From positions 2,143,351-2,207,350 of the forward strand of contig NZ_HG315671.1 in NCBI RefSeq assembly GCF_000723205.1: a stretch of DNA of 64,000 nucleotides, written 5' to 3'. A model generated the notes under the pieces. The model was not told the origin of the DNA and searched no databases. It worked only from the letters and a program-made list of their open reading frames with translations. This stretch comes from Formosa agariphila KMM 3901 (GTDB taxonomy: Bacteria; Bacteroidota; Bacteroidia; Flavobacteriales; Flavobacteriaceae). Numbering within the stretch: position 1 is the stretch's first letter; each line of letters opens with the position of its first letter. Below, in pieces: positions 1-64,000 of the stretch. The position numbers and the translations under genes are program-made.

Positions 1-765
1 TTTAGACCATTCTTGGGCATTTATAAAATATTTAATGGCGTTTTCGTAAGAAGGTTTAGCACCATGCAACCCTAATCCTTGACTAGGCCAACCGGTTTCT
101 GTAATGATTACGTGTTTACCTTGAGCCGCTTTTTTTGCTCTATTAAACATATCTTTCATATAAATAAGAGCATACTCCTGAGCGCAACCTTCCCAATACG
201 GATAACAATTTGCTAAAATTACATCGCAAGCTTCTGTTATTTTTGGGCGGTTTACAAATTCGTAGTAGGCATCGACATAGCCTATAGGAAGTTCAGGAAT
301 GGCGGTTTTAACCTCCTTCATATATTGTAAAAGTTCAACTTCAGATAAATCCTTACGATATAAGACTTCATTTCCAACTGCTGCTATATCGACATAACCA
401 TTTTTTGCCAGTTTAATTAAGCCTGCAATTTCTTTTGCATTGATATCATCATCTTGTCCTAACCAAGCACCTACAAGTGTTTTTAGTCCTAGTTCTTTAG
501 CAATTTCAGGTATTAATTCATTACCATCTGTACACGAAAACGAACGCATCCAACGGGTATGAGGTTTTAAAATTTTTAAACGTCTTCTTATTTGAGCTTC
601 ACTAATTTTATCTCCTGCTTTCTGTCCTTCTTCGTATGCACTAAAACAAATACCGTGTACACCTTCTTTTATAATGCGACGGCATGTATTTTCTAATCCT
701 CTTAGTGTTTTATTCTCGTGACTTCCACCAGAAAGCGATAAAATATTCTCTTTTCTATAAGACAT
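1..765 (-). CDS. GH17 family beta-1,3-glucanase-like enzyme (partial, 3' end outside window)
   Basis: The reading frame is open from ATG at 765 to the window edge, giving 255 residues without a stop. The two glycoside hydrolase family 17 catalytic motifs are visible: a GNEV motif near residue 131 (Glu133, predicted acid/base) and ITETGWPS near residue 221 (Glu223, predicted nucleophile). GH17 enzymes act on beta-1,3-glucans. The start gives no signal peptide or lipobox, unlike the other hydrolases of this locus, so the product is predicted to be cytoplasmic and may trim imported laminari-oligosaccharides. It follows the MFS transporter gene after 13 bp and is the last visible gene of the locus. 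Exo versus endo action cannot be read from the sequence. Confidence 0.85.
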   Translation of the reverse strand, partial: MSYRKENILSLSGGSHENKTLRGLENTCRRIIKEGVHGICFSAYEEGQKAGDKISEAQIRRRLKILKPHTRWMRSFSCTDGNELIPEIAKELGLKTLVGAWLGQDDDINAKEIAGLIKLAKNGYVDIAAVGNEVLYRKDLSEVELLQYMKEVKTAIPELPIGYVDAYYEFVNRPKITEACDVILANCYPYWEGCAQEYALIYMKDMFNRAKKAAQGKHVIITETGWPSQGLGLHGAKPSYENAIKYFINAQEWSK

Positions 766-778
766 ATTATAATACGAT

Positions 779-2194
779 TTACTTACCTTTCTTGACTTTA
801 CGTTGTTCTAACGCCACTCTAATTTCATTTGTTTTTTCTTCGGTAAGATTGTATTTACGCATCACTAAAATGGCTATTAAGGTGCCTAATATAGGTAATC
901 CAGAGAAGAAAAACCGTAACCCAAATATGGCATTATCAGACTGAGAACTCGCATCTGCATCGAATCCAATCATCGATAATATAAGTCCGCTTAATAGGCC
1001 CGCAATGGCAAATCCAAATTTTACCATCCACCAGTAAATGGCTCCAAAAACACCTTCTCTTCGTAAACCTGTATTTAGTTCGTCTAAATCAATAACATCT
1101 GCAGTCATAGACATCATCAGAGTAAATAGGCTTCCTATTCCAAAAGCGAAAAATGGTAAAGCAAAAATAAACATATAGGGTTTTCCTGGTATAAACAGAA
1201 ACCAAAGTAGAATATATCCTAAAATGGAAATACTTTGAGATGCTAAAAATGCATTTTTCTTACCCATTATTTTAGACATTTTTGCTACAATAGGAATCAC
1301 CATAAACGTGGTAGCTAAGGCACCTAAACTGCCGAATAATGTCGGCCATATTCCTGCGGCACTAGCATCGCCATTAAACAAATAGTAAACCACAATAAAA
1401 AAGGTAAACGCAGCTACAGTATTAAAAGCATTAAAGACTAAAAACGTAGCCACACATAACTTTCTAAACGGCTTATTTTTAAAAGCTTCTTTAAATCCGT
1501 CGATAATGCCATTAAAACTATTCCCAATATTTTTCATATTTAAGGGCGCATAATCTTCGTTTATCGTGGATCTACTTTTAATAAAAATCGCTGGAATCAT
1601 AGCGAAAATCATACAGATTATTCCCACCCAAACGGCAATACTTCGTGTGGCTACATCAGCAGATTCAAACCAATCTTGATCGTACATAATAACCCAAAAC
1701 CATGGCGCAATTACCCATGCCCATTGCCCTATCCATTGTGCTACAGCCATGATATTAGTACGTTCATGGAAATCGTCACTCATTTCGTAGCCCATAGCCA
1801 CATAAGGCACACTAAAAATGGTTAAACCGAGATAGAAAATAAACGACCAGATCATGAAATAGATAAAGTTATAATCGATACCATCTTCTCTATGCAATTG
1901 CCATAAGACTGAAAACGAAATTCCCATTAAAATAGCTCCAATAAATACATACTGTCTACGGCGGCCCCACTTCGATTTTGTATTGTCTGATATAAATCCC
2001 ATAATTGGATCGGTAATGGAATCGAAAATACGAGGTAAAAAGAAAATCACACCCCACATCCACCCTGGAAATCCTAAATCTTGTACTAACACAACCATAA
2101 AAATCCCCATTGCAGCTGGAAACATTTGATTCGCGAGCATACCAACTCCGAAAGCAACTTTTTGACCGAACGGAACTTTATTTAAATGAGACAT
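779..2194 (-). CDS. MFS sugar:cation symporter (GPH-like)
   Basis: This is a 471-residue polytopic membrane protein with about twelve hydrophobic segments. The N-terminal part has features of the glycoside-pentoside-hexuronide:cation symporter group: an early FGVGMLANQMFPA helix and a DSITDPIMGFISDNTKSKWGRRR loop, which is the charged loop 2-3 signature. A second charged stretch, TGLRREGVFGAIYWW, lies near residue 375. The gene sits between a GH30 and a GH17 gene in a beta-glucan locus, so it probably moves glucose or short beta-gluco-oligosaccharides across the inner membrane. The exact substrate is inferred from context only. Confidence 0.88.
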   Translation of the reverse strand: MSHLNKVPFGQKVAFGVGMLANQMFPAAMGIFMVVLVQDLGFPGWMWGVIFFLPRIFDSITDPIMGFISDNTKSKWGRRRQYVFIGAILMGISFSVLWQLHREDGIDYNFIYFMIWSFIFYLGLTIFSVPYVAMGYEMSDDFHERTNIMAVAQWIGQWAWVIAPWFWVIMYDQDWFESADVATRSIAVWVGIICMIFAMIPAIFIKSRSTINEDYAPLNMKNIGNSFNGIIDGFKEAFKNKPFRKLCVATFLVFNAFNTVAAFTFFIVVYYLFNGDASAAGIWPTLFGSLGALATTFMVIPIVAKMSKIMGKKNAFLASQSISILGYILLWFLFIPGKPYMFIFALPFFAFGIGSLFTLMMSMTADVIDLDELNTGLRREGVFGAIYWWMVKFGFAIAGLLSGLILSMIGFDADASSQSDNAIFGLRFFFSGLPILGTLIAILVMRKYNLTEEKTNEIRVALEQRKVKKGK

Positions 2195-2237
2195 CTTTCT
2201 AGTGTATTTTAGTTAGTTAAATGCTTGCTGAATATTT

Positions 2238-3746
2238 TTACAACTCAGTTAGCATCACGGTTTGAATGGCTTGTGCATCAATTGAAAACTCTACTGTATT
2301 TTCATCTAATGTTAAGCTGATATTTTTTGGCGTTTTAGTTTCATTAAAAATCACAACTGCAATAGAACCATCTGGATTTTTAACAGAAGATACCATCAAT
2401 GAGTCATCTGAGTTTTCAACACCGATAACCTTAGCTCCAGGACGCATATATTTACTAAAATGAGCCATAGTGTAGTAAAGTGGTGTAAAATAAACTTCGT
2501 CTGCATCAGGATCTACAATAACCGGTGCTACACACCAATTTTCAAACCAGTTTGGTCCGCCTTGTCGGTCTAACACCATGTTCCAATCTACCCAACCGTC
2601 TACCCAATTGTTAAGGCAACCAATAATATCTCTCGCATACCGATTTACAGGCGCGTATTTTGGGTGTAAATGTTTATCCTCTGGAGATGCCCAATCATAC
2701 CCCCAATCTGTAGCTTCTTTTTTCCAATACCAAGCATCGTCTTTCCAAACAGGAACTTGAGAATCTATACAACCTTCCGTTTCAATTAAAAGTTTATTTG
2801 GTGCCTTGTTGTGTGCATATTGTAAAGCTTCAGGGAAATAATCGTAAGTACTTTCATACCAATGAATCGCCGTACCATCGAAATATTTAGAAGAGGATTC
2901 GCTTCTATACATTTCATCTACCCATTCGTTTAAACCGGCTCTGTTTTGATCGTATCCTAGAATAATTTTATCGCCGTAACCATCTTTCTCTAATTTTGGT
3001 CCTAAATGAAACTCGACAAAATCGGTCATTTCTTTTGGAGAGAAATGCATACTTTCCCAATTATTACCATTGCCATGAGGTTCGTTTTCTACCGTGAATC
3101 CCCAAATATCAATACCTTCAGCTTTGTACGCATCTAAGTATTTCGAGAAAAATAACGCCCAAGTATCGTAATATTCTGGCAGTAATTTTCCCCCAACCCA
3201 TTTTCTATTATCTTTCATCCAAGGCGCGGCCGTCCATGGTGAAGCAAATATTTTAAATCCGTCTTCAGACACTTCCATAGCGTCTTTTATCATCGGAATT
3301 AAATCGTCCATATCTTCTTCAATCGTAAAATGCTCTAAATTTTTATCACCCGCTACAGGAGAATATGAGTAATTCGTAAGAGAAAAATCGCAAGAATTCA
3401 TATGTGTTCTGGTTAACGAATAATTCGCGCCTTCTTTTGCAAAATAGGCTTGTAAAATCGTGTCGCGATTCGCTTGGCTTAATTTGTTTAATAAGTATGC
3501 CGAAGATTCTGTAAACGCCCCGCCGAAGCCAGTAATGGTTTGAAATGTTTGCTCAGGCGATAGTTTTAGGTCCACCGTATCTTTGTTGGACTTAAAAGTT
3601 TCTAGTTTTGTAAGACTGTTACCTTTTTCGGAGGTTTCATAGACTTCAAATGTCATAGCGTTAACGGTTGTGTCTTTGGGTTCGGTTTTACAACTGTGTA
3701 ATGCAATCATCATTAAACAGAAGGTTACTAGGTTTAGTTTGTTCAT
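2238..3746 (-). CDS. GH30 family lipoprotein, probable beta-1,6-glucanase
   Basis: The 502-residue protein opens with a lipoprotein signal (lipobox ALHSC, Cys19). It then shows the GH30 fold markers ITGFGGAFTESSAYLL (about 71-86), SPWTAAPWMKDN (about 169), GFTVENEP with predicted acid/base Glu222, and LLIETEGC with predicted nucleophile Glu324. The C-terminal beta domain ends at 502. GH30 subfamilies 1 and 3 include beta-1,6-glucanases and glucosylceramidases. In a locus with GH16, GH17 and a beta-glucan phosphorylase, cleavage of the beta-1,6 side chains of laminarin is the natural role. It lies 7 bp downstream of the clan GH-A lipoprotein gene. Confidence 0.88.
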   Translation of the reverse strand: MNKLNLVTFCLMMIALHSCKTEPKDTTVNAMTFEVYETSEKGNSLTKLETFKSNKDTVDLKLSPEQTFQTITGFGGAFTESSAYLLNKLSQANRDTILQAYFAKEGANYSLTRTHMNSCDFSLTNYSYSPVAGDKNLEHFTIEEDMDDLIPMIKDAMEVSEDGFKIFASPWTAAPWMKDNRKWVGGKLLPEYYDTWALFFSKYLDAYKAEGIDIWGFTVENEPHGNGNNWESMHFSPKEMTDFVEFHLGPKLEKDGYGDKIILGYDQNRAGLNEWVDEMYRSESSSKYFDGTAIHWYESTYDYFPEALQYAHNKAPNKLLIETEGCIDSQVPVWKDDAWYWKKEATDWGYDWASPEDKHLHPKYAPVNRYARDIIGCLNNWVDGWVDWNMVLDRQGGPNWFENWCVAPVIVDPDADEVYFTPLYYTMAHFSKYMRPGAKVIGVENSDDSLMVSSVKNPDGSIAVVIFNETKTPKNISLTLDENTVEFSIDAQAIQTVMLTEL

Positions 3747-3753
3747 ATCTCAA

Positions 3754-4758
3754 TTATTTTATCTGATTATATTTTGCTTTTATAACAGTAAAAGTTTCTT
3801 TTTTGTTTCTATTGATATCTACAATGCCCCAGTATTCTTCGTTCGGAGATCCATCGTAAGGCACGCCACTACTGTTTGGCGCCCAACCACCAATATCTTG
3901 TTGGTCTGGATGCCCCGCCTTCCACCAGCCATCTGTGAATGAAAACATAGTGACTCCTGCACATAGATCTAGATTTTCAATGATTTTATCTAAAATCATA
4001 GCATTAGCTTGCGCTTGAGCGTGCTGATTTTCACCTTGCTGAAATCCGTCGCTTTCCATAGTCATATAACTATCGCCACCAGCTTCAGAGATATACATGG
4101 GCTTATCACTTATTGCTGTCCATTGTCTAAAAATCTCTTCCGGATTATCCCAACGGTACACATTCATACCCCAAACATCTATGTTAGGTGAAAGTGATAG
4201 TGCGATATCGTCTGGCAACTCGCCATGTGCCGTTGCCACCGGGTGATTGGAATCGTTTTTATGAATTAAATCTGCAGCAGCATTCATGGCTTTGTACCAG
4301 TTTTTCACATCGCCATTAAACCATTCGGGATGATAATTATATTCGTTCCCCAATTCCCACATAAGAATAGCAGGATGATGTTTATAGGTATTTACATAAT
4401 CTATAAAGCTCCCCGAATACACATCGAAAAACCCTTTTTGGTCGTAGCCAAAACCGATAATAACTTTTAATCCTGCGGTCGCAATTTCATCTAACACAGC
4501 TTCATCATCTATAGGTGCATACGTTCTAATGGTATTTATTCCCGCTTCCTGCATTAGTACTAAATCCTGACTTAAGGTCTTAAAATCTCTATGTTCTGAC
4601 CCTTGTGGTACTGGATGATAACAAATGCCTTTAATGGTATACGCTTCATCATTTACCTGTAAATGTCGACCAGAGATTGTAACCTGCGTAGCAACCGACT
4701 CTTGTTTACAGCCGTAACAGCTAACAGCAAGAAGTATTAATATAAGTGCGTGTTTCAT
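3754..4758 (-). CDS. Clan GH-A glycoside hydrolase lipoprotein (GH2/GH5/GH158-like TIM barrel)
   Basis: I chose ATG at 4758 rather than the longer frame because it gives a clean lipoprotein signal (MKHALILILLAVSCYGC, Cys17) and removes the overlap with the upstream gene, leaving a 4-bp gap. The mature protein is a single TIM barrel of about 315 residues. Strand 4 reads ILMWELGNEYNYH with predicted acid/base Glu139, and strand 7 reads MYISEAGG with predicted nucleophile Glu225, the clan GH-A arrangement. I could not settle the family: it resembles isolated GH2 catalytic barrels, and GH158 is another possibility. The location implies action on beta-glucan fragments in the periplasm or at the outer membrane. 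Confidence 0.75.
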   Translation of the reverse strand: MKHALILILLAVSCYGCKQESVATQVTISGRHLQVNDEAYTIKGICYHPVPQGSEHRDFKTLSQDLVLMQEAGINTIRTYAPIDDEAVLDEIATAGLKVIIGFGYDQKGFFDVYSGSFIDYVNTYKHHPAILMWELGNEYNYHPEWFNGDVKNWYKAMNAAADLIHKNDSNHPVATAHGELPDDIALSLSPNIDVWGMNVYRWDNPEEIFRQWTAISDKPMYISEAGGDSYMTMESDGFQQGENQHAQAQANAMILDKIIENLDLCAGVTMFSFTDGWWKAGHPDQQDIGGWAPNSSGVPYDGSPNEEYWGIVDINRNKKETFTVIKAKYNQIK

Positions 4759-4762
4759 AATT

Positions 4763-6016
4763 TTAATTTTTAATTGGTGGCACTGCAACGGTTTCCATTA
4801 AAGCCGCTTTATTACCTCCAAAAGTTTTTGTAATCGGCTTTCCATTTCTGGTCAATCCTTTAAAAACGCCTTGATCGACTAAATCCCATAAAGCATATTT
4901 GGCTTCTCCATTTAAATTGATAAGGCCAAAATGATTTTCGGAACCTAAGGGATTATTGGCATCTTTCCACTGCTCGTCGAAAGCTTCAAAATAAAAGCAA
5001 GACATTCCATTTTCGTTTGTCCAGTCTCGCATAGATTTGTAATACAAGGCTTCTTTATATTCATCTGTAGCCTTCGAACCCATTTCTCCATACAATGCGT
5101 TAGACACGCTCGCCCAACCTGTTTCTCCAATATGAATTGGTTTATTTACGCCTAAACTCGTCATGTAATTGTAAACACTATCGTATTGCGATACGGCATA
5201 GGCTTTAGCGCGTGCCATAGCCACTTCAATCTTTTCTTCGTCTGATAAATCTGCTTCACTGTCTTCAACACCCCAAAACACAGAATGATAATGGGTATCG
5301 TGCATTGGGTAGGTATGCATAGAGATATAATCGACAGTTTTAATTAGTTGATTTAAATCTTCTGTATGATATTCGGCATCGCCTCCACCCCAAGACGCAA
5401 AATTGTCTGAGCTTGTAACCCATAAATCAGTTGGTAATTCTCCTGATTGTTTTAAGTCTTGTAAATGATGTACCCATTTTAAAATCACGCCCGGCTGTAC
5501 ATAATAACTCGCCGCCCATTTTACCATGGCTTCATTACCCACAGCAATAATTTTAACGATGTCTGGATATGCTTTTGTTAACTGAACAGCCGTCTCTATT
5601 TCAACAGCATTTCGTTCACTTTCTAGACTATGGTCTGGCTCGCCGTTAGCAGAATTAAATGCATTTTTACAATCTATCCACGCCCCAAGCATAACGTACA
5701 TTTCAAAACTTGGATCCGTTGCTTTTAATTCACTTATCGCTTTTAACAGATTAGCCGCCTGATCTAAATGCACATTATAGGTCCGTAAAACTTTTATGCC
5801 CATAGCCGAAAGAATCTTCAAATCATCTTTCAATTCTGCCATAGTAGGTTGCACCTCGCGAGTGGTTTCACGGTAACCGCCATAAGAAATAGCCAGGTAT
5901 TTTGGATTCCCTAAAATAGCTGCTGCCGATAATTCCTGCGCAATCTGAGTTTTATTGTTACATCCTAACATCATACAAACTATAAAAAGTGTTATACAGG
6001 TTTTTAGATTACACAT
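4763..6016 (-). CDS. GH17-like beta-1,3-glucan hydrolase lipoprotein
   Basis: The 417-residue product has a lipoprotein signal (lipobox MMLGC, Cys19) and a GH17-type barrel. The predicted acid/base is Glu162 in IAVGNEAMVKW and the predicted nucleophile is Glu298 in IHIGETGWAS. Aromatic-rich segments such as SMHTYPMHDTHYH (about 232) and CFYFEAFDEQWK near the C-terminal end of the barrel are typical of GH17. The enzyme should cleave beta-1,3-glucosidic bonds of laminarin or its oligosaccharides. It differs from the leaderless GH17 at the window edge, so the locus carries two GH17 enzymes placed in different compartments. It begins 6 bp after the stop of the phosphorylase gene. Confidence 0.82.
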   Translation of the reverse strand: MCNLKTCITLFIVCMMLGCNNKTQIAQELSAAAILGNPKYLAISYGGYRETTREVQPTMAELKDDLKILSAMGIKVLRTYNVHLDQAANLLKAISELKATDPSFEMYVMLGAWIDCKNAFNSANGEPDHSLESERNAVEIETAVQLTKAYPDIVKIIAVGNEAMVKWAASYYVQPGVILKWVHHLQDLKQSGELPTDLWVTSSDNFASWGGGDAEYHTEDLNQLIKTVDYISMHTYPMHDTHYHSVFWGVEDSEADLSDEEKIEVAMARAKAYAVSQYDSVYNYMTSLGVNKPIHIGETGWASVSNALYGEMGSKATDEYKEALYYKSMRDWTNENGMSCFYFEAFDEQWKDANNPLGSENHFGLINLNGEAKYALWDLVDQGVFKGLTRNGKPITKTFGGNKAALMETVAVPPIKN

Positions 6017-6022
6017 GCGCTA

Positions 6023-9000
6023 TTATTTATTTACAAAAACTTTAATATGATTGACATGTCCTTTACGTTCGAAAATGGATTTAGATATAATATCATCTAA
6101 AGTGTTTCCTTCAAAAGCACGCTGTGTATGGTCGTTAAATACAACTTCAACATGTGATGTTTTTGCACGTTTATAAATCACAGGCACCTGACAATATGTA
6201 AAACCTAATTCACCTTCTTGAAGTGCGATTGTTTGACTTTCTTTCTGAATAGTAGTTATACTAAATAATGTTGGTGCTTGTAAAAACTCTTTAGTTTGTA
6301 ATAACCGTGGATTAAATACAATTTTACCCGCTTCTACAGACACCCCTAATTCTCCTGCTCTACTTAATACATCTTCCTTAACTTGCCCAGTCATCCCAGG
6401 TTGTTGTGCCCCTTTGGTTGCTGGTGTATGCGAATACGGATCTGTTGGGAAGGCACCATATAATTCAGGTGATTTATGTACGCCTATACCCGCATTGATT
6501 TCGTAATAATGATCTAAAAGACGACCGATAATTTCATCCGATTCTTGGTGTTTAATGGCCAATAAGCAATTCTCCTGTACCGCTAGTAACAATTTAGAAA
6601 CCATATGCCAGTAAATAGAACCTAAACCTTCGTAACCAAAAAAGGTTCCTGAACGCCCAGTAAAGGATTTATGATCGAAAATATCCTCGAATATTTGTAA
6701 AACCAATACTCTATCTTCTTCGACTAATGCTTTATATTTTTCATCTAACTCTGCTAATGCAACATCTAAACTTTTTGCATTATTAAAACCACCATTAAAA
6801 TGATAATTCCCTAAGAAATCTTGCTCTATAACTTGTCTGTTTCCATCTTGAACTAAGGTTTTTAATAAGTTAGATTGTTCTACACTTTCTGATGGAATAT
6901 TATTTTTTTGATCAAATCGAGGTAAATCTTTGTTTGGATATAAAATGTAACTGTATTGATCTGCTCTAAACAATGCACTTTGCTTTAAACTATCTAATAA
7001 ACTTAAGGCTTGAGTTGCCGAAAGATACTTAGAACTTAACACAGCAACTTGACCTTCTAACATTTCCGACAAGTATGAAATAGATACTTCATCCTCGTTT
7101 TTAATCGTCATTAAGTTGTAAGCATGATACATATTATCTTCGCGTTTATTGGCATCGATACTATGTTCTAAATATGTAGTTGTAATCGTAATAAAATCTA
7201 GTAACTCTGATTTAGTCACTGAAGCTTTCTGACTAGAAAAACTAGAGTTATAAATAGTTTCTCTATACACACTTCCTGCAGTACCCAAACCGTTTAACAC
7301 GGTTTTTCTATTTCTATCTGTAATACCAGCTGTAAGTATATTTTTATTATCTTCTAAAGTTAACACGACGGCGTTGAAAAACGTGACTAACTCCTCAGAA
7401 ATATCTGTATGCTCTACATCAGATTTCTCTACTAAATCCTTAAAGAAGTCTAGAAAACGTCTTAAGTAATATAAGGTAACCATAGATACACCATTTCCTA
7501 CCAAAGCATTATTGGCATCGTTCCATTCTGGGCGTTGTGTATTTAACCAAATACCACCTTCTGGAATAAAATTAGACACCTTTGCTAATACGGTAGCTAG
7601 TAATTTCTCTATTAAATTAACATGATAAATGGTCGCGTTCTGATCTACTAATAAAGCGCCATCTGCACCTAATTCGGCTCGTTTTTCGTCTATCGCAGTA
7701 TTTAATTTATAATCGAAATCTATAGTGTCTTTCGGATTGTTTAAAATATCTGAATACGACTTGATTTTATAAGGTACGTTAGCATATACAAACACATCAT
7801 GATTGAAGCGTTTTGCTAAAGTTCCTGGATAATAATCTTCGCTAAATTCTAAGAATTTAAGGAGATAAATAATTTGGTGATCTCCCCAATATCCGATGTA
7901 AGACCATGGATCGTCTTCTTCAATCACTTCCCAATCAAAACCACCTTTAGTCACACGATAAGGATTATACCCTTCGAACGTCGTGGCATTTAAGAATTTA
8001 TGAATCATGCCCTCAATAAACTCTGGATACGCATGTGCTAAAGCTTCCCAATTCTGGAAGATATCTCGCCAGTTACCTTCGTAATCTAATATTTTAGAAC
8101 CGTCTACTTCACTTTGTGTGTTTATAGAAAATTTATTCCAAGGCCTGCTTGGGTCTCCATGTCTTCTACTAAATTTAAGAGGTAAATATTCTAAACATAG
8201 GCGTTTAAAATCCCGATCGTTACTTGATTCTGCTATACTTTTTATGTCGTCTAGTATAAATACATCTGGTAATTCGTTTATAATGCTTTCGTTTTGTTTG
8301 AAAACATGTTTATTTGCTTTGGACAGATATGTAATAAAATCGGCTTTCTCTATCTGGTAATTATCATCGAAAATTCCACCACGCATAATATTAAAAAGCG
8401 TGTTAGAAAAATGTCGCATGTTTATAAGTGGGTCTGCAGTAACTTGTAACCCGTCTGCCGCACCCGACAATGCAATTAAACGTTGCGTACCAGCATCAAT
8501 ATCCTCTTGAATAATACTTGCGATGTTTGGTTCTTGTTTTAAAAGTTCAGAAACTTTAACGACATCTGAGATGGTTTGATTTACATTGGCAACAAACATC
8601 CAGTTTTCTGATGTATTGGATTCTAAAACTAAATCAGATAAAATAAAGTAAGCTCCTTTTTCGGCTTTAACATCTATTTCTTCCGTAATAGTTTGGTGTG
8701 TTCTAAAGGCATTTAATTGTCTTGAAGACAATAAATGTGTTGCATTACTAATCCCGGAAGACCAAACAATATTCGCTTTTAAAGCTTCGCTAGGTTCGGC
8801 CTTATCGACAATGACTGCACTTAAAGCAAAAATTCCTAAACCAACTTCGGTTTGCAATTCGCTTTTCTTGTAAGCATCCACTAAATTACTACTGCTGTTT
8901 TGTAGTGCTGAAGTCACTCCAGATGGCAATAGGTTTTGAAGTCCGTCTAAAACCGTAACTTTAATGGTGTTTTTTGAATGATTTTCTAGTGTAGATTTTT

Positions 9001-9478
9001 TTACAAAGCCGAATTGATTGCTAGAATTCCACTCGTACTTAAAGGTTAATTTTAAATCGTGATTTACCTCTTCGAATACCACTTTATTTCCATAACGATT
9101 CTTATAAACATGTCTTGAGATTTTATATAATCCCGTTTGTCTTTCGGAAAACGGTTCCCAAATAATAGATTGTCCTTTTATATGGATTTGAAAGATGGTT
9201 TTACTTCCCGTTATATCGGCTAACTCCGTAATCTTATCATCGGTATAATACGGAAACAACGACGATTCTGCATTTTTACGTCCTGCAGTTAATCCGCCAT
9301 TACTTGAAATAAACATCCAATGGTTGGAATCGCTAACAATGCTCATAAAAAATGGGCGCATGCTATCGCTATTCGAAATTTTATAAAAGATTTCACCATT
9401 AAGAGTGACTAATTTTGTGTCTGAATTAGTGTTTGAGCTATTGTTTATATCGGACTCTATTTGCATTGTATTTTTCAT
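6023..9478 (-). CDS. Beta-1,3-glucan/oligoglucan phosphorylase, GH149-like (clan GH-Q, GH94 relative)
   Basis: This 1151-residue protein has no signal peptide and is predicted to be cytosolic. It has the architecture of GH94-type inverting phosphorylases: an N-terminal beta-sandwich (about 25-330), a helical linker, an (alpha/alpha)6 barrel (about 420-1080) and a short C-terminal beta part. RPEWNDANNALVGNG carries Asp654 at the place of the catalytic acid in the DWND motif of GH94. The length is well above cellobiose phosphorylases (about 820) and fits GH149, whose members phosphorolyse beta-1,3-glucan to glucose 1-phosphate. This would conserve energy from imported laminarin fragments. A 184-bp spacer upstream suggests an internal promoter separating it from the surface-protein genes. 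Confidence 0.78.
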   Translation of the reverse strand: MKNTMQIESDINNSSNTNSDTKLVTLNGEIFYKISNSDSMRPFFMSIVSDSNHWMFISSNGGLTAGRKNAESSLFPYYTDDKITELADITGSKTIFQIHIKGQSIIWEPFSERQTGLYKISRHVYKNRYGNKVVFEEVNHDLKLTFKYEWNSSNQFGFVKKSTLENHSKNTIKVTVLDGLQNLLPSGVTSALQNSSSNLVDAYKKSELQTEVGLGIFALSAVIVDKAEPSEALKANIVWSSGISNATHLLSSRQLNAFRTHQTITEEIDVKAEKGAYFILSDLVLESNTSENWMFVANVNQTISDVVKVSELLKQEPNIASIIQEDIDAGTQRLIALSGAADGLQVTADPLINMRHFSNTLFNIMRGGIFDDNYQIEKADFITYLSKANKHVFKQNESIINELPDVFILDDIKSIAESSNDRDFKRLCLEYLPLKFSRRHGDPSRPWNKFSINTQSEVDGSKILDYEGNWRDIFQNWEALAHAYPEFIEGMIHKFLNATTFEGYNPYRVTKGGFDWEVIEEDDPWSYIGYWGDHQIIYLLKFLEFSEDYYPGTLAKRFNHDVFVYANVPYKIKSYSDILNNPKDTIDFDYKLNTAIDEKRAELGADGALLVDQNATIYHVNLIEKLLATVLAKVSNFIPEGGIWLNTQRPEWNDANNALVGNGVSMVTLYYLRRFLDFFKDLVEKSDVEHTDISEELVTFFNAVVLTLEDNKNILTAGITDRNRKTVLNGLGTAGSVYRETIYNSSFSSQKASVTKSELLDFITITTTYLEHSIDANKREDNMYHAYNLMTIKNEDEVSISYLSEMLEGQVAVLSSKYLSATQALSLLDSLKQSALFRADQYSYILYPNKDLPRFDQKNNIPSESVEQSNLLKTLVQDGNRQVIEQDFLGNYHFNGGFNNAKSLDVALAELDEKYKALVEEDRVLVLQIFEDIFDHKSFTGRSGTFFGYEGLGSIYWHMVSKLLLAVQENCLLAIKHQESDEIIGRLLDHYYEINAGIGVHKSPELYGAFPTDPYSHTPATKGAQQPGMTGQVKEDVLSRAGELGVSVEAGKIVFNPRLLQTKEFLQAPTLFSITTIQKESQTIALQEGELGFTYCQVPVIYKRAKTSHVEVVFNDHTQRAFEGNTLDDIISKSIFERKGHVNHIKVFVNK

Positions 9479-9662
9479 TAATCGTTTTATTTAAAAGGCT
9501 ACTTAGAAATATTCAAAAATTTTGTAATGTCGATTTGGTAACTGCTTTACAGCGTACATAACAACAAGTTTTCTTTGAAGGTTTTAGTGTTTCATTTTAG
9601 TTTTTTAAAGGGGCAGATTCTAAACTAGGCACTACCCCTAACTAAAAAAACTACAAACAGTA

Positions 9663-11333
9663 TTATTGGTAAACTCTTACATAATCTATTTCCATAGAAT
9701 CGGTAGTAAAGTCAGGATCTATATCTCCTCCTAAACTTCCGCCCATGGCTACATTAAGTATCATAAAAAAATTCTTATCGTAAAATGGTAAGGCTTCACT
9801 ATTGTCTAATTTCACCACTTGAACATTATCTACTAGAATAATTAAATGCTCTTCAGACCACTCTAAAGTATATAAATGGAATTCCGATGTCATTTCACTT
9901 ACTGCTAAAGTTTCGCCATAACTTGCATTCGCATTTGTGCTCGATTCGAACCAATGGAAAGTTCCTAGTGAGGTGTTTTTATCCCATCCAGTTTGTTCCA
10001 TAATGTCGATTTCTCCACATAATGGCCATCCCACACTTTCAAAATTAGATCCTAGCATCCAAATTGCTGGCCACGTGCCTTGAGCCGCCGGTAATTTTGC
10101 TTTAGCCTCTATACGCCCATATTTAAACGATTGTAATCCCTGAGATTTTAATCTAGCAGACGTATAAGTGTTTCCTTCTTTTAGCACCTTGATTTTTAAA
10201 ATTCCATCTTCTACAATTACATTATTGGCATCATTAGTATAAGTTTGCACTTCTTGGTTTCCCCAACCACCTGCACCTAAATCGTAGGTCCAGTTTGCTG
10301 CATCTGGAGCTCCTGAAGTATCAAACTCATCGGACCACACTAAGTCATTAAATTCGGATTCAAAATCAACTTCCCCTTCAACAGGTTTACTAGAAGTGAA
10401 CACTTGATACCACGCTCCAAATCCAGGTTGAATGATTCTAACATGAAGTGTATTTTCTGTTACTGAAATAATATCGTAGCTACTCGCTCCAACGTACCAG
10501 CCCATAAATCCACCATCAGATATTTCGAAAGCGGTTCCTCTATAAGGCATATCGTTATAACTTCCTTCTAAAGCGGCTTTTGACGTTGATGGTAAAAAGG
10601 AAACATTTTTAACACCAAACATTCCTGTAGCCACAGTTTCATCATAGCAAGTATCTCCAGCTATACCTAGTTCGTCTGCATAAGCACCAGGAACAAAAGC
10701 AGGTCCTACTGTTTGCTCGAAAGTTAATCCCTCACTTGTACGTGTAAAGACAAATTCATTCGTATACATACAATATTTCTCTTCATCCCATGGTTGAATG
10801 GCATTCCACCAAGCTTCGTAAGCAAACTCACCATTTCCATAATCGTCTTCAATTGGACCTAATCCAACATGAAGTGGAATATTTGCAGCCCAATACCAAG
10901 TTCTAGAATCTCCAACTAACTCTCCTGCCATTAAATTTTCTGCTTCAACATCAGAGAACGAACTAAACACTTCTACATCCATGGCCGTACTCGATTTAAC
11001 GCCACCTGTTCCAACAGCATTAACCACTACAGTATATGTATTGATACCTGTTGTAGTAAATCGGTGTTCGGTTATCCCTGAAGGCGCAACTCCTGTTTTT
11101 CCATCTCCAAAATCGAATTGATAAGTGATTTCGTTATCTGCAGTAGCTGTAAAAACGACAACTCCACTACCATCTCCATATGGATTATCGGTATCTACAC
11201 CCACTATTTCTGCTGATATTGTTACAGCCGTAGGCGCCATAATTTCACCTATGGACACATCGTCTTCCTGGCAGCTTGTAAGCAAAAAAGCAAACGAAAG
11301 AAAAAGTCCTATATAATATTTTATGTTCTTCAT
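9663..11333 (-). CDS. PKD-domain lipoprotein with GH16 endo-beta-1,3-glucanase domain
   Basis: The lipoprotein signal ends at Cys21 (LLTSC). A PKD-like domain (about 34-124) precedes a central domain of about 190 residues (about 128-320) that resembles the C-terminal repeats of the neighbouring glycan-binding protein. A GH16 catalytic domain follows (about 325-556). The GH16 signature GEIDIMEQTGW is complete, with predicted nucleophile Glu441, Asp443 and acid/base Glu446. The methionine inserted between DI and E (EIDIME) is the laminarinase-type (beta-bulge) form. It is probably anchored on the cell surface and makes the first endo cuts in laminarin before SusCD import. Confidence 0.9.
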   Translation of the reverse strand: MKNIKYYIGLFLSFAFLLTSCQEDDVSIGEIMAPTAVTISAEIVGVDTDNPYGDGSGVVVFTATADNEITYQFDFGDGKTGVAPSGITEHRFTTTGINTYTVVVNAVGTGGVKSSTAMDVEVFSSFSDVEAENLMAGELVGDSRTWYWAANIPLHVGLGPIEDDYGNGEFAYEAWWNAIQPWDEEKYCMYTNEFVFTRTSEGLTFEQTVGPAFVPGAYADELGIAGDTCYDETVATGMFGVKNVSFLPSTSKAALEGSYNDMPYRGTAFEISDGGFMGWYVGASSYDIISVTENTLHVRIIQPGFGAWYQVFTSSKPVEGEVDFESEFNDLVWSDEFDTSGAPDAANWTYDLGAGGWGNQEVQTYTNDANNVIVEDGILKIKVLKEGNTYTSARLKSQGLQSFKYGRIEAKAKLPAAQGTWPAIWMLGSNFESVGWPLCGEIDIMEQTGWDKNTSLGTFHWFESSTNANASYGETLAVSEMTSEFHLYTLEWSEEHLIILVDNVQVVKLDNSEALPFYDKNFFMILNVAMGGSLGGDIDPDFTTDSMEIDYVRVYQ

Positions 11334-11345
11334 AATTTTTAGTTT

Positions 11346-13451
11346 TTATATTCTTACCAATTTATATTGCCAGAATGTTCCTGATCCTGTTCCCGTTTCT
11401 ACAGTGACGCTTATTGTATTGTTATCTATAAACGTGACGTTGTAAGTAATAGAATCGGGTGCATTAGCGGCATCCGAAAGTTCACCTTCATTATTTGCTT
11501 TTGCTAATCCAATAAATGATCCTTTACCATTTATGGTAAGTACGCCATTATTATAAGTATACGTTGCTGCAATAGAACCGTCGAATGGCGCAATTGGTGT
11601 TCCGCAACCATCAGTCCCACCTTGCCATGATTCTAACCAAGTCGATCCTCCAAACTCATTTTTAAATGAGCCATCTGCTCCAAACACATAAACATCATCG
11701 TAAAAACATGCCCGTTCTGTAACACATGCATCGTCGCAATTCCACCATGAAATATCACCTACTGCTGGACCAACACCTAACGAGCCTGCATCGGTAGACA
11801 TTTGCCAAGTTCCTGTTAGCGGCGAGCTTACTACACCTTCTCTAACCAAGGTAAACTGCCAGAATGTGCCTGAACCTGTACCGGTTTCAATACTCACTTG
11901 TATAGTATTTGGATCTGAGAAAGTAACTTTATATGTTACGGAATTTGGTGTTTCGGAAGAATCTGTTAACTCACCTTCATTCGTAGCTTTTGCTAGTCCT
12001 ATAAAGGCACCTTTACCATTAATAGTAATTTCATTTGTGCCTTCATTATACGTGTAACTCGCTGGATTAGATCCATCGTGTGGTGCAATTGGCGTTCCAC
12101 ATCCATCAGAAACACCTTGCCAAGCCTCTACCCAAGTAGCATCTCCCATTACATTTTTAAATGTTCCGTCTTCGCTAAACACATACGTATCATCGTAATA
12201 ACAAGCACGATCTATAACACAAGCGTCATCACAATTCCACCATGTAATATCACCTACCGCTGGACCAACACCTAATGCACCTGCTGCAGAAGACATTTTC
12301 CATGTTCCAACCAAACCTGTATCTATTCCTGAAGGCACTTTATAAAAGAATAAATTGTCGATAAATAGTGTACCGCTTCCAGATGGCACACCTTCTAATT
12401 TAAATTGTATGGTATTTGAAAAATCTAATGAACCATTTGCATCGGTAAATGCAGTAAGCGGAATATCGAAAGATGTCCATTGGTCTTGTTTTAATTCTAG
12501 ATTGTAAGGCGTTTCACTTGTCGTTCCGTCTGCTGCTGCCGTAATAGGAAATAATAAGGCATTAAAATCTGCTTCGGCTGTCCATACATCAATATGAATA
12601 AATTCCATTGCTGAGGCATTAATAGGAGCGCCACTAAAATCGATACCTTGATACGTAATATCTCCATATTGAATGGTATTATTCCCTCCAACCTGAATTT
12701 CTGTATAGGTGGTAGTTTGTCCCCAATTTGGGTTGTAATCTATAGATTCCGGATTAGTATAAGAATCACTGTAAATTGAAATCACATCACCTTGTGCTCT
12801 AATTGGTACTGGAGCTGCTTCTAAAGGTTGAAGTATTGCCGTTACTTCAAAGGCTTCAGAATATTCTGTAGATTCTGCCGCAGCACTCATAGCCACCACT
12901 TTAATAGTATACGTTCCTGCGTCTTCATATTGGTATGAAATCGTTTCATCTACATTTAAAGGCACCGGTTCTTCACTTGGATTTTCTCCGAAATACACTT
13001 CAAAACCAGTTGCAAAATCTGCTGTTGCAGACAGATTGACTTGTTTAGAAATAGCCGCATCATTTTCAATAGTCACGACTAAATTTTCAGGTGTTTTAAA
13101 CGACACCACGACACTCTGAGTAGCCGCTGTAGTTAAACCGTTTAAAGATACTGCGGTTATGGTAGCCTCGTATACGCCTTCTTTGTAAACATGCGAAGCA
13201 CCTTTTCCTGGGGTAATATTCTCTTCATTTTCTGAACCATCTCCAAAATTGACATCGTAACTCACGGCGCCTTCTGCTATAGGCGTAATAGTTACTAAGC
13301 CCGTATTGTCTTGCGTTACGCTGATTGAAGCGGATACATTTGTAGGCGCTGCAATATCTTTTACATAATCGGTATTATCGTCTTCAGTACACGCAATTGC
13401 TATAAGAGCAATAACCGCTAAACTGAATGCGTATTTTATAAATTTCATCAT
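11346..13451 (-). CDS. Surface glycan-binding lipoprotein with PKD domains and duplicated C-terminal domain
   Basis: The 701-residue lipoprotein (lipobox AIAC, Cys21) has no catalytic motif. After the anchor come two PKD-like beta domains (about 30-118 and 119-203), a jelly-roll CBM-like domain (about 210-375) and two near-identical copies of a 160-residue domain (about 378-540 and 545-701), each opening GTWxMSxxAGxLGVGPAVGDI. It sits directly after susD and before the GH16 gene, the usual place of SusE/F-type or SGBP-type proteins, so it probably holds laminarin at the cell surface. The CBM family was not assigned. Confidence 0.82.
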   Translation of the reverse strand: MMKFIKYAFSLAVIALIAIACTEDDNTDYVKDIAAPTNVSASISVTQDNTGLVTITPIAEGAVSYDVNFGDGSENEENITPGKGASHVYKEGVYEATITAVSLNGLTTAATQSVVVSFKTPENLVVTIENDAAISKQVNLSATADFATGFEVYFGENPSEEPVPLNVDETISYQYEDAGTYTIKVVAMSAAAESTEYSEAFEVTAILQPLEAAPVPIRAQGDVISIYSDSYTNPESIDYNPNWGQTTTYTEIQVGGNNTIQYGDITYQGIDFSGAPINASAMEFIHIDVWTAEADFNALLFPITAAADGTTSETPYNLELKQDQWTSFDIPLTAFTDANGSLDFSNTIQFKLEGVPSGSGTLFIDNLFFYKVPSGIDTGLVGTWKMSSAAGALGVGPAVGDITWWNCDDACVIDRACYYDDTYVFSEDGTFKNVMGDATWVEAWQGVSDGCGTPIAPHDGSNPASYTYNEGTNEITINGKGAFIGLAKATNEGELTDSSETPNSVTYKVTFSDPNTIQVSIETGTGSGTFWQFTLVREGVVSSPLTGTWQMSTDAGSLGVGPAVGDISWWNCDDACVTERACFYDDVYVFGADGSFKNEFGGSTWLESWQGGTDGCGTPIAPFDGSIAATYTYNNGVLTINGKGSFIGLAKANNEGELSDAANAPDSITYNVTFIDNNTISVTVETGTGSGTFWQYKLVRI
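11349..12327 (-). repeat. Tandem duplication encoding two ~160-residue domains
   Basis: Two in-frame copies of about 490-500 bp lie inside the glycan-binding protein gene. Both encode GTWxMS, ITWWNCDDAC or ISWWNCDDAC, DGCGTPIAP, GKGxFIGLAKAxNEGEL and ETGTGSGTFWQ in the same order. Protein identity is high while the DNA has drifted in many third positions, so the duplication is not very recent. Confidence 0.85.
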
Positions 13452-13463
13452 GGTGTTTTAGTT

Positions 13464-14936
13464 TTAATAGTTTGCATTTTGCTCCCAGTTTCCATTAGAA
13501 AATTGAATTTCTTCAATTGGAATAGGAAATACCTCGTTTTTACCTGTTGTAAATCCGTCTATTTCCGAACCTCTACCTGTTCTTACTAAATCGAAAAAAC
13601 GATGACCTTCTCCAACAAGTTCTACACGTCTTTCATGTGCAATGGCATCGGTAAGTGTAGCTCCTGTTGCCGTAATATCGTTTGCTGTGCCAAAAGCTCT
13701 TGCTCTTACTCTATTTAAATATTCTTGTGCTTTACCGTCGCTAATGCCACCACGATTATAAGCTTCAGCAGCCATTAATAAAACATCTGCAAAACGAATG
13801 GCTCTGTAGTTGTTGGGATTTGTTAGGTTTTGATCTCCCGTATTTAAATCTCCTTTTCTAGCAATGTATTTTCTGTTGTAATAGCCTGTGTGCTCATTAC
13901 CTTCTCCGTAAGTTGCATTGTTAGCAGCTGCCCATGCCACGATATCCAGAATAGCAACATCTTTGCGTAAATCGCCGGCCTCAAATTCATCTACAATCTC
14001 TTGCGTTGGTATATTAAAACTAAAACCAGAATCGAATACAGGTCCAGTATAATTTCTAATACCGTTAAAACCTACTGCAACGTTACCTTCACTACATACT
14101 AAACATTCGAACCCTGCACCTTCAGCATCTGAGTATTGCACTTCGAACACCGATTCTACATTGTTTTCACCTTCTGTTTCAAAAATGCTATCGTAATCAC
14201 TTACTAATTCGTACGGTCCGTTTGCAATAAGCTCATCAAAAATGTCTGCTGCTTCCGAAAATTTTTCTTGGTATAAATAGGCTTTTCCTAAAAGCGCTTG
14301 TGCAGATCCTTTTGTCGCTCTACCTGTTTGTGGTGCGGTATAATTTAAGTGCTCAATAGCATAATTTAAATCGGCTTCAATTAAAGCATACACATCGGCA
14401 ACTGGAGAACGTGGTAGTACGGTTTCGTCTCCCAACTCGAATCGTGTTTCTTTTAATGGAATAGGTCCAAACCATTTTACCAGCTCGAAATAGTAATACG
14501 CTCGTAAAAAACGTGTTTCTCCTAATATGATTTCTTTACCATCGAAGTCGGTTTTATCTTGAAATTCTAAAATAAAATTAGCTCTATTCACTCCAGCATA
14601 CATCCAGTCCCATAGATTTTTTAACTCACTATTTACGGGTGTATGTATCATTTTATCTATTTGTTGCCAAGACACAACATCGGTAGCACTTTCTCCTCCT
14701 GCAACGGTATTATCTGAGGCGATTTCACCTAAGATGACGTTTAAATATGTAGATTGTAATAAATCGTAAGCACCAACTAAGGCATTATAATAATCGTCTT
14801 CAGAATTAAAATAACTTTCTGAATCGATACTGTATCGGTCTACTTCTTCTAAGTAATTATCGCTACAAGAATGAATTGCAAAGACACATAGACATGCAAC
14901 TAATCCTGCTGATATTTTGTTTATATATTTTTTCAT
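13464..14936 (-). CDS. susD: SusD-like outer-membrane glycan-binding lipoprotein
   Basis: The 490-residue lipoprotein (AIHSC, Cys24) has the SusD/RagB layout. The N-terminal helical part contains LVGAYDLLQS (about 53), followed by a TPR-like scaffold with FLRAYYYFELVKWFGPIPL (about 143). The C-terminal segment holds YRAIRFADVLLMAAEAYNR, AQEYLNRVRARAF and the closing ERRVELVGEGHRFFDLVRTG motif. It forms the lid of the SusC channel and binds the oligosaccharide at the cell surface. It lies 11 bp after susC, which is standard. Substrate specificity (beta-1,3-glucan) comes from the neighbours. Confidence 0.95.
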   Translation of the reverse strand: MKKYINKISAGLVACLCVFAIHSCSDNYLEEVDRYSIDSESYFNSEDDYYNALVGAYDLLQSTYLNVILGEIASDNTVAGGESATDVVSWQQIDKMIHTPVNSELKNLWDWMYAGVNRANFILEFQDKTDFDGKEIILGETRFLRAYYYFELVKWFGPIPLKETRFELGDETVLPRSPVADVYALIEADLNYAIEHLNYTAPQTGRATKGSAQALLGKAYLYQEKFSEAADIFDELIANGPYELVSDYDSIFETEGENNVESVFEVQYSDAEGAGFECLVCSEGNVAVGFNGIRNYTGPVFDSGFSFNIPTQEIVDEFEAGDLRKDVAILDIVAWAAANNATYGEGNEHTGYYNRKYIARKGDLNTGDQNLTNPNNYRAIRFADVLLMAAEAYNRGGISDGKAQEYLNRVRARAFGTANDITATGATLTDAIAHERRVELVGEGHRFFDLVRTGRGSEIDGFTTGKNEVFPIPIEEIQFSNGNWEQNANY

Positions 14937-14947
14937 ATTGCTATTTT

Positions 14948-17900
14948 TTAAATGGATAGGTTTATGCCTATTAAAAATTGTCTAGAAATTGGGTAAAAAC
15001 CATAGTCTATACCGCCACCAATAGCGTTACCATTCGTTGCAGCAGGGTCATATCCGTTATATTTTGTTAATGTAAACGCATTGTTTACGGACACATATAA
15101 TCTGAATTTACTAATGCCTAATTTCTCAATCACTTGGTCTGATAAGGAATATCCTAATTGTATATTTTGAATTCTTAAGAAGGCAGAATCTTCAACATAA
15201 AAGTCGGAAAACAGTTTGTTTGAAGTCGCTCCTGTTGTTGCTCTTGGTACTGAATTGCTAGTCCCTTCTCCCGTCCATCTATCTAAATATAAATTCAGTC
15301 TGTTTACATTAGGTTGGTCACGCTCGTAATTACGCACAGTTTCTTTCCCTAATTCGGCATACATATAGGTACTAAAATCGAAGTTTCTATAATCGAAACT
15401 TAAATTTAATCCCATAATATAATCTGCTTGAGGTTTCCCTAAGTAGGTTCTATCGTCTAACGTAATTTCTCCGTCACCGTTAACATCTACAAAACGAATA
15501 TCGCCTGGAGCGGCAGTAGCCCCTAAACCAGATTGTGTAGGATGTGCATCGACTTCTGCTTGATTTTGAAAAATCCCATCGGTTTTAAGTCCGTAGAAAT
15601 AACCTAATGGTTGTCCAACTTCCATTCTCGAAATAAAGGGTTGCCCAACACTAAAAGAACCACCTTCGGAAACCACACCGTTACTTACATCTATAACTTC
15701 ATTATTAATATGAGTAACATTATAACTTACACCAAAAGAAAAATTATCGTTTACAGCTTGTTTATAATTTAAGAATAGCTCGACCCCTTTATTTCTAGAA
15801 GTTCCTGCATTTACAGTTGGTAACCCTGCTCCTGGGGCACCTGCTCCTAAAATTCCTGAGACTGGAAAATTCTGGATTAATAAATCATTTCTATCTTCAA
15901 TAAAATAGTCGGCTACAACTTCTAGTTTGTTATTAAATAAATTAATATCCAAACCAACATCTAATTTTTCGGCTGTTTCCCAAGTGGCATCTGGATTTGG
16001 AATTCTCCCGTTAGCTGTTCCGGTTACTAACGCCCCGTCAAACACATAAGTTGCTTCCCCGGTTAATAACGATCGGTATAAATCTTGTCCGTTATTATTG
16101 TTACCTAGCACCCCGTAACTAGCTCTTAATTTTAAGAAATTAATGGTATTTGAATCTTTTAAGAAATTCTCGTCAGAGATTTTCCAACCTGCAGTTGCAG
16201 AAGAGAAGTAATCGATTCTATTATCTGGTGAAAAATCTGAGGATCCATCACGACGTAGCATTGCAGAAAGTAAATATTTCCCTTTATAATCGTATTGCAC
16301 TCTAGTAAAATAAGAAGACAATCTAGAATCGTAAATGTAAGAACTTGTCGATTTTGCTTCACTTAATCCGTTTGCTAAAGAAATATCTGCAAACTCCCAA
16401 GAGTTATTTGGCACATCGAAACCTGTAGCGCTTAAATTATCTCCCCAAGCACGTTGTGCACTTGTACCAAGCGTAAATGTGGTGTTATGGTCTGCTCCAA
16501 ATGTTTTATTATAAGTTGCAAACGTATCCCAAGTGTATGAGTTGTTTGTATTTTTAGTTTGAGTTACAGAATTTCTGTCGGTATTAAAAACTTTACCAGA
16601 TCCATAATTAACTATAGGTGAAAATACTTTTTCATTATCGTTATACGATTTTACACCAATACGAGATGTTATGGTTAATCCATCGATAGGTTTATACTCT
16701 AACTGAAAGGTTCCTTCTATAGAACTTCCAGAATATTTATTATAGGTATTCGCTATTTGAGAAATGGGATTTACCACTTCGTTCCCTAAAAACCCTGACG
16801 TATCTTGCTGATCTATGCTATACGTTGGTGCATAGTTTAACGCATTAAACAAAGGTGTTCCTAATGCATTCTCTCCAATAGATTTTCTGTTGTTATTAAA
16901 ATAATTAGCTGAGGTTGTTACTTTAAGTTTATCGAAAACATCGAAGGCTATTTTAATTTTAGCATTCGCTCTGGTGTAATTAGACTTATCACTTGCCACA
17001 ATTCCATCTTGTTCTAATATTGAACCTCCAAAATAATAGGTGCTTTTTTCTCCACCACCTGCTGCAGATAAATTATGACTTGTAATTGGAGCGGCATTAA
17101 ATATTTGGTCTTGCCAATCTACACCGGTACCTAAATCACTAACATTTGGAAAAGGTAAAGCTTGACCGTTAGCGGCATAACTTTCGTTTAAAATTAAAGC
17201 ATATTCGGTTGCATTTAAATAAGGTAACTCACGGGTTGTATTTTGAAACCCAGAATACACGTCGTAATTAATTTTTGCTTTAGCATTACGCTTTCCGGAT
17301 TTAGTGGTTACTAATACCACACCATTTGCACCTTCTATACCGTAGATTGCAGCTTGTGCATCTTTTAATATTGAAAAGGTTTCAATATCGCTTGGGTTAA
17401 TTGAATTTAAATCGCCTTTATAACCGTCTATAATCACTAGCGGACCATTATCGCCATTAGAACTTACACCACGAATTAAAATATTAAATCCTCCACCTGG
17501 CGAACCTGATGGTGCAGTAACAGATACTCCTGCCGTGGTTCCTTGTAAAGCTTGGGCGGCATCAACTGGTCTTAATGCCTCAATAGTTTCAGAATTTACA
17601 ATGGCTACAGCTCCTGTAACATCTTGTTTCCTTTGTGTACCGTAACCAACTACAACAACTTCATCTAGCTGAGCTAAATTTTCTTGTAATTGAATGGTTA
17701 ATTTAACGTCACTAGAAATCACTATTTCATGAGTTATATATCCTATATAACTCACAGAAATTGTCGAACCAATTTCAACCGCGTTTAAAGTAAAGTGACC
17801 ATCAAAATCTGTAGTGGTTCCTTTACTTGTATTCTTAATTATGATGTTAGCACCTGGAATAGGAAAACCAGTTTCATCTTGAACAGTTCCTGACACATCT

Positions 17901-17965
17901 ATATTCTGTGCACTAGAAAATGTTATAAAGAACAAGGTTAAAATTTTAAATAGCGTGTGTCTCAT
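14948..17965 (-). CDS. susC: SusC-like TonB-dependent glycan transporter
   Basis: I place the start at ATG 17965 because it gives a normal signal peptide (MRHTLFKILTLFFITFSSAQ); the longer frame would add an implausible 26-residue hydrophobic extension. The 1005-residue protein then has a carboxypeptidase-like beta domain (VSGTVQDETGFPIPGANIII), a plug domain with the SusC-type LDEVVVVGYGTQRKQDVTGA box, GVSSNGDNGPLVIIDG, and a 22-strand barrel that ends in the terminal aromatic-rich strand RQFLIGINLSI. With SusD it imports oligosaccharides using TonB energy. The first gene of the main operon, it follows a 230-bp spacer that should hold the principal promoter. Confidence 0.95.
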   Translation of the reverse strand: MRHTLFKILTLFFITFSSAQNIDVSGTVQDETGFPIPGANIIIKNTSKGTTTDFDGHFTLNAVEIGSTISVSYIGYITHEIVISSDVKLTIQLQENLAQLDEVVVVGYGTQRKQDVTGAVAIVNSETIEALRPVDAAQALQGTTAGVSVTAPSGSPGGGFNILIRGVSSNGDNGPLVIIDGYKGDLNSINPSDIETFSILKDAQAAIYGIEGANGVVLVTTKSGKRNAKAKINYDVYSGFQNTTRELPYLNATEYALILNESYAANGQALPFPNVSDLGTGVDWQDQIFNAAPITSHNLSAAGGGEKSTYYFGGSILEQDGIVASDKSNYTRANAKIKIAFDVFDKLKVTTSANYFNNNRKSIGENALGTPLFNALNYAPTYSIDQQDTSGFLGNEVVNPISQIANTYNKYSGSSIEGTFQLEYKPIDGLTITSRIGVKSYNDNEKVFSPIVNYGSGKVFNTDRNSVTQTKNTNNSYTWDTFATYNKTFGADHNTTFTLGTSAQRAWGDNLSATGFDVPNNSWEFADISLANGLSEAKSTSSYIYDSRLSSYFTRVQYDYKGKYLLSAMLRRDGSSDFSPDNRIDYFSSATAGWKISDENFLKDSNTINFLKLRASYGVLGNNNNGQDLYRSLLTGEATYVFDGALVTGTANGRIPNPDATWETAEKLDVGLDINLFNNKLEVVADYFIEDRNDLLIQNFPVSGILGAGAPGAGLPTVNAGTSRNKGVELFLNYKQAVNDNFSFGVSYNVTHINNEVIDVSNGVVSEGGSFSVGQPFISRMEVGQPLGYFYGLKTDGIFQNQAEVDAHPTQSGLGATAAPGDIRFVDVNGDGEITLDDRTYLGKPQADYIMGLNLSFDYRNFDFSTYMYAELGKETVRNYERDQPNVNRLNLYLDRWTGEGTSNSVPRATTGATSNKLFSDFYVEDSAFLRIQNIQLGYSLSDQVIEKLGISKFRLYVSVNNAFTLTKYNGYDPAATNGNAIGGGIDYGFYPISRQFLIGINLSI

Positions 17966-18195
17966 AAAAATTAGTTTATTGTTTAAAGTAAAACTAGCAT
18001 TTATGATTAAGGTATTAATAAATAACACCGCAACAAAAAACATACATGATAAAAAAAACTACATTTATTTAACAAAACATCAATTATACGGCGTTTTACC
18101 AAGGTTTTGTTAAAATACTATAATCCACTAATAAAAAGCGAATTACAGTAGATGTTGTGGTAATGTATGGGTGATTTTGTAGATTGTATTGGTTA

Positions 18196-21018
18196 TTACA
18201 TCTCTAAAATGTAATCGGTAAGGTTAGATTCGTGAGGTAAATTCATTTTTTTACGCAAACGATACCGTTTAACTTCCACACTTCGTGGCGAAATATTTAA
18301 TAGTGGTGCAATTTCCTTAGATGATAGATTTAAACGCAAATATGCACAGAGTCTTAAATCGTTTGATGTGAGTTCTGGATGTATCGATTTTATTTTCTTT
18401 AAAAAGTCTTTATCTGCATTATTAAAGGCTTCTTCAAAAACTTGCCAATCGTCTGTATTATTAATATTACTATCAATAATTTTAATTACCGGTTTTATAT
18501 TTCCCGTGGTTTCAACCTTTAGTAGTTCACTTTTTAAACTACTCAACAATTCATTCTTTTTAATTAATGTCATGGTAGACATCCCCAACTCTTTATTTTT
18601 AGTTTCTATATCTTGACGTAACTTATCGTTATTGAATCGCATAAGTTGTTGCTTATTCTCCAAGTCTTTTAAAACGAGTTCACGTTGATTATCTTGTAGT
18701 AATTTTTCACGTTGTTTTTTAAAATGGCGTTTATAGATATTATGCATTAACAATGAAAACAGTAAAACAAATAGCACATAACTGGCAATCATGACATTTG
18801 ATAAATACCAAGGTCTATTAATGGCAAAACTATACGTTTCTGTATTTTCTGAAACAGTTTTTCCTATTCGCGCTCTCACCTGAAAGGTGTATTGTCCAAA
18901 AGGTAAATTTTCAAACAATACAGAGGATGTTTTAAACCACGGGCTCCAAGCTTCGTAAATACCATCTAATTTATATTGAAATTCAGGGACTAAATATTTC
19001 TTATACTCTGGTATATTATAACGAAACTCAATATTATTTTCTTTATTTTTAAAAGTGACAAAGGTGTTTTTATCGTATAAATGAATGGTATCATTATTCT
19101 TAGAAGTGGTGTTCGAAATAGTATTCAAATGTATTTTAAAGGGTTTATGCTCTAACTTATCTAAATCTATAATCATGTAACCAAGCGCATTGCCATACAA
19201 GTATTTATTTTTAAACAAATGTGTTATATTTTCATAACCAGGAATATCATGTCTCACAAAACTTGGAAGCGATATTTTTTCAACCTTTGGTAGATCACTT
19301 AATTTACCCGGTGTCATGTAGGTAATCCCTGATTTAGAAAACGACCATAGTCTTTGATTTGCTTTATCGACTATTAATTTACCTGAAATGTATTCCTCTT
19401 CGGTAAAAAACGCACTCAACACAGAGTCTTTTGCAAATTTTTGTTGCTGAAAATCATAATCGTAAACACCGCGTTTATTGGTAAATAGCAACTTATTATT
19501 ATATTTAACAAGACTCGAATTTAAGCCTTGTTCTATAGATTGGTCCTTAATTATTTCTGTAGCTTTAGTTAAATTAGAATCCAATGTAATTTTAAACACG
19601 CCTTTATACTCGTGGTTCACAAAAACCTGATTCGGATTTATAAATTCTATAAACCGACTAGACACGTTAAAACCTTCTATTTTATTTCTTAATTGCCACT
19701 GTCCGTTTTGCTTCTCAAGCACATACAAACCACTATAATTTCCTTGTAATATTAAATCATTACCTATGGGTTTAACAATCCAAGTCCCTTTTACATCTGC
19801 AATACGTTTGCTTGTGTTTTTTGTAATCTCAAACGTCCCGGAATCATGACCACAAAATAAAGTCCCCCCTATTTTGGTTAAACACCACGTGGCACCTTGC
19901 GTACCTTCAATAAACCGATAGCTAGTATCTACAGCCAATTCTTTATAAAACAATCCTTGATTTGTACCTAAATACAAAAAACCGTTGTGTAAAATAGACG
20001 TATTTACAGACCCTAACTCTCCAGTAATGTCGTTATAAATAGTAAAAGGAGAATCTATATTAACGCAGTTTATTCCATTTTCTAAGCCCAGCCAAATATT
20101 AAGATTCGCATCTTCAAACACAGAAAGTATGGTATTATTACTTAATCCATTCTTCTGATTTAAATGTTGAATAATCTCTCCCGAGGCGTTTAAATGATAA
20201 ATTCCTTTAGAAATACTTCCCAGCAAAAAACTGTTATCTTTCAGTTTTAAACTTCTATAAATCCTAACATTAGACAAGATAGCATCCGAAGGTATATCCC
20301 ATTTTATTAAATCACCACTTCCTTTAAATGTATAAAACCCTTTATCTTCTGTTTGAAACAAAATGTTCCCGTCTTGATTAAAAATATTAACCAATAAATT
20401 TTGTTTTAAAACAGGATGATCTGATATTAATTTAGACTCACCTTTTACAATTTCGTAAACCCCATCATTTACGCGCTGAAAGTAAACACTGTTGCTCACT
20501 TTTATCATTTTATAAATTATGGTATCCGAATTTATAATAGATACTGAAGCATCGGTTGTATTGTATATGTAAATCCGATTTAAAGATTGAAATAAAACCC
20601 AATCATCTATAGCGATAATGTTCCAAATATCTTCGTCTTCTAAAAAAGAAATATTCAAATTGGCAGATAATGGCACATATTCTAACCGTCCTAAATGATT
20701 GGGTTTCCAATATCCAAACGCCTTATAACTACCGGTGTAAATGCTATGTTCATCTACGCTAACCGATCTAATAATGGTATTGTTTGGAGATGGATATAAA
20801 ACCCAACTCGCGCCATTAAACTCTAATAAACCTTTATTATTAGCGACGTAAATATTTTTACTTTTAGACTGAGATACAGACCAATTTTGATTATCTGCAC
20901 CATAATCTACAGGGGAAAATACTTGTATAGGTGGATGCTCAAGAACTTGAGCCTGAGCTTGAAATTTTATAACAACATGTAATAGAAGAAATAAGACCGA
21001 AAGTTTAATTAAATTCAA
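18196..21018 (-). CDS. Membrane-spanning beta-propeller/Y_Y_Y sensor with LuxR-type DNA-binding domain
   Basis: The 940-residue protein has an N-terminal signal, then two-component-regulator beta-propeller repeats (about 30-660; for example GLSNNTILSVFEDANLNIWLGLENG). A Y_Y_Y domain follows (about 675-735, EFQYKLDGIYEAWSPW), then one transmembrane helix (about 737-760), a coiled coil (about 765-870) and a C-terminal LuxR-like helix-turn-helix (about 875-938, LNLSSKEIAPLLNISPRSVEVKRYRLRKKM). There is no histidine kinase or receiver domain. By analogy with hybrid two-component PUL regulators, it should sense a glucan fragment in the periplasm and act directly on promoters of this locus. It lies next to susC in the same direction, with a 230-bp spacer between them. 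Confidence 0.87.
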   Translation of the reverse strand: MNLIKLSVLFLLLHVVIKFQAQAQVLEHPPIQVFSPVDYGADNQNWSVSQSKSKNIYVANNKGLLEFNGASWVLYPSPNNTIIRSVSVDEHSIYTGSYKAFGYWKPNHLGRLEYVPLSANLNISFLEDEDIWNIIAIDDWVLFQSLNRIYIYNTTDASVSIINSDTIIYKMIKVSNSVYFQRVNDGVYEIVKGESKLISDHPVLKQNLLVNIFNQDGNILFQTEDKGFYTFKGSGDLIKWDIPSDAILSNVRIYRSLKLKDNSFLLGSISKGIYHLNASGEIIQHLNQKNGLSNNTILSVFEDANLNIWLGLENGINCVNIDSPFTIYNDITGELGSVNTSILHNGFLYLGTNQGLFYKELAVDTSYRFIEGTQGATWCLTKIGGTLFCGHDSGTFEITKNTSKRIADVKGTWIVKPIGNDLILQGNYSGLYVLEKQNGQWQLRNKIEGFNVSSRFIEFINPNQVFVNHEYKGVFKITLDSNLTKATEIIKDQSIEQGLNSSLVKYNNKLLFTNKRGVYDYDFQQQKFAKDSVLSAFFTEEEYISGKLIVDKANQRLWSFSKSGITYMTPGKLSDLPKVEKISLPSFVRHDIPGYENITHLFKNKYLYGNALGYMIIDLDKLEHKPFKIHLNTISNTTSKNNDTIHLYDKNTFVTFKNKENNIEFRYNIPEYKKYLVPEFQYKLDGIYEAWSPWFKTSSVLFENLPFGQYTFQVRARIGKTVSENTETYSFAINRPWYLSNVMIASYVLFVLLFSLLMHNIYKRHFKKQREKLLQDNQRELVLKDLENKQQLMRFNNDKLRQDIETKNKELGMSTMTLIKKNELLSSLKSELLKVETTGNIKPVIKIIDSNINNTDDWQVFEEAFNNADKDFLKKIKSIHPELTSNDLRLCAYLRLNLSSKEIAPLLNISPRSVEVKRYRLRKKMNLPHESNLTDYILEM

Positions 21019-21483
21019 GGGTTAGGTATTAGTTTGTTTAAAATGTAATATAGTAAAAACATAAACAATGAACAACATGTTGTTCCCATCAATACGCGTG
21101 ATTTTTATACCGAGAACCATTTAAGTTCTATCATATTTTAGTACAGTGTTTTTTAGATATAATCAACGCCTTCTAAACGTAGTTATTTCTATAATGCGTC
21201 TGTTTTAAAGTGCTCTATTTAAGTTTTTATTTTCCCTTTTATTTGATTGTAAAACGCATTAAAGTATAGAGTACAATTAAATCATCTTGGTTAAAATCTT
21301 ATTTTTTATTTTTAAATATTTCACATACAAATTTGCAATTTATACAAACATATCGAATCCATACAAATCAAAACGCCATCAGAAAATAATTTTCAACAAA
21401 GATATCTTAACTACAAAAAAAGACATTCTCTAATCCTCTATTATATTTCTTTATTACTGCTAAAACAAGGTTAAATTAGTTAA
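21019..21483. other. 465-bp AT-rich spacer upstream of the PUL regulator
   Basis: No convincing gene is visible. The spacer separates the carbohydrate locus from the accessory genes and should hold the promoter of the regulator gene (start at 21018). Apart from the palindrome at 21070-21085, I see only AT-rich sequence with T- and A-runs. Confidence 0.5.
21070..21085. promoter_or_regulatory. Perfect 16-bp palindrome, possible operator of the PUL regulator
   Basis: GAACAACATGTTGTTC reads the same on both strands and lies 51 bp before the start codon of the HTH regulator gene. A perfect 16-bp dyad in this place is a good candidate for an autoregulatory binding site. No second copy was noticed before susC. 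Confidence 0.4.
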
Positions 21484-23685
21484 CTAGAAATCTAATACAG
21501 TAACAAATTCTCCCATAATTTTTAGTTCGTTTATTTCAGTATCATCTAATACAATATTTTCATAAGTAGAATCAAAAGATAGAGGTTTAAGTATTATTGA
21601 TTTATGAACCCAACTTTCATCTGTAATTATTTTTTCACTATGATAAGATTTGATGGTATAACCTGCTCCAAAATCAGAATCTTGAATATTGTAATGTTCA
21701 ACCAAAACTATCTTACCTTCTCTACTACCTCCTGGATCTGTCTTGAATAAGCACCAAGAGCCATTTTCAATTTTCTTATTCATGGACTCTCCAATAATTT
21801 GACAAACAAAATAATCTTCTCTAGCTGATATATTAATAGGCAATTCCACCCACTTATAATTTTCTAATTCAGATTGGACTTGTAATTCACTAAAATTACC
21901 TGCCGCTGCATAAATATCAAACACAGGTACTGCATTTACGAAAGGTTTAACATCTGTAAAAGGTAAAATACTTAATTTACTTTCAGTTTGAAAAGTCGCA
22001 ATATGCTCTTTAAAATATGCTCTTAAATTCTTATCGCAAGCATAAATATAGACACCTCTTATCCCCCTATACATTATGGTTTTATAGATATTTATAATAT
22101 ATTCTTTGAGTGCTTCTATATCATCTAATCCTCTTTTTCCATTTTTATCAAAATACTTCGATTTATCAATTTCTATCTGATTTGTAATGTTGTTAAATGA
22201 TATTTCTTCCCCAAATATTACACCTGTATAATTCAAGTCATACCCTTGCGTTGTATGTATACACCCAACCTCATTGAATGAATTCTCTGAATTTATCCAA
22301 TCTTTATCTATTTTATTCCATTGTAATTCAACCCCATCTATTTCAATATCAATTGCATTATCATCTTTTTGAGAAGCCCAAGGCCATGAATAACCAGCAA
22401 CTAATCTGCATAAACTATATTTCTCTTCTTGAATAGATAATTGCTGATACATATCTTTCAAAGAGTCGAAAACAACAATATCATAATTCTCTGGACTATA
22501 GAAATTCTTATTTCCACGTTTAACGTTTAGTAAATCATCTACAAATGTGATGTAATCATTTCCGCCATTAGAACGCATTTGAGATTTCAACTCTATCTCT
22601 ATGGTATTAGATTCGCTTAATAGTTTATCAAAATGGTGTGAAGGAATATCTGAAGGCTTAACAGATTGAGCTGAATCGTAAAAGAATATTTGATTTTTAC
22701 TATTTGCTATTATCCAATCTAATTCTGTTCCCGTATCGTCAAGACCTAATTTTCGGTTATTCTTTTTAAAAACTCCCATCCATCCAATATTTTTATATTG
22801 TCTTAAACGATGAGCTTCATCAACTATCAATAAATCGTACTTTTTTTTAAACGTATCTGAAGGACTAATAATCATTGATGATTTTAAATCTGGTATCTTT
22901 CTAAATACATTCTGTAAAGTTTTCCGAAGTGAACTCATCGCAACAACAAATCCAATTTCTGCTTTAGGATATTTCTCTTTATATGCTCGAATTAGATTTA
23001 TTTCTTGAATTTCATTATCACTAAAATCGTCCATATTAGTGTTGGAAACATCAGAACCAAGCAATTTAATTAAATAGGTCGCCAAAATTGTCTTCCCTGT
23101 TCCTGCACTACCTTTAATGAATATTTTATTGGACTTTTTTTCTGTTAAAGCTTCAATAATTTCCAAAACAGAATTATACTGATCTTCATTTAGTGATTTG
23201 TAAGGAGAGTATTTAAAAAGTTCAGAGTTTTCTATTTCTTCGAGAGATTTACTTACTATTTTATTCTCGATGAGTTTACTCCAAATATCTTTAAAAAGAT
23301 TTTTATATAAATCTTGTTGGTAATAGTTATGATTAATTAATCCATGATTTCCATTTTGCAATTCATAAGTACCTTCGGAAGAAATGTATTGAATTAATTT
23401 TGATTCGATATCAAGTGTAGCTGATTTATTAAACTTATCAGAACCAATTATTGATATTTGATTAAAAGCATTTGCTTTTTTAGGATTAGCTAGATGGTTT
23501 TGAATTCTGTTTGAAAAATTAGTTGATTCACCAACATATGCAACTCGTTTAGATTCATTTTGTATAAAATAAACTAACGGCCATTGGTTTTTCACCCAAA
23601 TATTTTGATTAATTTCTTTGAGGGCGTTTTTGTTAAAACTATAACGTTCAGAAACTTCTATGGATAGATCAAAGTTAGAAATCAT
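21484..23685 (-). CDS. GIY-YIG nuclease / DUF2075 superfamily 1-type helicase / S24 peptidase fusion
   Basis: Three modules can be read in 733 residues. Residues about 30-115 (VYFIQNESKRVAYVGES, then NRIQNHLANP) form a GIY-YIG-like nuclease domain. Residues about 165-590 are a DUF2075 P-loop ATPase, with Walker A GSAGTGKT near 192-199, Walker B LLIVDEAHRLRQ near 285 and a helicase-type GCIHTTQGYDLNYTGVIFG motif near 475. Residues about 630-725 are a LexA/UmuD-like S24 domain, with Ser in IIGESMNKKIENGSW and a Lys about 45 residues later (GYTIKSYH), so the catalytic dyad appears intact. No HTH is present. The start overlaps the stop of the MazG-like gene in ATGA, so the two are co-translated. 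A DNA-processing or anti-phage role is inferred. Confidence 0.75.
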   Translation of the reverse strand: MISNFDLSIEVSERYSFNKNALKEINQNIWVKNQWPLVYFIQNESKRVAYVGESTNFSNRIQNHLANPKKANAFNQISIIGSDKFNKSATLDIESKLIQYISSEGTYELQNGNHGLINHNYYQQDLYKNLFKDIWSKLIENKIVSKSLEEIENSELFKYSPYKSLNEDQYNSVLEIIEALTEKKSNKIFIKGSAGTGKTILATYLIKLLGSDVSNTNMDDFSDNEIQEINLIRAYKEKYPKAEIGFVVAMSSLRKTLQNVFRKIPDLKSSMIISPSDTFKKKYDLLIVDEAHRLRQYKNIGWMGVFKKNNRKLGLDDTGTELDWIIANSKNQIFFYDSAQSVKPSDIPSHHFDKLLSESNTIEIELKSQMRSNGGNDYITFVDDLLNVKRGNKNFYSPENYDIVVFDSLKDMYQQLSIQEEKYSLCRLVAGYSWPWASQKDDNAIDIEIDGVELQWNKIDKDWINSENSFNEVGCIHTTQGYDLNYTGVIFGEEISFNNITNQIEIDKSKYFDKNGKRGLDDIEALKEYIINIYKTIMYRGIRGVYIYACDKNLRAYFKEHIATFQTESKLSILPFTDVKPFVNAVPVFDIYAAAGNFSELQVQSELENYKWVELPINISAREDYFVCQIIGESMNKKIENGSWCLFKTDPGGSREGKIVLVEHYNIQDSDFGAGYTIKSYHSEKIITDESWVHKSIILKPLSFDSTYENIVLDDTEINELKIMGEFVTVLDF

Positions 23686-24011
23686 AGTTTATTATACTTT
23701 TTAGCACTACCTTTTGCTTTATCAATAGGGTATTTCTTCCCATTACTTTCTATTTTTTCTAATACAATTTCTTCTACATCAAAGTCATATTTGTTGGCAA
23801 GTAAAAAAGCATAAGCAAGAACATCTGCCAATTCTTCTTTAACAGATTCTCTATTTGCCTCTTGTGGTTTTTTCCATAAGAATTCTTCGAGTAATTCACC
23901 TGCTTCAATATTTATTGCTAAAGCTAAATCTTTAGGATTATGAAATTGTTCCCAATCTCGTTCATCTCTGAATTCAATTAATTTAGCTGTTATTTTCTTT
24001 ATGTCACTCAT
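23682..24011 (-). CDS. MazG-like nucleotide pyrophosphohydrolase
   Basis: The 109-residue protein belongs to the all-alpha NTP pyrophosphatase superfamily. The Mg-binding pattern is present as EAGELLEEFLWKKP followed by ESVKEELADVLAYA (EExxE...ExxD type), and the C-terminus ends in a basic GSAKKYNKL. Relatives hydrolyse (d)NTPs, including dCTP or modified nucleotides, to the monophosphates. It is the first gene of a two-gene unit, with a 4-bp ATGA overlap with the helicase fusion. Pairing a nucleotide-pool enzyme with a nuclease/helicase suggests a common role in conflict with foreign DNA, but a housecleaning role alone is possible. Confidence 0.85.
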   Translation of the reverse strand: MSDIKKITAKLIEFRDERDWEQFHNPKDLALAINIEAGELLEEFLWKKPQEANRESVKEELADVLAYAFLLANKYDFDVEEIVLEKIESNGKKYPIDKAKGSAKKYNKL

Positions 24012-24148
24012 AGTTTTTTACTCTGAATTTCAATAATTTTAGATTTAAATTACTCCTTTTGTCTAAACTTGATATTTTGAATATTGATAAAATAAAGGAA
24101 CATGACCAATACAATCACTAAATATATCACTTTCTATTAAAACAAGAT

Positions 24149-24162
24149 TACGGTTAACCGTA
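24149..24162. promoter_or_regulatory. Perfect 14-bp palindrome between orphan gene and MazG-like gene
   Basis: TACGGTTAACCGTA is a perfect dyad 137 bp upstream of the MazG start (24011) and 23 bp after the stop of the orphan gene. It could be an operator for the MazG/helicase unit. It lacks a T-run, so it is not a typical terminator. Confidence 0.35.
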
Positions 24163-24185
24163 TGTAAATAATATTTCAGGATAAA

Positions 24186-24941
24186 TTAATTAACATCAAC
24201 CCCAACAACCCCAAACCCAACCGCTTCAGAACGATTTAATTCATACAATACCCCAGCAACCTCTTGGTAATACCGCACGCCACAAACCGCCAACAGCGTT
24301 CCGGTACCACTCGGAATGGTATTAGGCGTCATGCTAATAAGGGTATCACTAAAGGTTTTAGAAATAAGTACAACATCAGCCAGGTGTAAATGATAGTTAA
24401 GCGCTTCAAAATCGAAATCCAACACCCCAAATTGCACGACCACATGTGTCGCTCCCGAAATAAAAGGAATTTGAGACACATCAACATCGGATATCGAAAG
24501 CGTATAGGTTCCCCAATCCATAGAAAACGGAAAAGGTAATACGGTTTGTAGTCTGCAATCTGGCGTGTATTCAAAATCGCATAATTCGCGTACGCCAATG
24601 GCGGTGTCTACTCCAATCCCAACACGACGTGCTCCACGAGCACTTGTGGTATCTAGCGTTTTTAAACGGGTAAACAACGTCATTAACCTACTGTGGAAGT
24701 GCGAGAAGGTGTACCCCGCATAAAACGGGTGCAACGCCTGCCTGAATATTTTATTCACTCGGGAACAGTGCCCAAACTCACTCCCATTTTCCCGCACCCG
24801 TTGCATACTGGCTTTTGTTTTAATCGCTTTACCATTAAATCCGCCTCCAGCAACACGTACGATGGGCTTCCCTTTTAAATAATAAAAATTAAACCCGCCA
24901 AGCGTACCAACTATGGGAATAATACCTTTTTGCTTTGCCAT
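24186..24941 (-). CDS. Uncharacterised Bacteroidota protein (MAKQKGII-type N-terminus)
   Basis: I use ATG at 24941; the longer form would begin at a GTG two codons earlier. The 251-residue protein begins MAKQKGIIPIVGTLGGFNFYYLKGKPIVR. That opening, followed by a basic region with RVRENGSEFGHCSRVNKIFRQAL, recurs as I recall in orphan proteins of Flavobacteriia whose function is unknown. The C-terminal half is rich in short hydrophobic beta segments with no catalytic motif visible. There is no signal peptide or membrane helix. The coding sequence looks richer in G+C than its AT-rich flanks, and a repeat-containing spacer precedes it, which suggests acquisition. Confidence 0.6.
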   Translation of the reverse strand: MAKQKGIIPIVGTLGGFNFYYLKGKPIVRVAGGGFNGKAIKTKASMQRVRENGSEFGHCSRVNKIFRQALHPFYAGYTFSHFHSRLMTLFTRLKTLDTTSARGARRVGIGVDTAIGVRELCDFEYTPDCRLQTVLPFPFSMDWGTYTLSISDVDVSQIPFISGATHVVVQFGVLDFDFEALNYHLHLADVVLISKTFSDTLISMTPNTIPSGTGTLLAVCGVRYYQEVAGVLYELNRSEAVGFGVVGVDVN

Positions 24942-25353
24942 AATCACCGTGTTTAAAAGTCCGCACCATGTTACATTGCATACAAAAGCAAACCTATAGC
25001 ATCGGAATAGCTACTTAGGGGTTATAGCGTGCTTATACCGTATATATAACATGCTTATAGTATGGACCATATACACATAAAGGTACATATTAATGAATTA
25101 TGTTTGGTATAAGCAGTTACAAAAAACACCACAGTAACTTCATATCATACATTTTATCGTTAATATCTTCAAATCAGGAATATGCTTATACAACTCTGTC
25201 CAAACAGTTTTGGCAGTACGCCCCCTAAATTTAGATTCGGTGAGATGTATAGAACTGGTTTATAAAGTTGCAGTGTATAGCATATTCACCGTGCTTTTTT
25301 AATGATGAATAAATCATCCGAAAGTTAAACGGACTTACCAGTTAAACGTTTCT
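24942..25353. other. 412-bp spacer with four TGCTTATA-type repeats
   Basis: No gene is visible. The octamer TGCTTATA occurs at 25030-25037, 25052-25059 and 25183-25190 and in inverted form at 25108-25115. The first two copies are 22 bp apart, about two helical turns. The copies lie upstream of the orphan gene (start 24941) and could be a binding array. The rest is featureless. Confidence 0.5.
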
Positions 25354-26337
25354 CTATTTTAATTTTTTATTTAACAGACACAACACACCAAGTTCTTCTC
25401 GAGATAAATTTTCATTTAATTTAAGTAATCGAGAGATTTCTTTTTGGAAATAATTAATGGTTTTACCATCTATATATTCATCAATAACACGCGGATCGAT
25501 ATACGAACTACGCGCTACTGAAGGCGTATTTCCTAACCGCTCACTCACCTTAATCACAGCTTCTCGAATATTCTTATCCAATTCCTTTTGGTCTTGTTTT
25601 TCGGAGTATCCTATTTCATCCAATGCTATGGCAGCGATAACAGTTCCTGCCCACGTTCTAAAATCTTTGGCCGAGAATTCTTCTCCCATAACCTCTCGGA
25701 TATACCCATTTAGATGTTCACTTTTTACATCTTGCTTGACACCGTCTTCATCTATAAATTTAAAAATTTCATAGCCTGGTAAATCGTCTATCTCCTGAAC
25801 TATTTTAGCTAATTTTTTATCGACGATATGGCGTTCTTGCTCTTTTCCAGATTTACCAACGTAACTGAATATTAGTTCATCGCCTTCAATTTGTAAATGT
25901 TTACTCCGCATCGTTGTTAAACCGTAACTATGGTTTTCTTTAGAATACCGATCGCTTCCTGGTCTAAAATAAGCAGCCTCTAACAACCTGACCATACATG
26001 CCAATACTTTTTCTTTTGCAAGCTTACGTTTACGCAAATGCTGACCGGTAACTCGTCGCATACGCTCCAGTTTATCTGCAAATTTTAGTATGCGATCAAA
26101 CTTTTCCTGATTTTGTTTTTCTCTAAATTTAGGATTATAAATGTACTGTTTACGGTCTTTATCGTCCCGTCCGGTGACTAAAATTTTGGCGTTTTTCTTC
26201 GGATTAATTTCAACTTCTGTCCACGCAGGAGGAATAACCAAGGATTTAAACCATGACTTTAATTCTTTATCTTTTACCGTTATATTATCAGCATCGACAT
26301 AACGAAAGCCTTTGCCATGTTTTTTTCTGTAGTACAT
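25354..26337 (-). CDS. DNA topoisomerase IB (poxvirus-like)
   Basis: The 327-residue protein matches bacterial type IB topoisomerases of the compact viral type. It has an N-terminal domain with GKGFRYVDADN and IPPAWTEVEINP, then the catalytic core with YFRPGSDRYSKENHSYGLTTMRSKH (conserved Arg region), FSYVGKSGKEQ, DFRTWAGTV and the C-terminal SYIDPRVIDEYIDGK that carries the nucleophilic Tyr. It relaxes supercoils through a 3'-phosphotyrosine intermediate. It stands 140 bp from the ligase-associated repair operon in the same direction and may be transcribed separately. Confidence 0.92.
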   Translation of the reverse strand: MYYRKKHGKGFRYVDADNITVKDKELKSWFKSLVIPPAWTEVEINPKKNAKILVTGRDDKDRKQYIYNPKFREKQNQEKFDRILKFADKLERMRRVTGQHLRKRKLAKEKVLACMVRLLEAAYFRPGSDRYSKENHSYGLTTMRSKHLQIEGDELIFSYVGKSGKEQERHIVDKKLAKIVQEIDDLPGYEIFKFIDEDGVKQDVKSEHLNGYIREVMGEEFSAKDFRTWAGTVIAAIALDEIGYSEKQDQKELDKNIREAVIKVSERLGNTPSVARSSYIDPRVIDEYIDGKTINYFQKEISRLLKLNENLSREELGVLCLLNKKLK

Positions 26338-26477
26338 GATATGATTTCAATTAACTCATATAAAATAAGCTGATTTTATCTACATGCATTAGCTCTAAAG
26401 ACAGTAAATTTAATGCATTAAAAAAAGTGAAGCTTTTACGCTATATTTTAGGTCTGATGTAAATGATGCCAATCACA

Positions 26478-27125
26478 TTAAGAATTAAGAGCAATCTCTA
26501 AAACCTCATCTTCGGTGTTCACAAAAATGCGTTCACCAGATTTGGGTTTAATGATGTAATTCCCCGTAAACACACCAAACGCTGGAAATATCATCTGGTT
26601 GTCTTTCCAATAGAAACAACTTAGTTTTAAATGTTGTCTTCCTAAACCTAATAATTGCACGCCTGGATGAATGTGTCCTGAAAAATTATAAAACCCTTCG
26701 CGCGTTTCCGGATGATGCGTTAACAAGAAACCGTCGTGTTCCCACTCTTGCAACACCTCTACACCCAATTGTGTATAGCGTTTTTCATCAATTATGTCAT
26801 GATTCCCAGAAATTAAAACCACTTTACAATTTAAAGTCTCTATCCACGCCTTAAATAATAACCATTCGTTGTTCATATAACTGTGAAATAAATCGCCTAA
26901 AAAGCAGATTGTATCACTTTCGAAATTAGAAATCACCGATTTTAACTGATTAAAATTATGATGTAAAGATGCCTGCGGAATCGCGCTACCATGTTTTCTA
27001 AAATGCGTAATTTTCCCCAAATGAACATCTGCAATTAACAACATGCGTTTAGCTTCCCAGTAGGCTACGCCTGAAGGATGCAGAATGAAGTTTTGATGAT
27101 TACAGTGTACCTGAAGTGTTTTCAT
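26478..27125 (-). CDS. pdeM: Ligase-associated DNA damage response endonuclease PdeM (metallophosphoesterase)
   Basis: The 215-residue calcineurin-like phosphoesterase shows all metal-binding blocks in order: IADVHLGK, FLGDLFHS, ISGNHD, LTHHPE and SGHIHPGV. Genes of this type travel with an ATP-dependent ligase, an Lhr-like helicase and a beta-CASP exonuclease, as here, in a conserved bacterial repair set. It is the last gene of the operon, 15 bp after the helicase gene. Its nuclease role is known by association in this family; the precise substrate is not evident here. Confidence 0.9.
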   Translation of the reverse strand: MKTLQVHCNHQNFILHPSGVAYWEAKRMLLIADVHLGKITHFRKHGSAIPQASLHHNFNQLKSVISNFESDTICFLGDLFHSYMNNEWLLFKAWIETLNCKVVLISGNHDIIDEKRYTQLGVEVLQEWEHDGFLLTHHPETREGFYNFSGHIHPGVQLLGLGRQHLKLSCFYWKDNQMIFPAFGVFTGNYIIKPKSGERIFVNTEDEVLEIALNS

Positions 27126-27140
27126 TGTGTTTAAATATAA

Positions 27141-29606
27141 TTAGGATTTTTCCAATTGAATGGTCATCCGTCTAATGCGATCTGCTAATTTCTCCGAAGA
27201 TAATTTAGCGCGTAATCGGTCTGTAATAATAGGAAACGAAAATGGTGTGGGTTTGGCACACGATTTCCAAATGATATTCTGCGTATTAATACGCATTAAG
27301 GCTAATTGTAGTCGTCCTTCTTCCAATTGATGCTCGAAGGTTTCTGTAAATGCTTGCTGAAATAATAAATTATCGGGTTCGTAATCTTCGAATACCCCAA
27401 ATAAGAGTTGCGAACTGGCTTGCAAGTGTTTGCTCTTAACCATTTTGCTTGGAAACCCTGTAAAGACTAATCCCGAAATTACGGCTATATCTCTAAACTT
27501 TCGCTTTGCCATTTCGGAAGCATTGATGCTTTTTTCTAAATCACTTCTTAAATACTCTGACGAGAATAAATTATTATCTAAAATAGCCTGAATATCTATG
27601 GGTTGATCGGATAATAACTCGAAACCATAATCGTTAAATGCAATAGTAAACGAAATGGGATGTAACAAACTTAAACGATACGCCAATAAGCTCCCCATTG
27701 CTTCATGTACAAAATAACCTTCAAACGGATAGAAAACGGCATGATAGCCTTCTCGAGTTTTAAAGGTTTCAATTAAAAATTCATCGGCATTTGGGACCAA
27801 ACTTTCTTTATTCTGTCGAATTAAAATCGGCTCTAAAGCTTTTAATTCTTTAGATTTATCTGTGTCATTAGAATTTAGAAGATAGAGTTCTTCACGAATC
27901 AAATGACTCATTTCTGAAGAAAAACTCATGCGTCCTCCCATCCAATTGGGAATTTTAGCATTTTTCTGCTTAGATTTTTTCACCAACACCTGCATATTTC
28001 TAATTCTGAACAACTCCAGTTGCCGTCCAGCAAATGTAAATACATCGCCAGGTCTTAATTTTGAAATAAAACTTTCCTCAATAGAACCAATATAACCGCC
28101 TTTTAAAAACTTTACATTTAAAACAGAATCACTAACAATAGTACCTATTTGCAAACGGTGTCGCATAGCTACTGCCCTACTTTTTACTTTAAACTTCCCA
28201 TCAGTTTCTATGTCTACACGTTTATATTCGTCGTACGCTTGTAAACTTTGTCCGCCAAGTGTTATAAAATTTAGAATCCATTGAAACTGTTCTGCTGTTA
28301 ATGTCTGAAAACAAAATGTACTTTTAACTTCCGGATAAATAGTCTCTGGATAAAATCCGTCGGACACTGCCAAAGTCACAAGATACTGTACAAGCACATC
28401 AAAACTATTCAGATACGGTACGCGGTCTTCTACAACCGTATTAGAAACGGCTTTTATTAGAGCCGAAACTTCTATTAATTCTAAGGCGTGGGTTGGTAAA
28501 AAATAAATGACACTGGTTTTCCCTGGCTGATGTCCGCTTCGTCCCGCACGTTGCATAAATCGAGACACACCTTTCGGTCCTCCAACTTGAATAATAGTAT
28601 CCACCGGAGCAAAATCTACCCCTAAGTCTAAACTTGAAGTACAAACCACAATTTTAAGACTCCCTTCTCTTAGCGCTTGTTCTACCCACAGCCGTGTCTC
28701 CCGACTCATACTTCCGTGATGCATGGCTATATCGCCTGCAAATTCGGGATGCTTTTCTAAAATATTTTGAAACCAAATTTCACACTGCAATCGCGTGTTT
28801 GTAAAAATTAATGTCGATTGACTTTCTTCTAGTATAGGAATAATATCTTCTAATAGATGTAATCCCAAATGCCCACGCCATGGGAATTTCTCAATCTTTT
28901 TAGGGATGATAGAAAAGACATTTATTTTCTTTTTAATATTGGCTTTTATTAAAACGGAGTTCGCTACACGTTCTTTATCTACACCTAATAACACCTCTCG
29001 CGCCTGTTCCAGGTTTCCTATGGTTGCAGACACACCCCAAGTGCGTAGGCTAGGCGAAATGGCATTTAACCGGGATAAAGCCAATGTCATTTGCACGCCA
29101 CGTTTATTAGCAACGAGTTCATGCCACTCGTCTACCACCACACCAATTACGTTTTTAAATATTTTATCGTAGCCCTTGGTGGCTAGTAATAATTGCAAAC
29201 TTTCTGGCGTGGTAATTAATAAGCTCGGCATGTTTCGTTTCTGCGCGGCACGTTCTTTAGTCGAGGTATCTCCAGACCGAATGCCAACAGTTAAAGGCAC
29301 ATCTAAATCTTTAACAAAGCGTTCGGCGGCCTGTTTAATTTCTACCGATAATGCTCTTAACGGCGTAACCCAAATGGCTAAAAGTCCTTTTTGCGGTTTA
29401 GACTTATAATTTGGATGTCTTTTCATATATTCTAAAACGATAGGAACCCATAATGCATAGGTTTTTCCGCTTCCTGTAGGCGCGTTTAGAAGTCCGTTTT
29501 TTCCTTGTAAAAAGGCTGTCCAAGTTTGTTTTTGAAATGGAAACGGTTCCCAATTTTGTTGCTTAAACCAATCGTGTGCTATAAGCTCTAACTCCTTTCT
29601 GTTCAT
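27141..29606 (-). CDS. Ligase-associated DEXH-box helicase (Lhr-like)
   Basis: The 821-residue superfamily 2 helicase has the Q-motif region FPFQKQTW, Walker A NAPTGSGKT (about 38), VTPLRALS, TTPESLQLLL, motif II VVDEWHEL, motif III VSATIGN, and C-terminal motifs STLIFTNTR, VVCTSSLDLGVDF and QRAGRSGHQPG. It ends with the Lhr-type winged-helix/beta-barrel region, where GGRMSFSSEMSHLIREEL is recognisable. It unwinds DNA with 3'-5' polarity in characterised relatives. It lies 3 bp after the ligase gene, so it belongs to the same transcript. Confidence 0.93.
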   Translation of the reverse strand: MNRKELELIAHDWFKQQNWEPFPFQKQTWTAFLQGKNGLLNAPTGSGKTYALWVPIVLEYMKRHPNYKSKPQKGLLAIWVTPLRALSVEIKQAAERFVKDLDVPLTVGIRSGDTSTKERAAQKRNMPSLLITTPESLQLLLATKGYDKIFKNVIGVVVDEWHELVANKRGVQMTLALSRLNAISPSLRTWGVSATIGNLEQAREVLLGVDKERVANSVLIKANIKKKINVFSIIPKKIEKFPWRGHLGLHLLEDIIPILEESQSTLIFTNTRLQCEIWFQNILEKHPEFAGDIAMHHGSMSRETRLWVEQALREGSLKIVVCTSSLDLGVDFAPVDTIIQVGGPKGVSRFMQRAGRSGHQPGKTSVIYFLPTHALELIEVSALIKAVSNTVVEDRVPYLNSFDVLVQYLVTLAVSDGFYPETIYPEVKSTFCFQTLTAEQFQWILNFITLGGQSLQAYDEYKRVDIETDGKFKVKSRAVAMRHRLQIGTIVSDSVLNVKFLKGGYIGSIEESFISKLRPGDVFTFAGRQLELFRIRNMQVLVKKSKQKNAKIPNWMGGRMSFSSEMSHLIREELYLLNSNDTDKSKELKALEPILIRQNKESLVPNADEFLIETFKTREGYHAVFYPFEGYFVHEAMGSLLAYRLSLLHPISFTIAFNDYGFELLSDQPIDIQAILDNNLFSSEYLRSDLEKSINASEMAKRKFRDIAVISGLVFTGFPSKMVKSKHLQASSQLLFGVFEDYEPDNLLFQQAFTETFEHQLEEGRLQLALMRINTQNIIWKSCAKPTPFSFPIITDRLRAKLSSEKLADRIRRMTIQLEKS

Positions 29607-29609
29607 ATA

Positions 29610-31202
29610 TCAACTAAGCATTAACGATTCTAAATCTTCTAATTTATTCGCGTCTTCAATCTTTTTATCTTGTCTCCACCTTAAAATTCTTGGAAATCGC
29701 GTCGCATAACCACTTTTATGCCGGCTTGATGGGGCAATGCCTTCAAAAGCAATTTCGAAAACCAATTCTGGTGTTACACTCCGCACCGGTCCGAAACGTT
29801 CTACAGTGTTTCGTTTAATCCAATTATCTACTTTTCTAAACTCGGCATCGGTTAATCCAGAATAGGCTTTTGCAAAGGTGACGAGTTTATCATCGTTATC
29901 CCATAAGCCAAACGTATAGTCGGTAAACAAGTTACTTCGTCTTCCATGTCCCCGCATGGCGTACGTTAAAACGGCATCTATAGTTAATGGATCTGTTTTC
30001 CACTTCCACCAATCTCCTTTTTTTCGTCCTACTAAATATTTAGAATCCTTTCGTTTAATCATGAGTCCTTCGCTTCGCATTTCTCTGGCACGATTACGCT
30101 CTTCAGCAACCGCTTCCCACGAATCGCAATCTACCGTTTCTGAAAGCTGAAGTGGTAAATTCTCTATATTTAAATGCTGTATTAAGTTTTCAAGGATAAA
30201 GCGTCTCTCCGAAAATGGCAGTTGTCTGAGGTCTCTACCTTCCCATTCTAGTATATCGTAAACTTTTAAGACAACGGGCGTTTTTTCTAGAAGCGCTTTA
30301 CTCACGGTTTTTCGTCCTATACGCGTTTGTAAATCTTGAAAGGTACCGATGTCGTTATTCGGAAAAGGTAAGATCTCACCATCTAATACAGTACCGTTTG
30401 GGAGTTCATCTTTAAACACATGAAACTCGGGGTATTTATCTGTGACTAATTCCTCACCACGACTCCATACAAACAATTCATTATCTCGGATAATGGTTTG
30501 CGATCTGATACCATCCCATTTATGTTCGAAACTCCAATCTTCTATGTTACCGAGGTCTGAAACCGGCCCTTCTAAACCATAAGCCAAGTAAAACGGATAC
30601 GGTTTTGAAATAAAATCTGAAGCCTTTTCTTGTAACACCAAATCTTCAAAAGATATGGTACTCGGATCCCATTTCCCCATTAATTTATAGGCCAAAACAT
30701 CTTCATCTACTCCTGTGGCCATAGACAAAGCACGTGTCATTAATTTCTGACTCACTCCTATTCTAAATCCGCCTGTAATTAATTTGGTAAACACAAAACG
30801 TTCGTAATAATTGAGAGTGTTCCAATTTTTCGTGACATACTGTTTCTTAATCGCATCATCCTCTTTTTTAAGCGTGATCATTTCATTTAAGAATTGCGTT
30901 AAGGACTTATCACTAGTGTTTTTATTTGGGGGTAAAATAAGCGCTATCGTTTCTGCCAAATCTCCAACAATATGATAAGATTCTTCAAATAACCACAGCG
31001 GTATATTGGCTAATTCTGAAGCCCAAGTTCTAAGTAGTGTTGTATTTATTGGTCTTGGCGGTCTTCTATGAGATAGAATGGCAATGGTCCACACCCGATC
31101 TTCATCACCCGCTTGTTTAAAATATTCTGAAAGCGCATTGACTTTTAAAGTCGTTTTAGTGGTGCTGTCTAAGGTTCGTACTAATTCTGCAAAGTGTCTC
31201 AT
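29610..31202 (-). CDS. ATP-dependent DNA ligase of the ligase/Lhr/exonuclease repair set
   Basis: The 530-residue enzyme has an N-terminal helical DNA-binding domain (about 1-190), an adenylation domain with the nucleotidyl-lysine motif FEHKWDGIR (Lys228), VLDGEILPF, MIKRKDSKYLVGRKKGDWWKWKTDP, and an OB domain ending in FEIAFEGIAPSSRHKSGYATRFPRI. It uses ATP rather than NAD, so it is additional to the replicative LigA. Its start overlaps the stop of the exonuclease gene by 4 bp. The set is thought to act in nick or break repair under stress. Confidence 0.95.
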   Translation of the reverse strand: MRHFAELVRTLDSTTKTTLKVNALSEYFKQAGDEDRVWTIAILSHRRPPRPINTTLLRTWASELANIPLWLFEESYHIVGDLAETIALILPPNKNTSDKSLTQFLNEMITLKKEDDAIKKQYVTKNWNTLNYYERFVFTKLITGGFRIGVSQKLMTRALSMATGVDEDVLAYKLMGKWDPSTISFEDLVLQEKASDFISKPYPFYLAYGLEGPVSDLGNIEDWSFEHKWDGIRSQTIIRDNELFVWSRGEELVTDKYPEFHVFKDELPNGTVLDGEILPFPNNDIGTFQDLQTRIGRKTVSKALLEKTPVVLKVYDILEWEGRDLRQLPFSERRFILENLIQHLNIENLPLQLSETVDCDSWEAVAEERNRAREMRSEGLMIKRKDSKYLVGRKKGDWWKWKTDPLTIDAVLTYAMRGHGRRSNLFTDYTFGLWDNDDKLVTFAKAYSGLTDAEFRKVDNWIKRNTVERFGPVRSVTPELVFEIAFEGIAPSSRHKSGYATRFPRILRWRQDKKIEDANKLEDLESLMLS

Positions 31203-32224
31203 GCCTCTACCTCTTTTTCACGTTTGGTATCCAGCTCATTTAATTCTCCCTCAAACTGTGTGTTTTCGGTACGAGCATCTAAGCCCAGGCTTCGTAGATA
31301 TTTTGAAAACACATCGGTGTATCCGTGCGTACAAATCACCTTTTCTGCTCCTGTAGCTTCCACTGCTGTTAAGAGTTCCTGCCAATCGCAATGATCGGAC
31401 ATTACAAAACCTCGATCTACTGCTCGTCGTCTTCTAGCGCCTCTAAAGGCCATCCAACCACTGGCAGATGCCGTAACATAAGGCACCATTTTTCTGATCC
31501 ACGTCGAACCATGAGCACTTGGTGGTGCCAGTACGATGTTGCCTAATAATTCTTTCTTCGTGGTCTCTCGGGTTATGCGTGTAGTTTCAGGAAAATCCAT
31601 CATGGGACGAATAACCTCTGTCATATTTTCTATAGCTCCATGGGTGTAAATTTTACCGATATTCGGATCTAAATGTTTTAATAAACGCTGAGCTTTCCCT
31701 AGGGAATAGCCAAACAATATAGAGGTTTGGTTCGCCTCCTTGTTGGTTGCCCACCATGTATTAATGTCGTTAAAAACTTCGGCTTGTGGTGTCCATCTAA
31801 AGGCAGGTAATCCAAATGTACATTCGGTTATAAAGGCATGACATTTTACGGGTTCGAAAGGCACAGCAACGCCATCGTCTTCCAATTTATAATCGCCAGA
31901 AAACACCCAAACTTCTCCACGATATTCCACACGTATTTGTGAACTTCCGATAATATGACCCGCAGGATGCAATGAAAATTTCACGTTATTAATAACAAAA
32001 GATTCATTGTAATTCACGCCACTTACCTGAATATCGCCCAACCGGTGCTTAATTATTGGAACATTAGTATGGTGCGTAATATATTTTTTATGACCATAAC
32101 GACTATGATCGGCGTGACCGTGAGAAATAATTGCACAATCTACCGGTTTCCAAGGATCTAAGTACACATTGGCAACCTCACAGTAAATACCGTTGTCATT
32201 AAATACTAATAAAGGTGTCTTCAT
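31199..32224 (-). CDS. Ligase-associated DNA damage response exonuclease (MBL/beta-CASP fold)
   Basis: The 341-residue metallo-beta-lactamase-fold nuclease carries ISHGHADHSRYG (HxHxDH metal motif, about 34-39), LHPAGHIIGS (about 84) and FSGDYKLEDDGV (about 110). A later histidine-containing MSDHCDWQELL and ICTHGYTDVF belong to the beta-CASP part. It heads the four-gene repair operon and is joined to the ligase gene by a 4-bp overlap. Family members process DNA ends before ligation. The spacer upstream should contain the operon promoter. Confidence 0.92.
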   Translation of the reverse strand: MKTPLLVFNDNGIYCEVANVYLDPWKPVDCAIISHGHADHSRYGHKKYITHHTNVPIIKHRLGDIQVSGVNYNESFVINNVKFSLHPAGHIIGSSQIRVEYRGEVWVFSGDYKLEDDGVAVPFEPVKCHAFITECTFGLPAFRWTPQAEVFNDINTWWATNKEANQTSILFGYSLGKAQRLLKHLDPNIGKIYTHGAIENMTEVIRPMMDFPETTRITRETTKKELLGNIVLAPPSAHGSTWIRKMVPYVTASASGWMAFRGARRRRAVDRGFVMSDHCDWQELLTAVEATGAEKVICTHGYTDVFSKYLRSLGLDARTENTQFEGELNELDTKREKEVEA

Positions 32225-32392
32225 GTGGCTCTTTTTATTAAAGATATAACTATCTAACCAAACACATTTAGAGCAAAATCTATAGCGTTAATCTTTACTT
32301 TATTTGAGCACATTAAGACTATGATATATCCTTGATATCCGATATATTTTTGGAAGTCTATTGGAATCCATATTTCTGAGCAAGACAATAAA

Positions 32393-32414
32393 AAATCGGG
32401 TCGAAACCCGATTT
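32393..32414 (-). terminator. Rho-independent terminator of the FMN-binding protein gene
   Basis: A 9-bp stem AAATCGGGT/ACCCGATTT with loop CGAA is followed, on the minus strand, by a run of T residues. It lies just past the stop of the minus-strand gene ending at 32422. Confidence 0.8.
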
Positions 32415-32421
32415 AAATATA

Positions 32422-32922
32422 TTATAATTTTAACTTACCATAATCCATGGTATCCGGTTTATCTCCTGTTACGGCACTCACTCCCAGTTTTACTAAAGAG
32501 ACCAACTTATTATGTTTTGGATCCCAGTAATATGCCTCTGTAGGAGTAATCCCTATAGCGGTGATATTGGGGTCGTCTTTACCCTCAAACCACATACTGT
32601 CTGCCTTAGAGTATAAATCATTAATAATAGTTTTATCAGTTACAATTCTAGCTGTTCCATAAACATTTAAAAATTGCATATCACTTTTGTCGGCATATAC
32701 TAAATGTACATTTGAGTCTTTAATAATGTTCTGATTATGGGTACTATTTTTATTACTTAAGAACCAGATGATTCCGTTTTCATCTACTTTTTTAGTACTC
32801 ATGGGAATCATGTGTAAAGGCAGTGCTTTTAAATTAGTCACCATCATGGTAAAGTCGATTTCTTCGGCCATGGCTTTAATTTTTAATTTTGCTTCGTCTC
32901 TATATAAATTTTCATTGCTCAT
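32422..32922 (-). CDS. Pyridoxamine 5'-phosphate oxidase-like general stress FMN-binding protein
   Basis: The 166-residue protein is a single FMN-binding split barrel. It has IDFTMMVTNLKALPLHMIPMSTKKVDENGIIWFLSNKNSTHNQNI, DSNVHLVYADKSDMQFLNVYGTARIV and a C-terminal TEAYYWDPKHNKLVSLVKL, the pattern of the YdaG/general stress protein 26 group. Such proteins bind flavins or F420-like cofactors; activity on pyridoxamine phosphate is not expected. It is monocistronic, with a terminator immediately downstream. Confidence 0.85.
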   Translation of the reverse strand: MSNENLYRDEAKLKIKAMAEEIDFTMMVTNLKALPLHMIPMSTKKVDENGIIWFLSNKNSTHNQNIIKDSNVHLVYADKSDMQFLNVYGTARIVTDKTIINDLYSKADSMWFEGKDDPNITAIGITPTEAYYWDPKHNKLVSLVKLGVSAVTGDKPDTMDYGKLKL

Positions 32923-33154
32923 ACTGTTATCTTTTTAAGAATTAATAAACTGATAACAAGTTTACTCAACAAAAATATTTTGAGCTGATCCAATGCGATG
33001 AAATATTAACTCAGAAAAGCACTTTTGAAACTAATAAAAACATTTAAAATTATAAATTGGCATTATTGTAAATTTCATAATTACCTATCATTAAGCCTTT
33101 TAATTTTACGCTGTAAAAAAAGTCAAAAATACTTTAAAAATTGAAGCTTTATTA

Positions 33155-33187
33155 TTTGGAAAATAGAGTGAAATACATGTAAATTTG
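33155..33187 (+). promoter_or_regulatory. Bacteroidota-type promoter of the tRNA-Gly gene
   Basis: TTTG at 33155-33158 and TAAATTTG at 33180-33187 match the -33 TTTG and -7 TAnnTTTG boxes of the Bacteroidota primary sigma factor with about 21 bp between them. The tRNA begins 19 nt after the -7 box. Confidence 0.6.
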
Positions 33188-33205
33188 CCACCGCTTACCC
33201 ATACT

Positions 33206-33278
33206 GCGAGAGTAGCTCAGTTGGTAGAGCGTCAGCCTTCCAAGCTGAATGTCGCCGGTTCGAACCCGGTCTCTCGCT
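33206..33278 (+). tRNA. tRNA-Gly(TCC)
   Basis: The cloverleaf folds completely. The acceptor stem is GCGAGAG/CTCTCGC, the D stem is GCTC/GAGC, the anticodon stem is TCAGC/GCTGA with loop CTTCCAA giving anticodon TCC, and the T stem is GCCGG/CCGGT (one G-T pair) around TTCGAAC. The discriminator is T. CCA is not encoded. The gene stands alone between a promoter and a terminator. Confidence 0.97.
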
Positions 33279-33284
33279 CAAAGC

Positions 33285-33315
33285 GCTTCATAGAAATATG
33301 AAGCTCTTTTTTTTT
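33285..33315 (+). terminator. Rho-independent terminator after tRNA-Gly
   Basis: The perfect 8-bp stem GCTTCATA/TATGAAGC with a GAAA tetraloop is followed by TC and a run of T residues. It starts 7 nt after the tRNA. Confidence 0.9.
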
Positions 33316-33647
33316 GTGATATGGTGGTGTGTAATTAATCAAAAAAAACGGTTTCTTTTTAACGTTCTCGACTCCGCTCGAACACCATAGAGAAGCATGT
33401 GATTTTACTATTTTCTAGACCTCTAGAAAAGTCGCTGAAAATTAAACTTTTGAGAGTTTATACAGTATTGGAGTAAACGCGAGTATTATCAAGGGGTATT
33501 CGAATGGCGTCGAGAATCCCAATGATATTCTATAAGGAACACTTTTTAGACATCGCTTTAAAACACGTCTGTACAAATTCAATACGTTTCTGTTTTACAA
33601 CAATCAAACTACTTATCAATTCACAAACAACTTTTGCGCGTCCTTAT
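33316..33647. other. Spacer between tRNA terminator and LRR gene; nothing convincing seen
   Basis: About 330 bp without a credible gene. A short imperfect inverted element around 33363-33385, with TTCTCGACTCCGCTCGAAC, resembles dispersed short sequences common in flavobacterial genomes. A 66-codon frame here reads as non-coding. Confidence 0.4.
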
Positions 33648-36158
33648 TTACATTCTAAAAGGCGCTTCGCTATCTTTCTCATCAAAATTTCGTTGAGATA
33701 CTAATTTATTTTCCAATGGCTCATAGAGTTCAGATTTCATATTGCTACCATTAAATTTAGACGTCCAGTAGACTAATTTTTCTAAATTGAGATTTCTAAA
33801 GTCTTCAGATACTTTTTCTGAAAATTCACAACCACTAATACTTAATACTTCAAGCTGTGTTAAACGGGTTAATGCTACAGGTAAAATGGTCTGTTTAAAA
33901 TTGTTTATTCCTAAAACACGTAGACTTTTCATATTTGCAATCCAAGTTGGTATTTTTTCTTCTCTGTTATGTGCCCTGATGAAAAGTGTTTCTAAATTTA
34001 ACTCAGAAATCGATTCAGGATAGGTACTGCCATTTTCATTTAAGCCTTCTAACCAAAGGTGTTTTAAAGAACTCCAACGGGATATTGTTTCAATACTTTC
34101 ATCATTAATATGATCACAATATATCAGTTTTACTGCTTCAATAGTTTTAACGCTCAGGTTATCTATCGTTTTAAGGTCTACACTCTGCATTCTTAATTTT
34201 TTAAGCTGAGGCAAAGTTACAGTAGGAAAAGCATCAAAACCTGTGGCTTCAAATATTCCTAAAAATTCAAGGTTTGGAGTTTGGGCTAATAAACGCTCTA
34301 AAGCTTCGGTACTTCCGTTATAACCTTCAATTCTTAGTACTTTTAGGTTCGGGTGTTTAAAGGCCGTTAATACATTATTTTGTTCAGGATTTTCTTTTTT
34401 AAATGTGATGGTAAGCTCCTTTAAATTTACGAAGTTTTTAAGTAAGCTATCTAACTGAATCGTATCACTAGTGAATTCGTACGATTCAATTTTTTCTGGA
34501 TGTCTAAAGGTTTCAAAATTTAAAACATTATCTACATCGTCATTCCGATGTCCAAGATTGAATTTAGTCGCGCTAGTTACCGTATGAAATTGTTGTAAAT
34601 TAAGTATTGGTGTGGATTTTATTTCAATATTAAACACATCAAACGGTACTGTTCCTGCCTCTATTCCTTTTATTTCAGAAATAGTTAAATTGGTAATCTG
34701 CTTTGGCAAGCAATCGGTATTTACAACTAAGGCACTCGCATTTTTAATCGTCAGGTTTTCTAACTGTACAATTTTTGAAAACACATTAGGTAAAGTTCTA
34801 ACAGGGAATTCTGTATCCTTAGTATGCCACTCTTGAAATCTGTATAGCTCTACATTTTTAAGTTTTGTACATTGCTCAATCCCTTCTAGAAGCCAATCCA
34901 GATTGTGAACAAGTTTATAATTGAGTGTGGTTATATTTTTAAATACTGCTAAGCTCGTTTTATGTGGCGTTTCTGGTGCTTCACAATTAACAGTTATCGT
35001 TTTTAAATTAGGAAAAAATGATGCATTCTCTAGAACAAAGTTAAGTAGTTTTGGCGTGTCTAATACGATGGATTCTCGCTGACTTACTTCAGTCATTGGG
35101 GCAATATTAATTTCACTATTGCCAATTTTAGTGACTAATTTAGGTCTCGACGCATCTCCAAAAAATAAGGTAGCCGATATGCTATCTATCTTAGGTGCTA
35201 TAAGCTCAAAATGTTCTAATTTAGGTAAATCTTCAAATCCATTTGATAGGCGCGTTATACTTTTGGATAACATCATAAACCGTTCTAATTGCTTTAAATG
35301 ACTAACATCTTTAGGTAATGCAATTAACTCATCCAAGCTAAAAAATTCTATACGTTTTAAGGATGCAGGAAACACGACTTGAGACAGATCTTGCACGCCA
35401 ACATAACGCAGTTTCAATACTTTTAATTTCGTAAGTTTTGTAAGCCAATTAAAGTCTGTTAGATTCAGATTGTCAGCAGAGTTTCTAGACCAGTAAGCAC
35501 CTTCGATATGTACTTTTTTTAAGGCCGTTAACTGAGACATTGTATTTGGAAACCTTTTTAAACAAGGCACAACAAGTTTTAGTTTTTTTAGATTTGGTAA
35601 ACTACCAATATCTTCTGGTAATTGCTCAAACTCACCTTCAAGGTCTAATGATTTTAAAGCTGTTAGTTTTGGTATTTCTTTAAGGATACTATCATACGTA
35701 TTGCCTTCTCCTTTTAAATGAATTTTCAGACTTTCAATCCCATTAAAACGTCCTAAAACATCTGGGTGTTCCAACAACTGCACCAAAAATTCTTTCGAGA
35801 AACTGTATAACCCCAGTTCTGGCGCTCTACTAATAAGAGTATAGAGTTTAAACAAGTCCAAGTCTTCTGAAAGCAATCCATATTCTAAAATGGAAATCAG
35901 TCTAGCGTTTACAGATTTTATTCCCCCTTTTTGAGTAAGTTTTTTTCGACTTTTAAAAGCGCGTTGTAAAGCATCTGGTGCCTGCTTTTTTATGATAGTA
36001 TTACACACGGTTCTAATGTGTTTGTCTGCTGTTGATTTTGCAATGACAAAAATTTCATAATAAAAAGCTTCAGGATAATTTTCACACCCTTTTATAGCTT
36101 CAAAAGAGGCTTCAAGTTCAAAAAAATTAAATATTGGGGTTTCTATAGATTCAGACAT
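33648..36158 (-). CDS. Large leucine-rich-repeat protein
   Basis: The 836-residue protein has a short N-terminal helical domain (about 1-130, with QRAFKSRKKLTQKGGIKSVNARLIS) and then about 25 leucine-rich repeats to the C-terminus. Examples are LTALKSLDLEGEFEQLPEDIGSLPNLKKLKL and LTRLTQLEVLSISGC. No signal peptide or enzyme motif is visible, so it is probably a cytoplasmic protein-binding platform. It is divergent from the DUF4132 gene, and a 16-bp palindrome (36214-36229) lies 55 bp before its start. The DUF4132/LRR pairing suggests they act together, but no function is known to me. Confidence 0.8.
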   Translation of the reverse strand: MSESIETPIFNFFELEASFEAIKGCENYPEAFYYEIFVIAKSTADKHIRTVCNTIIKKQAPDALQRAFKSRKKLTQKGGIKSVNARLISILEYGLLSEDLDLFKLYTLISRAPELGLYSFSKEFLVQLLEHPDVLGRFNGIESLKIHLKGEGNTYDSILKEIPKLTALKSLDLEGEFEQLPEDIGSLPNLKKLKLVVPCLKRFPNTMSQLTALKKVHIEGAYWSRNSADNLNLTDFNWLTKLTKLKVLKLRYVGVQDLSQVVFPASLKRIEFFSLDELIALPKDVSHLKQLERFMMLSKSITRLSNGFEDLPKLEHFELIAPKIDSISATLFFGDASRPKLVTKIGNSEINIAPMTEVSQRESIVLDTPKLLNFVLENASFFPNLKTITVNCEAPETPHKTSLAVFKNITTLNYKLVHNLDWLLEGIEQCTKLKNVELYRFQEWHTKDTEFPVRTLPNVFSKIVQLENLTIKNASALVVNTDCLPKQITNLTISEIKGIEAGTVPFDVFNIEIKSTPILNLQQFHTVTSATKFNLGHRNDDVDNVLNFETFRHPEKIESYEFTSDTIQLDSLLKNFVNLKELTITFKKENPEQNNVLTAFKHPNLKVLRIEGYNGSTEALERLLAQTPNLEFLGIFEATGFDAFPTVTLPQLKKLRMQSVDLKTIDNLSVKTIEAVKLIYCDHINDESIETISRWSSLKHLWLEGLNENGSTYPESISELNLETLFIRAHNREEKIPTWIANMKSLRVLGINNFKQTILPVALTRLTQLEVLSISGCEFSEKVSEDFRNLNLEKLVYWTSKFNGSNMKSELYEPLENKLVSQRNFDEKDSEAPFRM

Positions 36159-36213
36159 GATACTTATTACGTTAATGGTTATACAAACCTATTATAAAAT
36201 CGTAAGCGTCTTG

Positions 36214-36229
36214 TCACTGTATTCTGTGA
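36214..36229. promoter_or_regulatory. Palindromic operator-like site, copy 1 (LRR/DUF4132 divergent promoter)
   Basis: TCACTGTATTCTGTGA has exact TCAC-N8-GTGA arms and lies 55 bp before the LRR start codon. It belongs to the repeated family with consensus close to TCACTGAATTCMGTGA. Confidence 0.7.
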
Positions 36230-36260
36230 TATTTAAAACGTAAAAAAAAACTTATAAAAA

Positions 36261-36276
36261 TCACTAAATACCGTGA
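36261..36276. promoter_or_regulatory. Palindromic operator-like site, copy 2 (DUF4132 side)
   Basis: TCACTAAATACCGTGA has exact arms, lies 47 bp from copy 1 and 102 bp before the DUF4132 start. Like copy 1, it is followed by a T-rich GTTTA or ATTTA stretch. Confidence 0.7.
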
Positions 36277-36378
36277 GTTTATACAAACAGATTTCTTTTA
36301 ACTTGCCTACAGTAATTTGGTTTGTTTAGAAAAAGACAAGTCATTGTTAATGAACATAGTTAAAAACATTTAAGAGAT

Positions 36379-39300
36379 ATGATCCCTATAGAAGATGCTA
36401 GAAAATACTTGGAGCAATATAAAAAATCAGCAGTAGACCGATTTGAATTCCGTGCGTATTCTGAGCCTTATCGTGTTTTAGCAAAAGTACTTGCAGGTAT
36501 AGAAAAAGATAAACGCGTCTATTATAATCAGTATGATTTTATTGAGGCCTTCGAAGATCCTTTTAATATAAATCCTTGGACCACACCAGAAGGTATGCGT
36601 TTAGGAATGCAGTTATACGGCATTATTCAAGCACCATACTTAGCAGCAATGTGGGATTTTATAAATACATTACCCTATCAAGATTCTTATAACAGACAAG
36701 CCTTTAGATCGCGAGACGGAGAAGATGTTATACACAAAAAAATAGCAACTTTTAGAGCATTCCTAAATTCCAGCAGAATGGGATTTGGTGGATTAACGCT
36801 ACATGAACATTTTCAATACAGCACCTACTTTCCTCACGGAAACAGCTTATTTTTAGCCACTTTACTTCATAATGGAAATGGTATGTTTGATGAACTTTTG
36901 GACGATATTATTCAAAATGAAGACGAAATTGGTGGTATAAGCGCTGATATTATAAAAGCCTTGTTACTGTCTGAAGACGAAAAACATTGGGAAATGGTGA
37001 GTAAATTACTACTCGCCGCCCAACGCCAAGAAGGTTTAAGACAAACCATTTTAGAGTCTTTAGACGAGTCGGGTCTTAGTGCCCTAAAATATATGATAAA
37101 CGTGCTTTTAGAAAACAATCTGACCCGTTTTTCTAGTGTCACCAGAGCCGTGAGTACGTGGTTTGGCTTAAATTGGGAAACACCTAAAAAATCGGTGATT
37201 AACCGCGTGCTAGAATTGGCACAATCTTTAATTCTTAATTTAAAAGAAGTAGACACCTACTTAAAGAGTAAAGATAATTTAGAAGTGTTAGTTGGTTTGT
37301 GGTCCATTGGTATTTTAGATGTAGATACAGCTAACAGAAAAGCCCTCGATATTGTTTTTGAATCGGAAGATAGACACAAAAAGATTCTTGCATTATATTT
37401 CATTAGTCAAACCGACAAAACAAATGATCTTTTAGTCGAATATTTCAAAAAAGAGGTCGGTAAAGATTATGCATTAGACCATTGGATGGCGGTAAACTTA
37501 CCACCAAGAACTTTAGACAATGAAACGTTTAATCGCTTATTTGCTGTAGCAAAATCGGCCGATGAAAAGGGAAAAACCTTCGAGAGTAAGATATTCTCTT
37601 GGTGGAGTTTCACACCCTCGTCTTACTACTTTTACCAGTTTTTAATTAATGGTGCTACAGAAGAACAATTAGAGCTAATGGCAGACAATTTAGAGACTTT
37701 GCCAACCGAATTTAGGGAGAATTATATACGTAAAGTCTTCCCAAAAGATTACAGTTATTCGCTTTATAATTATCAGCAAAATGCCAAAAAAAAAGAACGT
37801 TTAAATTACGACCAATATTCTTGGAAACGCGCTTTAGCCAGAAAAGCCATTTACAACCGGAATGAACTGGTTATGGCAACGGGATTGAATTTGTTTAATA
37901 AAATGCATCTTTATGAAGCCGATTTAGACATTGCAGAAGATTTACTAAGACGAAAACATAAAGATTTACGTACCTCATTAATTCAGTTATTGGTCGAATT
38001 ACCGGTAGACCAACTCCGAACGCGTACCACAAATTTAGTGACTGCCAAAAATATAGACCAACGTTTAGCAGGACTGGAAGTGTTAACCCTGTTACACGAT
38101 GCCAACAGACAACCTGATTTTATAGAAGCGCATATTCGTGACTATAATAAGCGTCCTAAAATCACTAAAAACGAGCAAGTTTATTTAGATAAATTTTCGG
38201 ACACTGCAGAAGAATTCAACTATAGTAACGGTTTTGGAGCTATAGATTACGATAATTTAACACCGCTATACATCCCAAAAACACGTTTTGAAACGAAGAC
38301 GAATTTCTTTGATAAATTAGGCATTTCCATGTCTGAATCTTCAAAATTCAAGTTCAAGGATTTTATTGATACCAAGAAAATCATCTCTCAGGTCAATAAA
38401 TTAATTGCGCTTGTTACCGAACATAAGCAGCATGAATACCAAACAGAAGTTTATGATGGTGAAATTGCAACCACATACATAGAAAAGGGCATTCGTGATA
38501 TTAAAAAATTAGGAGACGATGCTACTGCAGAAGCACTTTTACATAATATTCCGTTAGCTAACGTTTGGATTGCTTGGTATGAAAAAAGTAGTTTAAATGA
38601 TTTCGAAATGTATGCGACCATTCGATACATAAATCACCACAACGCACCATTTGGGGAATATAAAGAATTGGAACCTTTTGGCAGACAATATTATCCCGAT
38701 TTAAACGGATTAAACCTAGGCGAAAAGCAAGCGTATTACACCACATCCAATGACTATGTCACCATTTTAAGTCGTTTATTTAAAGTCTATTCAGAAGAAA
38801 ATACAATGGCCTCTTTTAAATTAGATATTTTAGAAGATATGGTTGCCAATTTCCCTGAAAAACTCAAATTACTTCAATTTCAATCGTCTCGATATCGTTA
38901 CGAAACCGTGACTTATAATTGGGCAAACATCATTTTACCACTTGCACCAAGTTTAAGTCAGAGTAATTTAAAACATATATCTAATGAAGAACTTCAACGT
39001 TACTGGGGTATTCATATGTATTTAGTCGCTCAAGATATTTCACATCCCGATGCAGAGACCGATGTAAAAGTAATTACACAACAAGCTAAAAGACCAGGAA
39101 TTGTGCCATTCCCTAGTGTAGAGCTCAATTTAAAAGGTTATCAAGCAGGTTTATTAAATGATGATGACTTGCGTTTTCAGGCTTTAAATTCTCATGAATT
39201 AATGGTCATTATGGATGGTGGCTTTAACTACAGAATGAATTTTAAATCGGTTGAAAGAGATTCCATTCCAAAGCACGTGATTGCGCCATTAAAAACCAAT

Positions 39301-41379
39301 TTATTAGAAACAGAACTAGAACGTGGAGATTTAGCGACGCCTGCAACAGCGTATATGAGTTCTATTTACCGCGTAGAAGGCATCGATTATGTGTTCCGGA
39401 TTTTGGAACGTTTAGGAAAAGATAATTTTGAACGTGGTTACAGTTATTATGGAGATAGTAAAAAAACAATCTTTAGCGGTATTTTAAAGAAAACAACCTT
39501 TAAAGACACCGAAAGTTATGCCGATTTCGCCGCACGTGCAGATGCGTCTAATGTCAGTAAAAAACGACTTATAGAACTCGCCTGTTACGCCACACAATGG
39601 ACGGCCTTTGTGGGTGAATATTTAGGTTTAGAAAATTTAGACGCTGCCGTATGGTGGTTTCAAGCGCACGCTTCAGATTATATGAATAGCGAAAAAGAAA
39701 CCATTATTTCGCGTTATTCAAACATACCAAAAAGCGATTTTGCCATTGGAGCCATCGATATCGATTGGTTTAATAAAGTGTATCAAACCATCGGGAAATC
39801 CAATTGGAAATTACTACACGACGCCGCCAAATACATCACCGATGGAAACGGTCATCGCCAAGTCAAATTGTATTCTAGCGTCATGTTAGGTGAAGTAAAA
39901 ATCACCGAAACCCTGAAGAAAATTAAAGACAAACGCGATAAGGATTATGTGCGTGCTTTAGGATTAATTCCATTAAGTAAAACCGTGCCCGAAAAAGACG
40001 TCTTAAAACGTTACAACCTCTTGCAAGATTTCTTAAAAGAGAGCAAGCAATTCGGACAACAACGTCAAGAAAGCGAAGCCATTGCTGTAGGCATTGCATT
40101 AGATAATTTATCACGAAATGCCGGCTATCAAGACCGTGTGCGTTTTAGTTGGGCTATGGAAGCGAAAGCCACTCAAGCCATTATGGAACAAGCCGTGATT
40201 AACATAGAAGAAACAGAGATTGAACTCGTGATTAACGACCTTGGCAAAGCAGATATTAAAGTTACTAAAGCAGGAAAATCATTAAAAAACATACCAGCAA
40301 AACTGCGCAAAGACAAACAAGTTATTGCCTTAAAAGAGCACAAAACGTACTTATCTAGACAATACAGCAGAACACGTGTTTCGTTAGAAAACGCTATGGT
40401 TAACGAAGATGAATTTACGGCAACAGAAATTCATAATATGATGCAACATCCAATTGTAAAGGTGATGTTGAGCAAGTTGGTAATATACGTTCCTGAAAAA
40501 GAAATTTCAGGGTTTTATAACCAAGGAACATTAACAGATACTTCAGGAAAAACGCATCCGTTAGCAGAAGATGATGTGTTACGTATTGCACACGTGTCTC
40601 ATTTATATCAAGCGGTAGAATGGGATATGTACCAAAAATATGTATTTGCAGAGCGCATTACGCAACCATTTAAACAAGTGTTTAGAGAATTGTATTTAAT
40701 CACTAACGACGAACGCGAGCACAGCAACCGTTCCGAACGTTATCAAGGGCATCAAATTCAGCCAAATAAAACCGTAGCACTTTTACGCGGTCGTGGTTGG
40801 ACGGTGAGTATGGAAGACGGCTTACAGAAAGTGTATCATAAACGCGGATTTATAGCCACCATGTACGCCATGGCAGACTGGTATTCGCCTTCAGATGCAG
40901 AGGCACCAACTTTAGAAGTCATTCAATTTCACGCAATAGACAGCTACAAAAACATCCCGATTACAGAGATTCCGCCAGTAATTTTTAGTGAAATTATGCG
41001 CGATATCGATTTGGTGGTAAGTGTCGCTCACGTTGGTGGTGTCGATCCGGAAGCGAGTCATAGTACCATGGAAATGCGTGGTGCATTGGCCGAAGCATCT
41101 GCCCAGTTATTCAAACTTAAAAACATCACGGTTAAAGAGCGTCATATTTTTATAAAAGGGACTTTAGGCGAGTACAGCATTCATCTAGGAAGTGGTCAGG
41201 TGAGCAAAAACGGACTCGCGTTATCCATTATTCCAGTGCATAGTCAACATCGCGGACGAATGTTCTTGCCTTTCGTAGACGAGGACCCAAAATCGGCAGA
41301 AATTATTTCTAAAATGAAATTACTATCAGAAGATAATAAAATACAAGACCCAACCATTTTGGCACAAATTAATAGTTAA
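36379..41379 (+). CDS. Giant DUF4132-domain protein (YehI/MolR-like)
   Basis: The 1666-residue protein has a long alpha-helical N-terminal and central region resembling HEAT/ARM repeats and a C-terminal DUF4132-type domain (about 1390-1640). Markers there are TQPFKQVFRELY, HQIQPNKTVALLRGRGWTV, KRGFIATMYAMADWY and PVIFSEIMRDIDLVVSVAHVGG. E. coli YehI and MolR belong to this group; they sit in a cluster with AAA and vWA proteins but their function is unsettled. No catalytic motif or signal peptide is visible. The protein is probably a large cytoplasmic scaffold. The following 137-residue gene, behind a REP-like element, may share its transcript. Confidence 0.8.
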   Translation: MIPIEDARKYLEQYKKSAVDRFEFRAYSEPYRVLAKVLAGIEKDKRVYYNQYDFIEAFEDPFNINPWTTPEGMRLGMQLYGIIQAPYLAAMWDFINTLPYQDSYNRQAFRSRDGEDVIHKKIATFRAFLNSSRMGFGGLTLHEHFQYSTYFPHGNSLFLATLLHNGNGMFDELLDDIIQNEDEIGGISADIIKALLLSEDEKHWEMVSKLLLAAQRQEGLRQTILESLDESGLSALKYMINVLLENNLTRFSSVTRAVSTWFGLNWETPKKSVINRVLELAQSLILNLKEVDTYLKSKDNLEVLVGLWSIGILDVDTANRKALDIVFESEDRHKKILALYFISQTDKTNDLLVEYFKKEVGKDYALDHWMAVNLPPRTLDNETFNRLFAVAKSADEKGKTFESKIFSWWSFTPSSYYFYQFLINGATEEQLELMADNLETLPTEFRENYIRKVFPKDYSYSLYNYQQNAKKKERLNYDQYSWKRALARKAIYNRNELVMATGLNLFNKMHLYEADLDIAEDLLRRKHKDLRTSLIQLLVELPVDQLRTRTTNLVTAKNIDQRLAGLEVLTLLHDANRQPDFIEAHIRDYNKRPKITKNEQVYLDKFSDTAEEFNYSNGFGAIDYDNLTPLYIPKTRFETKTNFFDKLGISMSESSKFKFKDFIDTKKIISQVNKLIALVTEHKQHEYQTEVYDGEIATTYIEKGIRDIKKLGDDATAEALLHNIPLANVWIAWYEKSSLNDFEMYATIRYINHHNAPFGEYKELEPFGRQYYPDLNGLNLGEKQAYYTTSNDYVTILSRLFKVYSEENTMASFKLDILEDMVANFPEKLKLLQFQSSRYRYETVTYNWANIILPLAPSLSQSNLKHISNEELQRYWGIHMYLVAQDISHPDAETDVKVITQQAKRPGIVPFPSVELNLKGYQAGLLNDDDLRFQALNSHELMVIMDGGFNYRMNFKSVERDSIPKHVIAPLKTNLLETELERGDLATPATAYMSSIYRVEGIDYVFRILERLGKDNFERGYSYYGDSKKTIFSGILKKTTFKDTESYADFAARADASNVSKKRLIELACYATQWTAFVGEYLGLENLDAAVWWFQAHASDYMNSEKETIISRYSNIPKSDFAIGAIDIDWFNKVYQTIGKSNWKLLHDAAKYITDGNGHRQVKLYSSVMLGEVKITETLKKIKDKRDKDYVRALGLIPLSKTVPEKDVLKRYNLLQDFLKESKQFGQQRQESEAIAVGIALDNLSRNAGYQDRVRFSWAMEAKATQAIMEQAVINIEETEIELVINDLGKADIKVTKAGKSLKNIPAKLRKDKQVIALKEHKTYLSRQYSRTRVSLENAMVNEDEFTATEIHNMMQHPIVKVMLSKLVIYVPEKEISGFYNQGTLTDTSGKTHPLAEDDVLRIAHVSHLYQAVEWDMYQKYVFAERITQPFKQVFRELYLITNDEREHSNRSERYQGHQIQPNKTVALLRGRGWTVSMEDGLQKVYHKRGFIATMYAMADWYSPSDAEAPTLEVIQFHAIDSYKNIPITEIPPVIFSEIMRDIDLVVSVAHVGGVDPEASHSTMEMRGALAEASAQLFKLKNITVKERHIFIKGTLGEYSIHLGSGQVSKNGLALSIIPVHSQHRGRMFLPFVDEDPKSAEIISKMKLLSEDNKIQDPTILAQINS

Positions 41380-41388
41380 TAATAGTAT

Positions 41389-41479
41389 TAGGGCGTTACC
41401 TCGCTTAGGCGAGGTCGGGCTTTCTGTTGCAAGTCCTCGTGCTATCGCACTGTGGGCTTTCCACGACAATCCCTAACGC
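41389..41479. repeat. REP-like dispersed palindromic element
   Basis: The element starts TTAGGGCGTTAC and ends CAATCCCTAACGC, so GCGTTA/TAACGC are terminal inverted repeats. Inside are the hairpin ACCTCGC-TTAG-GCGAGGT (41398-41415), a phrase TCGGGCTTTC, and a second small stem GTGC-TATC-GCAC. This organisation matches short extragenic repeats that I recall as frequent in Flavobacteriaceae genomes. It lies just after the DUF4132 stop and may shape the transcript end. Confidence 0.7.
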
Positions 41480-41496
41480 AAAAAATCCGTATATCA

Positions 41497-41910
41497 ATGG
41501 AACTGACATTACAACTTAAAAGACTGGGTAAGAAAAAAGTAAAAGAAGTCCCTTTTACCTTAGAATCGCATCCTAAAAACCTAGAAGAATTATTAATTGG
41601 CTGTGTTAAAAATCAAGTAGAGGCGTATAATAAAAAACGAACCGAAGTAAATGTCATCGGATTTTTAAGTCCGGTCGAAATTCAAGAACAAGCCCAAAGT
41701 GGTAAAGTCCATTTTGGAGATATTACCAATACAACACTTGCCAATCACCAACAAGCTATAGACAATGTATTGTTAGCTTTTAAAGACGGTCTATTCGTCG
41801 TTTTTGTAGACGATAAAGAAATAACCGATTTAAAAACACCTTTAGTACTCAGCTCAAACAGTGTGATTGCCTTTATAAGACTTACGTTTTTAGTCGGTAC
41901 CTATTGGTAA
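41497..41910 (+). CDS. Uncharacterised 137-residue protein downstream of DUF4132 gene
   Basis: I set the start at ATG 41497; the longer frame would begin inside the REP-like element. The protein is small, soluble and mixed alpha/beta: MELTLQLKRLGKKKVKEVPFTL, a helical stretch LEELLIGCVKNQVEAYNKK, and a beta-rich end ALVLS-like PLVLSSNSVIAFIRL. The first 40 residues read like a beta hairpin. I do not recognise a family. It is likely to be co-transcribed with the DUF4132 gene and to work with it. Confidence 0.65.
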   Translation: MELTLQLKRLGKKKVKEVPFTLESHPKNLEELLIGCVKNQVEAYNKKRTEVNVIGFLSPVEIQEQAQSGKVHFGDITNTTLANHQQAIDNVLLAFKDGLFVVFVDDKEITDLKTPLVLSSNSVIAFIRLTFLVGTYW

Positions 41911-41917
41911 ATTATTT

Positions 41918-42238
41918 ATGAAAACCCTTCGGCACGACTTAGCAGAACACATCACAAATTATCATTCAGTTTGGTCAGCATTATTAGCCAATACCAATTA
42001 TGGAAATTATGCTTCAAGCTTATGGGACGTGACCTTGAAACCGGAAGATATTATGGTAAATCACGATGATGAAACATTTACATTTCAACACGCTAATTTC
42101 ACATTTGATGTGTAAGTAGGTCTGGCCTTTGGAGATGATTATAGCCTATGTTCCAAACAGGTTTCAGGACGAGGGACATTTCAACAAACGGACTCTCATA
42201 CAATTCAGATTAAAACAATAACTTTAGATAAACATTAA
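41918..42238 (+). pseudogene. Small gene interrupted by an in-frame TAA
   Basis: Translation from ATG 41918 gives 65 residues (MKTLRHDLAEHITNYHSVW...) and stops at TAA 42113-42115. In the same frame a convincing coding sequence continues for 40 residues (VGLAFGDDYSLCSKQVSGR...) to TAA at 42236-42238. One base change would restore a protein of about 106 residues. It lies 7 bp after the preceding gene and 22 bp before the next. I read it as a recent nonsense mutation; a sequencing error or stop-codon read-through are alternatives. No family recognised. Confidence 0.6.
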
Positions 42239-42260
42239 AACAAACTATAAAAAACACATC

Positions 42261-42992
42261 ATGAAACATTATACAAACGCCATCATTTTTGGAATTGCAA
42301 TCGTTGCATCTTCAATATTCTTAGGAAAAGCCTACACCGACAGAAATAAAGTCGATGGTAAAATAGAAGTCACGGGTCTAGGTAAAACCGATTTTTCATC
42401 AGATTTAATTGTTTGGGAAGGAAGTTTTGGGTCTGTTAACATGGATTTACAGCAAGCCTACATTTCTTTAGAAGAAAAAAAATCGACTATTAATAATTAC
42501 TTATCTAAAAAAGGGATTAAGCCAGAAGAATTGGTTTATAGTGCGGTTTCTACACATCAAAAATCGAAGCAATTATACACCGTTAATGGCGATTATACTG
42601 GCGAAGAATTTGTAGGTTACGAACTTACGCAGTCTATAGAAATAGAATCTAAAGACGTCGATAAAATTGAAAAAGTCTCTAGAGAAATTACAGAATTATT
42701 AAATCAAGGAGTTCAGTTTTATTCGCAAGCACCACGCTATTATTACACCAAACTAGCAGATTTAAAAATTGAAATGATTTCTAAAGCTACAGAAGACGCG
42801 AGATTACGTGCCGAAAATATTGCTAAATTTTCTGGGGGACATTTAAGTGAATTAGAATCGGCTAAAATGGGAATCTTTCAAATTACAGGTCAAAATTCAG
42901 GAGAAGATTATTCTTGGGGAGGAACCTTTAACACAGCAAATAGAGAAAAAACAGCTTCTATTACTATGAAGTTGGTTTATAAAGTTGACTAA
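42261..42992 (+). CDS. SIMPL-domain (DUF541) protein, exported or membrane-anchored
   Basis: The 243-residue protein has an N-terminal hydrophobic segment (AIIFGIAIVASSIFLGKAY, about 7-25), then a SIMPL domain starting KIEVTGLGKTDFSSDLIVW. It includes GIKPEELVYSAVSTHQ, a YELTQSIEIESKDVDKIEKVSREIT strand-helix and the C-terminal EDARLRAENIAKFSGGHLSELESAKMG followed by a SITMKLVYKV strand. SIMPL/DUF541 proteins are periplasmic or envelope proteins, some linked to oxidative stress; the function is unclear. A terminator follows at 43030. Confidence 0.82.
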   Translation: MKHYTNAIIFGIAIVASSIFLGKAYTDRNKVDGKIEVTGLGKTDFSSDLIVWEGSFGSVNMDLQQAYISLEEKKSTINNYLSKKGIKPEELVYSAVSTHQKSKQLYTVNGDYTGEEFVGYELTQSIEIESKDVDKIEKVSREITELLNQGVQFYSQAPRYYYTKLADLKIEMISKATEDARLRAENIAKFSGGHLSELESAKMGIFQITGQNSGEDYSWGGTFNTANREKTASITMKLVYKVD

Positions 42993-43029
42993 TAATTTTA
43001 TAGGACCACGCTCCTATTCAACACCTACC

Positions 43030-43064
43030 AAAAGGTATTCGCGTATTGTGAATACCTTTTTTTT
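43030..43064 (+). terminator. Rho-independent terminator after the SIMPL gene
   Basis: AAAAGGTATTC and GAATACCTTTT form an 11-bp stem with a 9-nt loop and an extended T-run. It lies 37 bp after the SIMPL stop codon. Confidence 0.85.
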
Positions 43065-43085
43065 ATGCTTTAAAATCATACCTAC

Positions 43086-43101
43086 TTACATCCTTCCGTA
43101 A
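43086..43101. promoter_or_regulatory. Degenerate operator-like site, copy 3a
   Basis: TTACATCCTTCCGTAA has TTAC-N8-GTAA arms and lies 33 bp from the next copy, upstream of the small gene at 43131. It is the weakest family member. Confidence 0.35.
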
Positions 43102-43118
43102 TCCATTATGTCTAAAAA

Positions 43119-43134
43119 TGGCTGAATACGGTGA
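43119..43134. promoter_or_regulatory. Palindromic operator-like site, copy 3b
   Basis: TGGCTGAATACGGTGA keeps the TGAATwC core and the right GTGA arm of the family. It overlaps the nominal GTG start of the following frame, which argues that the true start is further downstream. Confidence 0.5.
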
Positions 43135-43565
43135 TAATTTTAATTGTTTACAAGCATAAATTCGTACTGAATAATAAAAACAATGAGATTTTGAAATATT
43201 TAGACTTCAGTATTAACGGTAGAGTGCAAAATTTAATGGTAGACATTTTTGAGGCTATTAGTACCCAAAAAGAAACCGAAATAAAAATCAGTGAGCTTTT
43301 AGATACCCGAAGCATTTTTGAACTCATTTTTGAAATTGTAAGGACCACAGACTTTTATAGTGAAGATGAAAATTTCAAATTAATTAAAGCCTTGAATATT
43401 GATACTGATGAGGCTAGTAAAGAAGACGCGTTATTCAATACTTGGATGACTATGGGCACCAACCTAAACACCTCTAAAACCCAAGAAGAATTTAATGCCA
43501 AATTCGCTTTGTTTGTGCCTATTATTTTAAAACGTATGGAAGGGATTAACCGTGTGTCGGCTTAA
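43131..43565 (+). CDS. Small uncharacterised helical protein with uncertain start
   Basis: The frame opens at GTG 43131, but this codon is inside an operator-like palindrome. Better starts are TTG 43191, which is 56 bp after the palindrome as for other genes of the set, or ATG 43236 (MVDIFEAISTQ). The C-terminal 110 residues are clearly coding and helical (TEIKISELLDTRSIFELIFEIVRT, then FNAKFALFVPIILKRMEG). Loss of the original 5' end is possible. No family recognised. Confidence 0.5.
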   Translation: MIILIVYKHKFVLNNKNNEILKYLDFSINGRVQNLMVDIFEAISTQKETEIKISELLDTRSIFELIFEIVRTTDFYSEDENFKLIKALNIDTDEASKEDALFNTWMTMGTNLNTSKTQEEFNAKFALFVPIILKRMEGINRVSA

Positions 43566-43618
43566 TAGTTCATTACATGCATAGACCTTCTAACTTCCAA
43601 TAGCATAAAATAAATCTA

Positions 43619-44389
43619 ATGAACATAGAAAAATTAATTAAAACTCGGGAGCCTTACCAAGAAAGATTATTTGACAGTTTTTTAATCGAAAACATAAAGT
43701 CGTACGAGGAACTTATGGACGTTTATCAAAATTATAAACAAAATCATCCTGACAAGACTGTAATCTTAACGCTTGATGATTTAGGTCAAGCCGAATATAC
43801 CAGTGGTCACGCTTGTGATTACAATTCTCTGCTAGATACAGACGGTTATGATTTATCTGGACTTGATGAAGCGTGTTATGATGAAGATAACGAGCATTTG
43901 GGGCATCTTTCTACTCCATCGGAATATTTTATTATCCGAGAAAACTTTTTAAAACAAACAAAAGACATTGATTTTAAAACGGTTTGTAAAAAAGGCATAA
44001 GCAATTCTGAAGACGATGTTATAGATTTAGAAAACATTAATGAATCTCCATTAGCCTTTTTAGACCAACAAGTTATCTTGAAAATTCTTCCTGTAGAACA
44101 ACCATACGAAGGACTTACTGGATTTCCGAATGGATATTTTGACGCCGACTTCAGTCCTTTTGAAAATTATGCATTATCAAAACACCTATTTGACACCTAT
44201 AATCTTGAACTTTTTGGCATAGGGGCTTCCTTTTTAGTATTTATTAGAAATGAGCCTTTAAAAGACAATGAATTAAAAGCATTGATAGCCGACTTGGCAA
44301 AATTGTACAATACCACCGAATCAGAATTTGAAAAATTAGCAGACATCATTAAAAATAAAAACCATTTATTTTTAAGATACACCGAGTAA
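43619..44389 (+). CDS. Uncharacterised acidic 256-residue protein
   Basis: This is a soluble acidic protein with no signal peptide. It has an N-terminal helical part (SYEELMDVYQNYKQNHPDKTVILTLDDLG), a central Asp-rich part (LLDTDGYDLSGLDEACYDEDNEHLGHL) and a C-terminal half with a LPVEQPYEGLTGFPNGYF loop and GIGASFLVFIR strand. The general look (Asp/Tyr/Trp-rich, alpha/beta) is that of immunity-type proteins, but I recognise no family. It is followed by a bidirectional terminator shared with the converging operon. Confidence 0.7.
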   Translation: MNIEKLIKTREPYQERLFDSFLIENIKSYEELMDVYQNYKQNHPDKTVILTLDDLGQAEYTSGHACDYNSLLDTDGYDLSGLDEACYDEDNEHLGHLSTPSEYFIIRENFLKQTKDIDFKTVCKKGISNSEDDVIDLENINESPLAFLDQQVILKILPVEQPYEGLTGFPNGYFDADFSPFENYALSKHLFDTYNLELFGIGASFLVFIRNEPLKDNELKALIADLAKLYNTTESEFEKLADIIKNKNHLFLRYTE

Positions 44390-44408
44390 TTTCTGTCTTA
44401 AAAAAACT

Positions 44409-44444
44409 AAAAAGCCCAATTACAAATACATAATTGGGCTTTTT
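44409..44444. terminator. Bidirectional terminator between converging genes
   Basis: AAAAAGCCCAATTA and TAATTGGGCTTTTT form a perfect 14-bp stem with an 8-nt loop. Both strands end in T-runs, so it can stop transcripts of the plus-strand gene ending at 44389 and the minus-strand operon ending at 44471. Confidence 0.92.
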
Positions 44445-44470
44445 TATTATTTACGATGCGTACCTAAAAT

Positions 44471-44902
44471 TTACTCAGAAAATTGTTTTATAATTTCAAA
44501 CAAGGTTAATTTAGTTCTCTTTATACTGCCTTCATCGTGACGAAATACATGTACTTTAGTATTATCATAGCAACCAAAAAATAATAAATCACCTTCAGAA
44601 TTAGCGCCAATAGCTTTACCTAAAGCTAATTTTTCTAAACTCCACTTATACCCATCTAAATCTTTAAATGTTGGGTTCATAAATTCACTTAACGTTTTAA
44701 CATACGGATGTAATGCGTAAAGATGGCTAACTTCCATACCATCTATGTTGGTACGTTTCATCATCTTTTCAAAATTATACAAGGTAAATGCTTCTTCCTC
44801 AAAAATTACAGTCCTTGGTTTTTCTGCAATAAAATCTCTGTAATTTTTTCTAAATAGTGGTTTTAGTTCATCTACCGAGGATATAATTAAATTTTCATTC
44901 AT
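44471..44902 (-). CDS. Small SUKH-like (SMI1/KNR4-like) protein, tentative
   Basis: The 143-residue cytoplasmic protein has a C-terminal half, LALGKAIGANSEGDLLFFGCYDNTKVHVFRHDE, that resembles the SUKH fold signature (iGxNxxGDxLxF...V). The N-terminal part (LKPLFRKNYRDFIAEKPRTVIFEEEAFTLYNFEKMMKR) lacks the usual opening motif. SUKH proteins often serve as immunity or protein-binding modules. It is the last gene of a five-gene minus-strand operon and follows the endonuclease V homologue by 20 bp. The family call is uncertain. Confidence 0.5.
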   Translation of the reverse strand: MNENLIISSVDELKPLFRKNYRDFIAEKPRTVIFEEEAFTLYNFEKMMKRTNIDGMEVSHLYALHPYVKTLSEFMNPTFKDLDGYKWSLEKLALGKAIGANSEGDLLFFGCYDNTKVHVFRHDEGSIKRTKLTLFEIIKQFSE

Positions 44903-44922
44903 AGTTGTAACTTTTTAAAGTA

Positions 44923-45432
44923 TTAGTGCTTAGTATTTTCTTTGGTCTTTGTGTCTACAATCTGTAATAATGTTGGCATTCGGTATTTACCGTGCATACG
45001 TTCTATAGCGTTACAAACCTCATCTCTATCCGTACCAATAGCCGTGACATACAATGGTTTTTTACTTTCGCCACGAAACACTTCTTTAAATACCGCTGTT
45101 TTAGACACAAACTCAGATTTTGCAATACCTACAACCGGAATTTTATGCTCTAAAGCTTGGTACAAAAAGCCTCCTAAACCCAAGTGTTTTTCTTCTAGAA
45201 TTACGTAACCATCTACAATAATTAATTCTACCTCATCTAAATTCACTTGTTTTAGTAAACTTAAAATACACGGCAATTCGCGTTTATAAAAAGCACCTGG
45301 TTCGTACGGTTCTACAACTTCAATACTATCGGTGAAAATTTGCGTTGGAGCTTCATCTTCCCAATCGTTAAAGCTTACCGCAATGGTTTTGGCTTTTCCG
45401 TCGTAATAATACGTGTCAAAAGCGAGTATCAT
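44923..45432 (-). CDS. Compact endonuclease V homologue
   Basis: The 169-residue protein matches the core of endonuclease V: AFDTYYYDG with Asp6, EPYEPGAFYKRELP with Glu52, LIIVDGYVIL with Asp74, GLGGFLY, VVGIAKSEF with Lys105, KPLYVTAIG and the closing MHGKYRMPTLLQIVD. Known family members are about 220 residues and cleave DNA or RNA next to inosine/hypoxanthine. This one lacks about 35 N-terminal residues and has Glu where the classical LAH motif has His. The acidic triad and lysine remain, so activity is plausible. It lies inside an operon of immunity-like proteins, not among repair genes. Confidence 0.8.
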   Translation of the reverse strand: MILAFDTYYYDGKAKTIAVSFNDWEDEAPTQIFTDSIEVVEPYEPGAFYKRELPCILSLLKQVNLDEVELIIVDGYVILEEKHLGLGGFLYQALEHKIPVVGIAKSEFVSKTAVFKEVFRGESKKPLYVTAIGTDRDEVCNAIERMHGKYRMPTLLQIVDTKTKENTKH

Positions 45433-45464
45433 AGAGCATTAGTTTAAGAATAAATAAATTAGAA

Positions 45465-46223
45465 CTAACGTAACACCGGAATAATATGCAACCAATTTAA
45501 AGCGATAGCAAAGTCTAAAGCAGTCTTCCCTGTATTGGTTTTAGCCGTTTTATCTGCCCCTAATTCTAATAAAATCTCTACTGCAGTTTTGTTTCCGGCA
45601 ATAGTTTCTGTGTGTAATCTGGTAACGCCATTTTCATCTTTAGCGGTTACAACATCTAAATTTGCGCTAAAATAATCTCGCGCTGGAGTTTCCATGATTT
45701 TACTCATAGGATGCTCGATTAGGTTCTCTTGTTCCTCTACTTGTAAGTGAGCTACAAGAATAGTATTGTAATCGCCAAAATCTAATCCCCAAGCCTGATC
45801 ATGTTTTGCTCTTGCCTCTTCGGTCATATCAGAACGTAGCGCTTGAATGGTATAACCGCCATAGGTTTTACGGTCTATGGATAACATCCAATCGGAAATT
45901 TCTGATACTGTTCTAGTAATTGTATCGCCTTCCGCAACATTCGTTAATCTATTTGGGGAGTTGCTTAGAACGCCTGTAATATATTCGCCATCAAATTCAA
46001 TTTCGCTAATCCACATATGCTCTACAATAGGTTCTTCTCGACCTTCTACCATTTGTTGAAAAGGAATTTTAACCAAGGCTAAATCGTGTACAGGAATCAC
46101 GCGTTTGGCATCCCAATAGATTTCTCTCCAGAAGTAATTAAAGGTGTCTTGGGCTTTACTATAGGCGTCCTTCATTTTTATATTTTGTTCGGCGTAAATG
46201 ATGTCTTTAGTGTCTTGACTCAT
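45465..46223 (-). CDS. DUF2314 protein with C-terminal ankyrin repeats
   Basis: In 252 residues, the N-terminal domain (about 15-165) has the DUF2314 pattern DTFNYFWREIYWDAKRVIP, MWISEIEFDGEYITGVLSNSP, and the strongly conserved KTYGGYTIQALRSDMTEEARAKHDQAWGLDF. The C-terminus (about 195-252) has two ankyrin units (NGVTRLHTETIAGNKTAVEILLELGADKTAKTNTGKTALDFAIALN). Such DUFs recur in polymorphic-toxin immunity clusters and in general Bacteroidota islands. It probably binds another protein. It is the third gene of the five-gene minus-strand operon. Confidence 0.82.
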   Translation of the reverse strand: MSQDTKDIIYAEQNIKMKDAYSKAQDTFNYFWREIYWDAKRVIPVHDLALVKIPFQQMVEGREEPIVEHMWISEIEFDGEYITGVLSNSPNRLTNVAEGDTITRTVSEISDWMLSIDRKTYGGYTIQALRSDMTEEARAKHDQAWGLDFGDYNTILVAHLQVEEQENLIEHPMSKIMETPARDYFSANLDVVTAKDENGVTRLHTETIAGNKTAVEILLELGADKTAKTNTGKTALDFAIALNWLHIIPVLR

Positions 46224-46288
46224 AATATTTTTAAGGTTTTTTGATGTTTTTATCTTTAGCTATTTACAGTCCATGTTCTAATATTCAA

Positions 46289-46996
46289 TTAATAAAAATC
46301 GTAATACAGACTCCACTGTTTGGTCTCGCTATTTTTGGCGAACATTAAGCTCCCGCTATCAACCACATTTAAATTTACTTTTTCGTCTGAAGAAATTTGA
46401 AACACAAACTGAAAGCCTTCTCCAAAGCCTTCAGCATCGCCAATTCCAGATTGACAAAACGAAGGATAGCCACCAATTTTATGGTCGTAAACATGTTCTG
46501 AAATATCGAAATAATCGTCTATTATCCCTTCGTCTTCTAATTTTAAAATTTCAGATTCCATATCTATAGACAAACCACCGCCATCCCATAATGGAAAATC
46601 TTGTTCTTGAAAATCTACTTGTAATGGAAATGGTTTTAAGAAAGAATCTGGATGGTCAATATTTTTAATGGTAATGCCATCTAAATCTTCATATTCACGA
46701 ATCATCCAACGGTCTCCCATAGGTTCTAATTGTTCCGGTAACGCTTGTGATATAAAAACTGTTATCAGTTTTGTTTTTTTAATATTGGGGTGTACGTAAG
46801 GTAAATTAGGAAGGTAAAACTGGGCTAATGGTAACATTAAATCTCCGTGTTTATCTGTTGGAAGTTCTTCATCTTCATGAAAAGCATATACCTTTCCTAA
46901 CCAACTTTCTTCAATAGTATGTGTTGGTCTAAAACCTCCCGCACGAAACGTAGTTACAGGTTTTGCAATTTTATTTTTGATATCTTCTACGGTCAT
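46289..46996 (-). CDS. DUF1963 (YwqG-like) protein
   Basis: The 235-residue protein shows the DUF1963 layout. It has an early TFRAGGFRPTHTIEESWLGK, a DLMLPLAQFYLPNLPYVHP strand pair, a HKIGGYPSFCQSG motif (the usual KIGGxPxxxQ) near 180, QFVFQISSDEKVNLNVVDSGSLMFA, and a terminal strand. YwqG and its relatives are soluble and uncharacterised, and commonly sit beside immunity-type genes. It lies 12 bp after its upstream neighbour in the operon and 65 bp before the DUF2314 gene. Confidence 0.78.
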   Translation of the reverse strand: MTVEDIKNKIAKPVTTFRAGGFRPTHTIEESWLGKVYAFHEDEELPTDKHGDLMLPLAQFYLPNLPYVHPNIKKTKLITVFISQALPEQLEPMGDRWMIREYEDLDGITIKNIDHPDSFLKPFPLQVDFQEQDFPLWDGGGLSIDMESEILKLEDEGIIDDYFDISEHVYDHKIGGYPSFCQSGIGDAEGFGEGFQFVFQISSDEKVNLNVVDSGSLMFAKNSETKQWSLYYDFY

Positions 46997-47008
46997 AATT
47001 ATTCGTTT

Positions 47009-47434
47009 TTAACCAAACATGCTGGTATCTTTAAAGTGTTTCCCGTCGTGCGAATGCGCTACCAAATAGTGATTTCCAAACATGCCATTTTCTGTATAAA
47101 ACACATCGATTAAATCTTTAGCATAGAAATGAATGGCTGTAACCTCTAAATTATTTTTAAAAGCTTCCTCTGTTAATTCTGGATAGCCCTTTTCTTCATC
47201 TGCCCAATCCTCATTATAGTTCTGTAAAAAATCATTCACAATTGCTGTTTTTGCCTTGGTTTCGAAGCTTACAAAATCTTCTAAAATCGTGTTTGCAAAA
47301 GCAATCATGTCGTCTAAACTCACATCACCTAAACCAAGGTGTAAGTCTATTTTATACAAATCGCATGCTAGAGTTACTTTAAAAGCACCTTCGGTATTGG
47401 TGTCTTTTTTAAGGATGTCTCTTATTATTTTCAT
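47009..47434 (-). CDS. Uncharacterised 141-residue alpha/beta protein (DUF2262/DUF2004-like look)
   Basis: The protein has three visible elements. KVTLACDLYKIDLHLGLGD is followed by a helical LDDMIAFANTILEDFVSFETKAKTAIVNDFLQNYNEDW stretch and a C-terminal VTAIHFYAKDLIDVFYTENGMFGNHYLVAHSHDGKH. That beta-helix-beta outline resembles small DUF2262/DUF2004-type proteins, but the assignment is not firm. It is the first gene of the five-gene minus-strand operon, and an operator-like palindrome lies 122 bp before its start. Confidence 0.65.
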   Translation of the reverse strand: MKIIRDILKKDTNTEGAFKVTLACDLYKIDLHLGLGDVSLDDMIAFANTILEDFVSFETKAKTAIVNDFLQNYNEDWADEEKGYPELTEEAFKNNLEVTAIHFYAKDLIDVFYTENGMFGNHYLVAHSHDGKHFKDTSMFG

Positions 47435-47455
47435 GAGCAGTTCTTGTCATTAAAT

Positions 47456-47503
47456 AGCACTTTACTACCATCCGAAATGGATTATAATGTTAGATAAAGT
47501 GCT
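47456..47503. repeat. Nested inverted repeat
   Basis: AGCACTTTA (47456-47464) is exactly inverted as TAAAGTGCT (47495-47503). An inner stem CCAT/ATGG lies in the loop. It is downstream of the lipoprotein gene and in the leader of the 47434 operon, so it may be a terminator or leader structure. Confidence 0.45.
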
Positions 47504-47556
47504 TTTCTCAATCTATTTGTGCTATACAAAGGTGAAACTTTGCCTAGTTTTTAAAG

Positions 47557-47572
47557 TAACGGATTTCAGTGA
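47557..47572. promoter_or_regulatory. Palindromic operator-like site, copy 4
   Basis: TAACGGATTTCAGTGA (minus strand TCACTGAAATCCGTTA) is the left-arm variant of the family. It lies 122 bp before the start of the five-gene minus-strand operon. Confidence 0.55.
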
Positions 47573-47581
47573 TATTGAATT

Positions 47582-48745
47582 TTAAAGTTCTTTTTTTCGT
47601 GCTTTAAGTTTATTAATTAGCAAGTCTATTTTTTTCAATTTTTCTTCGTATTCATTTTTAATGGCTATTTGAGAGGCTTCTATGGTTTCGTTAGAATCGA
47701 AATCTAAAAGTTCGACCGTATCATTTAGGCTGGCAATAGTCTCATATTGACCTGTTGCTTTAGGTGTGTCTTTAGATTTGAATAATAAGATATCGGAATC
47801 TACATTACTTATAAGTTCGTCTACTGTAATGACTTTCATCGTTCCAAATTGCGATAATTGTAAAGCATCACCGTCAAGTAATTGATTATTCAATTTAACG
47901 CTAAAAGTTTCAGACGACGGACTGCGATACACAAGCCCTTCTACAGCATCCTTATCTTCTAAATGTGACAACTTATAGTTCTCTATATTTGGAGTCACTA
48001 TAGTAACGGTATCAATAAGCTCGGTATTCTCCTTAAAAATATGCTTCGGATAAATAGTATGTTGTATGTTACCATTACTTAAAACAGCCCATTGTCCTGT
48101 AGGCGATTCGCTAGCAGATGGGTCGATAATGACAGTATATTTAACTTTAGATTTTCTGATATACGGTTTAAAATCTTCATTAACTGTGGTAATTTTACTT
48201 TTGTACATAGACACCAAATCCAAAGTATAATCGGCATCGACTTTAGTCTTTATTCTAGATAAATTATCTAAAATTTCTATAACTGAGCTGTAAGCTTGAG
48301 CTTCTTTAGAAGAATCTGTAAACGATGATTTTAAAACAGCTTCTGTTCTGCTTATATTCTGTACACAAACATCGGAAACCGTTTCTGTATTCGCTGTATC
48401 TGCGTATTCATCTGGATTTAAAAAATAATCTTCAGCAACTTGGGCGCCTTTAAGTACGAAAGTTTTAGACCGATCTGCAACAAATAATTTTGAAATTTTT
48501 AAGGGGTCTTCAATCGTGATTTTAGTGGTACTTGAAGTTAAGGCTTGATCCTTCCCATTTTTAAAAACTCTTGGTTCGTTTAACGTATAAACAATCTCTA
48601 ATTTTAAGAGGTTTTTAGGTAAATTATACTTGATTTCATTTTGTTCTAATCGTGTATCTTCCCGATACAATGCCGTATAACTTTTTTGGCTACAAGACGT
48701 AAATAAGATTAATATAAGTACGAAATAAAGTAGAGTATTTTTCAT
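47582..48745 (-). CDS. DUF4831-like lipoprotein
   Basis: Start at ATG 48745 gives a lipoprotein signal (MKNTLLYFVLILILFTSC, Cys18); the longer frame adds nine residues before it. The 387-residue product resembles the DUF4831 family: IKYNLPKNLLKLEIVYTL near the N-terminus, a GLVYRSPSSETFSVKLNNQLL strand region about residue 270, QLSQFGTMKVITV, and a coiled C-terminal tail. It should sit in the periplasmic or outer-membrane leaflet; the function is unknown. Two operator-like palindromes lie upstream. Confidence 0.65.
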   Translation of the reverse strand: MKNTLLYFVLILILFTSCSQKSYTALYREDTRLEQNEIKYNLPKNLLKLEIVYTLNEPRVFKNGKDQALTSSTTKITIEDPLKISKLFVADRSKTFVLKGAQVAEDYFLNPDEYADTANTETVSDVCVQNISRTEAVLKSSFTDSSKEAQAYSSVIEILDNLSRIKTKVDADYTLDLVSMYKSKITTVNEDFKPYIRKSKVKYTVIIDPSASESPTGQWAVLSNGNIQHTIYPKHIFKENTELIDTVTIVTPNIENYKLSHLEDKDAVEGLVYRSPSSETFSVKLNNQLLDGDALQLSQFGTMKVITVDELISNVDSDILLFKSKDTPKATGQYETIASLNDTVELLDFDSNETIEASQIAIKNEYEEKLKKIDLLINKLKARKKEL

Positions 48746-48799
48746 TTTGAATGTGTTTATTTTACATGTCAAAACTAGAAGTAATGCCTCTGAATTTTA

Positions 48800-48815
48800 T
48801 CCCTGAAAGTAGTGA
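48800..48815. promoter_or_regulatory. Palindromic operator-like site, copy 5a
   Basis: TCCCTGAAAGTAGTGA lies 54 bp before the start of the DUF4831-like gene. On the minus strand it reads TCACTACTTTCAGGGA followed by TAAAA, matching the copies at 50790 and 53698. Confidence 0.6.
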
Positions 48816-48824
48816 GATTGAAAC

Positions 48825-48840
48825 ATACGGTATTCAGGTA
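48825..48840. promoter_or_regulatory. Palindromic operator-like site, copy 5b
   Basis: ATACGGTATTCAGGTA (minus strand TACCTGAATACCGTAT) lies 25 bp from copy 5a and shares the TGAATACCGT core with the copies at 36261 and 43119. Confidence 0.45.
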
Positions 48841-48869
48841 ATACCGTTTTAAACATTCTAAACTAACAG

Positions 48870-48900
48870 AAAAAGCACGCTTCTAGGAGCGTGCTTTTTT
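48870..48900 (-). terminator. Terminator of the 48957 gene
   Basis: AAAAAGCACGCT/AGCGTGCTTTTT is a perfect 12-bp stem with a 6-nt loop, located 57 bp past the stop of the minus-strand gene, with T-runs on both strands. Confidence 0.88.
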
Positions 48901-48956
48901 TACTAAATACTACGGTAAAGCAATAGTCGCTAATACAATGGCATTCATACTTTTCT

Positions 48957-49598
48957 TTAATTGAAAACGATAGCAGTTTTATTAGTGATACTAAATTTGG
49001 CAGCATCTAAAAGTGTTGCACAAACTAAAGTCTCTACCCATAAATCACCTTTATCGTGTATCCTTTTATTGAGTTCCGGTAAGTTTGAAATACTATCCTG
49101 CTCGTTTAATATAATGCCCAAAGGTTTTGTAAGCGTTTTTAATTCTTTTAGCAAATCGTAAGACGATCCAATCATTGCTCCAGGAACAGGTGCTTCATCG
49201 GTATCGAAAAGAACTTCTGGTAACTGCACAGGAATATAAAATCCTTCGGTATCGGAATGCGTTAAAAGATGACTAGACATATATGAATAATGCTCTTCTA
49301 AAATCTCGTCGCCTTGTGGTTCTTCTTCTGGCGAGAAAGGTGTGGGCACCCAATTTTCCTCATATTCATTCTCCCAAGCGTGGGCAGCAAATCGTCTTAA
49401 GTGATGTAAAAAATCATATGGAAAACCTCCAGAGAATAAAGGTGCCTGATCTAAAACATCTGGTTCTTGGTGTGGTTCTAAATTATTTTTTTCTAATATC
49501 ACATTTATATTGTCAAAAATAGTTTTATACGCCTCATAACCTTCTGGTTCATTCTCTATAAAGTCTGCTAATATTCCACTTGTAATTCCTAATCCCAT
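48957..49598 (-). CDS. Uncharacterised 213-residue acidic protein
   Basis: This is a soluble acidic protein with no membrane segment. Visible landmarks are FENEP-like IENEPEGYEAYKTIFDNIN, a HLRRFAAHAWENEYEENW segment near residue 66 (His/Trp/Glu-rich), YIPVQLPEVLFD near 120 and a C-terminal helical DLWVETLVCATLLDAAKFSITNK. The family is not recognised. It has its own upstream palindrome (56 bp before the start) and its own terminator, so it is monocistronic and probably part of the regulon. Confidence 0.72.
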   Translation of the reverse strand: MGLGITSGILADFIENEPEGYEAYKTIFDNINVILEKNNLEPHQEPDVLDQAPLFSGGFPYDFLHHLRRFAAHAWENEYEENWVPTPFSPEEEPQGDEILEEHYSYMSSHLLTHSDTEGFYIPVQLPEVLFDTDEAPVPGAMIGSSYDLLKELKTLTKPLGIILNEQDSISNLPELNKRIHDKGDLWVETLVCATLLDAAKFSITNKTAIVFN

Positions 49599-49654
49599 TA
49601 TCTCATTGTTTTAATTATACAAAACAAAATTAGAATTTAAGCCCCTGAGTTCTA

Positions 49655-49670
49655 TCACTGAAATTAATGA
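49655..49670. promoter_or_regulatory. Palindromic operator-like site, copy 6
   Basis: TCACTGAAATTAATGA (minus strand TCATTAATTTCAGTGA, then TAGAAC) lies 56 bp before the start of the 213-residue protein gene. Confidence 0.6.
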
Positions 49671-49723
49671 TACTTATAAATACTAAATTCTAGGTTTTGA
49701 GTTTTTGAGTAATAATTACTACC

Positions 49724-49755
49724 ACAAAAGCACGCCATTATGAGCGTGCTTTTGT
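49724..49755 (-). terminator. Terminator of the DUF6892 gene
   Basis: ACAAAAGCACGC/GCGTGCTTTTGT is a perfect 12-bp stem with an 8-nt loop, 28 bp past the stop of the minus-strand gene at 49783. Its core AAAAGCACGC is the same as in the terminator at 48870. Confidence 0.85.
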
Positions 49756-49782
49756 ATATTTCGGCATGATATTTTTAATGCA

Positions 49783-50688
49783 TTACAGCCATTCCGCATC
49801 TATACCCAAAGCTATAAATTCTTCATAAGCGGACTCGGTAGCATAACACAGTGTCACTTTCTTTAAATTGGGAAATTGTTTGGCATCTACACATGTTTCA
49901 ATATCCCAATAGTCTACAGCACCTCCCGAAAACGGACATAAATTCATATAAATATCATTGCCGCCGTCTTGATAAAAATCGGTGATTTCAGAAGCCAGAC
50001 GTTTTGGTATGGGTAGGTCTTTAAAATATTGGGTGACTTCGGCTATAGGTTCGTAGCCTTCTTCATCAATATCAATTTCACGACCTTTATACCAATCTGC
50101 AAATTCATACAAATCAAAAACAGGCTTCATTAAACCTTTGGTATACATCAATTCTTCAATCACAGAAAGTTTAAACCCAAAATCTTCAAAAACCAAAACG
50201 TCTTCGTCCAGTGGCTTCATGGTGTATTTATCTTCTGGCAGTCCTGCACCTCGTTCATACGGGATATAAGTATGTACTTGAATGGCACCAATGCTATCGT
50301 CTTCTTTACTAAACCAAGCACTAATACCATTGGCTACCAAAGCACCACTATCATCGCCTTTGAATAATTTTACATGCTGATTTTTACGAGATGCGTAGTA
50401 ACTTAAAATATCTTGATTATTAAAATGAAAGATGCCTGAAAAAGGCTGTTTCGGACTAAATTCATAGCTGTCCAATTTAATGGCAATTGTAATCGATTCT
50501 GCGATATTACCACCTTTAGAATACGCCATAATACCTAATGCGCTCCATGTAAAAATGGTGTTATTTTTTCTTTTAAAAATATTTAAATCATCTCCCAAAC
50601 ACTCTTTTAACACGTCTAAAGACACGGGAAATTCTATGGCAACAGTATTTATTTGAAATCCTTTTGAAGATAAATGTAATGCAATCAT
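49783..50688 (-). CDS. DUF6892-domain protein
   Basis: The 301-residue protein has an N-terminal beta-rich domain (about 1-155, FQINTVAIEFPVSLDVLKECLGDD and NTIFTWSALGIMAYSK; probably DUF7738) and a C-terminal DUF6892-type domain (about 165-301). The latter includes LSVIEELMYTKGLMKPVFDLYEFADWYKGREIDIDEEGYEPI and DIYMNLCPFSGG, ending in LKKVTLCYATESAYEEFIALGIDAEWL. Relatives occur in immunity-like clusters and in E. coli orphan islands; the function is unknown. It is transcribed divergently from the vWA operon and has its own palindrome 49 bp before the start. Confidence 0.72.
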   Translation of the reverse strand: MIALHLSSKGFQINTVAIEFPVSLDVLKECLGDDLNIFKRKNNTIFTWSALGIMAYSKGGNIAESITIAIKLDSYEFSPKQPFSGIFHFNNQDILSYYASRKNQHVKLFKGDDSGALVANGISAWFSKEDDSIGAIQVHTYIPYERGAGLPEDKYTMKPLDEDVLVFEDFGFKLSVIEELMYTKGLMKPVFDLYEFADWYKGREIDIDEEGYEPIAEVTQYFKDLPIPKRLASEITDFYQDGGNDIYMNLCPFSGGAVDYWDIETCVDAKQFPNLKKVTLCYATESAYEEFIALGIDAEWL

Positions 50689-50737
50689 AAGTACGTTTTT
50701 GTTCGTCCAAAGATACGGACACCACCTAAAAAGAATA

Positions 50738-50753
50738 TGCCTGTATTCCGTGA
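50738..50753. promoter_or_regulatory. Palindromic operator-like site, copy 7a (DUF6892 side)
   Basis: TGCCTGTATTCCGTGA, followed by TATTTA as at 36214, lies 49 bp before the DUF6892 start. Confidence 0.6.
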
Positions 50754-50789
50754 TATTTATATGTAATTAAGCAAACACAAATCTTAAAA

Positions 50790-50805
50790 TCACAGTTTTC
50801 AGGGA
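50790..50805. promoter_or_regulatory. Palindromic operator-like site, copy 7b (vWA side)
   Basis: TCACAGTTTTCAGGGA lies 45 bp before the coiled-coil gene that heads the vWA operon. The two sites of this divergent promoter are 52 bp apart, close to the 47 bp at 36214/36261. Confidence 0.6.
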
Positions 50806-50850
50806 TAAAAACCACACAGACTAAACCGAACTTTGTTGAAAACCTTTTTT

Positions 50851-51201
50851 ATGGAAGAGCAAGTTAAAAGTGCTGCGTTTTTAGAATCTTTAAAACGTAA
50901 CAACGAAAAAATAAGAGACGATCGTGCAAGTGCCATTGCAGAAGATGCACAACTCATGTACAAACGCGAAACCGAAGATTTAGCCTTGTCTTTAAAGCGC
51001 CTAAAACGTGAACAAGAGAACATGCTAGATATGAGTCCGACAGACGCAAATAGTTTGGTACTGGCATCCGATTTTGATGCTAAAGATTATGTGGCCAAAG
51101 ACTTAGAGATGTCTGTAAAAATTAGAAACTTAGAAATAAAATTAGAATTAGCCAAAAAGCGTTACGCTCACTTATTTGGTGGTACAATAAACGAACTGTA
51201 A
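50851..51201 (+). CDS. Small coiled-coil protein preceding the vWA gene
   Basis: I use ATG 50851; an earlier TTG is less likely. The 116-residue protein is almost entirely helical and charged, with two heptad-rich stretches (about 8-60 with RETEDLALSLKRLKREQENML, and about 85-108 with EMSVKIRNLEIKLELAKKRYAHL). No signal or catalytic motif. It lies 2 bp before the vWA gene and should be its partner, perhaps a tether. An operator-like palindrome lies 45 bp upstream of its start. Confidence 0.72.
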   Translation: MEEQVKSAAFLESLKRNNEKIRDDRASAIAEDAQLMYKRETEDLALSLKRLKREQENMLDMSPTDANSLVLASDFDAKDYVAKDLEMSVKIRNLEIKLELAKKRYAHLFGGTINEL

Positions 51202-51203
51202 TT

Positions 51204-52064
51204 ATGGGAGGAGGACGATTTAGTAACGATGCATACGCACGATTAAGAAAATCTAAAGACTATAGTAATAAGTCTAGAGAAGAAATATTTACATCCAGAC
51301 AGATAGATCCAGAAATGGATCCTACAAAAGCGCTTGTTAGAGAGTCTCGAGATTCTGAAGAACATCCTGAAACAGTATCTATCATAGTGGCATTAGATGT
51401 TACTGGAAGTATGGGTTTTGTACCCGAACATATTGTAAAAGAAGCGTTACCAGATTTAATTGGCTCTTTAATGGAAGCTGGAATTGAAGACCCGCAAGTG
51501 CTGTTTTTAGGTATTGGCGATTTTATTTACGACAGTGCACCGTTACAGGTTGGGCAATTTGAATCTTCGGCAGAATTATTAGACCGTTGGTTAACGCGCG
51601 TATACTTAGAAGGTGGCGGTGGCGGAAACAATCAAGAAGGTTATAATTTGGCTCATTTATTTGCGGCACGTCATACGTCGATTGATTGTTGGGAAAAAAG
51701 ACAACAAAAAGGCTTTTTATTCACTATTGGAGACGAACCTGTGTTTCCTACCATTCCTGCAGAAATCATTAAAAGATATACCTGTACAGATGAAGCGGAA
51801 ACAATTACTACCGAAGCCATTATTAAAGAAGCACAAGAAACCTATAATGTGTTTCATATGCATTTAGAGCATAACGAATGGTCTAAACAAATACGTCGAA
51901 AAGGTGATTGGAAAGCGCTTTTAGGCGATAATTATATAGAAATTCCAGATTATAAAACGGTAGCAAAACGTATTGCAGAGGTGGTGATTCAAAATCATAA
52001 ACCGAGTACGGCAACACAAACAACATCGAACAGTACAGATGTTGATGTAGAAAACATGTTATAA
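51204..52064 (+). CDS. vWA-domain protein with MIDAS motif
   Basis: The 286-residue cytoplasmic protein has an N-terminal basic segment (about 1-45) and a von Willebrand A domain (about 55-250). The metal-binding MIDAS motif is DVTGSM with Asp65, Thr67 and Ser69, so Thr replaces the first Ser. A later VLFLGIGDF strand and the GGGGGNNQEGY loop provide the other ligands. No transmembrane helix is present. vWA proteins commonly bind MoxR AAA ATPases or DUF4132-type scaffolds. Here its stop codon is followed immediately by the PurA-like start, so the two are tightly co-expressed. Confidence 0.88.
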   Translation: MGGGRFSNDAYARLRKSKDYSNKSREEIFTSRQIDPEMDPTKALVRESRDSEEHPETVSIIVALDVTGSMGFVPEHIVKEALPDLIGSLMEAGIEDPQVLFLGIGDFIYDSAPLQVGQFESSAELLDRWLTRVYLEGGGGGNNQEGYNLAHLFAARHTSIDCWEKRQQKGFLFTIGDEPVFPTIPAEIIKRYTCTDEAETITTEAIIKEAQETYNVFHMHLEHNEWSKQIRRKGDWKALLGDNYIEIPDYKTVAKRIAEVVIQNHKPSTATQTTSNSTDVDVENML

Positions 52065-53198
52065 ATGATAAGATGTAGTCTCGTTATAGATTTAGGATTT
52101 GGTGATGCTGGAAAAGGCTTAACTACCGATTTTCTGGCATCGCAACATCCTGAGAAAAGTCTGGTGGTACGATTTTCTGGCGGACACCAAATAGGACATA
52201 CCGTAAGTACGGAAAAGCTAACGCATACGTTTAGTAATTTTGGTTCGGGAACCTTATTGGGCGTACCCACCTATTATTCGGAGTACACTACCCTATTTCC
52301 GCCTGCTATTTTAGACGAAGGTGAGTTTTTAAAAACCTATCAGCCTAAATTGTATGTGCATCCGCTGGCGATGATTACAACGATCTACGATATTGCCTAT
52401 AACAGAGCGCTGGAAAAACAACAAAATCACGGCTCTTGTGGTTTGGGTTTTGGAACAACTATCGCGAGAAATAAAGAAGAGGTATACCTATATGCAAACG
52501 ATTTACAGTTTAAATGGGTTCTAAAACAGCGTTTACAGAGTATCAAAACCTATTACGATACTAAGTTAAAAAGTCAATCGAAGTCTGTTCAAGCGTATTA
52601 TAAAAACGAACTAAAAGATTATAAAGACGACTATTTTATAGACAGTTGTTTAGCCATTCAGAAGTTTTATAGTGTAGCTACACTTTCAGCGCTATCAACG
52701 ACGTTCGAACATTTTATTTTTGAAGGCAGTCAGGGCATTTTACTCGATACCCAACACGGATTCCATCCGCATACTACTTGGAGTTATACTACGTCTAAAA
52801 ATGCAATTCAGCTTATTAAAAATCATATAAAAACCATTTCAGAAATCGATATCTACTATGTGTCGCGTTGTTATCAAACACGTCACGGTAATGGTCCTAT
52901 GGCTGAAACCGAAGCTGTAACGCTTCAGAATAATGAAAATGAAGCGAATGTGACTAACGAATTTCAAGGCGAATTTAGAACGCAATCTTTAGCCCCTGAA
53001 CTCCTGAATTATGCCTTGAGTTGCGATGCCATTCATCATCAAGATTTAAATATTAACAAGCACTTCATGCTAACCTGTTTAGACCAATTACCTCATTTTT
53101 CTTTTAATAACTTGCTTCAAAAATTAGATACAACATTCCATACTGTTTACGGAAGTTACGGACCAAAACGAGAATGTATTCAGAAGCTTTTAGACTAA
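52065..53198 (+). CDS. Diverged adenylosuccinate synthetase-like protein
   Basis: The 377-residue protein is shorter than normal PurA (about 430). It keeps the GTPase P-loop FGDAGKG with Asp14, GHQIGHTV (His45; PurA has NNAGHT, so the IMP-binding Asn is His), FEGSQGILLDTQHG (Gln223) and YQTRHGNGP. It lacks the PurA TTGRGIGP motif (here CGLGFGTT) and the arginine-rich aspartate loop TGRRRRxGW (here EFRTQSLAPE, near 303-312). It is therefore a PurA/PurZ-superfamily member of uncertain substrate. Asp14 is the PurA-type residue and not the change described for PurZ. It begins at the base after the vWA stop. Confidence 0.82.
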   Translation: MIRCSLVIDLGFGDAGKGLTTDFLASQHPEKSLVVRFSGGHQIGHTVSTEKLTHTFSNFGSGTLLGVPTYYSEYTTLFPPAILDEGEFLKTYQPKLYVHPLAMITTIYDIAYNRALEKQQNHGSCGLGFGTTIARNKEEVYLYANDLQFKWVLKQRLQSIKTYYDTKLKSQSKSVQAYYKNELKDYKDDYFIDSCLAIQKFYSVATLSALSTTFEHFIFEGSQGILLDTQHGFHPHTTWSYTTSKNAIQLIKNHIKTISEIDIYYVSRCYQTRHGNGPMAETEAVTLQNNENEANVTNEFQGEFRTQSLAPELLNYALSCDAIHHQDLNINKHFMLTCLDQLPHFSFNNLLQKLDTTFHTVYGSYGPKRECIQKLLD

Positions 53199-53257
53199 AG
53201 TTTCAATGGGTTCAACTCGACTTTAAAGGATAGAGAAAAACAATACAAAAATGTATT

Positions 53258-53674
53258 ATGACTAAAATAGACAACGACTCTGGAATTGAATTAAGTTCCA
53301 AATCAAAATATAAACCTTTAGTTTTTGCACTATTTATGATAGGGCTTTGCCTAATTTCCCTACAAGATATATCTATAGAATCAGTGATTCCTTTAGGCTG
53401 TGCCATCGTATTTTTTGGTATATATGTCTTTAACAAAAAGCTTAAAGTTTTTAAGTTTTTTGAGACCCATTTCGTGTTTCAACCAGGAATTATAGGAAAA
53501 ACAACTGTGCCTTATAGCGCGCTTAAATCTTATGCGGTTGTAAAAAAGGTCATCGTAATCACGTATCAGAATCCGAATGAAAAAGAAAAGAAAATCAGAT
53601 GCCTTGTTAGTCAGATTGAACCTAAGCATTTTCCCTTATTAGAACGCACCTTGAAAAGTAAAATTAGTGATTAA
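53258..53674 (+). CDS. Small membrane protein with two helices and a PH-like tail
   Basis: The 138-residue protein has two hydrophobic segments (about 20-38 and 45-62), then a soluble beta-rich tail (VFKFFETHFVFQPGIIGKTTVPYSALKSYAVVKKVIVITYQ) that resembles the bacterial PH-like fold of small membrane proteins. No enzyme motif is present. It follows the PurA-like gene by 59 bp without an operator-like site, so it may be in the same transcript or have its own promoter. The function is unknown. Confidence 0.65.
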   Translation: MTKIDNDSGIELSSKSKYKPLVFALFMIGLCLISLQDISIESVIPLGCAIVFFGIYVFNKKLKVFKFFETHFVFQPGIIGKTTVPYSALKSYAVVKKVIVITYQNPNEKEKKIRCLVSQIEPKHFPLLERTLKSKISD

Positions 53675-53697
53675 ACAAGTCGCTTCTTTTCACAAAA

Positions 53698-53713
53698 TCA
53701 CTAGTTTCAGTGA
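53698..53713. promoter_or_regulatory. Palindromic operator-like site, copy 8 (SUKH operon)
   Basis: TCACTAGTTTCAGTGA has exact TCAC-N8-GTGA arms and lies 53 bp before the start of the SUKH gene, the first of the operon that ends with the two-component pair. Confidence 0.7.
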
Positions 53714-53766
53714 TAAAAATGACAATGTTCCAAAGTACCTTAGCATTCTAAATTTACACACGTAAA

Positions 53767-54825
53767 ATGACCAATTACACCGCATATTCAGATAATTTTA
53801 AAGATATACAATGGAGTGATTTTAATTTTGAAAACATTCAAATCGATACCTTTCCTGTCCTAGAAGACCCTTATCATTATAGTAACAGTTTTACATTTAG
53901 AGATGCCCTTTTAGAAGCTATTGAAAAACATACAGGAAAACCCGTCTTTAAACTCTTATTTATTACGCCAGATTACATCAGTATTCACAAATTTTATGGC
54001 ATTGCTTATCTTGAAGGTAAAATGGTTTACGCCTTTAAAATAGAACAAACACCGCTTTTTGAGGAATGGTGTGACACTATATTAGATGAAGACCCAAATG
54101 AGAAAACGCTAACATCTTCTGTGTATTCTTTTGGACAAAATAGTTTTAGCTCACAACCTATTAGCAATTTAAAGCACATCACCTTCCAAGAGCATACAGG
54201 TGCTTTTATTAATCATTTTATTCCCAATCAGTTTATAGCCGAAAAATTGGCAAAAGAAAAGGCCGATTTTTTAGCGCCGTTTATTCAGCTGGAAGCTGGT
54301 ATAGATATGAAAGCCTTGGTAGAATCTTTCATCGGTTTAATTTCAGAAAAAGGGTTAATGCTTCATCCGCCTACAAATAACGAGGCCATTTATAAAACAT
54401 TTGAAAAAGAAGCCGGCTATCCGTTTCCGCAACTCATAAAAGACTACTTAAGCTTGCATAACGGCATTGACCGTTGTGCCATTATGGGTGCAGAAGACAT
54501 GTATAACGAATGGAAACAGTGGAAAGATATTTATGACGATTGGACGCAAGAAGAGTTGTTGGATACCTACTCTACCAACGAAGGAAAAGCGCTATTAATG
54601 TACACCACACCCTATTGGATTCCGTTTTTCGATTTAGAAAACGGGAATTTCCTAGCCTTCGATTTTGCACCGAATACCAAAGGAAACCCCGGACAAATTA
54701 TTCGTTTTGGTGCCGACCAAGAAATTGGATATATCGAGGCCGACGACCTCGTTTCCTTTTTTGAAAGTTTAAGAAGCAACGAAAGCGAAATTGAAGACAA
54801 CGAATGGTTTTATATCGCCAAATAA
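53767..54825 (+). CDS. SMI1/KNR4 (SUKH) domain protein
   Basis: The 352-residue protein has an N-terminal domain of about 165 residues of unknown type (beta-rich, FRDALLEAIEKHTGKPVFKLLFI). The SUKH domain follows (about 195-345), with PPTNNEAIYKTFEKEAGYPFPQLIKDYLSLHNGI, a DMYNEWKQWKDIYDDW segment, YWIPFFDLENGNFLAFDFAPNTKGNPGQII and ADDLVSFFESLRSNE. SUKH proteins often bind other proteins as immunity or regulatory modules. It is the first gene of the plus-strand operon ending with the histidine kinase and response regulator. Confidence 0.88.
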   Translation: MTNYTAYSDNFKDIQWSDFNFENIQIDTFPVLEDPYHYSNSFTFRDALLEAIEKHTGKPVFKLLFITPDYISIHKFYGIAYLEGKMVYAFKIEQTPLFEEWCDTILDEDPNEKTLTSSVYSFGQNSFSSQPISNLKHITFQEHTGAFINHFIPNQFIAEKLAKEKADFLAPFIQLEAGIDMKALVESFIGLISEKGLMLHPPTNNEAIYKTFEKEAGYPFPQLIKDYLSLHNGIDRCAIMGAEDMYNEWKQWKDIYDDWTQEELLDTYSTNEGKALLMYTTPYWIPFFDLENGNFLAFDFAPNTKGNPGQIIRFGADQEIGYIEADDLVSFFESLRSNESEIEDNEWFYIAK

Positions 54826-54868
54826 GGATATGAAAAACAGTATTTAAATTTTGAATAATCCCAAGCAT

Positions 54869-57355
54869 ATGTCTGCGATTTATAAAGAACATATATTACC
54901 TCAATTAAACATAGCATCTTTAGAACCGGCTGAAGTAAAAGCCCTAATTCAGGCTTTAGAAGCGTTAAATGCCACAGATTATGATGCCTATCACACTCTA
55001 AAAAACAATACTGATTTAGAACATGTAACGGCTATTTTTACTGAAAATGTAGCGCAACGTATTTATTTTTATCCGAAGTTGTACGCTAATGAAGAACAAG
55101 GTTTAGCATTTGTTACTTCTTGGTTGCCGTTGTTAGAAAAAGGGTTTTATCCTGATAAAAAAAGCACAAACAAACTCGTAGAATTTTTACAGTTTAGTCT
55201 GAGTTATTTAAATTCCGAAGCCGTTTCTAAAAATGTAAAAACCCAAGTATTTCATGTATTAAAACATATTGTTCTAAGTAAATCTGAAGCATCCTTGCCT
55301 ATTGCTCGTTTTTTGGTGCATTACATTTTTGATATACGAGATGTACTGAATTCCGATTTTTTAATTCAGCAGTGTCTTCAACATACACTTTTAAATGAAA
55401 CCTATTCGGTAGTGCATTCCGATAAAACTATCAGTACGTTTTCATTTAAGATAGACAACCATTTTATAGAACATTTCTTTGAAAATGATTGGTTAAAATT
55501 CATCAGTAAATTTCACTACATATTACCAGTAGGACGGGTTTATATGCCAGGTGCTTACGATTTGATGTTGCCATGGTTTAGCGAAGAATTAGCACTATTT
55601 TACAAAGACCATTTAGAGCAAACCTTTGAACTTCATAAGGCTTTAAAAGAACGATTAATTTTTGGTGAAGTGAAAAGTCTTGAGTTACTCAATCTAAAAA
55701 CCACTGAAAATAATTACCCCGTAATCGTTGGTTTAGAATCTAAAGTTTGGGATGCTGGCGATGTGTTATTGTTTAATAATCGTGATAAAAATATTCCGAT
55801 ACTACAATTAGATGGTAGTTATATGCGATTTATACATTGGTTAACTGCCGATAGCGGAAGTCATTTTTATACAGAAGCTTTTAAAGATTATGGGATACAT
55901 ATTTTAAGCGAGAATTCTGCCGAAGCTCTGCCATTGCAATGCATTCCGTTTTGGTTTAATACCTGTCATCCCAAAACAGGAATTGCGAATCAAACGGAAA
56001 CGTATAACACCGTATTTTCAAAATTGTTAATTGAAGATTGTAAAGACGTACTTCCCACAATGCGTTTTCAACATAAAGATTTTCAGGCGACTGGAGCGTT
56101 TTTATTACAGAATGTGTTTCAAACGCAAGACAACTTCAAAGGTTGGCTTGACGACTTCAAAAAAGCAGGTCTTAAAAATCCGTTAAATCAATTTTTAGTC
56201 CGCACGTTTTTTGATGCGCGCGAGGGGTTAGCGGAGTTATACACTACAGAACAGCAAGAGATTTTACAAAAATATTTATTAGCATTAGCCTATTCTTCAA
56301 GAGACACTAATAATGCTATTAGAACACAACATTTACCATTTATAGTAAAGACACTCGCGACCTTAAGTGTAGAGCCAGGGAATTTTACACGTGTTAACGA
56401 GATTTCGGCACTAAAAAATATTGATGCTTGCGTTGAAGACCTTTGTAACGCTTTTGCACGCGGACATTATATTAATGAAAACCGTCCGCTTAACCTCAGT
56501 ATTATTCAAGCTTGGTTTAATTATTTGGGCGATTTTTATTACAGTTCCGGACAAGAAGCTGTTTGGATTTCGGATGTTTTAAATACGCAAGGTGTCCGCA
56601 CTGCAACCTATTTTAATGCTATGGAAGAAGATGTCAGTTTCTTTTTAGACCGAGCCATAAATCGTATTATCACCTTTCATAGAAAATGTGAATTGAAACA
56701 AGATGACAACCTCATGTTAGGGACTATTGCGACACAAATTGAAATCTATTTAACCGATTTTCTAGGTACATTAGAAAAAGATAAACTCAATGCAAATACT
56801 GCAAAATATCTGCATGAATACAGTAAAGGCGACGAAGCAGGTTTCAGTAATCTAACAGAATTATTAGTTGCTATTGAAGGGTTTAATGGCATGCACTTTA
56901 AACAAGAACCAATTTCAGAGCATAGTACAACTCTAGAACCTATGCCATCCATTAACATAGAGATGGAGGTTGTTGAAATCAACCAAAAATATGTCGATGC
57001 AGTACTTCATAATTTAGAAAATTATAGAACATCCGGTAATTGTGACACGGCACTTTTACAACCGCTAGATGAGAAAATAGAAGAATTTAAAACTTGGTTA
57101 GCTGATGATAAAACAGGAATAGAATCCAAATTTACCCAAGTGCTTTATATGACCTTACTCGATACCAATTTAGCGCCCGGAACAACATCCGAAACCTACG
57201 GGAATCTTTGCAGAAGTATATTTGTACATCTAGTAAAAGACACAAAAATGGCACCTTCGTACGCCATGGGATTACAAGCGATGGCAAATTCCGGTGCGTA
57301 TTCAGAACACCTAAAAACCGCTTTATTAGAGGTTGTTCACCAGTTAAAAGCTTAA
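54869..57355 (+). CDS. Large uncharacterised helical protein
   Basis: ATG 54869 replaces an upstream TTG start. The 828-residue protein is mostly alpha-helical, with repeated amphipathic helices (KALIQALEALNATDYDAYHTL, LAFVTSWLPLLEKGFYPDKKST) reminiscent of HEAT-type scaffolds. A central part has IPILQLDGSYMRFIHWLTADSGSHFYTEAFKDYGIHI. No signal peptide, membrane helix or catalytic motif is seen. Some relatives of this size in Bacteroidota accompany SWIM/vWA proteins (DUF6493-like); I cannot confirm that here. It lies between the SUKH and DUF1266 genes. Confidence 0.65.
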   Translation: MSAIYKEHILPQLNIASLEPAEVKALIQALEALNATDYDAYHTLKNNTDLEHVTAIFTENVAQRIYFYPKLYANEEQGLAFVTSWLPLLEKGFYPDKKSTNKLVEFLQFSLSYLNSEAVSKNVKTQVFHVLKHIVLSKSEASLPIARFLVHYIFDIRDVLNSDFLIQQCLQHTLLNETYSVVHSDKTISTFSFKIDNHFIEHFFENDWLKFISKFHYILPVGRVYMPGAYDLMLPWFSEELALFYKDHLEQTFELHKALKERLIFGEVKSLELLNLKTTENNYPVIVGLESKVWDAGDVLLFNNRDKNIPILQLDGSYMRFIHWLTADSGSHFYTEAFKDYGIHILSENSAEALPLQCIPFWFNTCHPKTGIANQTETYNTVFSKLLIEDCKDVLPTMRFQHKDFQATGAFLLQNVFQTQDNFKGWLDDFKKAGLKNPLNQFLVRTFFDAREGLAELYTTEQQEILQKYLLALAYSSRDTNNAIRTQHLPFIVKTLATLSVEPGNFTRVNEISALKNIDACVEDLCNAFARGHYINENRPLNLSIIQAWFNYLGDFYYSSGQEAVWISDVLNTQGVRTATYFNAMEEDVSFFLDRAINRIITFHRKCELKQDDNLMLGTIATQIEIYLTDFLGTLEKDKLNANTAKYLHEYSKGDEAGFSNLTELLVAIEGFNGMHFKQEPISEHSTTLEPMPSINIEMEVVEINQKYVDAVLHNLENYRTSGNCDTALLQPLDEKIEEFKTWLADDKTGIESKFTQVLYMTLLDTNLAPGTTSETYGNLCRSIFVHLVKDTKMAPSYAMGLQAMANSGAYSEHLKTALLEVVHQLKA

Positions 57356-57358
57356 AAC

Positions 57359-58018
57359 ATGACACAAGATATCACACCCGAAATTCAAGACCAATTAAAC
57401 TTATCGGCTTTGATTTTAAAGAAAAATCATAAACATGCCGACTTAACAAGTTGGTCTGGTTTTGACTTAGAAAACGACATGCAAGTGAAACAAGCCAAAC
57501 GGCTTTTAAACCTGTACGGTATAAAATCTGGTTTGCATTTACGCAATAGTTTACAACGTTATGAAAGCGGACAAATGGTCTCACATAAGTTCGAAAAACT
57601 AGCTTTAGAGTTTCGTATGAGTACCACAACCGACTTTGATGCCAAATACAATGCCGAAGAAAACCCGAGTACAAAAGGCATCTATAAAATGGTGTGGAAA
57701 TACCGTTTCAGCCTAAAGAAAGAGAAACTTATTGGTTACGAAATGGCATATTATATTTTTCAAATGCGTTTGGGTCACGTTTTAGGTTTTATAGACACAG
57801 ACGAAATGATTTTACGTTTAGAAGAAGCGCATGACACCGTTAAGTCGACTTTTTCTAGCTGGGGAGATTTTCACCGAAATGTGTGTTTGGGAGACGAATA
57901 CGTATTAGGAACAACAGAACAAGATATGAGTAAATTTCCTGGAACAGAAACGTTATGGGAATGCTACCAACGTTTACATATAGAACACGCCGATTGGTTT
58001 AAAACATGGAAAAAATGA
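57359..58018 (+). CDS. DUF1266 protein
   Basis: The 219-residue protein shows the DUF1266 features. The N-terminal part has TSWSGFDLENDMQVKQAKRLLNLYGIKSG, and the later half has YEMAYYIFQMRLGHVLGFIDTDEMILRLEEAHDTVKSTFSSWGDFHRNVCLGDEYVLG. DUF1266 members are found in E. coli (the YbeU/YbeR group) and are uncharacterised, often linked to immunity-like genes. Its stop codon overlaps a possible ATG of the next gene (ATGA at 58015), implying coupled translation. Confidence 0.82.
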   Translation: MTQDITPEIQDQLNLSALILKKNHKHADLTSWSGFDLENDMQVKQAKRLLNLYGIKSGLHLRNSLQRYESGQMVSHKFEKLALEFRMSTTTDFDAKYNAEENPSTKGIYKMVWKYRFSLKKEKLIGYEMAYYIFQMRLGHVLGFIDTDEMILRLEEAHDTVKSTFSSWGDFHRNVCLGDEYVLGTTEQDMSKFPGTETLWECYQRLHIEHADWFKTWKK

Positions 58019-60264
58019 GGTTATCAAGACAAGAGGTTATAGCGCATATTGAGCGTGCAGAAGAACTGTATAAAGCCAATCTTTATATGCATTTACAACC
58101 TCATATACGTGCTATACAAGACAATTCTGAAGCTATAGAAGATAGGTATGCAGACCTTGCCAGATATTATCGCATTTACATGCTGTATCTTGGTGCTTAT
58201 GAAGAGATGAATATAGAGGTCCTACAATCTTATTTAGTAGGATTGGAAAACATAAATCACGTTGAAGCTTCAGATTACGAATATGTGTGTAGCCACTATA
58301 AACAATGTGACGAATCGGTATATCAAAAAGCAGTTATGTTATATCCGTATAACGACACATTGCACTTGCATTATGCCTTAAAATTACAATTTGAAAACCG
58401 TTTTAATGAAGCCATTCTTATTCTGAAATACGTTTTAGAATGTTATCCTGGGCTTACAGAAGCACGTCTGTTACTTTGGGATATCGAATCGGCTCAATTA
58501 GAACACTTATGCACATCTACAGAAGATGCCGATTGTTACGAGCTGTTAGATTTAGCATCAGCTACACATAATAAAACCGTTTTAAAAGGGTTACAATTAG
58601 ATGAACGTTTAGACCAAGCCAGTCACAATTTAGCACGTATTCAAGTGGATTTATGGGAACGTAAAGCTTCTGAAAATCAAAAGCAATGGGTTTCGGAATG
58701 GCGACTTCTAGAATTAAATCTTACCACGCGTATTTTATTAGCAGATTATGCAAAATCTTTTATGAAGTACGATATGGTATCGCAAATTTTAAGCGCACCA
58801 AGCGAACCAAAATTCCCCGAAGAAGTATATAGTACTTTCGAGGATTATCAAGCCTATATGCAAGCCTTAGCAAACTCGGGTTGGCAATTGGCACAGCATC
58901 AATATGTATTGATAGGAAATTCGTCATACTATTTTTCAAAAAACAAAAAAACAATAGAAATTTGTGTCGAACGTGGCTTGGCTTTAAATCCTAATAATCC
59001 AATATTACTAGTCTTAAAAGCAAAGTCTTTTTTCTTTAATTTAAATTATCAAGAAACCGGACAAGCCTATCACGAAGCCTATAGAAACGGACTCCGAATG
59101 AGTGAATATTTGTTTTACTTATTAGAAGTGAATAGTCGTATAGAAAGCTGGCAAGGCATATTGGATATCGTGGTACAATTTCATAGACGAAAAACGCCAA
59201 CGCTTAAAACCTTATTTTTTCAGGCCCGTGCCTTAGTGAAATTAGGACGATTCGATGAAGCTCATGACGTGATTAATGAAGCCCTTAACGATTTTCCGTT
59301 ACCACCACATTCTTATGCCCCTTGGTTGTATAATTTGCGTATGATTATCCATAAACATAATCAAAATTTTACAGCGTTTTTTGAAGATATGTACTCCGAA
59401 ATTAATTTTTATGAGATTGGAGATTCAGACTATTGTAGCACCATGAATATGTGTGTAGAAGCTCTTATAGAAATGGGCGATTACAAAGAAGCGCATAAAT
59501 ATGCGATTTATAATTACGAGCAAGAACAATTGGCACCCGAATTATATACTGTATTTCAGTGGATTTGTTTTTACGATTACTTACCAAAACCAGACGATTT
59601 ACCTGCCGTTAGCGCGGAAGATTTAATAGACCAGCCCACAACATTTTTAGAATACAGAAACAATGGGTTTATGCATTGGATGTTAGGCGATAACACTGCC
59701 GCTTCTACTAATTTACAAATGGCATCTACCCTAGCCACTAACAAAGCCTATTATTTAAAATTAGCATTATCGTGTGCAAACGAAGGTTTTGGTGATATTG
59801 AACCTGCCATTACACTCTGTGAAACCATTCAAAGCCAAGTGCCTCAAGCTCAAGACTGGAAATTAGGTTATGATTATGCAAATTTGTTACATCAAGAACA
59901 ACGATACCACGAAAGTTATGAGGCCTTTGAAAAGCTCCTGCAAAACTATCCAGATTATTCTTTTTTTCAATTCGAAAAAGACGAATATCACGTCTTGTTA
60001 AAAGTGTTAAAAGAGGCTTCTAAAGGTATCGGACATATAGAAGATTACACCAAATACAACGCCATGTTTTTAAGTAAAGACCAACCCGCTGAGAATGCTA
60101 TTTTAGAACATTTAGAGATTGCAACTTCAACTTGTAATGACGACTTGTTTTTACGACATAATTTACTAGAACGCGTTTGTAAACTGGATATCGAATTTGA
60201 AAATAACGAGCTTGAAACGTTAAAAGAAATCAAATCTAGAATAAGAAATGCATATTTCGCTTAA
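58006..60264 (+). CDS. TPR-type repeat protein
   Basis: This protein of about 750 residues is an all-helical repeat protein with TPR-like pairs, for example ALKLQFENRFNEAILILKYVLECYPGLTEARLL, ARALVKLGRFDEAHDVINEALNDFPLPP and ALIEMGDYKEAHKYAIYNYEQEQLAPELY. It has no signal peptide. ATG 58006 gives the longest form; ATG 58015, overlapping the previous stop in ATGA, is equally good and would be three residues shorter. It precedes the histidine kinase, whose periplasmic region also contains TPRs, by 27 bp. Confidence 0.8.
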   Translation: MEKMRLSRQEVIAHIERAEELYKANLYMHLQPHIRAIQDNSEAIEDRYADLARYYRIYMLYLGAYEEMNIEVLQSYLVGLENINHVEASDYEYVCSHYKQCDESVYQKAVMLYPYNDTLHLHYALKLQFENRFNEAILILKYVLECYPGLTEARLLLWDIESAQLEHLCTSTEDADCYELLDLASATHNKTVLKGLQLDERLDQASHNLARIQVDLWERKASENQKQWVSEWRLLELNLTTRILLADYAKSFMKYDMVSQILSAPSEPKFPEEVYSTFEDYQAYMQALANSGWQLAQHQYVLIGNSSYYFSKNKKTIEICVERGLALNPNNPILLVLKAKSFFFNLNYQETGQAYHEAYRNGLRMSEYLFYLLEVNSRIESWQGILDIVVQFHRRKTPTLKTLFFQARALVKLGRFDEAHDVINEALNDFPLPPHSYAPWLYNLRMIIHKHNQNFTAFFEDMYSEINFYEIGDSDYCSTMNMCVEALIEMGDYKEAHKYAIYNYEQEQLAPELYTVFQWICFYDYLPKPDDLPAVSAEDLIDQPTTFLEYRNNGFMHWMLGDNTAASTNLQMASTLATNKAYYLKLALSCANEGFGDIEPAITLCETIQSQVPQAQDWKLGYDYANLLHQEQRYHESYEAFEKLLQNYPDYSFFQFEKDEYHVLLKVLKEASKGIGHIEDYTKYNAMFLSKDQPAENAILEHLEIATSTCNDDLFLRHNLLERVCKLDIEFENNELETLKEIKSRIRNAYFA

Positions 60265-60291
60265 AGGTATTAAGTTTACCTATTTATTTAA

Positions 60292-62259
60292 ATGAAGCTG
60301 ATTACAAAACATCATATTCTAACAGTAGTCGTATTCTTCGGACTAATTAATCTTGCGCTGTCTCAAACTTCCGACAGTACACCAGGTATAGATGCTCTAG
60401 CCAAAGAATACTACGAAAACGTAAATATTAATCCACAAATTGCAAAGAAAGCTGCTACCGATTGGCTAAAAGAGAGCAAAAAGCAGAATATAGAACTTCA
60501 AGAAGTAAGGGCACTTTATGCCTTGGGAAACCTAAGTAATATAATTGGAGATTATAAAAGCACCATTTCCTATACCAATGAAACCATTGCTTTACTTCAT
60601 AAACTTAAAATTGAAAAGGGTTTAGCAGCTTGTTATAATATTATTGCATCGGCTTATAAATACTTGGGAGATTACCCTAAAGCTATTGACAATTTTATGG
60701 AATGTTTGAGTTATTCTGAAAAGACGAATAATAAAGTTCAAGAAGCCAATGCGTATCAAAATATAGCAACCCTGTATTTGCTTCAAAAAGAGTATAAGAA
60801 AGCAGCTGAAAATCTTGATCGCGCCGCAAATTTGTATCGTGAAATTGGAGACGATGATGGCGTCTTGACCACCTTATTTAATTTTGCTAATATTTTAAAA
60901 GAAGAAGGCAAATTTGATCAAGCCCGAACCCATTACCAAACGGTTTTAGGCTATAGAGAAAAAGAAGGCAATAAAGCCGTTGTGGCTTACGTAAATATTA
61001 ATCTTGCACAAATGCTCGTAGAAGAAGGCCGCTGTGAAGAGGCTGTAGTTGCTTTAAAGAAAACATTAGCGCTCTTAGAAGAAATTCAGTTTACATCAGA
61101 TATTACCATCGTATTGAATGATTTGGGCTTGTGCGAAACCAAATTAGGACACACAAAATCGGCAATACATTATTTTCAACGTGCCTTAGCCATAGGTGAA
61201 GAACAATCTTTATTAAGATACAATTCCGATATTTATAAAAACTTAGCACAGTTGTATCAAGATGACGGCAATTATAAAAAAGCATTAGAGTATTACCAAA
61301 AAGGAGTTACTACAATTGCGGATCAAAATTCCTTAGATAAAGAAAAATACGTTGCTAACATTCAGGAACGTTACGAAACGCAATTAAAAGAAGCGCGCAT
61401 ACAACTCCTTGAAAAAGAACAAAAATTAAGTGATGCCGAATTGCAAAAAGCAGAACTTAAAGTGAAACGTCAGCGCCTCATTAGAAATGTGTTTATCATT
61501 GGATTTATACTGGTATTACTAACCTTAATTGTTCTGAGATTATTATACATTCAGCGTTTACGGGTGCAAAAAGAGTTGGGTGTTCAGCAAGAAGAAAACG
61601 CAAAACAGAAAATTAATCAGATGATGAACGATCATAAATTATCTGTTATTGAGCGTTATCAAGAAGGTCAGGACCAAGAACGCGAACGGTTTGCAAGAGA
61701 GATTCACGATGGTATTGGAAGTGACTTGGCCGGAATACGGATTGCTTTTGAGCATTATGCCGAAAATCACGAAGACAAATCGCAGTCTAAGCGTATTTCT
61801 AATGCCATAAACAATGCGTGTATCGATGTACGTAGTTTGTCGCATCAGCTACATCCACTACCCTTTTCTAAAATTGGATTTACGAGTTTTTTAAGTGATT
61901 TTATTAGTCAGATTACTCAAAAATCAGACATAGACATTAAGACGTATTTCTTCCCCGAAGAAGACATCGATCAGTTACCTCAAGATGTATTAGCCGATGC
62001 TTACCGCATTGTACAAGAATTAATTAATAATATTTTAAAACATGCTGAAGCCTCTCACGTCGATGTACAGCTTACGCGACATACCGATCATTTAAACATT
62101 GTAATTAATGATGATGGTAAAGGGTTTCAAAAGAACAAAAAACATGGAATTGGACTCCGAAATATTAAAGAACGTTTACAAAAAGTAAAAGGTTCTTTAG
62201 ACATTGATAGTAGTCCTGGACATGGAACGTCTATTACCATAGATATTCCCCTAAAATAA
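60292..62259 (+). CDS. TPR-sensor histidine kinase (HisKA_3 type)
   Basis: The 655-residue protein has an N-terminal signal (about 1-25), a periplasmic TPR array (about 75-365; for example NIIASAYKYLGDYPKAIDNFMECLSYSEK), a coiled linker, one transmembrane helix (about 398-421), a HisKA_3 dimerisation domain with the phospho-acceptor in FAREIHDGIGSDL (His near 471), and a HATPase domain with LINNILKHAEAS (about 574) and NDDGKGF (about 605) and GIGLRNIKERL. It is a NarX/DesK-like kinase for the adjacent LuxR regulator. The gene lies at the end of the SUKH operon without an evident promoter of its own. Confidence 0.93.
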   Translation: MKLITKHHILTVVVFFGLINLALSQTSDSTPGIDALAKEYYENVNINPQIAKKAATDWLKESKKQNIELQEVRALYALGNLSNIIGDYKSTISYTNETIALLHKLKIEKGLAACYNIIASAYKYLGDYPKAIDNFMECLSYSEKTNNKVQEANAYQNIATLYLLQKEYKKAAENLDRAANLYREIGDDDGVLTTLFNFANILKEEGKFDQARTHYQTVLGYREKEGNKAVVAYVNINLAQMLVEEGRCEEAVVALKKTLALLEEIQFTSDITIVLNDLGLCETKLGHTKSAIHYFQRALAIGEEQSLLRYNSDIYKNLAQLYQDDGNYKKALEYYQKGVTTIADQNSLDKEKYVANIQERYETQLKEARIQLLEKEQKLSDAELQKAELKVKRQRLIRNVFIIGFILVLLTLIVLRLLYIQRLRVQKELGVQQEENAKQKINQMMNDHKLSVIERYQEGQDQERERFAREIHDGIGSDLAGIRIAFEHYAENHEDKSQSKRISNAINNACIDVRSLSHQLHPLPFSKIGFTSFLSDFISQITQKSDIDIKTYFFPEEDIDQLPQDVLADAYRIVQELINNILKHAEASHVDVQLTRHTDHLNIVINDDGKGFQKNKKHGIGLRNIKERLQKVKGSLDIDSSPGHGTSITIDIPLK

Positions 62260-62264
62260 TAATT

Positions 62265-62900
62265 ATGAAGAAAATAAACATCATAATAGCAGACGACCAC
62301 TTAATGTTTCTTGAAGGTATTAATACCATTTTAAGCGACATGGAAGAAATTGGCGACGTGCATTTGGCCACCGAAGGCAAACAAGTGGTTCGCTTACTAA
62401 ATCAGTTTGAAATTGGTTTAATAATAAGTGATATTAGCATGCCAAAAATGGATGGTATTGAATTGCTTACCGAAATTAAAAAGAAGCATAGTCATGTTAA
62501 AATTATTATGTTAAGCATGTTAGATAATCACAGGACAGTGCATAAAGTGATTCAGAAAGGTGCCGATGGATTTGTGCCTAAATTTACCAGTAAAGAGGAA
62601 TTACAAAAAGCAGTTCGAACGGTTTTAGGTAACGAACAGTATTTCTCCGAGGTGATTAAACAACGTTATATGGAAAGTGTTTTTGAACGTAAAAAATATA
62701 AAAACATAGAATTGTCGCCTCGCGAAAAAGAGGTTTTATCCTTGTTAGGAGACGAGTTAACTTCTAAAGAAATTTCAGAAAAATTATTTATTTCGGTGAA
62801 CACCGTAGAGACGCATAGAAAAAATATTCTTTTAAAAACAGGCTCTAAAACCACAACCGGAGCCGTTAAATATGCCATAGAATCTGGTTTATTTGACTAA
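62265..62900 (+). CDS. NarL/LuxR-family response regulator
   Basis: The 211-residue protein has a receiver domain (about 1-120) with ADDH at 9-12, phospho-acceptor Asp56 in IISDISMPKMDG, and Lys in FVPKFTS. A LuxR-type HTH follows (about 148-208, LSPREKEVLSLLGDELTSKEISEKLFISVNTVETHRKNI). It follows the kinase gene by 5 bp. NarL-like regulators bind palindromic sites of about 16-20 bp, which fits the TCACTGAATTCMGTGA family in this region. Direct control of those promoters is inferred from proximity and site symmetry. Confidence 0.94.
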   Translation: MKKINIIIADDHLMFLEGINTILSDMEEIGDVHLATEGKQVVRLLNQFEIGLIISDISMPKMDGIELLTEIKKKHSHVKIIMLSMLDNHRTVHKVIQKGADGFVPKFTSKEELQKAVRTVLGNEQYFSEVIKQRYMESVFERKKYKNIELSPREKEVLSLLGDELTSKEISEKLFISVNTVETHRKNILLKTGSKTTTGAVKYAIESGLFD

Positions 62901-62924
62901 TACAAAACTTAAAAGCAACGCGCA

Positions 62925-63917
62925 TTATTTAGTTCTAATACCCTCCGCTTCTATAGTACTTATAATTTGTTTTAATTCTTCACTATACGACGTGGTATCA
63001 TTCTCGTCGGTTAATAACTCGCCACGATATATAAATTTAGTATCTAAATCAAAGTACACCACATAAATTCCTGTTTGCGGGTTTTTCCATTTACCATTTC
63101 CGTTATTTACAATGCGCTTATCTTCTAAATACTGTATCCAAGCCCCTCTAGACAAAGTAGATTTATCCATATAAATTTTGCTGTTTTCATTCGTTTTAAA
63201 ATATGGATACGGCCCTTTTAATTTAGCATGTATATGTTCTAAAACCATGGTTTTTAAGCTTTCAAATCCTTCCGCCTTTTCGGATAAAAACATAGGGTTC
63301 TGGATCCGTTTACTATCTTCCATATCTAACGGGATGATTACAAAACCATCAGGATGACTAGCAGTTTTAACGAGTAAACGAAATTGATAGCCTGTGTTTA
63401 ACGTTTCATAAGATTGATTTAACCGATCTATAAAACGTGGTACCAGATCTTCTAAGACTTCAGGTTTTACATCCTCGTTAAAATTCAGCTCAATAGATTC
63501 TGTTGCAAAAGTTATTTCAGGAATTTCATCTTTAAAATCGGCTTTAACAGCTTGTCTCGTTTCATAACGTATTACAGCGTCTTTGTACAAATCATCTACC
63601 GTCATATTATCAGAACTAGGATACATGGGTAGGGTATCGTTTTCTAATATATGTTTCAGATTAAGGTGCGTATAAAATGCTATTTCAGGAATCTCCTTAT
63701 CATAAATAAGCATGCCGTACATATTAGGATCCATAGTTGCCGCGTTAAAAAACAGTGTTAAATCACTATAGCCAAGTTTACCATCATATTTTTGTTGCAG
63801 ATAGTCTTCTAAATTTTGAACTGCTTTTTTTTTTGGTATCCCGATATAATTCGCACAACCTGCAACTATAAGCAGGACGATTAAAATGCATATAACAGAT
63901 AAAATTGTAATCTTCAT
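62925..63917 (-). CDS. Uncharacterised lipoprotein, likely regulon member
   Basis: The 330-residue protein has a signal with lipobox VAGC (Cys21), then a long mixed domain with IPKKKAVQNLEDYLQQKYDGKL, VRYETRQ-like helix RYETRQAVKADFKDEIPEITFA, a GYQFRLLVKTASHPDGFVIIPLD segment and a C-terminal strand region WKNPQTGIYVVYFDLDTKFIYRGEL. The family is not recognised. It converges on the response regulator gene, with only 24 bp between stops. An exact palindrome lies 49 bp before its start, so it is probably regulated with the rest of the set. Confidence 0.7.
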   Translation of the reverse strand: MKITILSVICILIVLLIVAGCANYIGIPKKKAVQNLEDYLQQKYDGKLGYSDLTLFFNAATMDPNMYGMLIYDKEIPEIAFYTHLNLKHILENDTLPMYPSSDNMTVDDLYKDAVIRYETRQAVKADFKDEIPEITFATESIELNFNEDVKPEVLEDLVPRFIDRLNQSYETLNTGYQFRLLVKTASHPDGFVIIPLDMEDSKRIQNPMFLSEKAEGFESLKTMVLEHIHAKLKGPYPYFKTNENSKIYMDKSTLSRGAWIQYLEDKRIVNNGNGKWKNPQTGIYVVYFDLDTKFIYRGELLTDENDTTSYSEELKQIISTIEAEGIRTK

Positions 63918-63966
63918 AATACTCTAGTCTATCATATAAATGTAGAGCAATATTCATACTAGGCCC

Positions 63967-63982
63967 TCACTGAATTCCGTGA
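63967..63982. promoter_or_regulatory. Palindromic operator-like site, copy 9
   Basis: TCACTGAATTCCGTGA has exact arms and is the best match to the family consensus. It lies 49 bp before the lipoprotein start. A partial further copy (CCCGTAA) appears at the very end of the window. Confidence 0.72.
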
Positions 63983-64000
63983 GTTTAAATATTCCCGTAA

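Follow-up and report, generated by a model that had tools for sequence, protein, structure and literature searches.

A 16-bp palindrome recurs through a 28-kb island of DUF4132 and vWA-type genes in Formosa agariphila KMM 3901, and the question is whether its copies are operators of a single regulon and, if so, which protein reads them. The window, meaning the whole stretch analysed, is 64,000 nucleotides of contig NZ_HG315671.1. A palindrome repeated at one constant distance from the promoter core of gene groups points to a single sensor-regulator pair that would switch on the whole island as a unit. We put the probability at about 0.85 that the island is one regulon of its own TPR histidine kinase and NarL-type response regulator, controlled by class II activation and autoregulated.

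Palindromic sites in the window

The first-pass annotation listed twelve copies, four of them with perfect TCAC-N8-GTGA arms. All four (36214, 36261, 53698 and 63967) are present at those positions, and ten of the twelve copies were kept; 43086 and 48825, which lack a -10 element at the common spacing, fail the joint model described below, unlike 43119, which passes. The sites and genes are as follows.

33648-36158, minus strand: LRR protein, 836 aa, Pfam LRR_14
36214-36229, minus strand: site TCACAGAATACAGTGA, 22 bp before TAGGTTTG (36184-36191); predicted promoter of the LRR gene
36261-36276, plus strand: site TCACTAAATACCGTGA, 22 bp before TAACTTGC (36299-36306, only 4/6)
36379-41379, plus strand: DUF5724-DUF4132-DUF7737 protein, 1666 aa
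43119-43134, plus strand: degenerate site TGGCTGAATACGGTGA, 22 bp before TAAATTCG (43157-43164)
44471-47434, minus strand: DUF2262, DUF1963, DUF2314-Ank, endonuclease V-like and 143-aa genes, tightly packed
47557-47572, minus strand: site TCACTGAAATCCGTTA, 22 bp before CACCTTTG (47527-47534)
47582-48745, minus strand: putative lipoprotein, called by eye
48800-48815, minus strand: site TCACTACTTTCAGGGA, 22 bp before TAGTTTTG (48770-48777)
48957-49598, minus strand: 213-aa protein with no family or fold match
49655-49670, minus strand: site TCATTAATTTCAGTGA, 22 bp before TAATTTTG (49625-49632)
49783-50688, minus strand: DUF7738-DUF6892 protein, by domain search
50738-50753, minus strand: site TCACGGAATACAGGCA, 22 bp before TATCTTTG (50708-50715)
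50790-50805, plus strand: site TCACAGTTTTCAGGGA, 22 bp before GAACTTTG (50828-50835)
50851-53198, plus strand: putative operon of a 116-aa coiled-coil protein, a 286-aa vWA-like protein (DVTGSMG motif) and an adenylosuccinate synthetase paralog
53698-53713, plus strand: site TCACTAGTTTCAGTGA, 22 bp before TACCTTAG (53736-53743)
53767-60264, plus strand: putative operon genes for SUKH, 834-aa alpha-solenoid, DUF1266 and 752-aa TPR proteins
60292-62259, plus strand: TPR histidine kinase (HisKA_3 and HATPase_c), same putative operon, gaps of at most 27 bp
62265-62900, plus strand: NarL-type response regulator (receiver and GerE/LuxR HTH), proposed activator
62925-63917, minus strand: 330-aa putative lipoprotein, called by eye
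63967-63982, minus strand: site TCACGGAATTCAGTGA, the best-scoring, 22 bp before TACATTTA (63937-63944)

By the ORF list, nine of the ten sites fall between genes, as had been claimed for all. The exception, 43119, coincides in part with the GTG start listed for an ORF whose first ATG is at 43236; similar sites occur 721-774 bp upstream of the p144 ortholog in the relatives G001-G003. The reported distance of 45-56 bp between site edge and start codon in seven genes is correct when measured to the first ATG (LRR 55, DUF4831-like 54, 213-residue protein 56, DUF6892 49, coiled-coil/vWA 45, SUKH 53 and terminal lipoprotein 49 bp). The site at 47557 is the predicted promoter site of the DUF2262 gene and probably drives the genes behind it as well, the set at 44471-47434 being read as an operon from its gaps. 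The 36261 site is the predicted promoter site of the DUF5724/DUF4132 gene, and its TAnCTTGC is conserved in G001-G003. For the gene at 47582-48745 the first ATG is at 48745, and the listed TTG start falls within the -10.

The arms alone barely exceed chance and are weak evidence. With one mismatch allowed, the arms match the window 19 times and shuffled versions of it 14.8 ± 3.7 times (17 of 100 shuffles reach 19), and exact arms occur at 26 places in the whole genome against 20 for the reversed control. The full 16-mer with at most two mismatches has six genomic matches at four places, all inside the island, and with at most three it has 48 against 38 in the control; it is specific only if near-exact. 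The first-pass annotation noticed no copy elsewhere, but position 9393, which is not in the island, carries a fifth perfect-arm copy, with no -10 beside it. A matrix of nine sites scored them at 14.6 to 23.1 on leave-one-out, and the next best place in the window scored 11.8. A further site lies directly beyond the window end (L062:1853). The palindrome is real, and the ten window sites are valid.

Spacing to the -10 element

Exactly 22 bp separate the valid sites from a downstream TAnnTTTG, which we take to be the usual Bacteroidetes type of -10. Among the nine sites tested first, eight had at least 5/6 of the -10 at offset 22, and at each of the remaining offsets between 0 and 49 at most one of nine did, the background for such matches being 0.0104 per strand. 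In 22 loci unused for the matrix, 62 of 66 sites scoring at least 14 had the -10 at 22, compared with 7 at the next best offsets; many of these promoters are orthologous and hence not independent. A joint model of site plus -10, trained on 98 promoters from other genomes only, scored above 8 bits at the ten valid sites (lowest 19.2) and nowhere else in the window, while the best score in 50 first-order Markov sequences was 13.4. Position 16783 was also considered and rejected: a -10 matching at 5/6 follows at 22, but the place is within a listed ORF and its joint-model score stays below 8 bits.

The composite of site, 22 bp and -10, with at most three mismatches, has 14 matches in the genome against 5 in the whole-genome control, and 11 of the 14 (10 places) lie in one 30-kb stretch. 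A genome-wide count of this kind, run by mismatch patterns in this genome and 58 relatives, bore out the proposed preference for these promoters, composites being concentrated in the island. The spacer between site and -10 is mostly unconserved, and its consensus holds no conserved TTG-type -33 element. If the -10 sits at its usual place relative to +1, the site overlaps the -35/-33 region at a constant distance from the -10, which matches the layout of class II promoters.

Conservation and the candidate regulator

Absence of sites upstream of orthologous genes would have argued against a regulon; sites were found there in Formosa, Winogradskyella, Mesonia, Salegentibacter, Maribacter and others. 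They stand ahead of operon-first genes, namely SUKH (23/23 orthologs), p213 (18/18), p229 (9/9), DUF5724 (4/4), p122 (19/24), DUF6892 (15/23), p396 (10/14) and p330 (7/9), and of the LRR gene in three of five orthologs; a scoring site is missing for DUF6892 in 8 of 23 loci, p122 in 5 of 24 and p330 in 2 of 9. For p330 of G127 the 16-mer is present without a -10 at 22. Interior operon genes had no site (p286 0/24, adenylosuccinate synthetase 0/24, p834 0/22, response regulator 0/12). Clustering, conservation and rigid spacing support the view that the sites are bound by the regulator of a single regulon.

The response regulator at 62265, put forward by the first-pass annotation, is the best-supported candidate, by its co-occurrence with the sites and by paralogs that share the layout. 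The regulator carries a receiver and a GerE HTH and the kinase HisKA_3 and HATPase_c, as in NarL/FixJ-type pairs; by eye, the phospho-acceptor residues are the Asp of ADDH and ISD in the regulator and the His of EIHDGIG in the kinase. Within the genus the regulator's ortholog (93-97%) is present in G001-G003, with 11, 14 and 13 composite sites against 3, 3 and 2 in controls, and absent from G004-G005, which show no excess (3 and 1; controls 2 and 3). The DUF5724 gene is distributed in the same way and is missing from G004-G005, so the absence of sites there counts as co-occurrence and not as an independent test. Target genes in five loci in whose fetched sequence no regulator was found (L168-L172) had no site, nor had the DUF5724 gene of G052 (L148). 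G372, which has kept the kinase and regulator with little of the island, carries a site, with TACATTTG at 22, some 160-180 bp ahead of the kinase. For close paralogs of the regulator, 8 of 11 loci show the composite ahead of the paralog's own kinase operon; for other response regulators the figure is 1 of 19 (Fisher 2.2e-4).

From these sites, their spacing, their conservation and their co-occurrence with the regulator, we infer the following. The TPR histidine kinase (60292-62259) would phosphorylate the response regulator (62265-62900), and the phosphorylated dimer would bind AAWA-TCACTGAWTTCAGKGA-TAAA, a site whose centre lies some 30 bp before the first T of the TAnnTTTG -10, that is, near -42. 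There it would replace the absent -33 element and recruit RNA polymerase, acting on at least ten promoters in the window and one directly past it. The kinase/regulator operon would itself be a target, giving positive autoregulation; because in 24 of 25 loci no site precedes the kinase gene itself, this requires co-transcription from SUKH to the regulator.

Another regulator might bind the sites while the island's own acts elsewhere, the likeliest being the paralogous TPR-kinase/NarL-type regulator at G000:1870923 of the same genome. It is about 40% identical and has similar sites near it (TCACTGTTTTCAGGGA, ACACGGTTTTCGGGGA), paralog sites share the CTG-N4-CAG core and the 22-bp spacing, and an island-like site lies directly downstream of it at G000:1871768; it could bind some of the island sites. 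As an explanation of the whole set it is unlikely: the sites accompany the island regulator in G000-G003, G127, G263, G283, G355 and G372, and G003 keeps island and sites, yet all four response regulators read there, of 18 matched besides the ortholog, have other recognition helices (STRTIETHRAN in the best after the ortholog, SKRTAEVHRFN, SKRTVEKHRSN and SSRTVDKHRSN). A helix code in which NTVETH and KHTIESY would specify TCAC and TCCC half-sites was rejected as only a hint. G058 agrees with it and has many TCACTGAATTCAGTGA copies, with a -10 at 22 bp in one of eight examined; G023 breaks it, both regulators read having a KHTIESY-type helix with sites of the form TCACTG...CAGGG.

Repression, with a site-bound dimer obstructing RNA polymerase until released by a signal, we consider very unlikely. 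A site abutting the -35/-33 region is open to a repressor too, but the spacing is exact to the base pair and no TTG-type -33 is conserved in the spacer, as if the bound protein supplied that contact, and for these two reasons an activator is favoured. Positions of repressor sites are usually more variable. There is scarcely any room for the 16-mer being part of an alternative sigma-factor promoter: its rigid linkage to the -10 could equally indicate a bipartite promoter, but a palindrome fits a dimer, the -10 is of the usual type, related response regulators carry the same motif, and Pfam found no sigma domain in the scanned island proteins apart from the regulator's HTH. Chance or functionless local duplication can be dismissed, for all that the arms alone suggest little else, in view of the joint model, the conservation across genera, the spacing test (positive also in loci unused for the matrix) and a spacer that is for the most part not conserved.

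Known systems and the possible role of the island

Control of the island by its own regulator would resemble that by NarL, VraR and FixJ, which are class II activators binding near -42. The receiver and GerE HTH, the HisKA_3 kinase, the dimer-type palindrome and the fixed promoter-proximal position are common to both, and VraR and NarL are the nearest solved chains to the regulator by sequence; the motif, the Bacteroidetes -10, the TPR sensor and the target genes differ. Among the 25 NCBIfam matches listed no equivalog reached its cut-off. The nearest was MctR (153.7 against 300 bits), and MctR/MctS, rhizobial according to the available part of its source, was set aside as closest named system with a match so far under the cut-off. 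FimS/FimR of Porphyromonas is a Bacteroidetes pair of TPR kinase and NarL-type regulator. The island kinase is likewise TPR-rich and FimS is its best-matching model (residues 120-442), but at 84.9 bits against a 600-bit cut-off it is not a FimS ortholog by that measure.

The coiled-coil label of the 116-aa protein and the vWA label of the 286-aa protein come from reading the sequence, and the latter has no Pfam or PDB match. The predicted fold of the 213-aa protein (pLDDT 82) has no PDB match (best E 1.4), and that of the 834-aa protein is an alpha-solenoid, loosely HEAT-like, with TM at most 0.24 among the 50 matches listed. PADLOC models of anti-phage defence matched two of ten scanned proteins, in one case a generic TPR model and in the other the SUKH candidate model PDC-M40A. 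In the DUF2314 protein, the ankyrin part weakly matches an NCBIfam sigma-factor model (21.6 against 800 bits). A type VI system was considered for a 133-aa protein beyond the window that resembles TssD slightly under the cut-off; since G000-G003 each have this one TssD-like match and no other, it does not point to a secretion system.

The genes comprise SUKH, DUF1963, DUF1266, DUF2262, LRR, vWA and DUF4132 proteins. We infer signal and purpose tentatively: the pair may sense danger or competition, and the island may serve marine flavobacteria as an innate-defence regulon that is induced in a coordinated way, with paralogous pairs elsewhere in Flavobacteriaceae controlling overlapping families from scattered sites. 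Behind the same composite, G023 and G030 have two DUF1963 proteins, one DUF1266 protein and a homolog of the island 131-aa protein, and G016 has a SUKH match below cut-off. In BLASTP of island proteins against 32 composite-associated proteins of other genomes (19 + 13), the only matches are of p131 and p229 to one G023 protein and of the kinase to a G023 kinase; most of the 32 are unlike the island's proteins.

Read as defence, the island would be a counterpart, by convergence, of the Gac/Rsm regulon of Pseudomonas, which acts through Rsm, post-transcriptionally. As far as the accessible parts of the sources describe it, a single sensory system there activates many little-known clusters in response to danger, as proposed here, including PA4317-23 with a MoxR-like ATPase and a VWF-domain protein (PMC8926400, PMC11888443). 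The phylum differs, control is not through one operator, and we claim no homology. In Deinococcus, DdrO depletion upregulates the DUF4132 gene DRA0166, according to the available part of the report (PMC8533742); the regulator and site of that radiation/desiccation regulon are unrelated to those of the island. No description of the island regulon was found in the literature searched.

The finding supplies a candidate regulator, an operator whose promoter geometry is exact to the base pair, and a list of genes from families whose function is unknown (DUF4132, DUF5724, DUF6892, DUF2262, DUF1963, DUF1266 and SUKH). To our knowledge, few activator-dependent promoters have been mapped in Bacteroidetes, and the geometry of site and -10 is usable as a search rule for them. 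The activating signal of the kinase, once found, would reveal the role of the island genes.

Site, spacing and -10 element

All four perfect TCAC-N8-GTGA sites of the first-pass annotation were found where it had placed them in the window, which spans C1:2143351-2207350 of a one-contig genome of 4,228,350 bp (G000). With one mismatch allowed, the arms gave 19 matches in the window versus 14.8 in shuffles, and by themselves they are not convincing. The whole 16-mer does better than the arms alone: at up to two mismatches it has six matches at four places in its own genome, all inside the island. At up to three mismatches we counted 48 versus 38 in the control, thus the 16-mer alone is insufficient to define the set genome-wide. 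With a nine-site matrix, leave-one-out scores were 14.6–23.1 and the next-best place in the window scored 11.8.

The spacing is the key feature: correctly oriented sites have a TAnnTTTG-like element exactly 22 bp downstream. At this offset eight of the nine sites match at least 5/6 of the -10 element and the ninth (36261) matches 4, and none of the other offsets (0–49) reaches 5/6 at more than one of the nine (background 0.0104 per strand); the binomial chance of 8/9 is ∼3e-13, uncorrected for the 50 offsets. The -10 element thereby fixes the orientation of each site.

Table. Window sites and the genes they face, oriented by the -10 element at 22 bp
36214: LRR gene
36261: DUF5724/DUF4132 gene (by -10 position; 4/6 at 22)
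47557: DUF2262
48800: putative lipoprotein
49655: 213-aa protein
50738: DUF6892
50790: coiled-coil/vWA/AdSS operon
53698: SUKH-to-RR operon
63967: 330-aa putative lipoprotein

For other genomes, the vWA-like protein led to 24 named loci, and a matrix built from window sites only was applied to 22 of them, leaving out those of the same-genus genomes G001 and G002. At a score of at least 14 there were 66 sites, 62 of them with a -10 at 22 bp (next commonest offsets, 7), and at a threshold of 12 the figure was 70 of 77. Moreover, we fitted the site, five spacer bases and the -10 jointly to 98 promoters, none of them from G000. Within the window this model scored ten places, and no others, above 8 bits (19.2–40.0), and the top place in 50 first-order Markov sequences was 13.4. 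Among the twelve sites originally proposed, it upheld 43119 as a tenth site and left 43086 and 48825 unsupported. Because its training promoters were preselected for a -10 of at least 5/6 at 22 bp, its -10 part is no independent test of spacing; the nine-site offset count and the 22-locus set are the independent tests.

Of 149 segments, 117 passed the filters (-10 at least 5/6, non-coding, full length) and gave 107 distinct promoters, whose consensus is AAWA-TCACTGAWTTCAGKGA-TAAAA for the site and TAnnTTTG for the -10, with at most 0.21 bits per spacer position from the tenth base onward and no conserved TTG in the spacer. Measured from the site centre, the first T of the -10 lies ∼30 bp downstream. 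A -10 element is usually centred near -7, and if that holds here the site centre would lie near -42.

Genes behind the sites

The palindromes had been read as one regulon, and sites do recur before orthologous genes, SUKH, p213 (proteins named by aa length), p229 and DUF5724 having one at every locus counted for them. The search covered as many as 25 kinase-bearing loci and asked for a facing site of at least 12 bits within 300 bp upstream, using a model that left out the tested genome and kept its relatives; the counts are non-independent owing to close relatives.

Table. Loci with a facing site
SUKH: 23/23
p213: 18/18
p229: 9/9
DUF5724: 4/4
p122: 19/24
DUF6892: 15/23
p396: 10/14
p330: 7/9
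LRR: 3/5
DUF2262: 3/11
DUF2314: 1/8
DUF1963: 1/12
p144: 0/5
Interior p286 (vWA-like), AdSS: 0/24 each
Interior p834, DUF1266, TPR752: 0/22 each
Interior RR: 0/12
Interior kinase: 1/25

All eight DUF2262 misses have a facing site 817–841 bp away, with an extra ORF between in G001 and G003, the two inspected. For p144 the facing site is 721–774 bp away in G001, G002, G003 and L153; that of G000 overlaps the listed start. The interior genes p152, SIMPL, p256, p143, EndoV, p138, p131 and p133 had no facing site at up to 25 loci.

Several neighbouring features were also seen. A vWA-like protein precedes an adenylosuccinate synthetase (AdSS) paralog at 51204–53198, a pair kept without the motif ahead in a gammaproteobacterial MAG, two Neolewinella and a Saprospiraceae MAG (L169–L172). 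A 133-aa TssD/Hcp-like protein lies behind p229 (L062:684-1085), with no second TssD match in G000–G003. Three tandem LRR genes are present in G002 (G002:C1:3032475-3040300, L117) versus one in the window. A tRNA-Gly gene (33206–33279) just beyond the left island end, where the LRR gene ends at 33648, is a possible insertion point. A single protein at 21484–23685 has GIY-YIG, Schlafen-type helicase and Peptidase_S24-like matches.

The candidate regulator

The sole known DNA-binding domain among the Pfam-scanned island proteins belongs to the first-pass candidate, the NarL-type response regulator (RR) at 62265, adjoining a TPR histidine kinase. RR orthologs are 93–97% identical in G001–G003, and nothing in G004 or G005 matches better than 38%; the DUF5724 gene follows the same pattern. 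Composites (site plus -10 at 22 bp) number 14, 11, 14 and 13 in G000–G003 (controls 5, 3, 3 and 2), and 3 and 1 in G004 and G005 (controls 2 and 3). Over 52 genomes, excluding G000–G003 and the relatives G023, G030 and G058, there were 121 versus 83 in the control, and in the latter three combined 58 versus 3. In a family sample of 397 genomes, an RR at 81–95% identity was present in five more, from other genera (G127, G263, G283, G355, G372), each with at least one site with a -10 of at least 5/6 at 22; in G372 most of the island is absent, the matches being to kinase, regulator, p131 and LRR, and the kinase is preceded by a site whose -10 is 6/6. Outgroup loci that carry the vWA/AdSS pair and no RR in the locus numbered five (Sinomicrobium and the four L169–L172 organisms); no site was found ahead of their corresponding genes, nor ahead of DUF5724 in G052. 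In three of these five loci and in L148, other places matched the matrix without a -10 at 22. Across genera the RR (62265–62900) is 81–97% identical versus 58–82% for the kinase (60292–62259), so that the regulator seems strongly constrained, as would be expected of a protein with many putative binding sites.

RRs with the helix SKH(T/S)(I/V)E(S/T)Y are 38–47% identical to the island RR. Within a span reaching 6 kb ahead of the RR and 3.5 kb behind it, composites occurred in 8 of 11 such loci (none in L069, L074 or L076), each with a site upstream of the same-strand kinase, versus 1 of 19 loci with other RRs (L055, on a short contig, was left out); control spacings gave means of 0.86 and 0.38 sites in total. 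The lone positive (G058) has a helix like that of the island RR and many TCACTGAATTCAGTGA copies. Hence the motif is tied to this RR subfamily. Four kinases of the helix group have the site edge 33 bp upstream of the ATG. Loci L069–L080 were chosen on the basis of the RR they carry. Selection of the G023 and G030 target loci used the composite match, thus a -10 at 22 in them has no evidential value.

Related arrangements were observed elsewhere. A paralogous TPR-kinase/NarL RR pair in G000 (G000:C1:1868772-1871783; L075:8772-11783) has the same layout in its kinase promoter (ACACGGTTTTCGGGGA, TACATTTG). G023 has 24 composite matches versus 1 in the control (L123–L128, L180–L190, L194), TCACTGAAAACAGGGT-type sites 22 bp ahead of TAnnTTTG that are scattered genome-wide; the genes concerned include DUF1963 and p131-like ones, along with many for secreted proteins. 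In G058 (L118–L122) exact TCACTGAATTCAGTGA copies occur, some beside an RR with helix SPNTVETHRKN, and the -10 at 22 bp is missing at seven of eight sites examined.

Possible function

Behind composites in other genomes 37 ORFs were listed, and Pfam scans of 10 gave two DUF1963 (G023), one DUF1266 (G030), one carbon-nitrogen hydrolase, a sub-threshold SUKH match (G016, E 0.005), another very weak match (E 0.0098) and four without any family. Island p131 shares 39% identity with a 129-aa protein of G023. These DUF1963, DUF1266 and p131-like targets mean that target families are shared in part, although most listed targets elsewhere are secreted or unknown proteins, unlike those of the island. 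A search of open-licence papers returned no description of this regulon. Immunity to polymorphic toxins is a known context for SUKH and some of these families. A MoxR/VWF cluster is among the antagonism-resistance clusters controlled by Pseudomonas Gac/Rsm (PMC8926400, PMC11888443), and a Deinococcus damage regulon includes a DUF4132 gene (PMC8533742). From the shared families and these parallels we tentatively suggest, at roughly three chances in ten, that the island regulon may be a danger or competition response.
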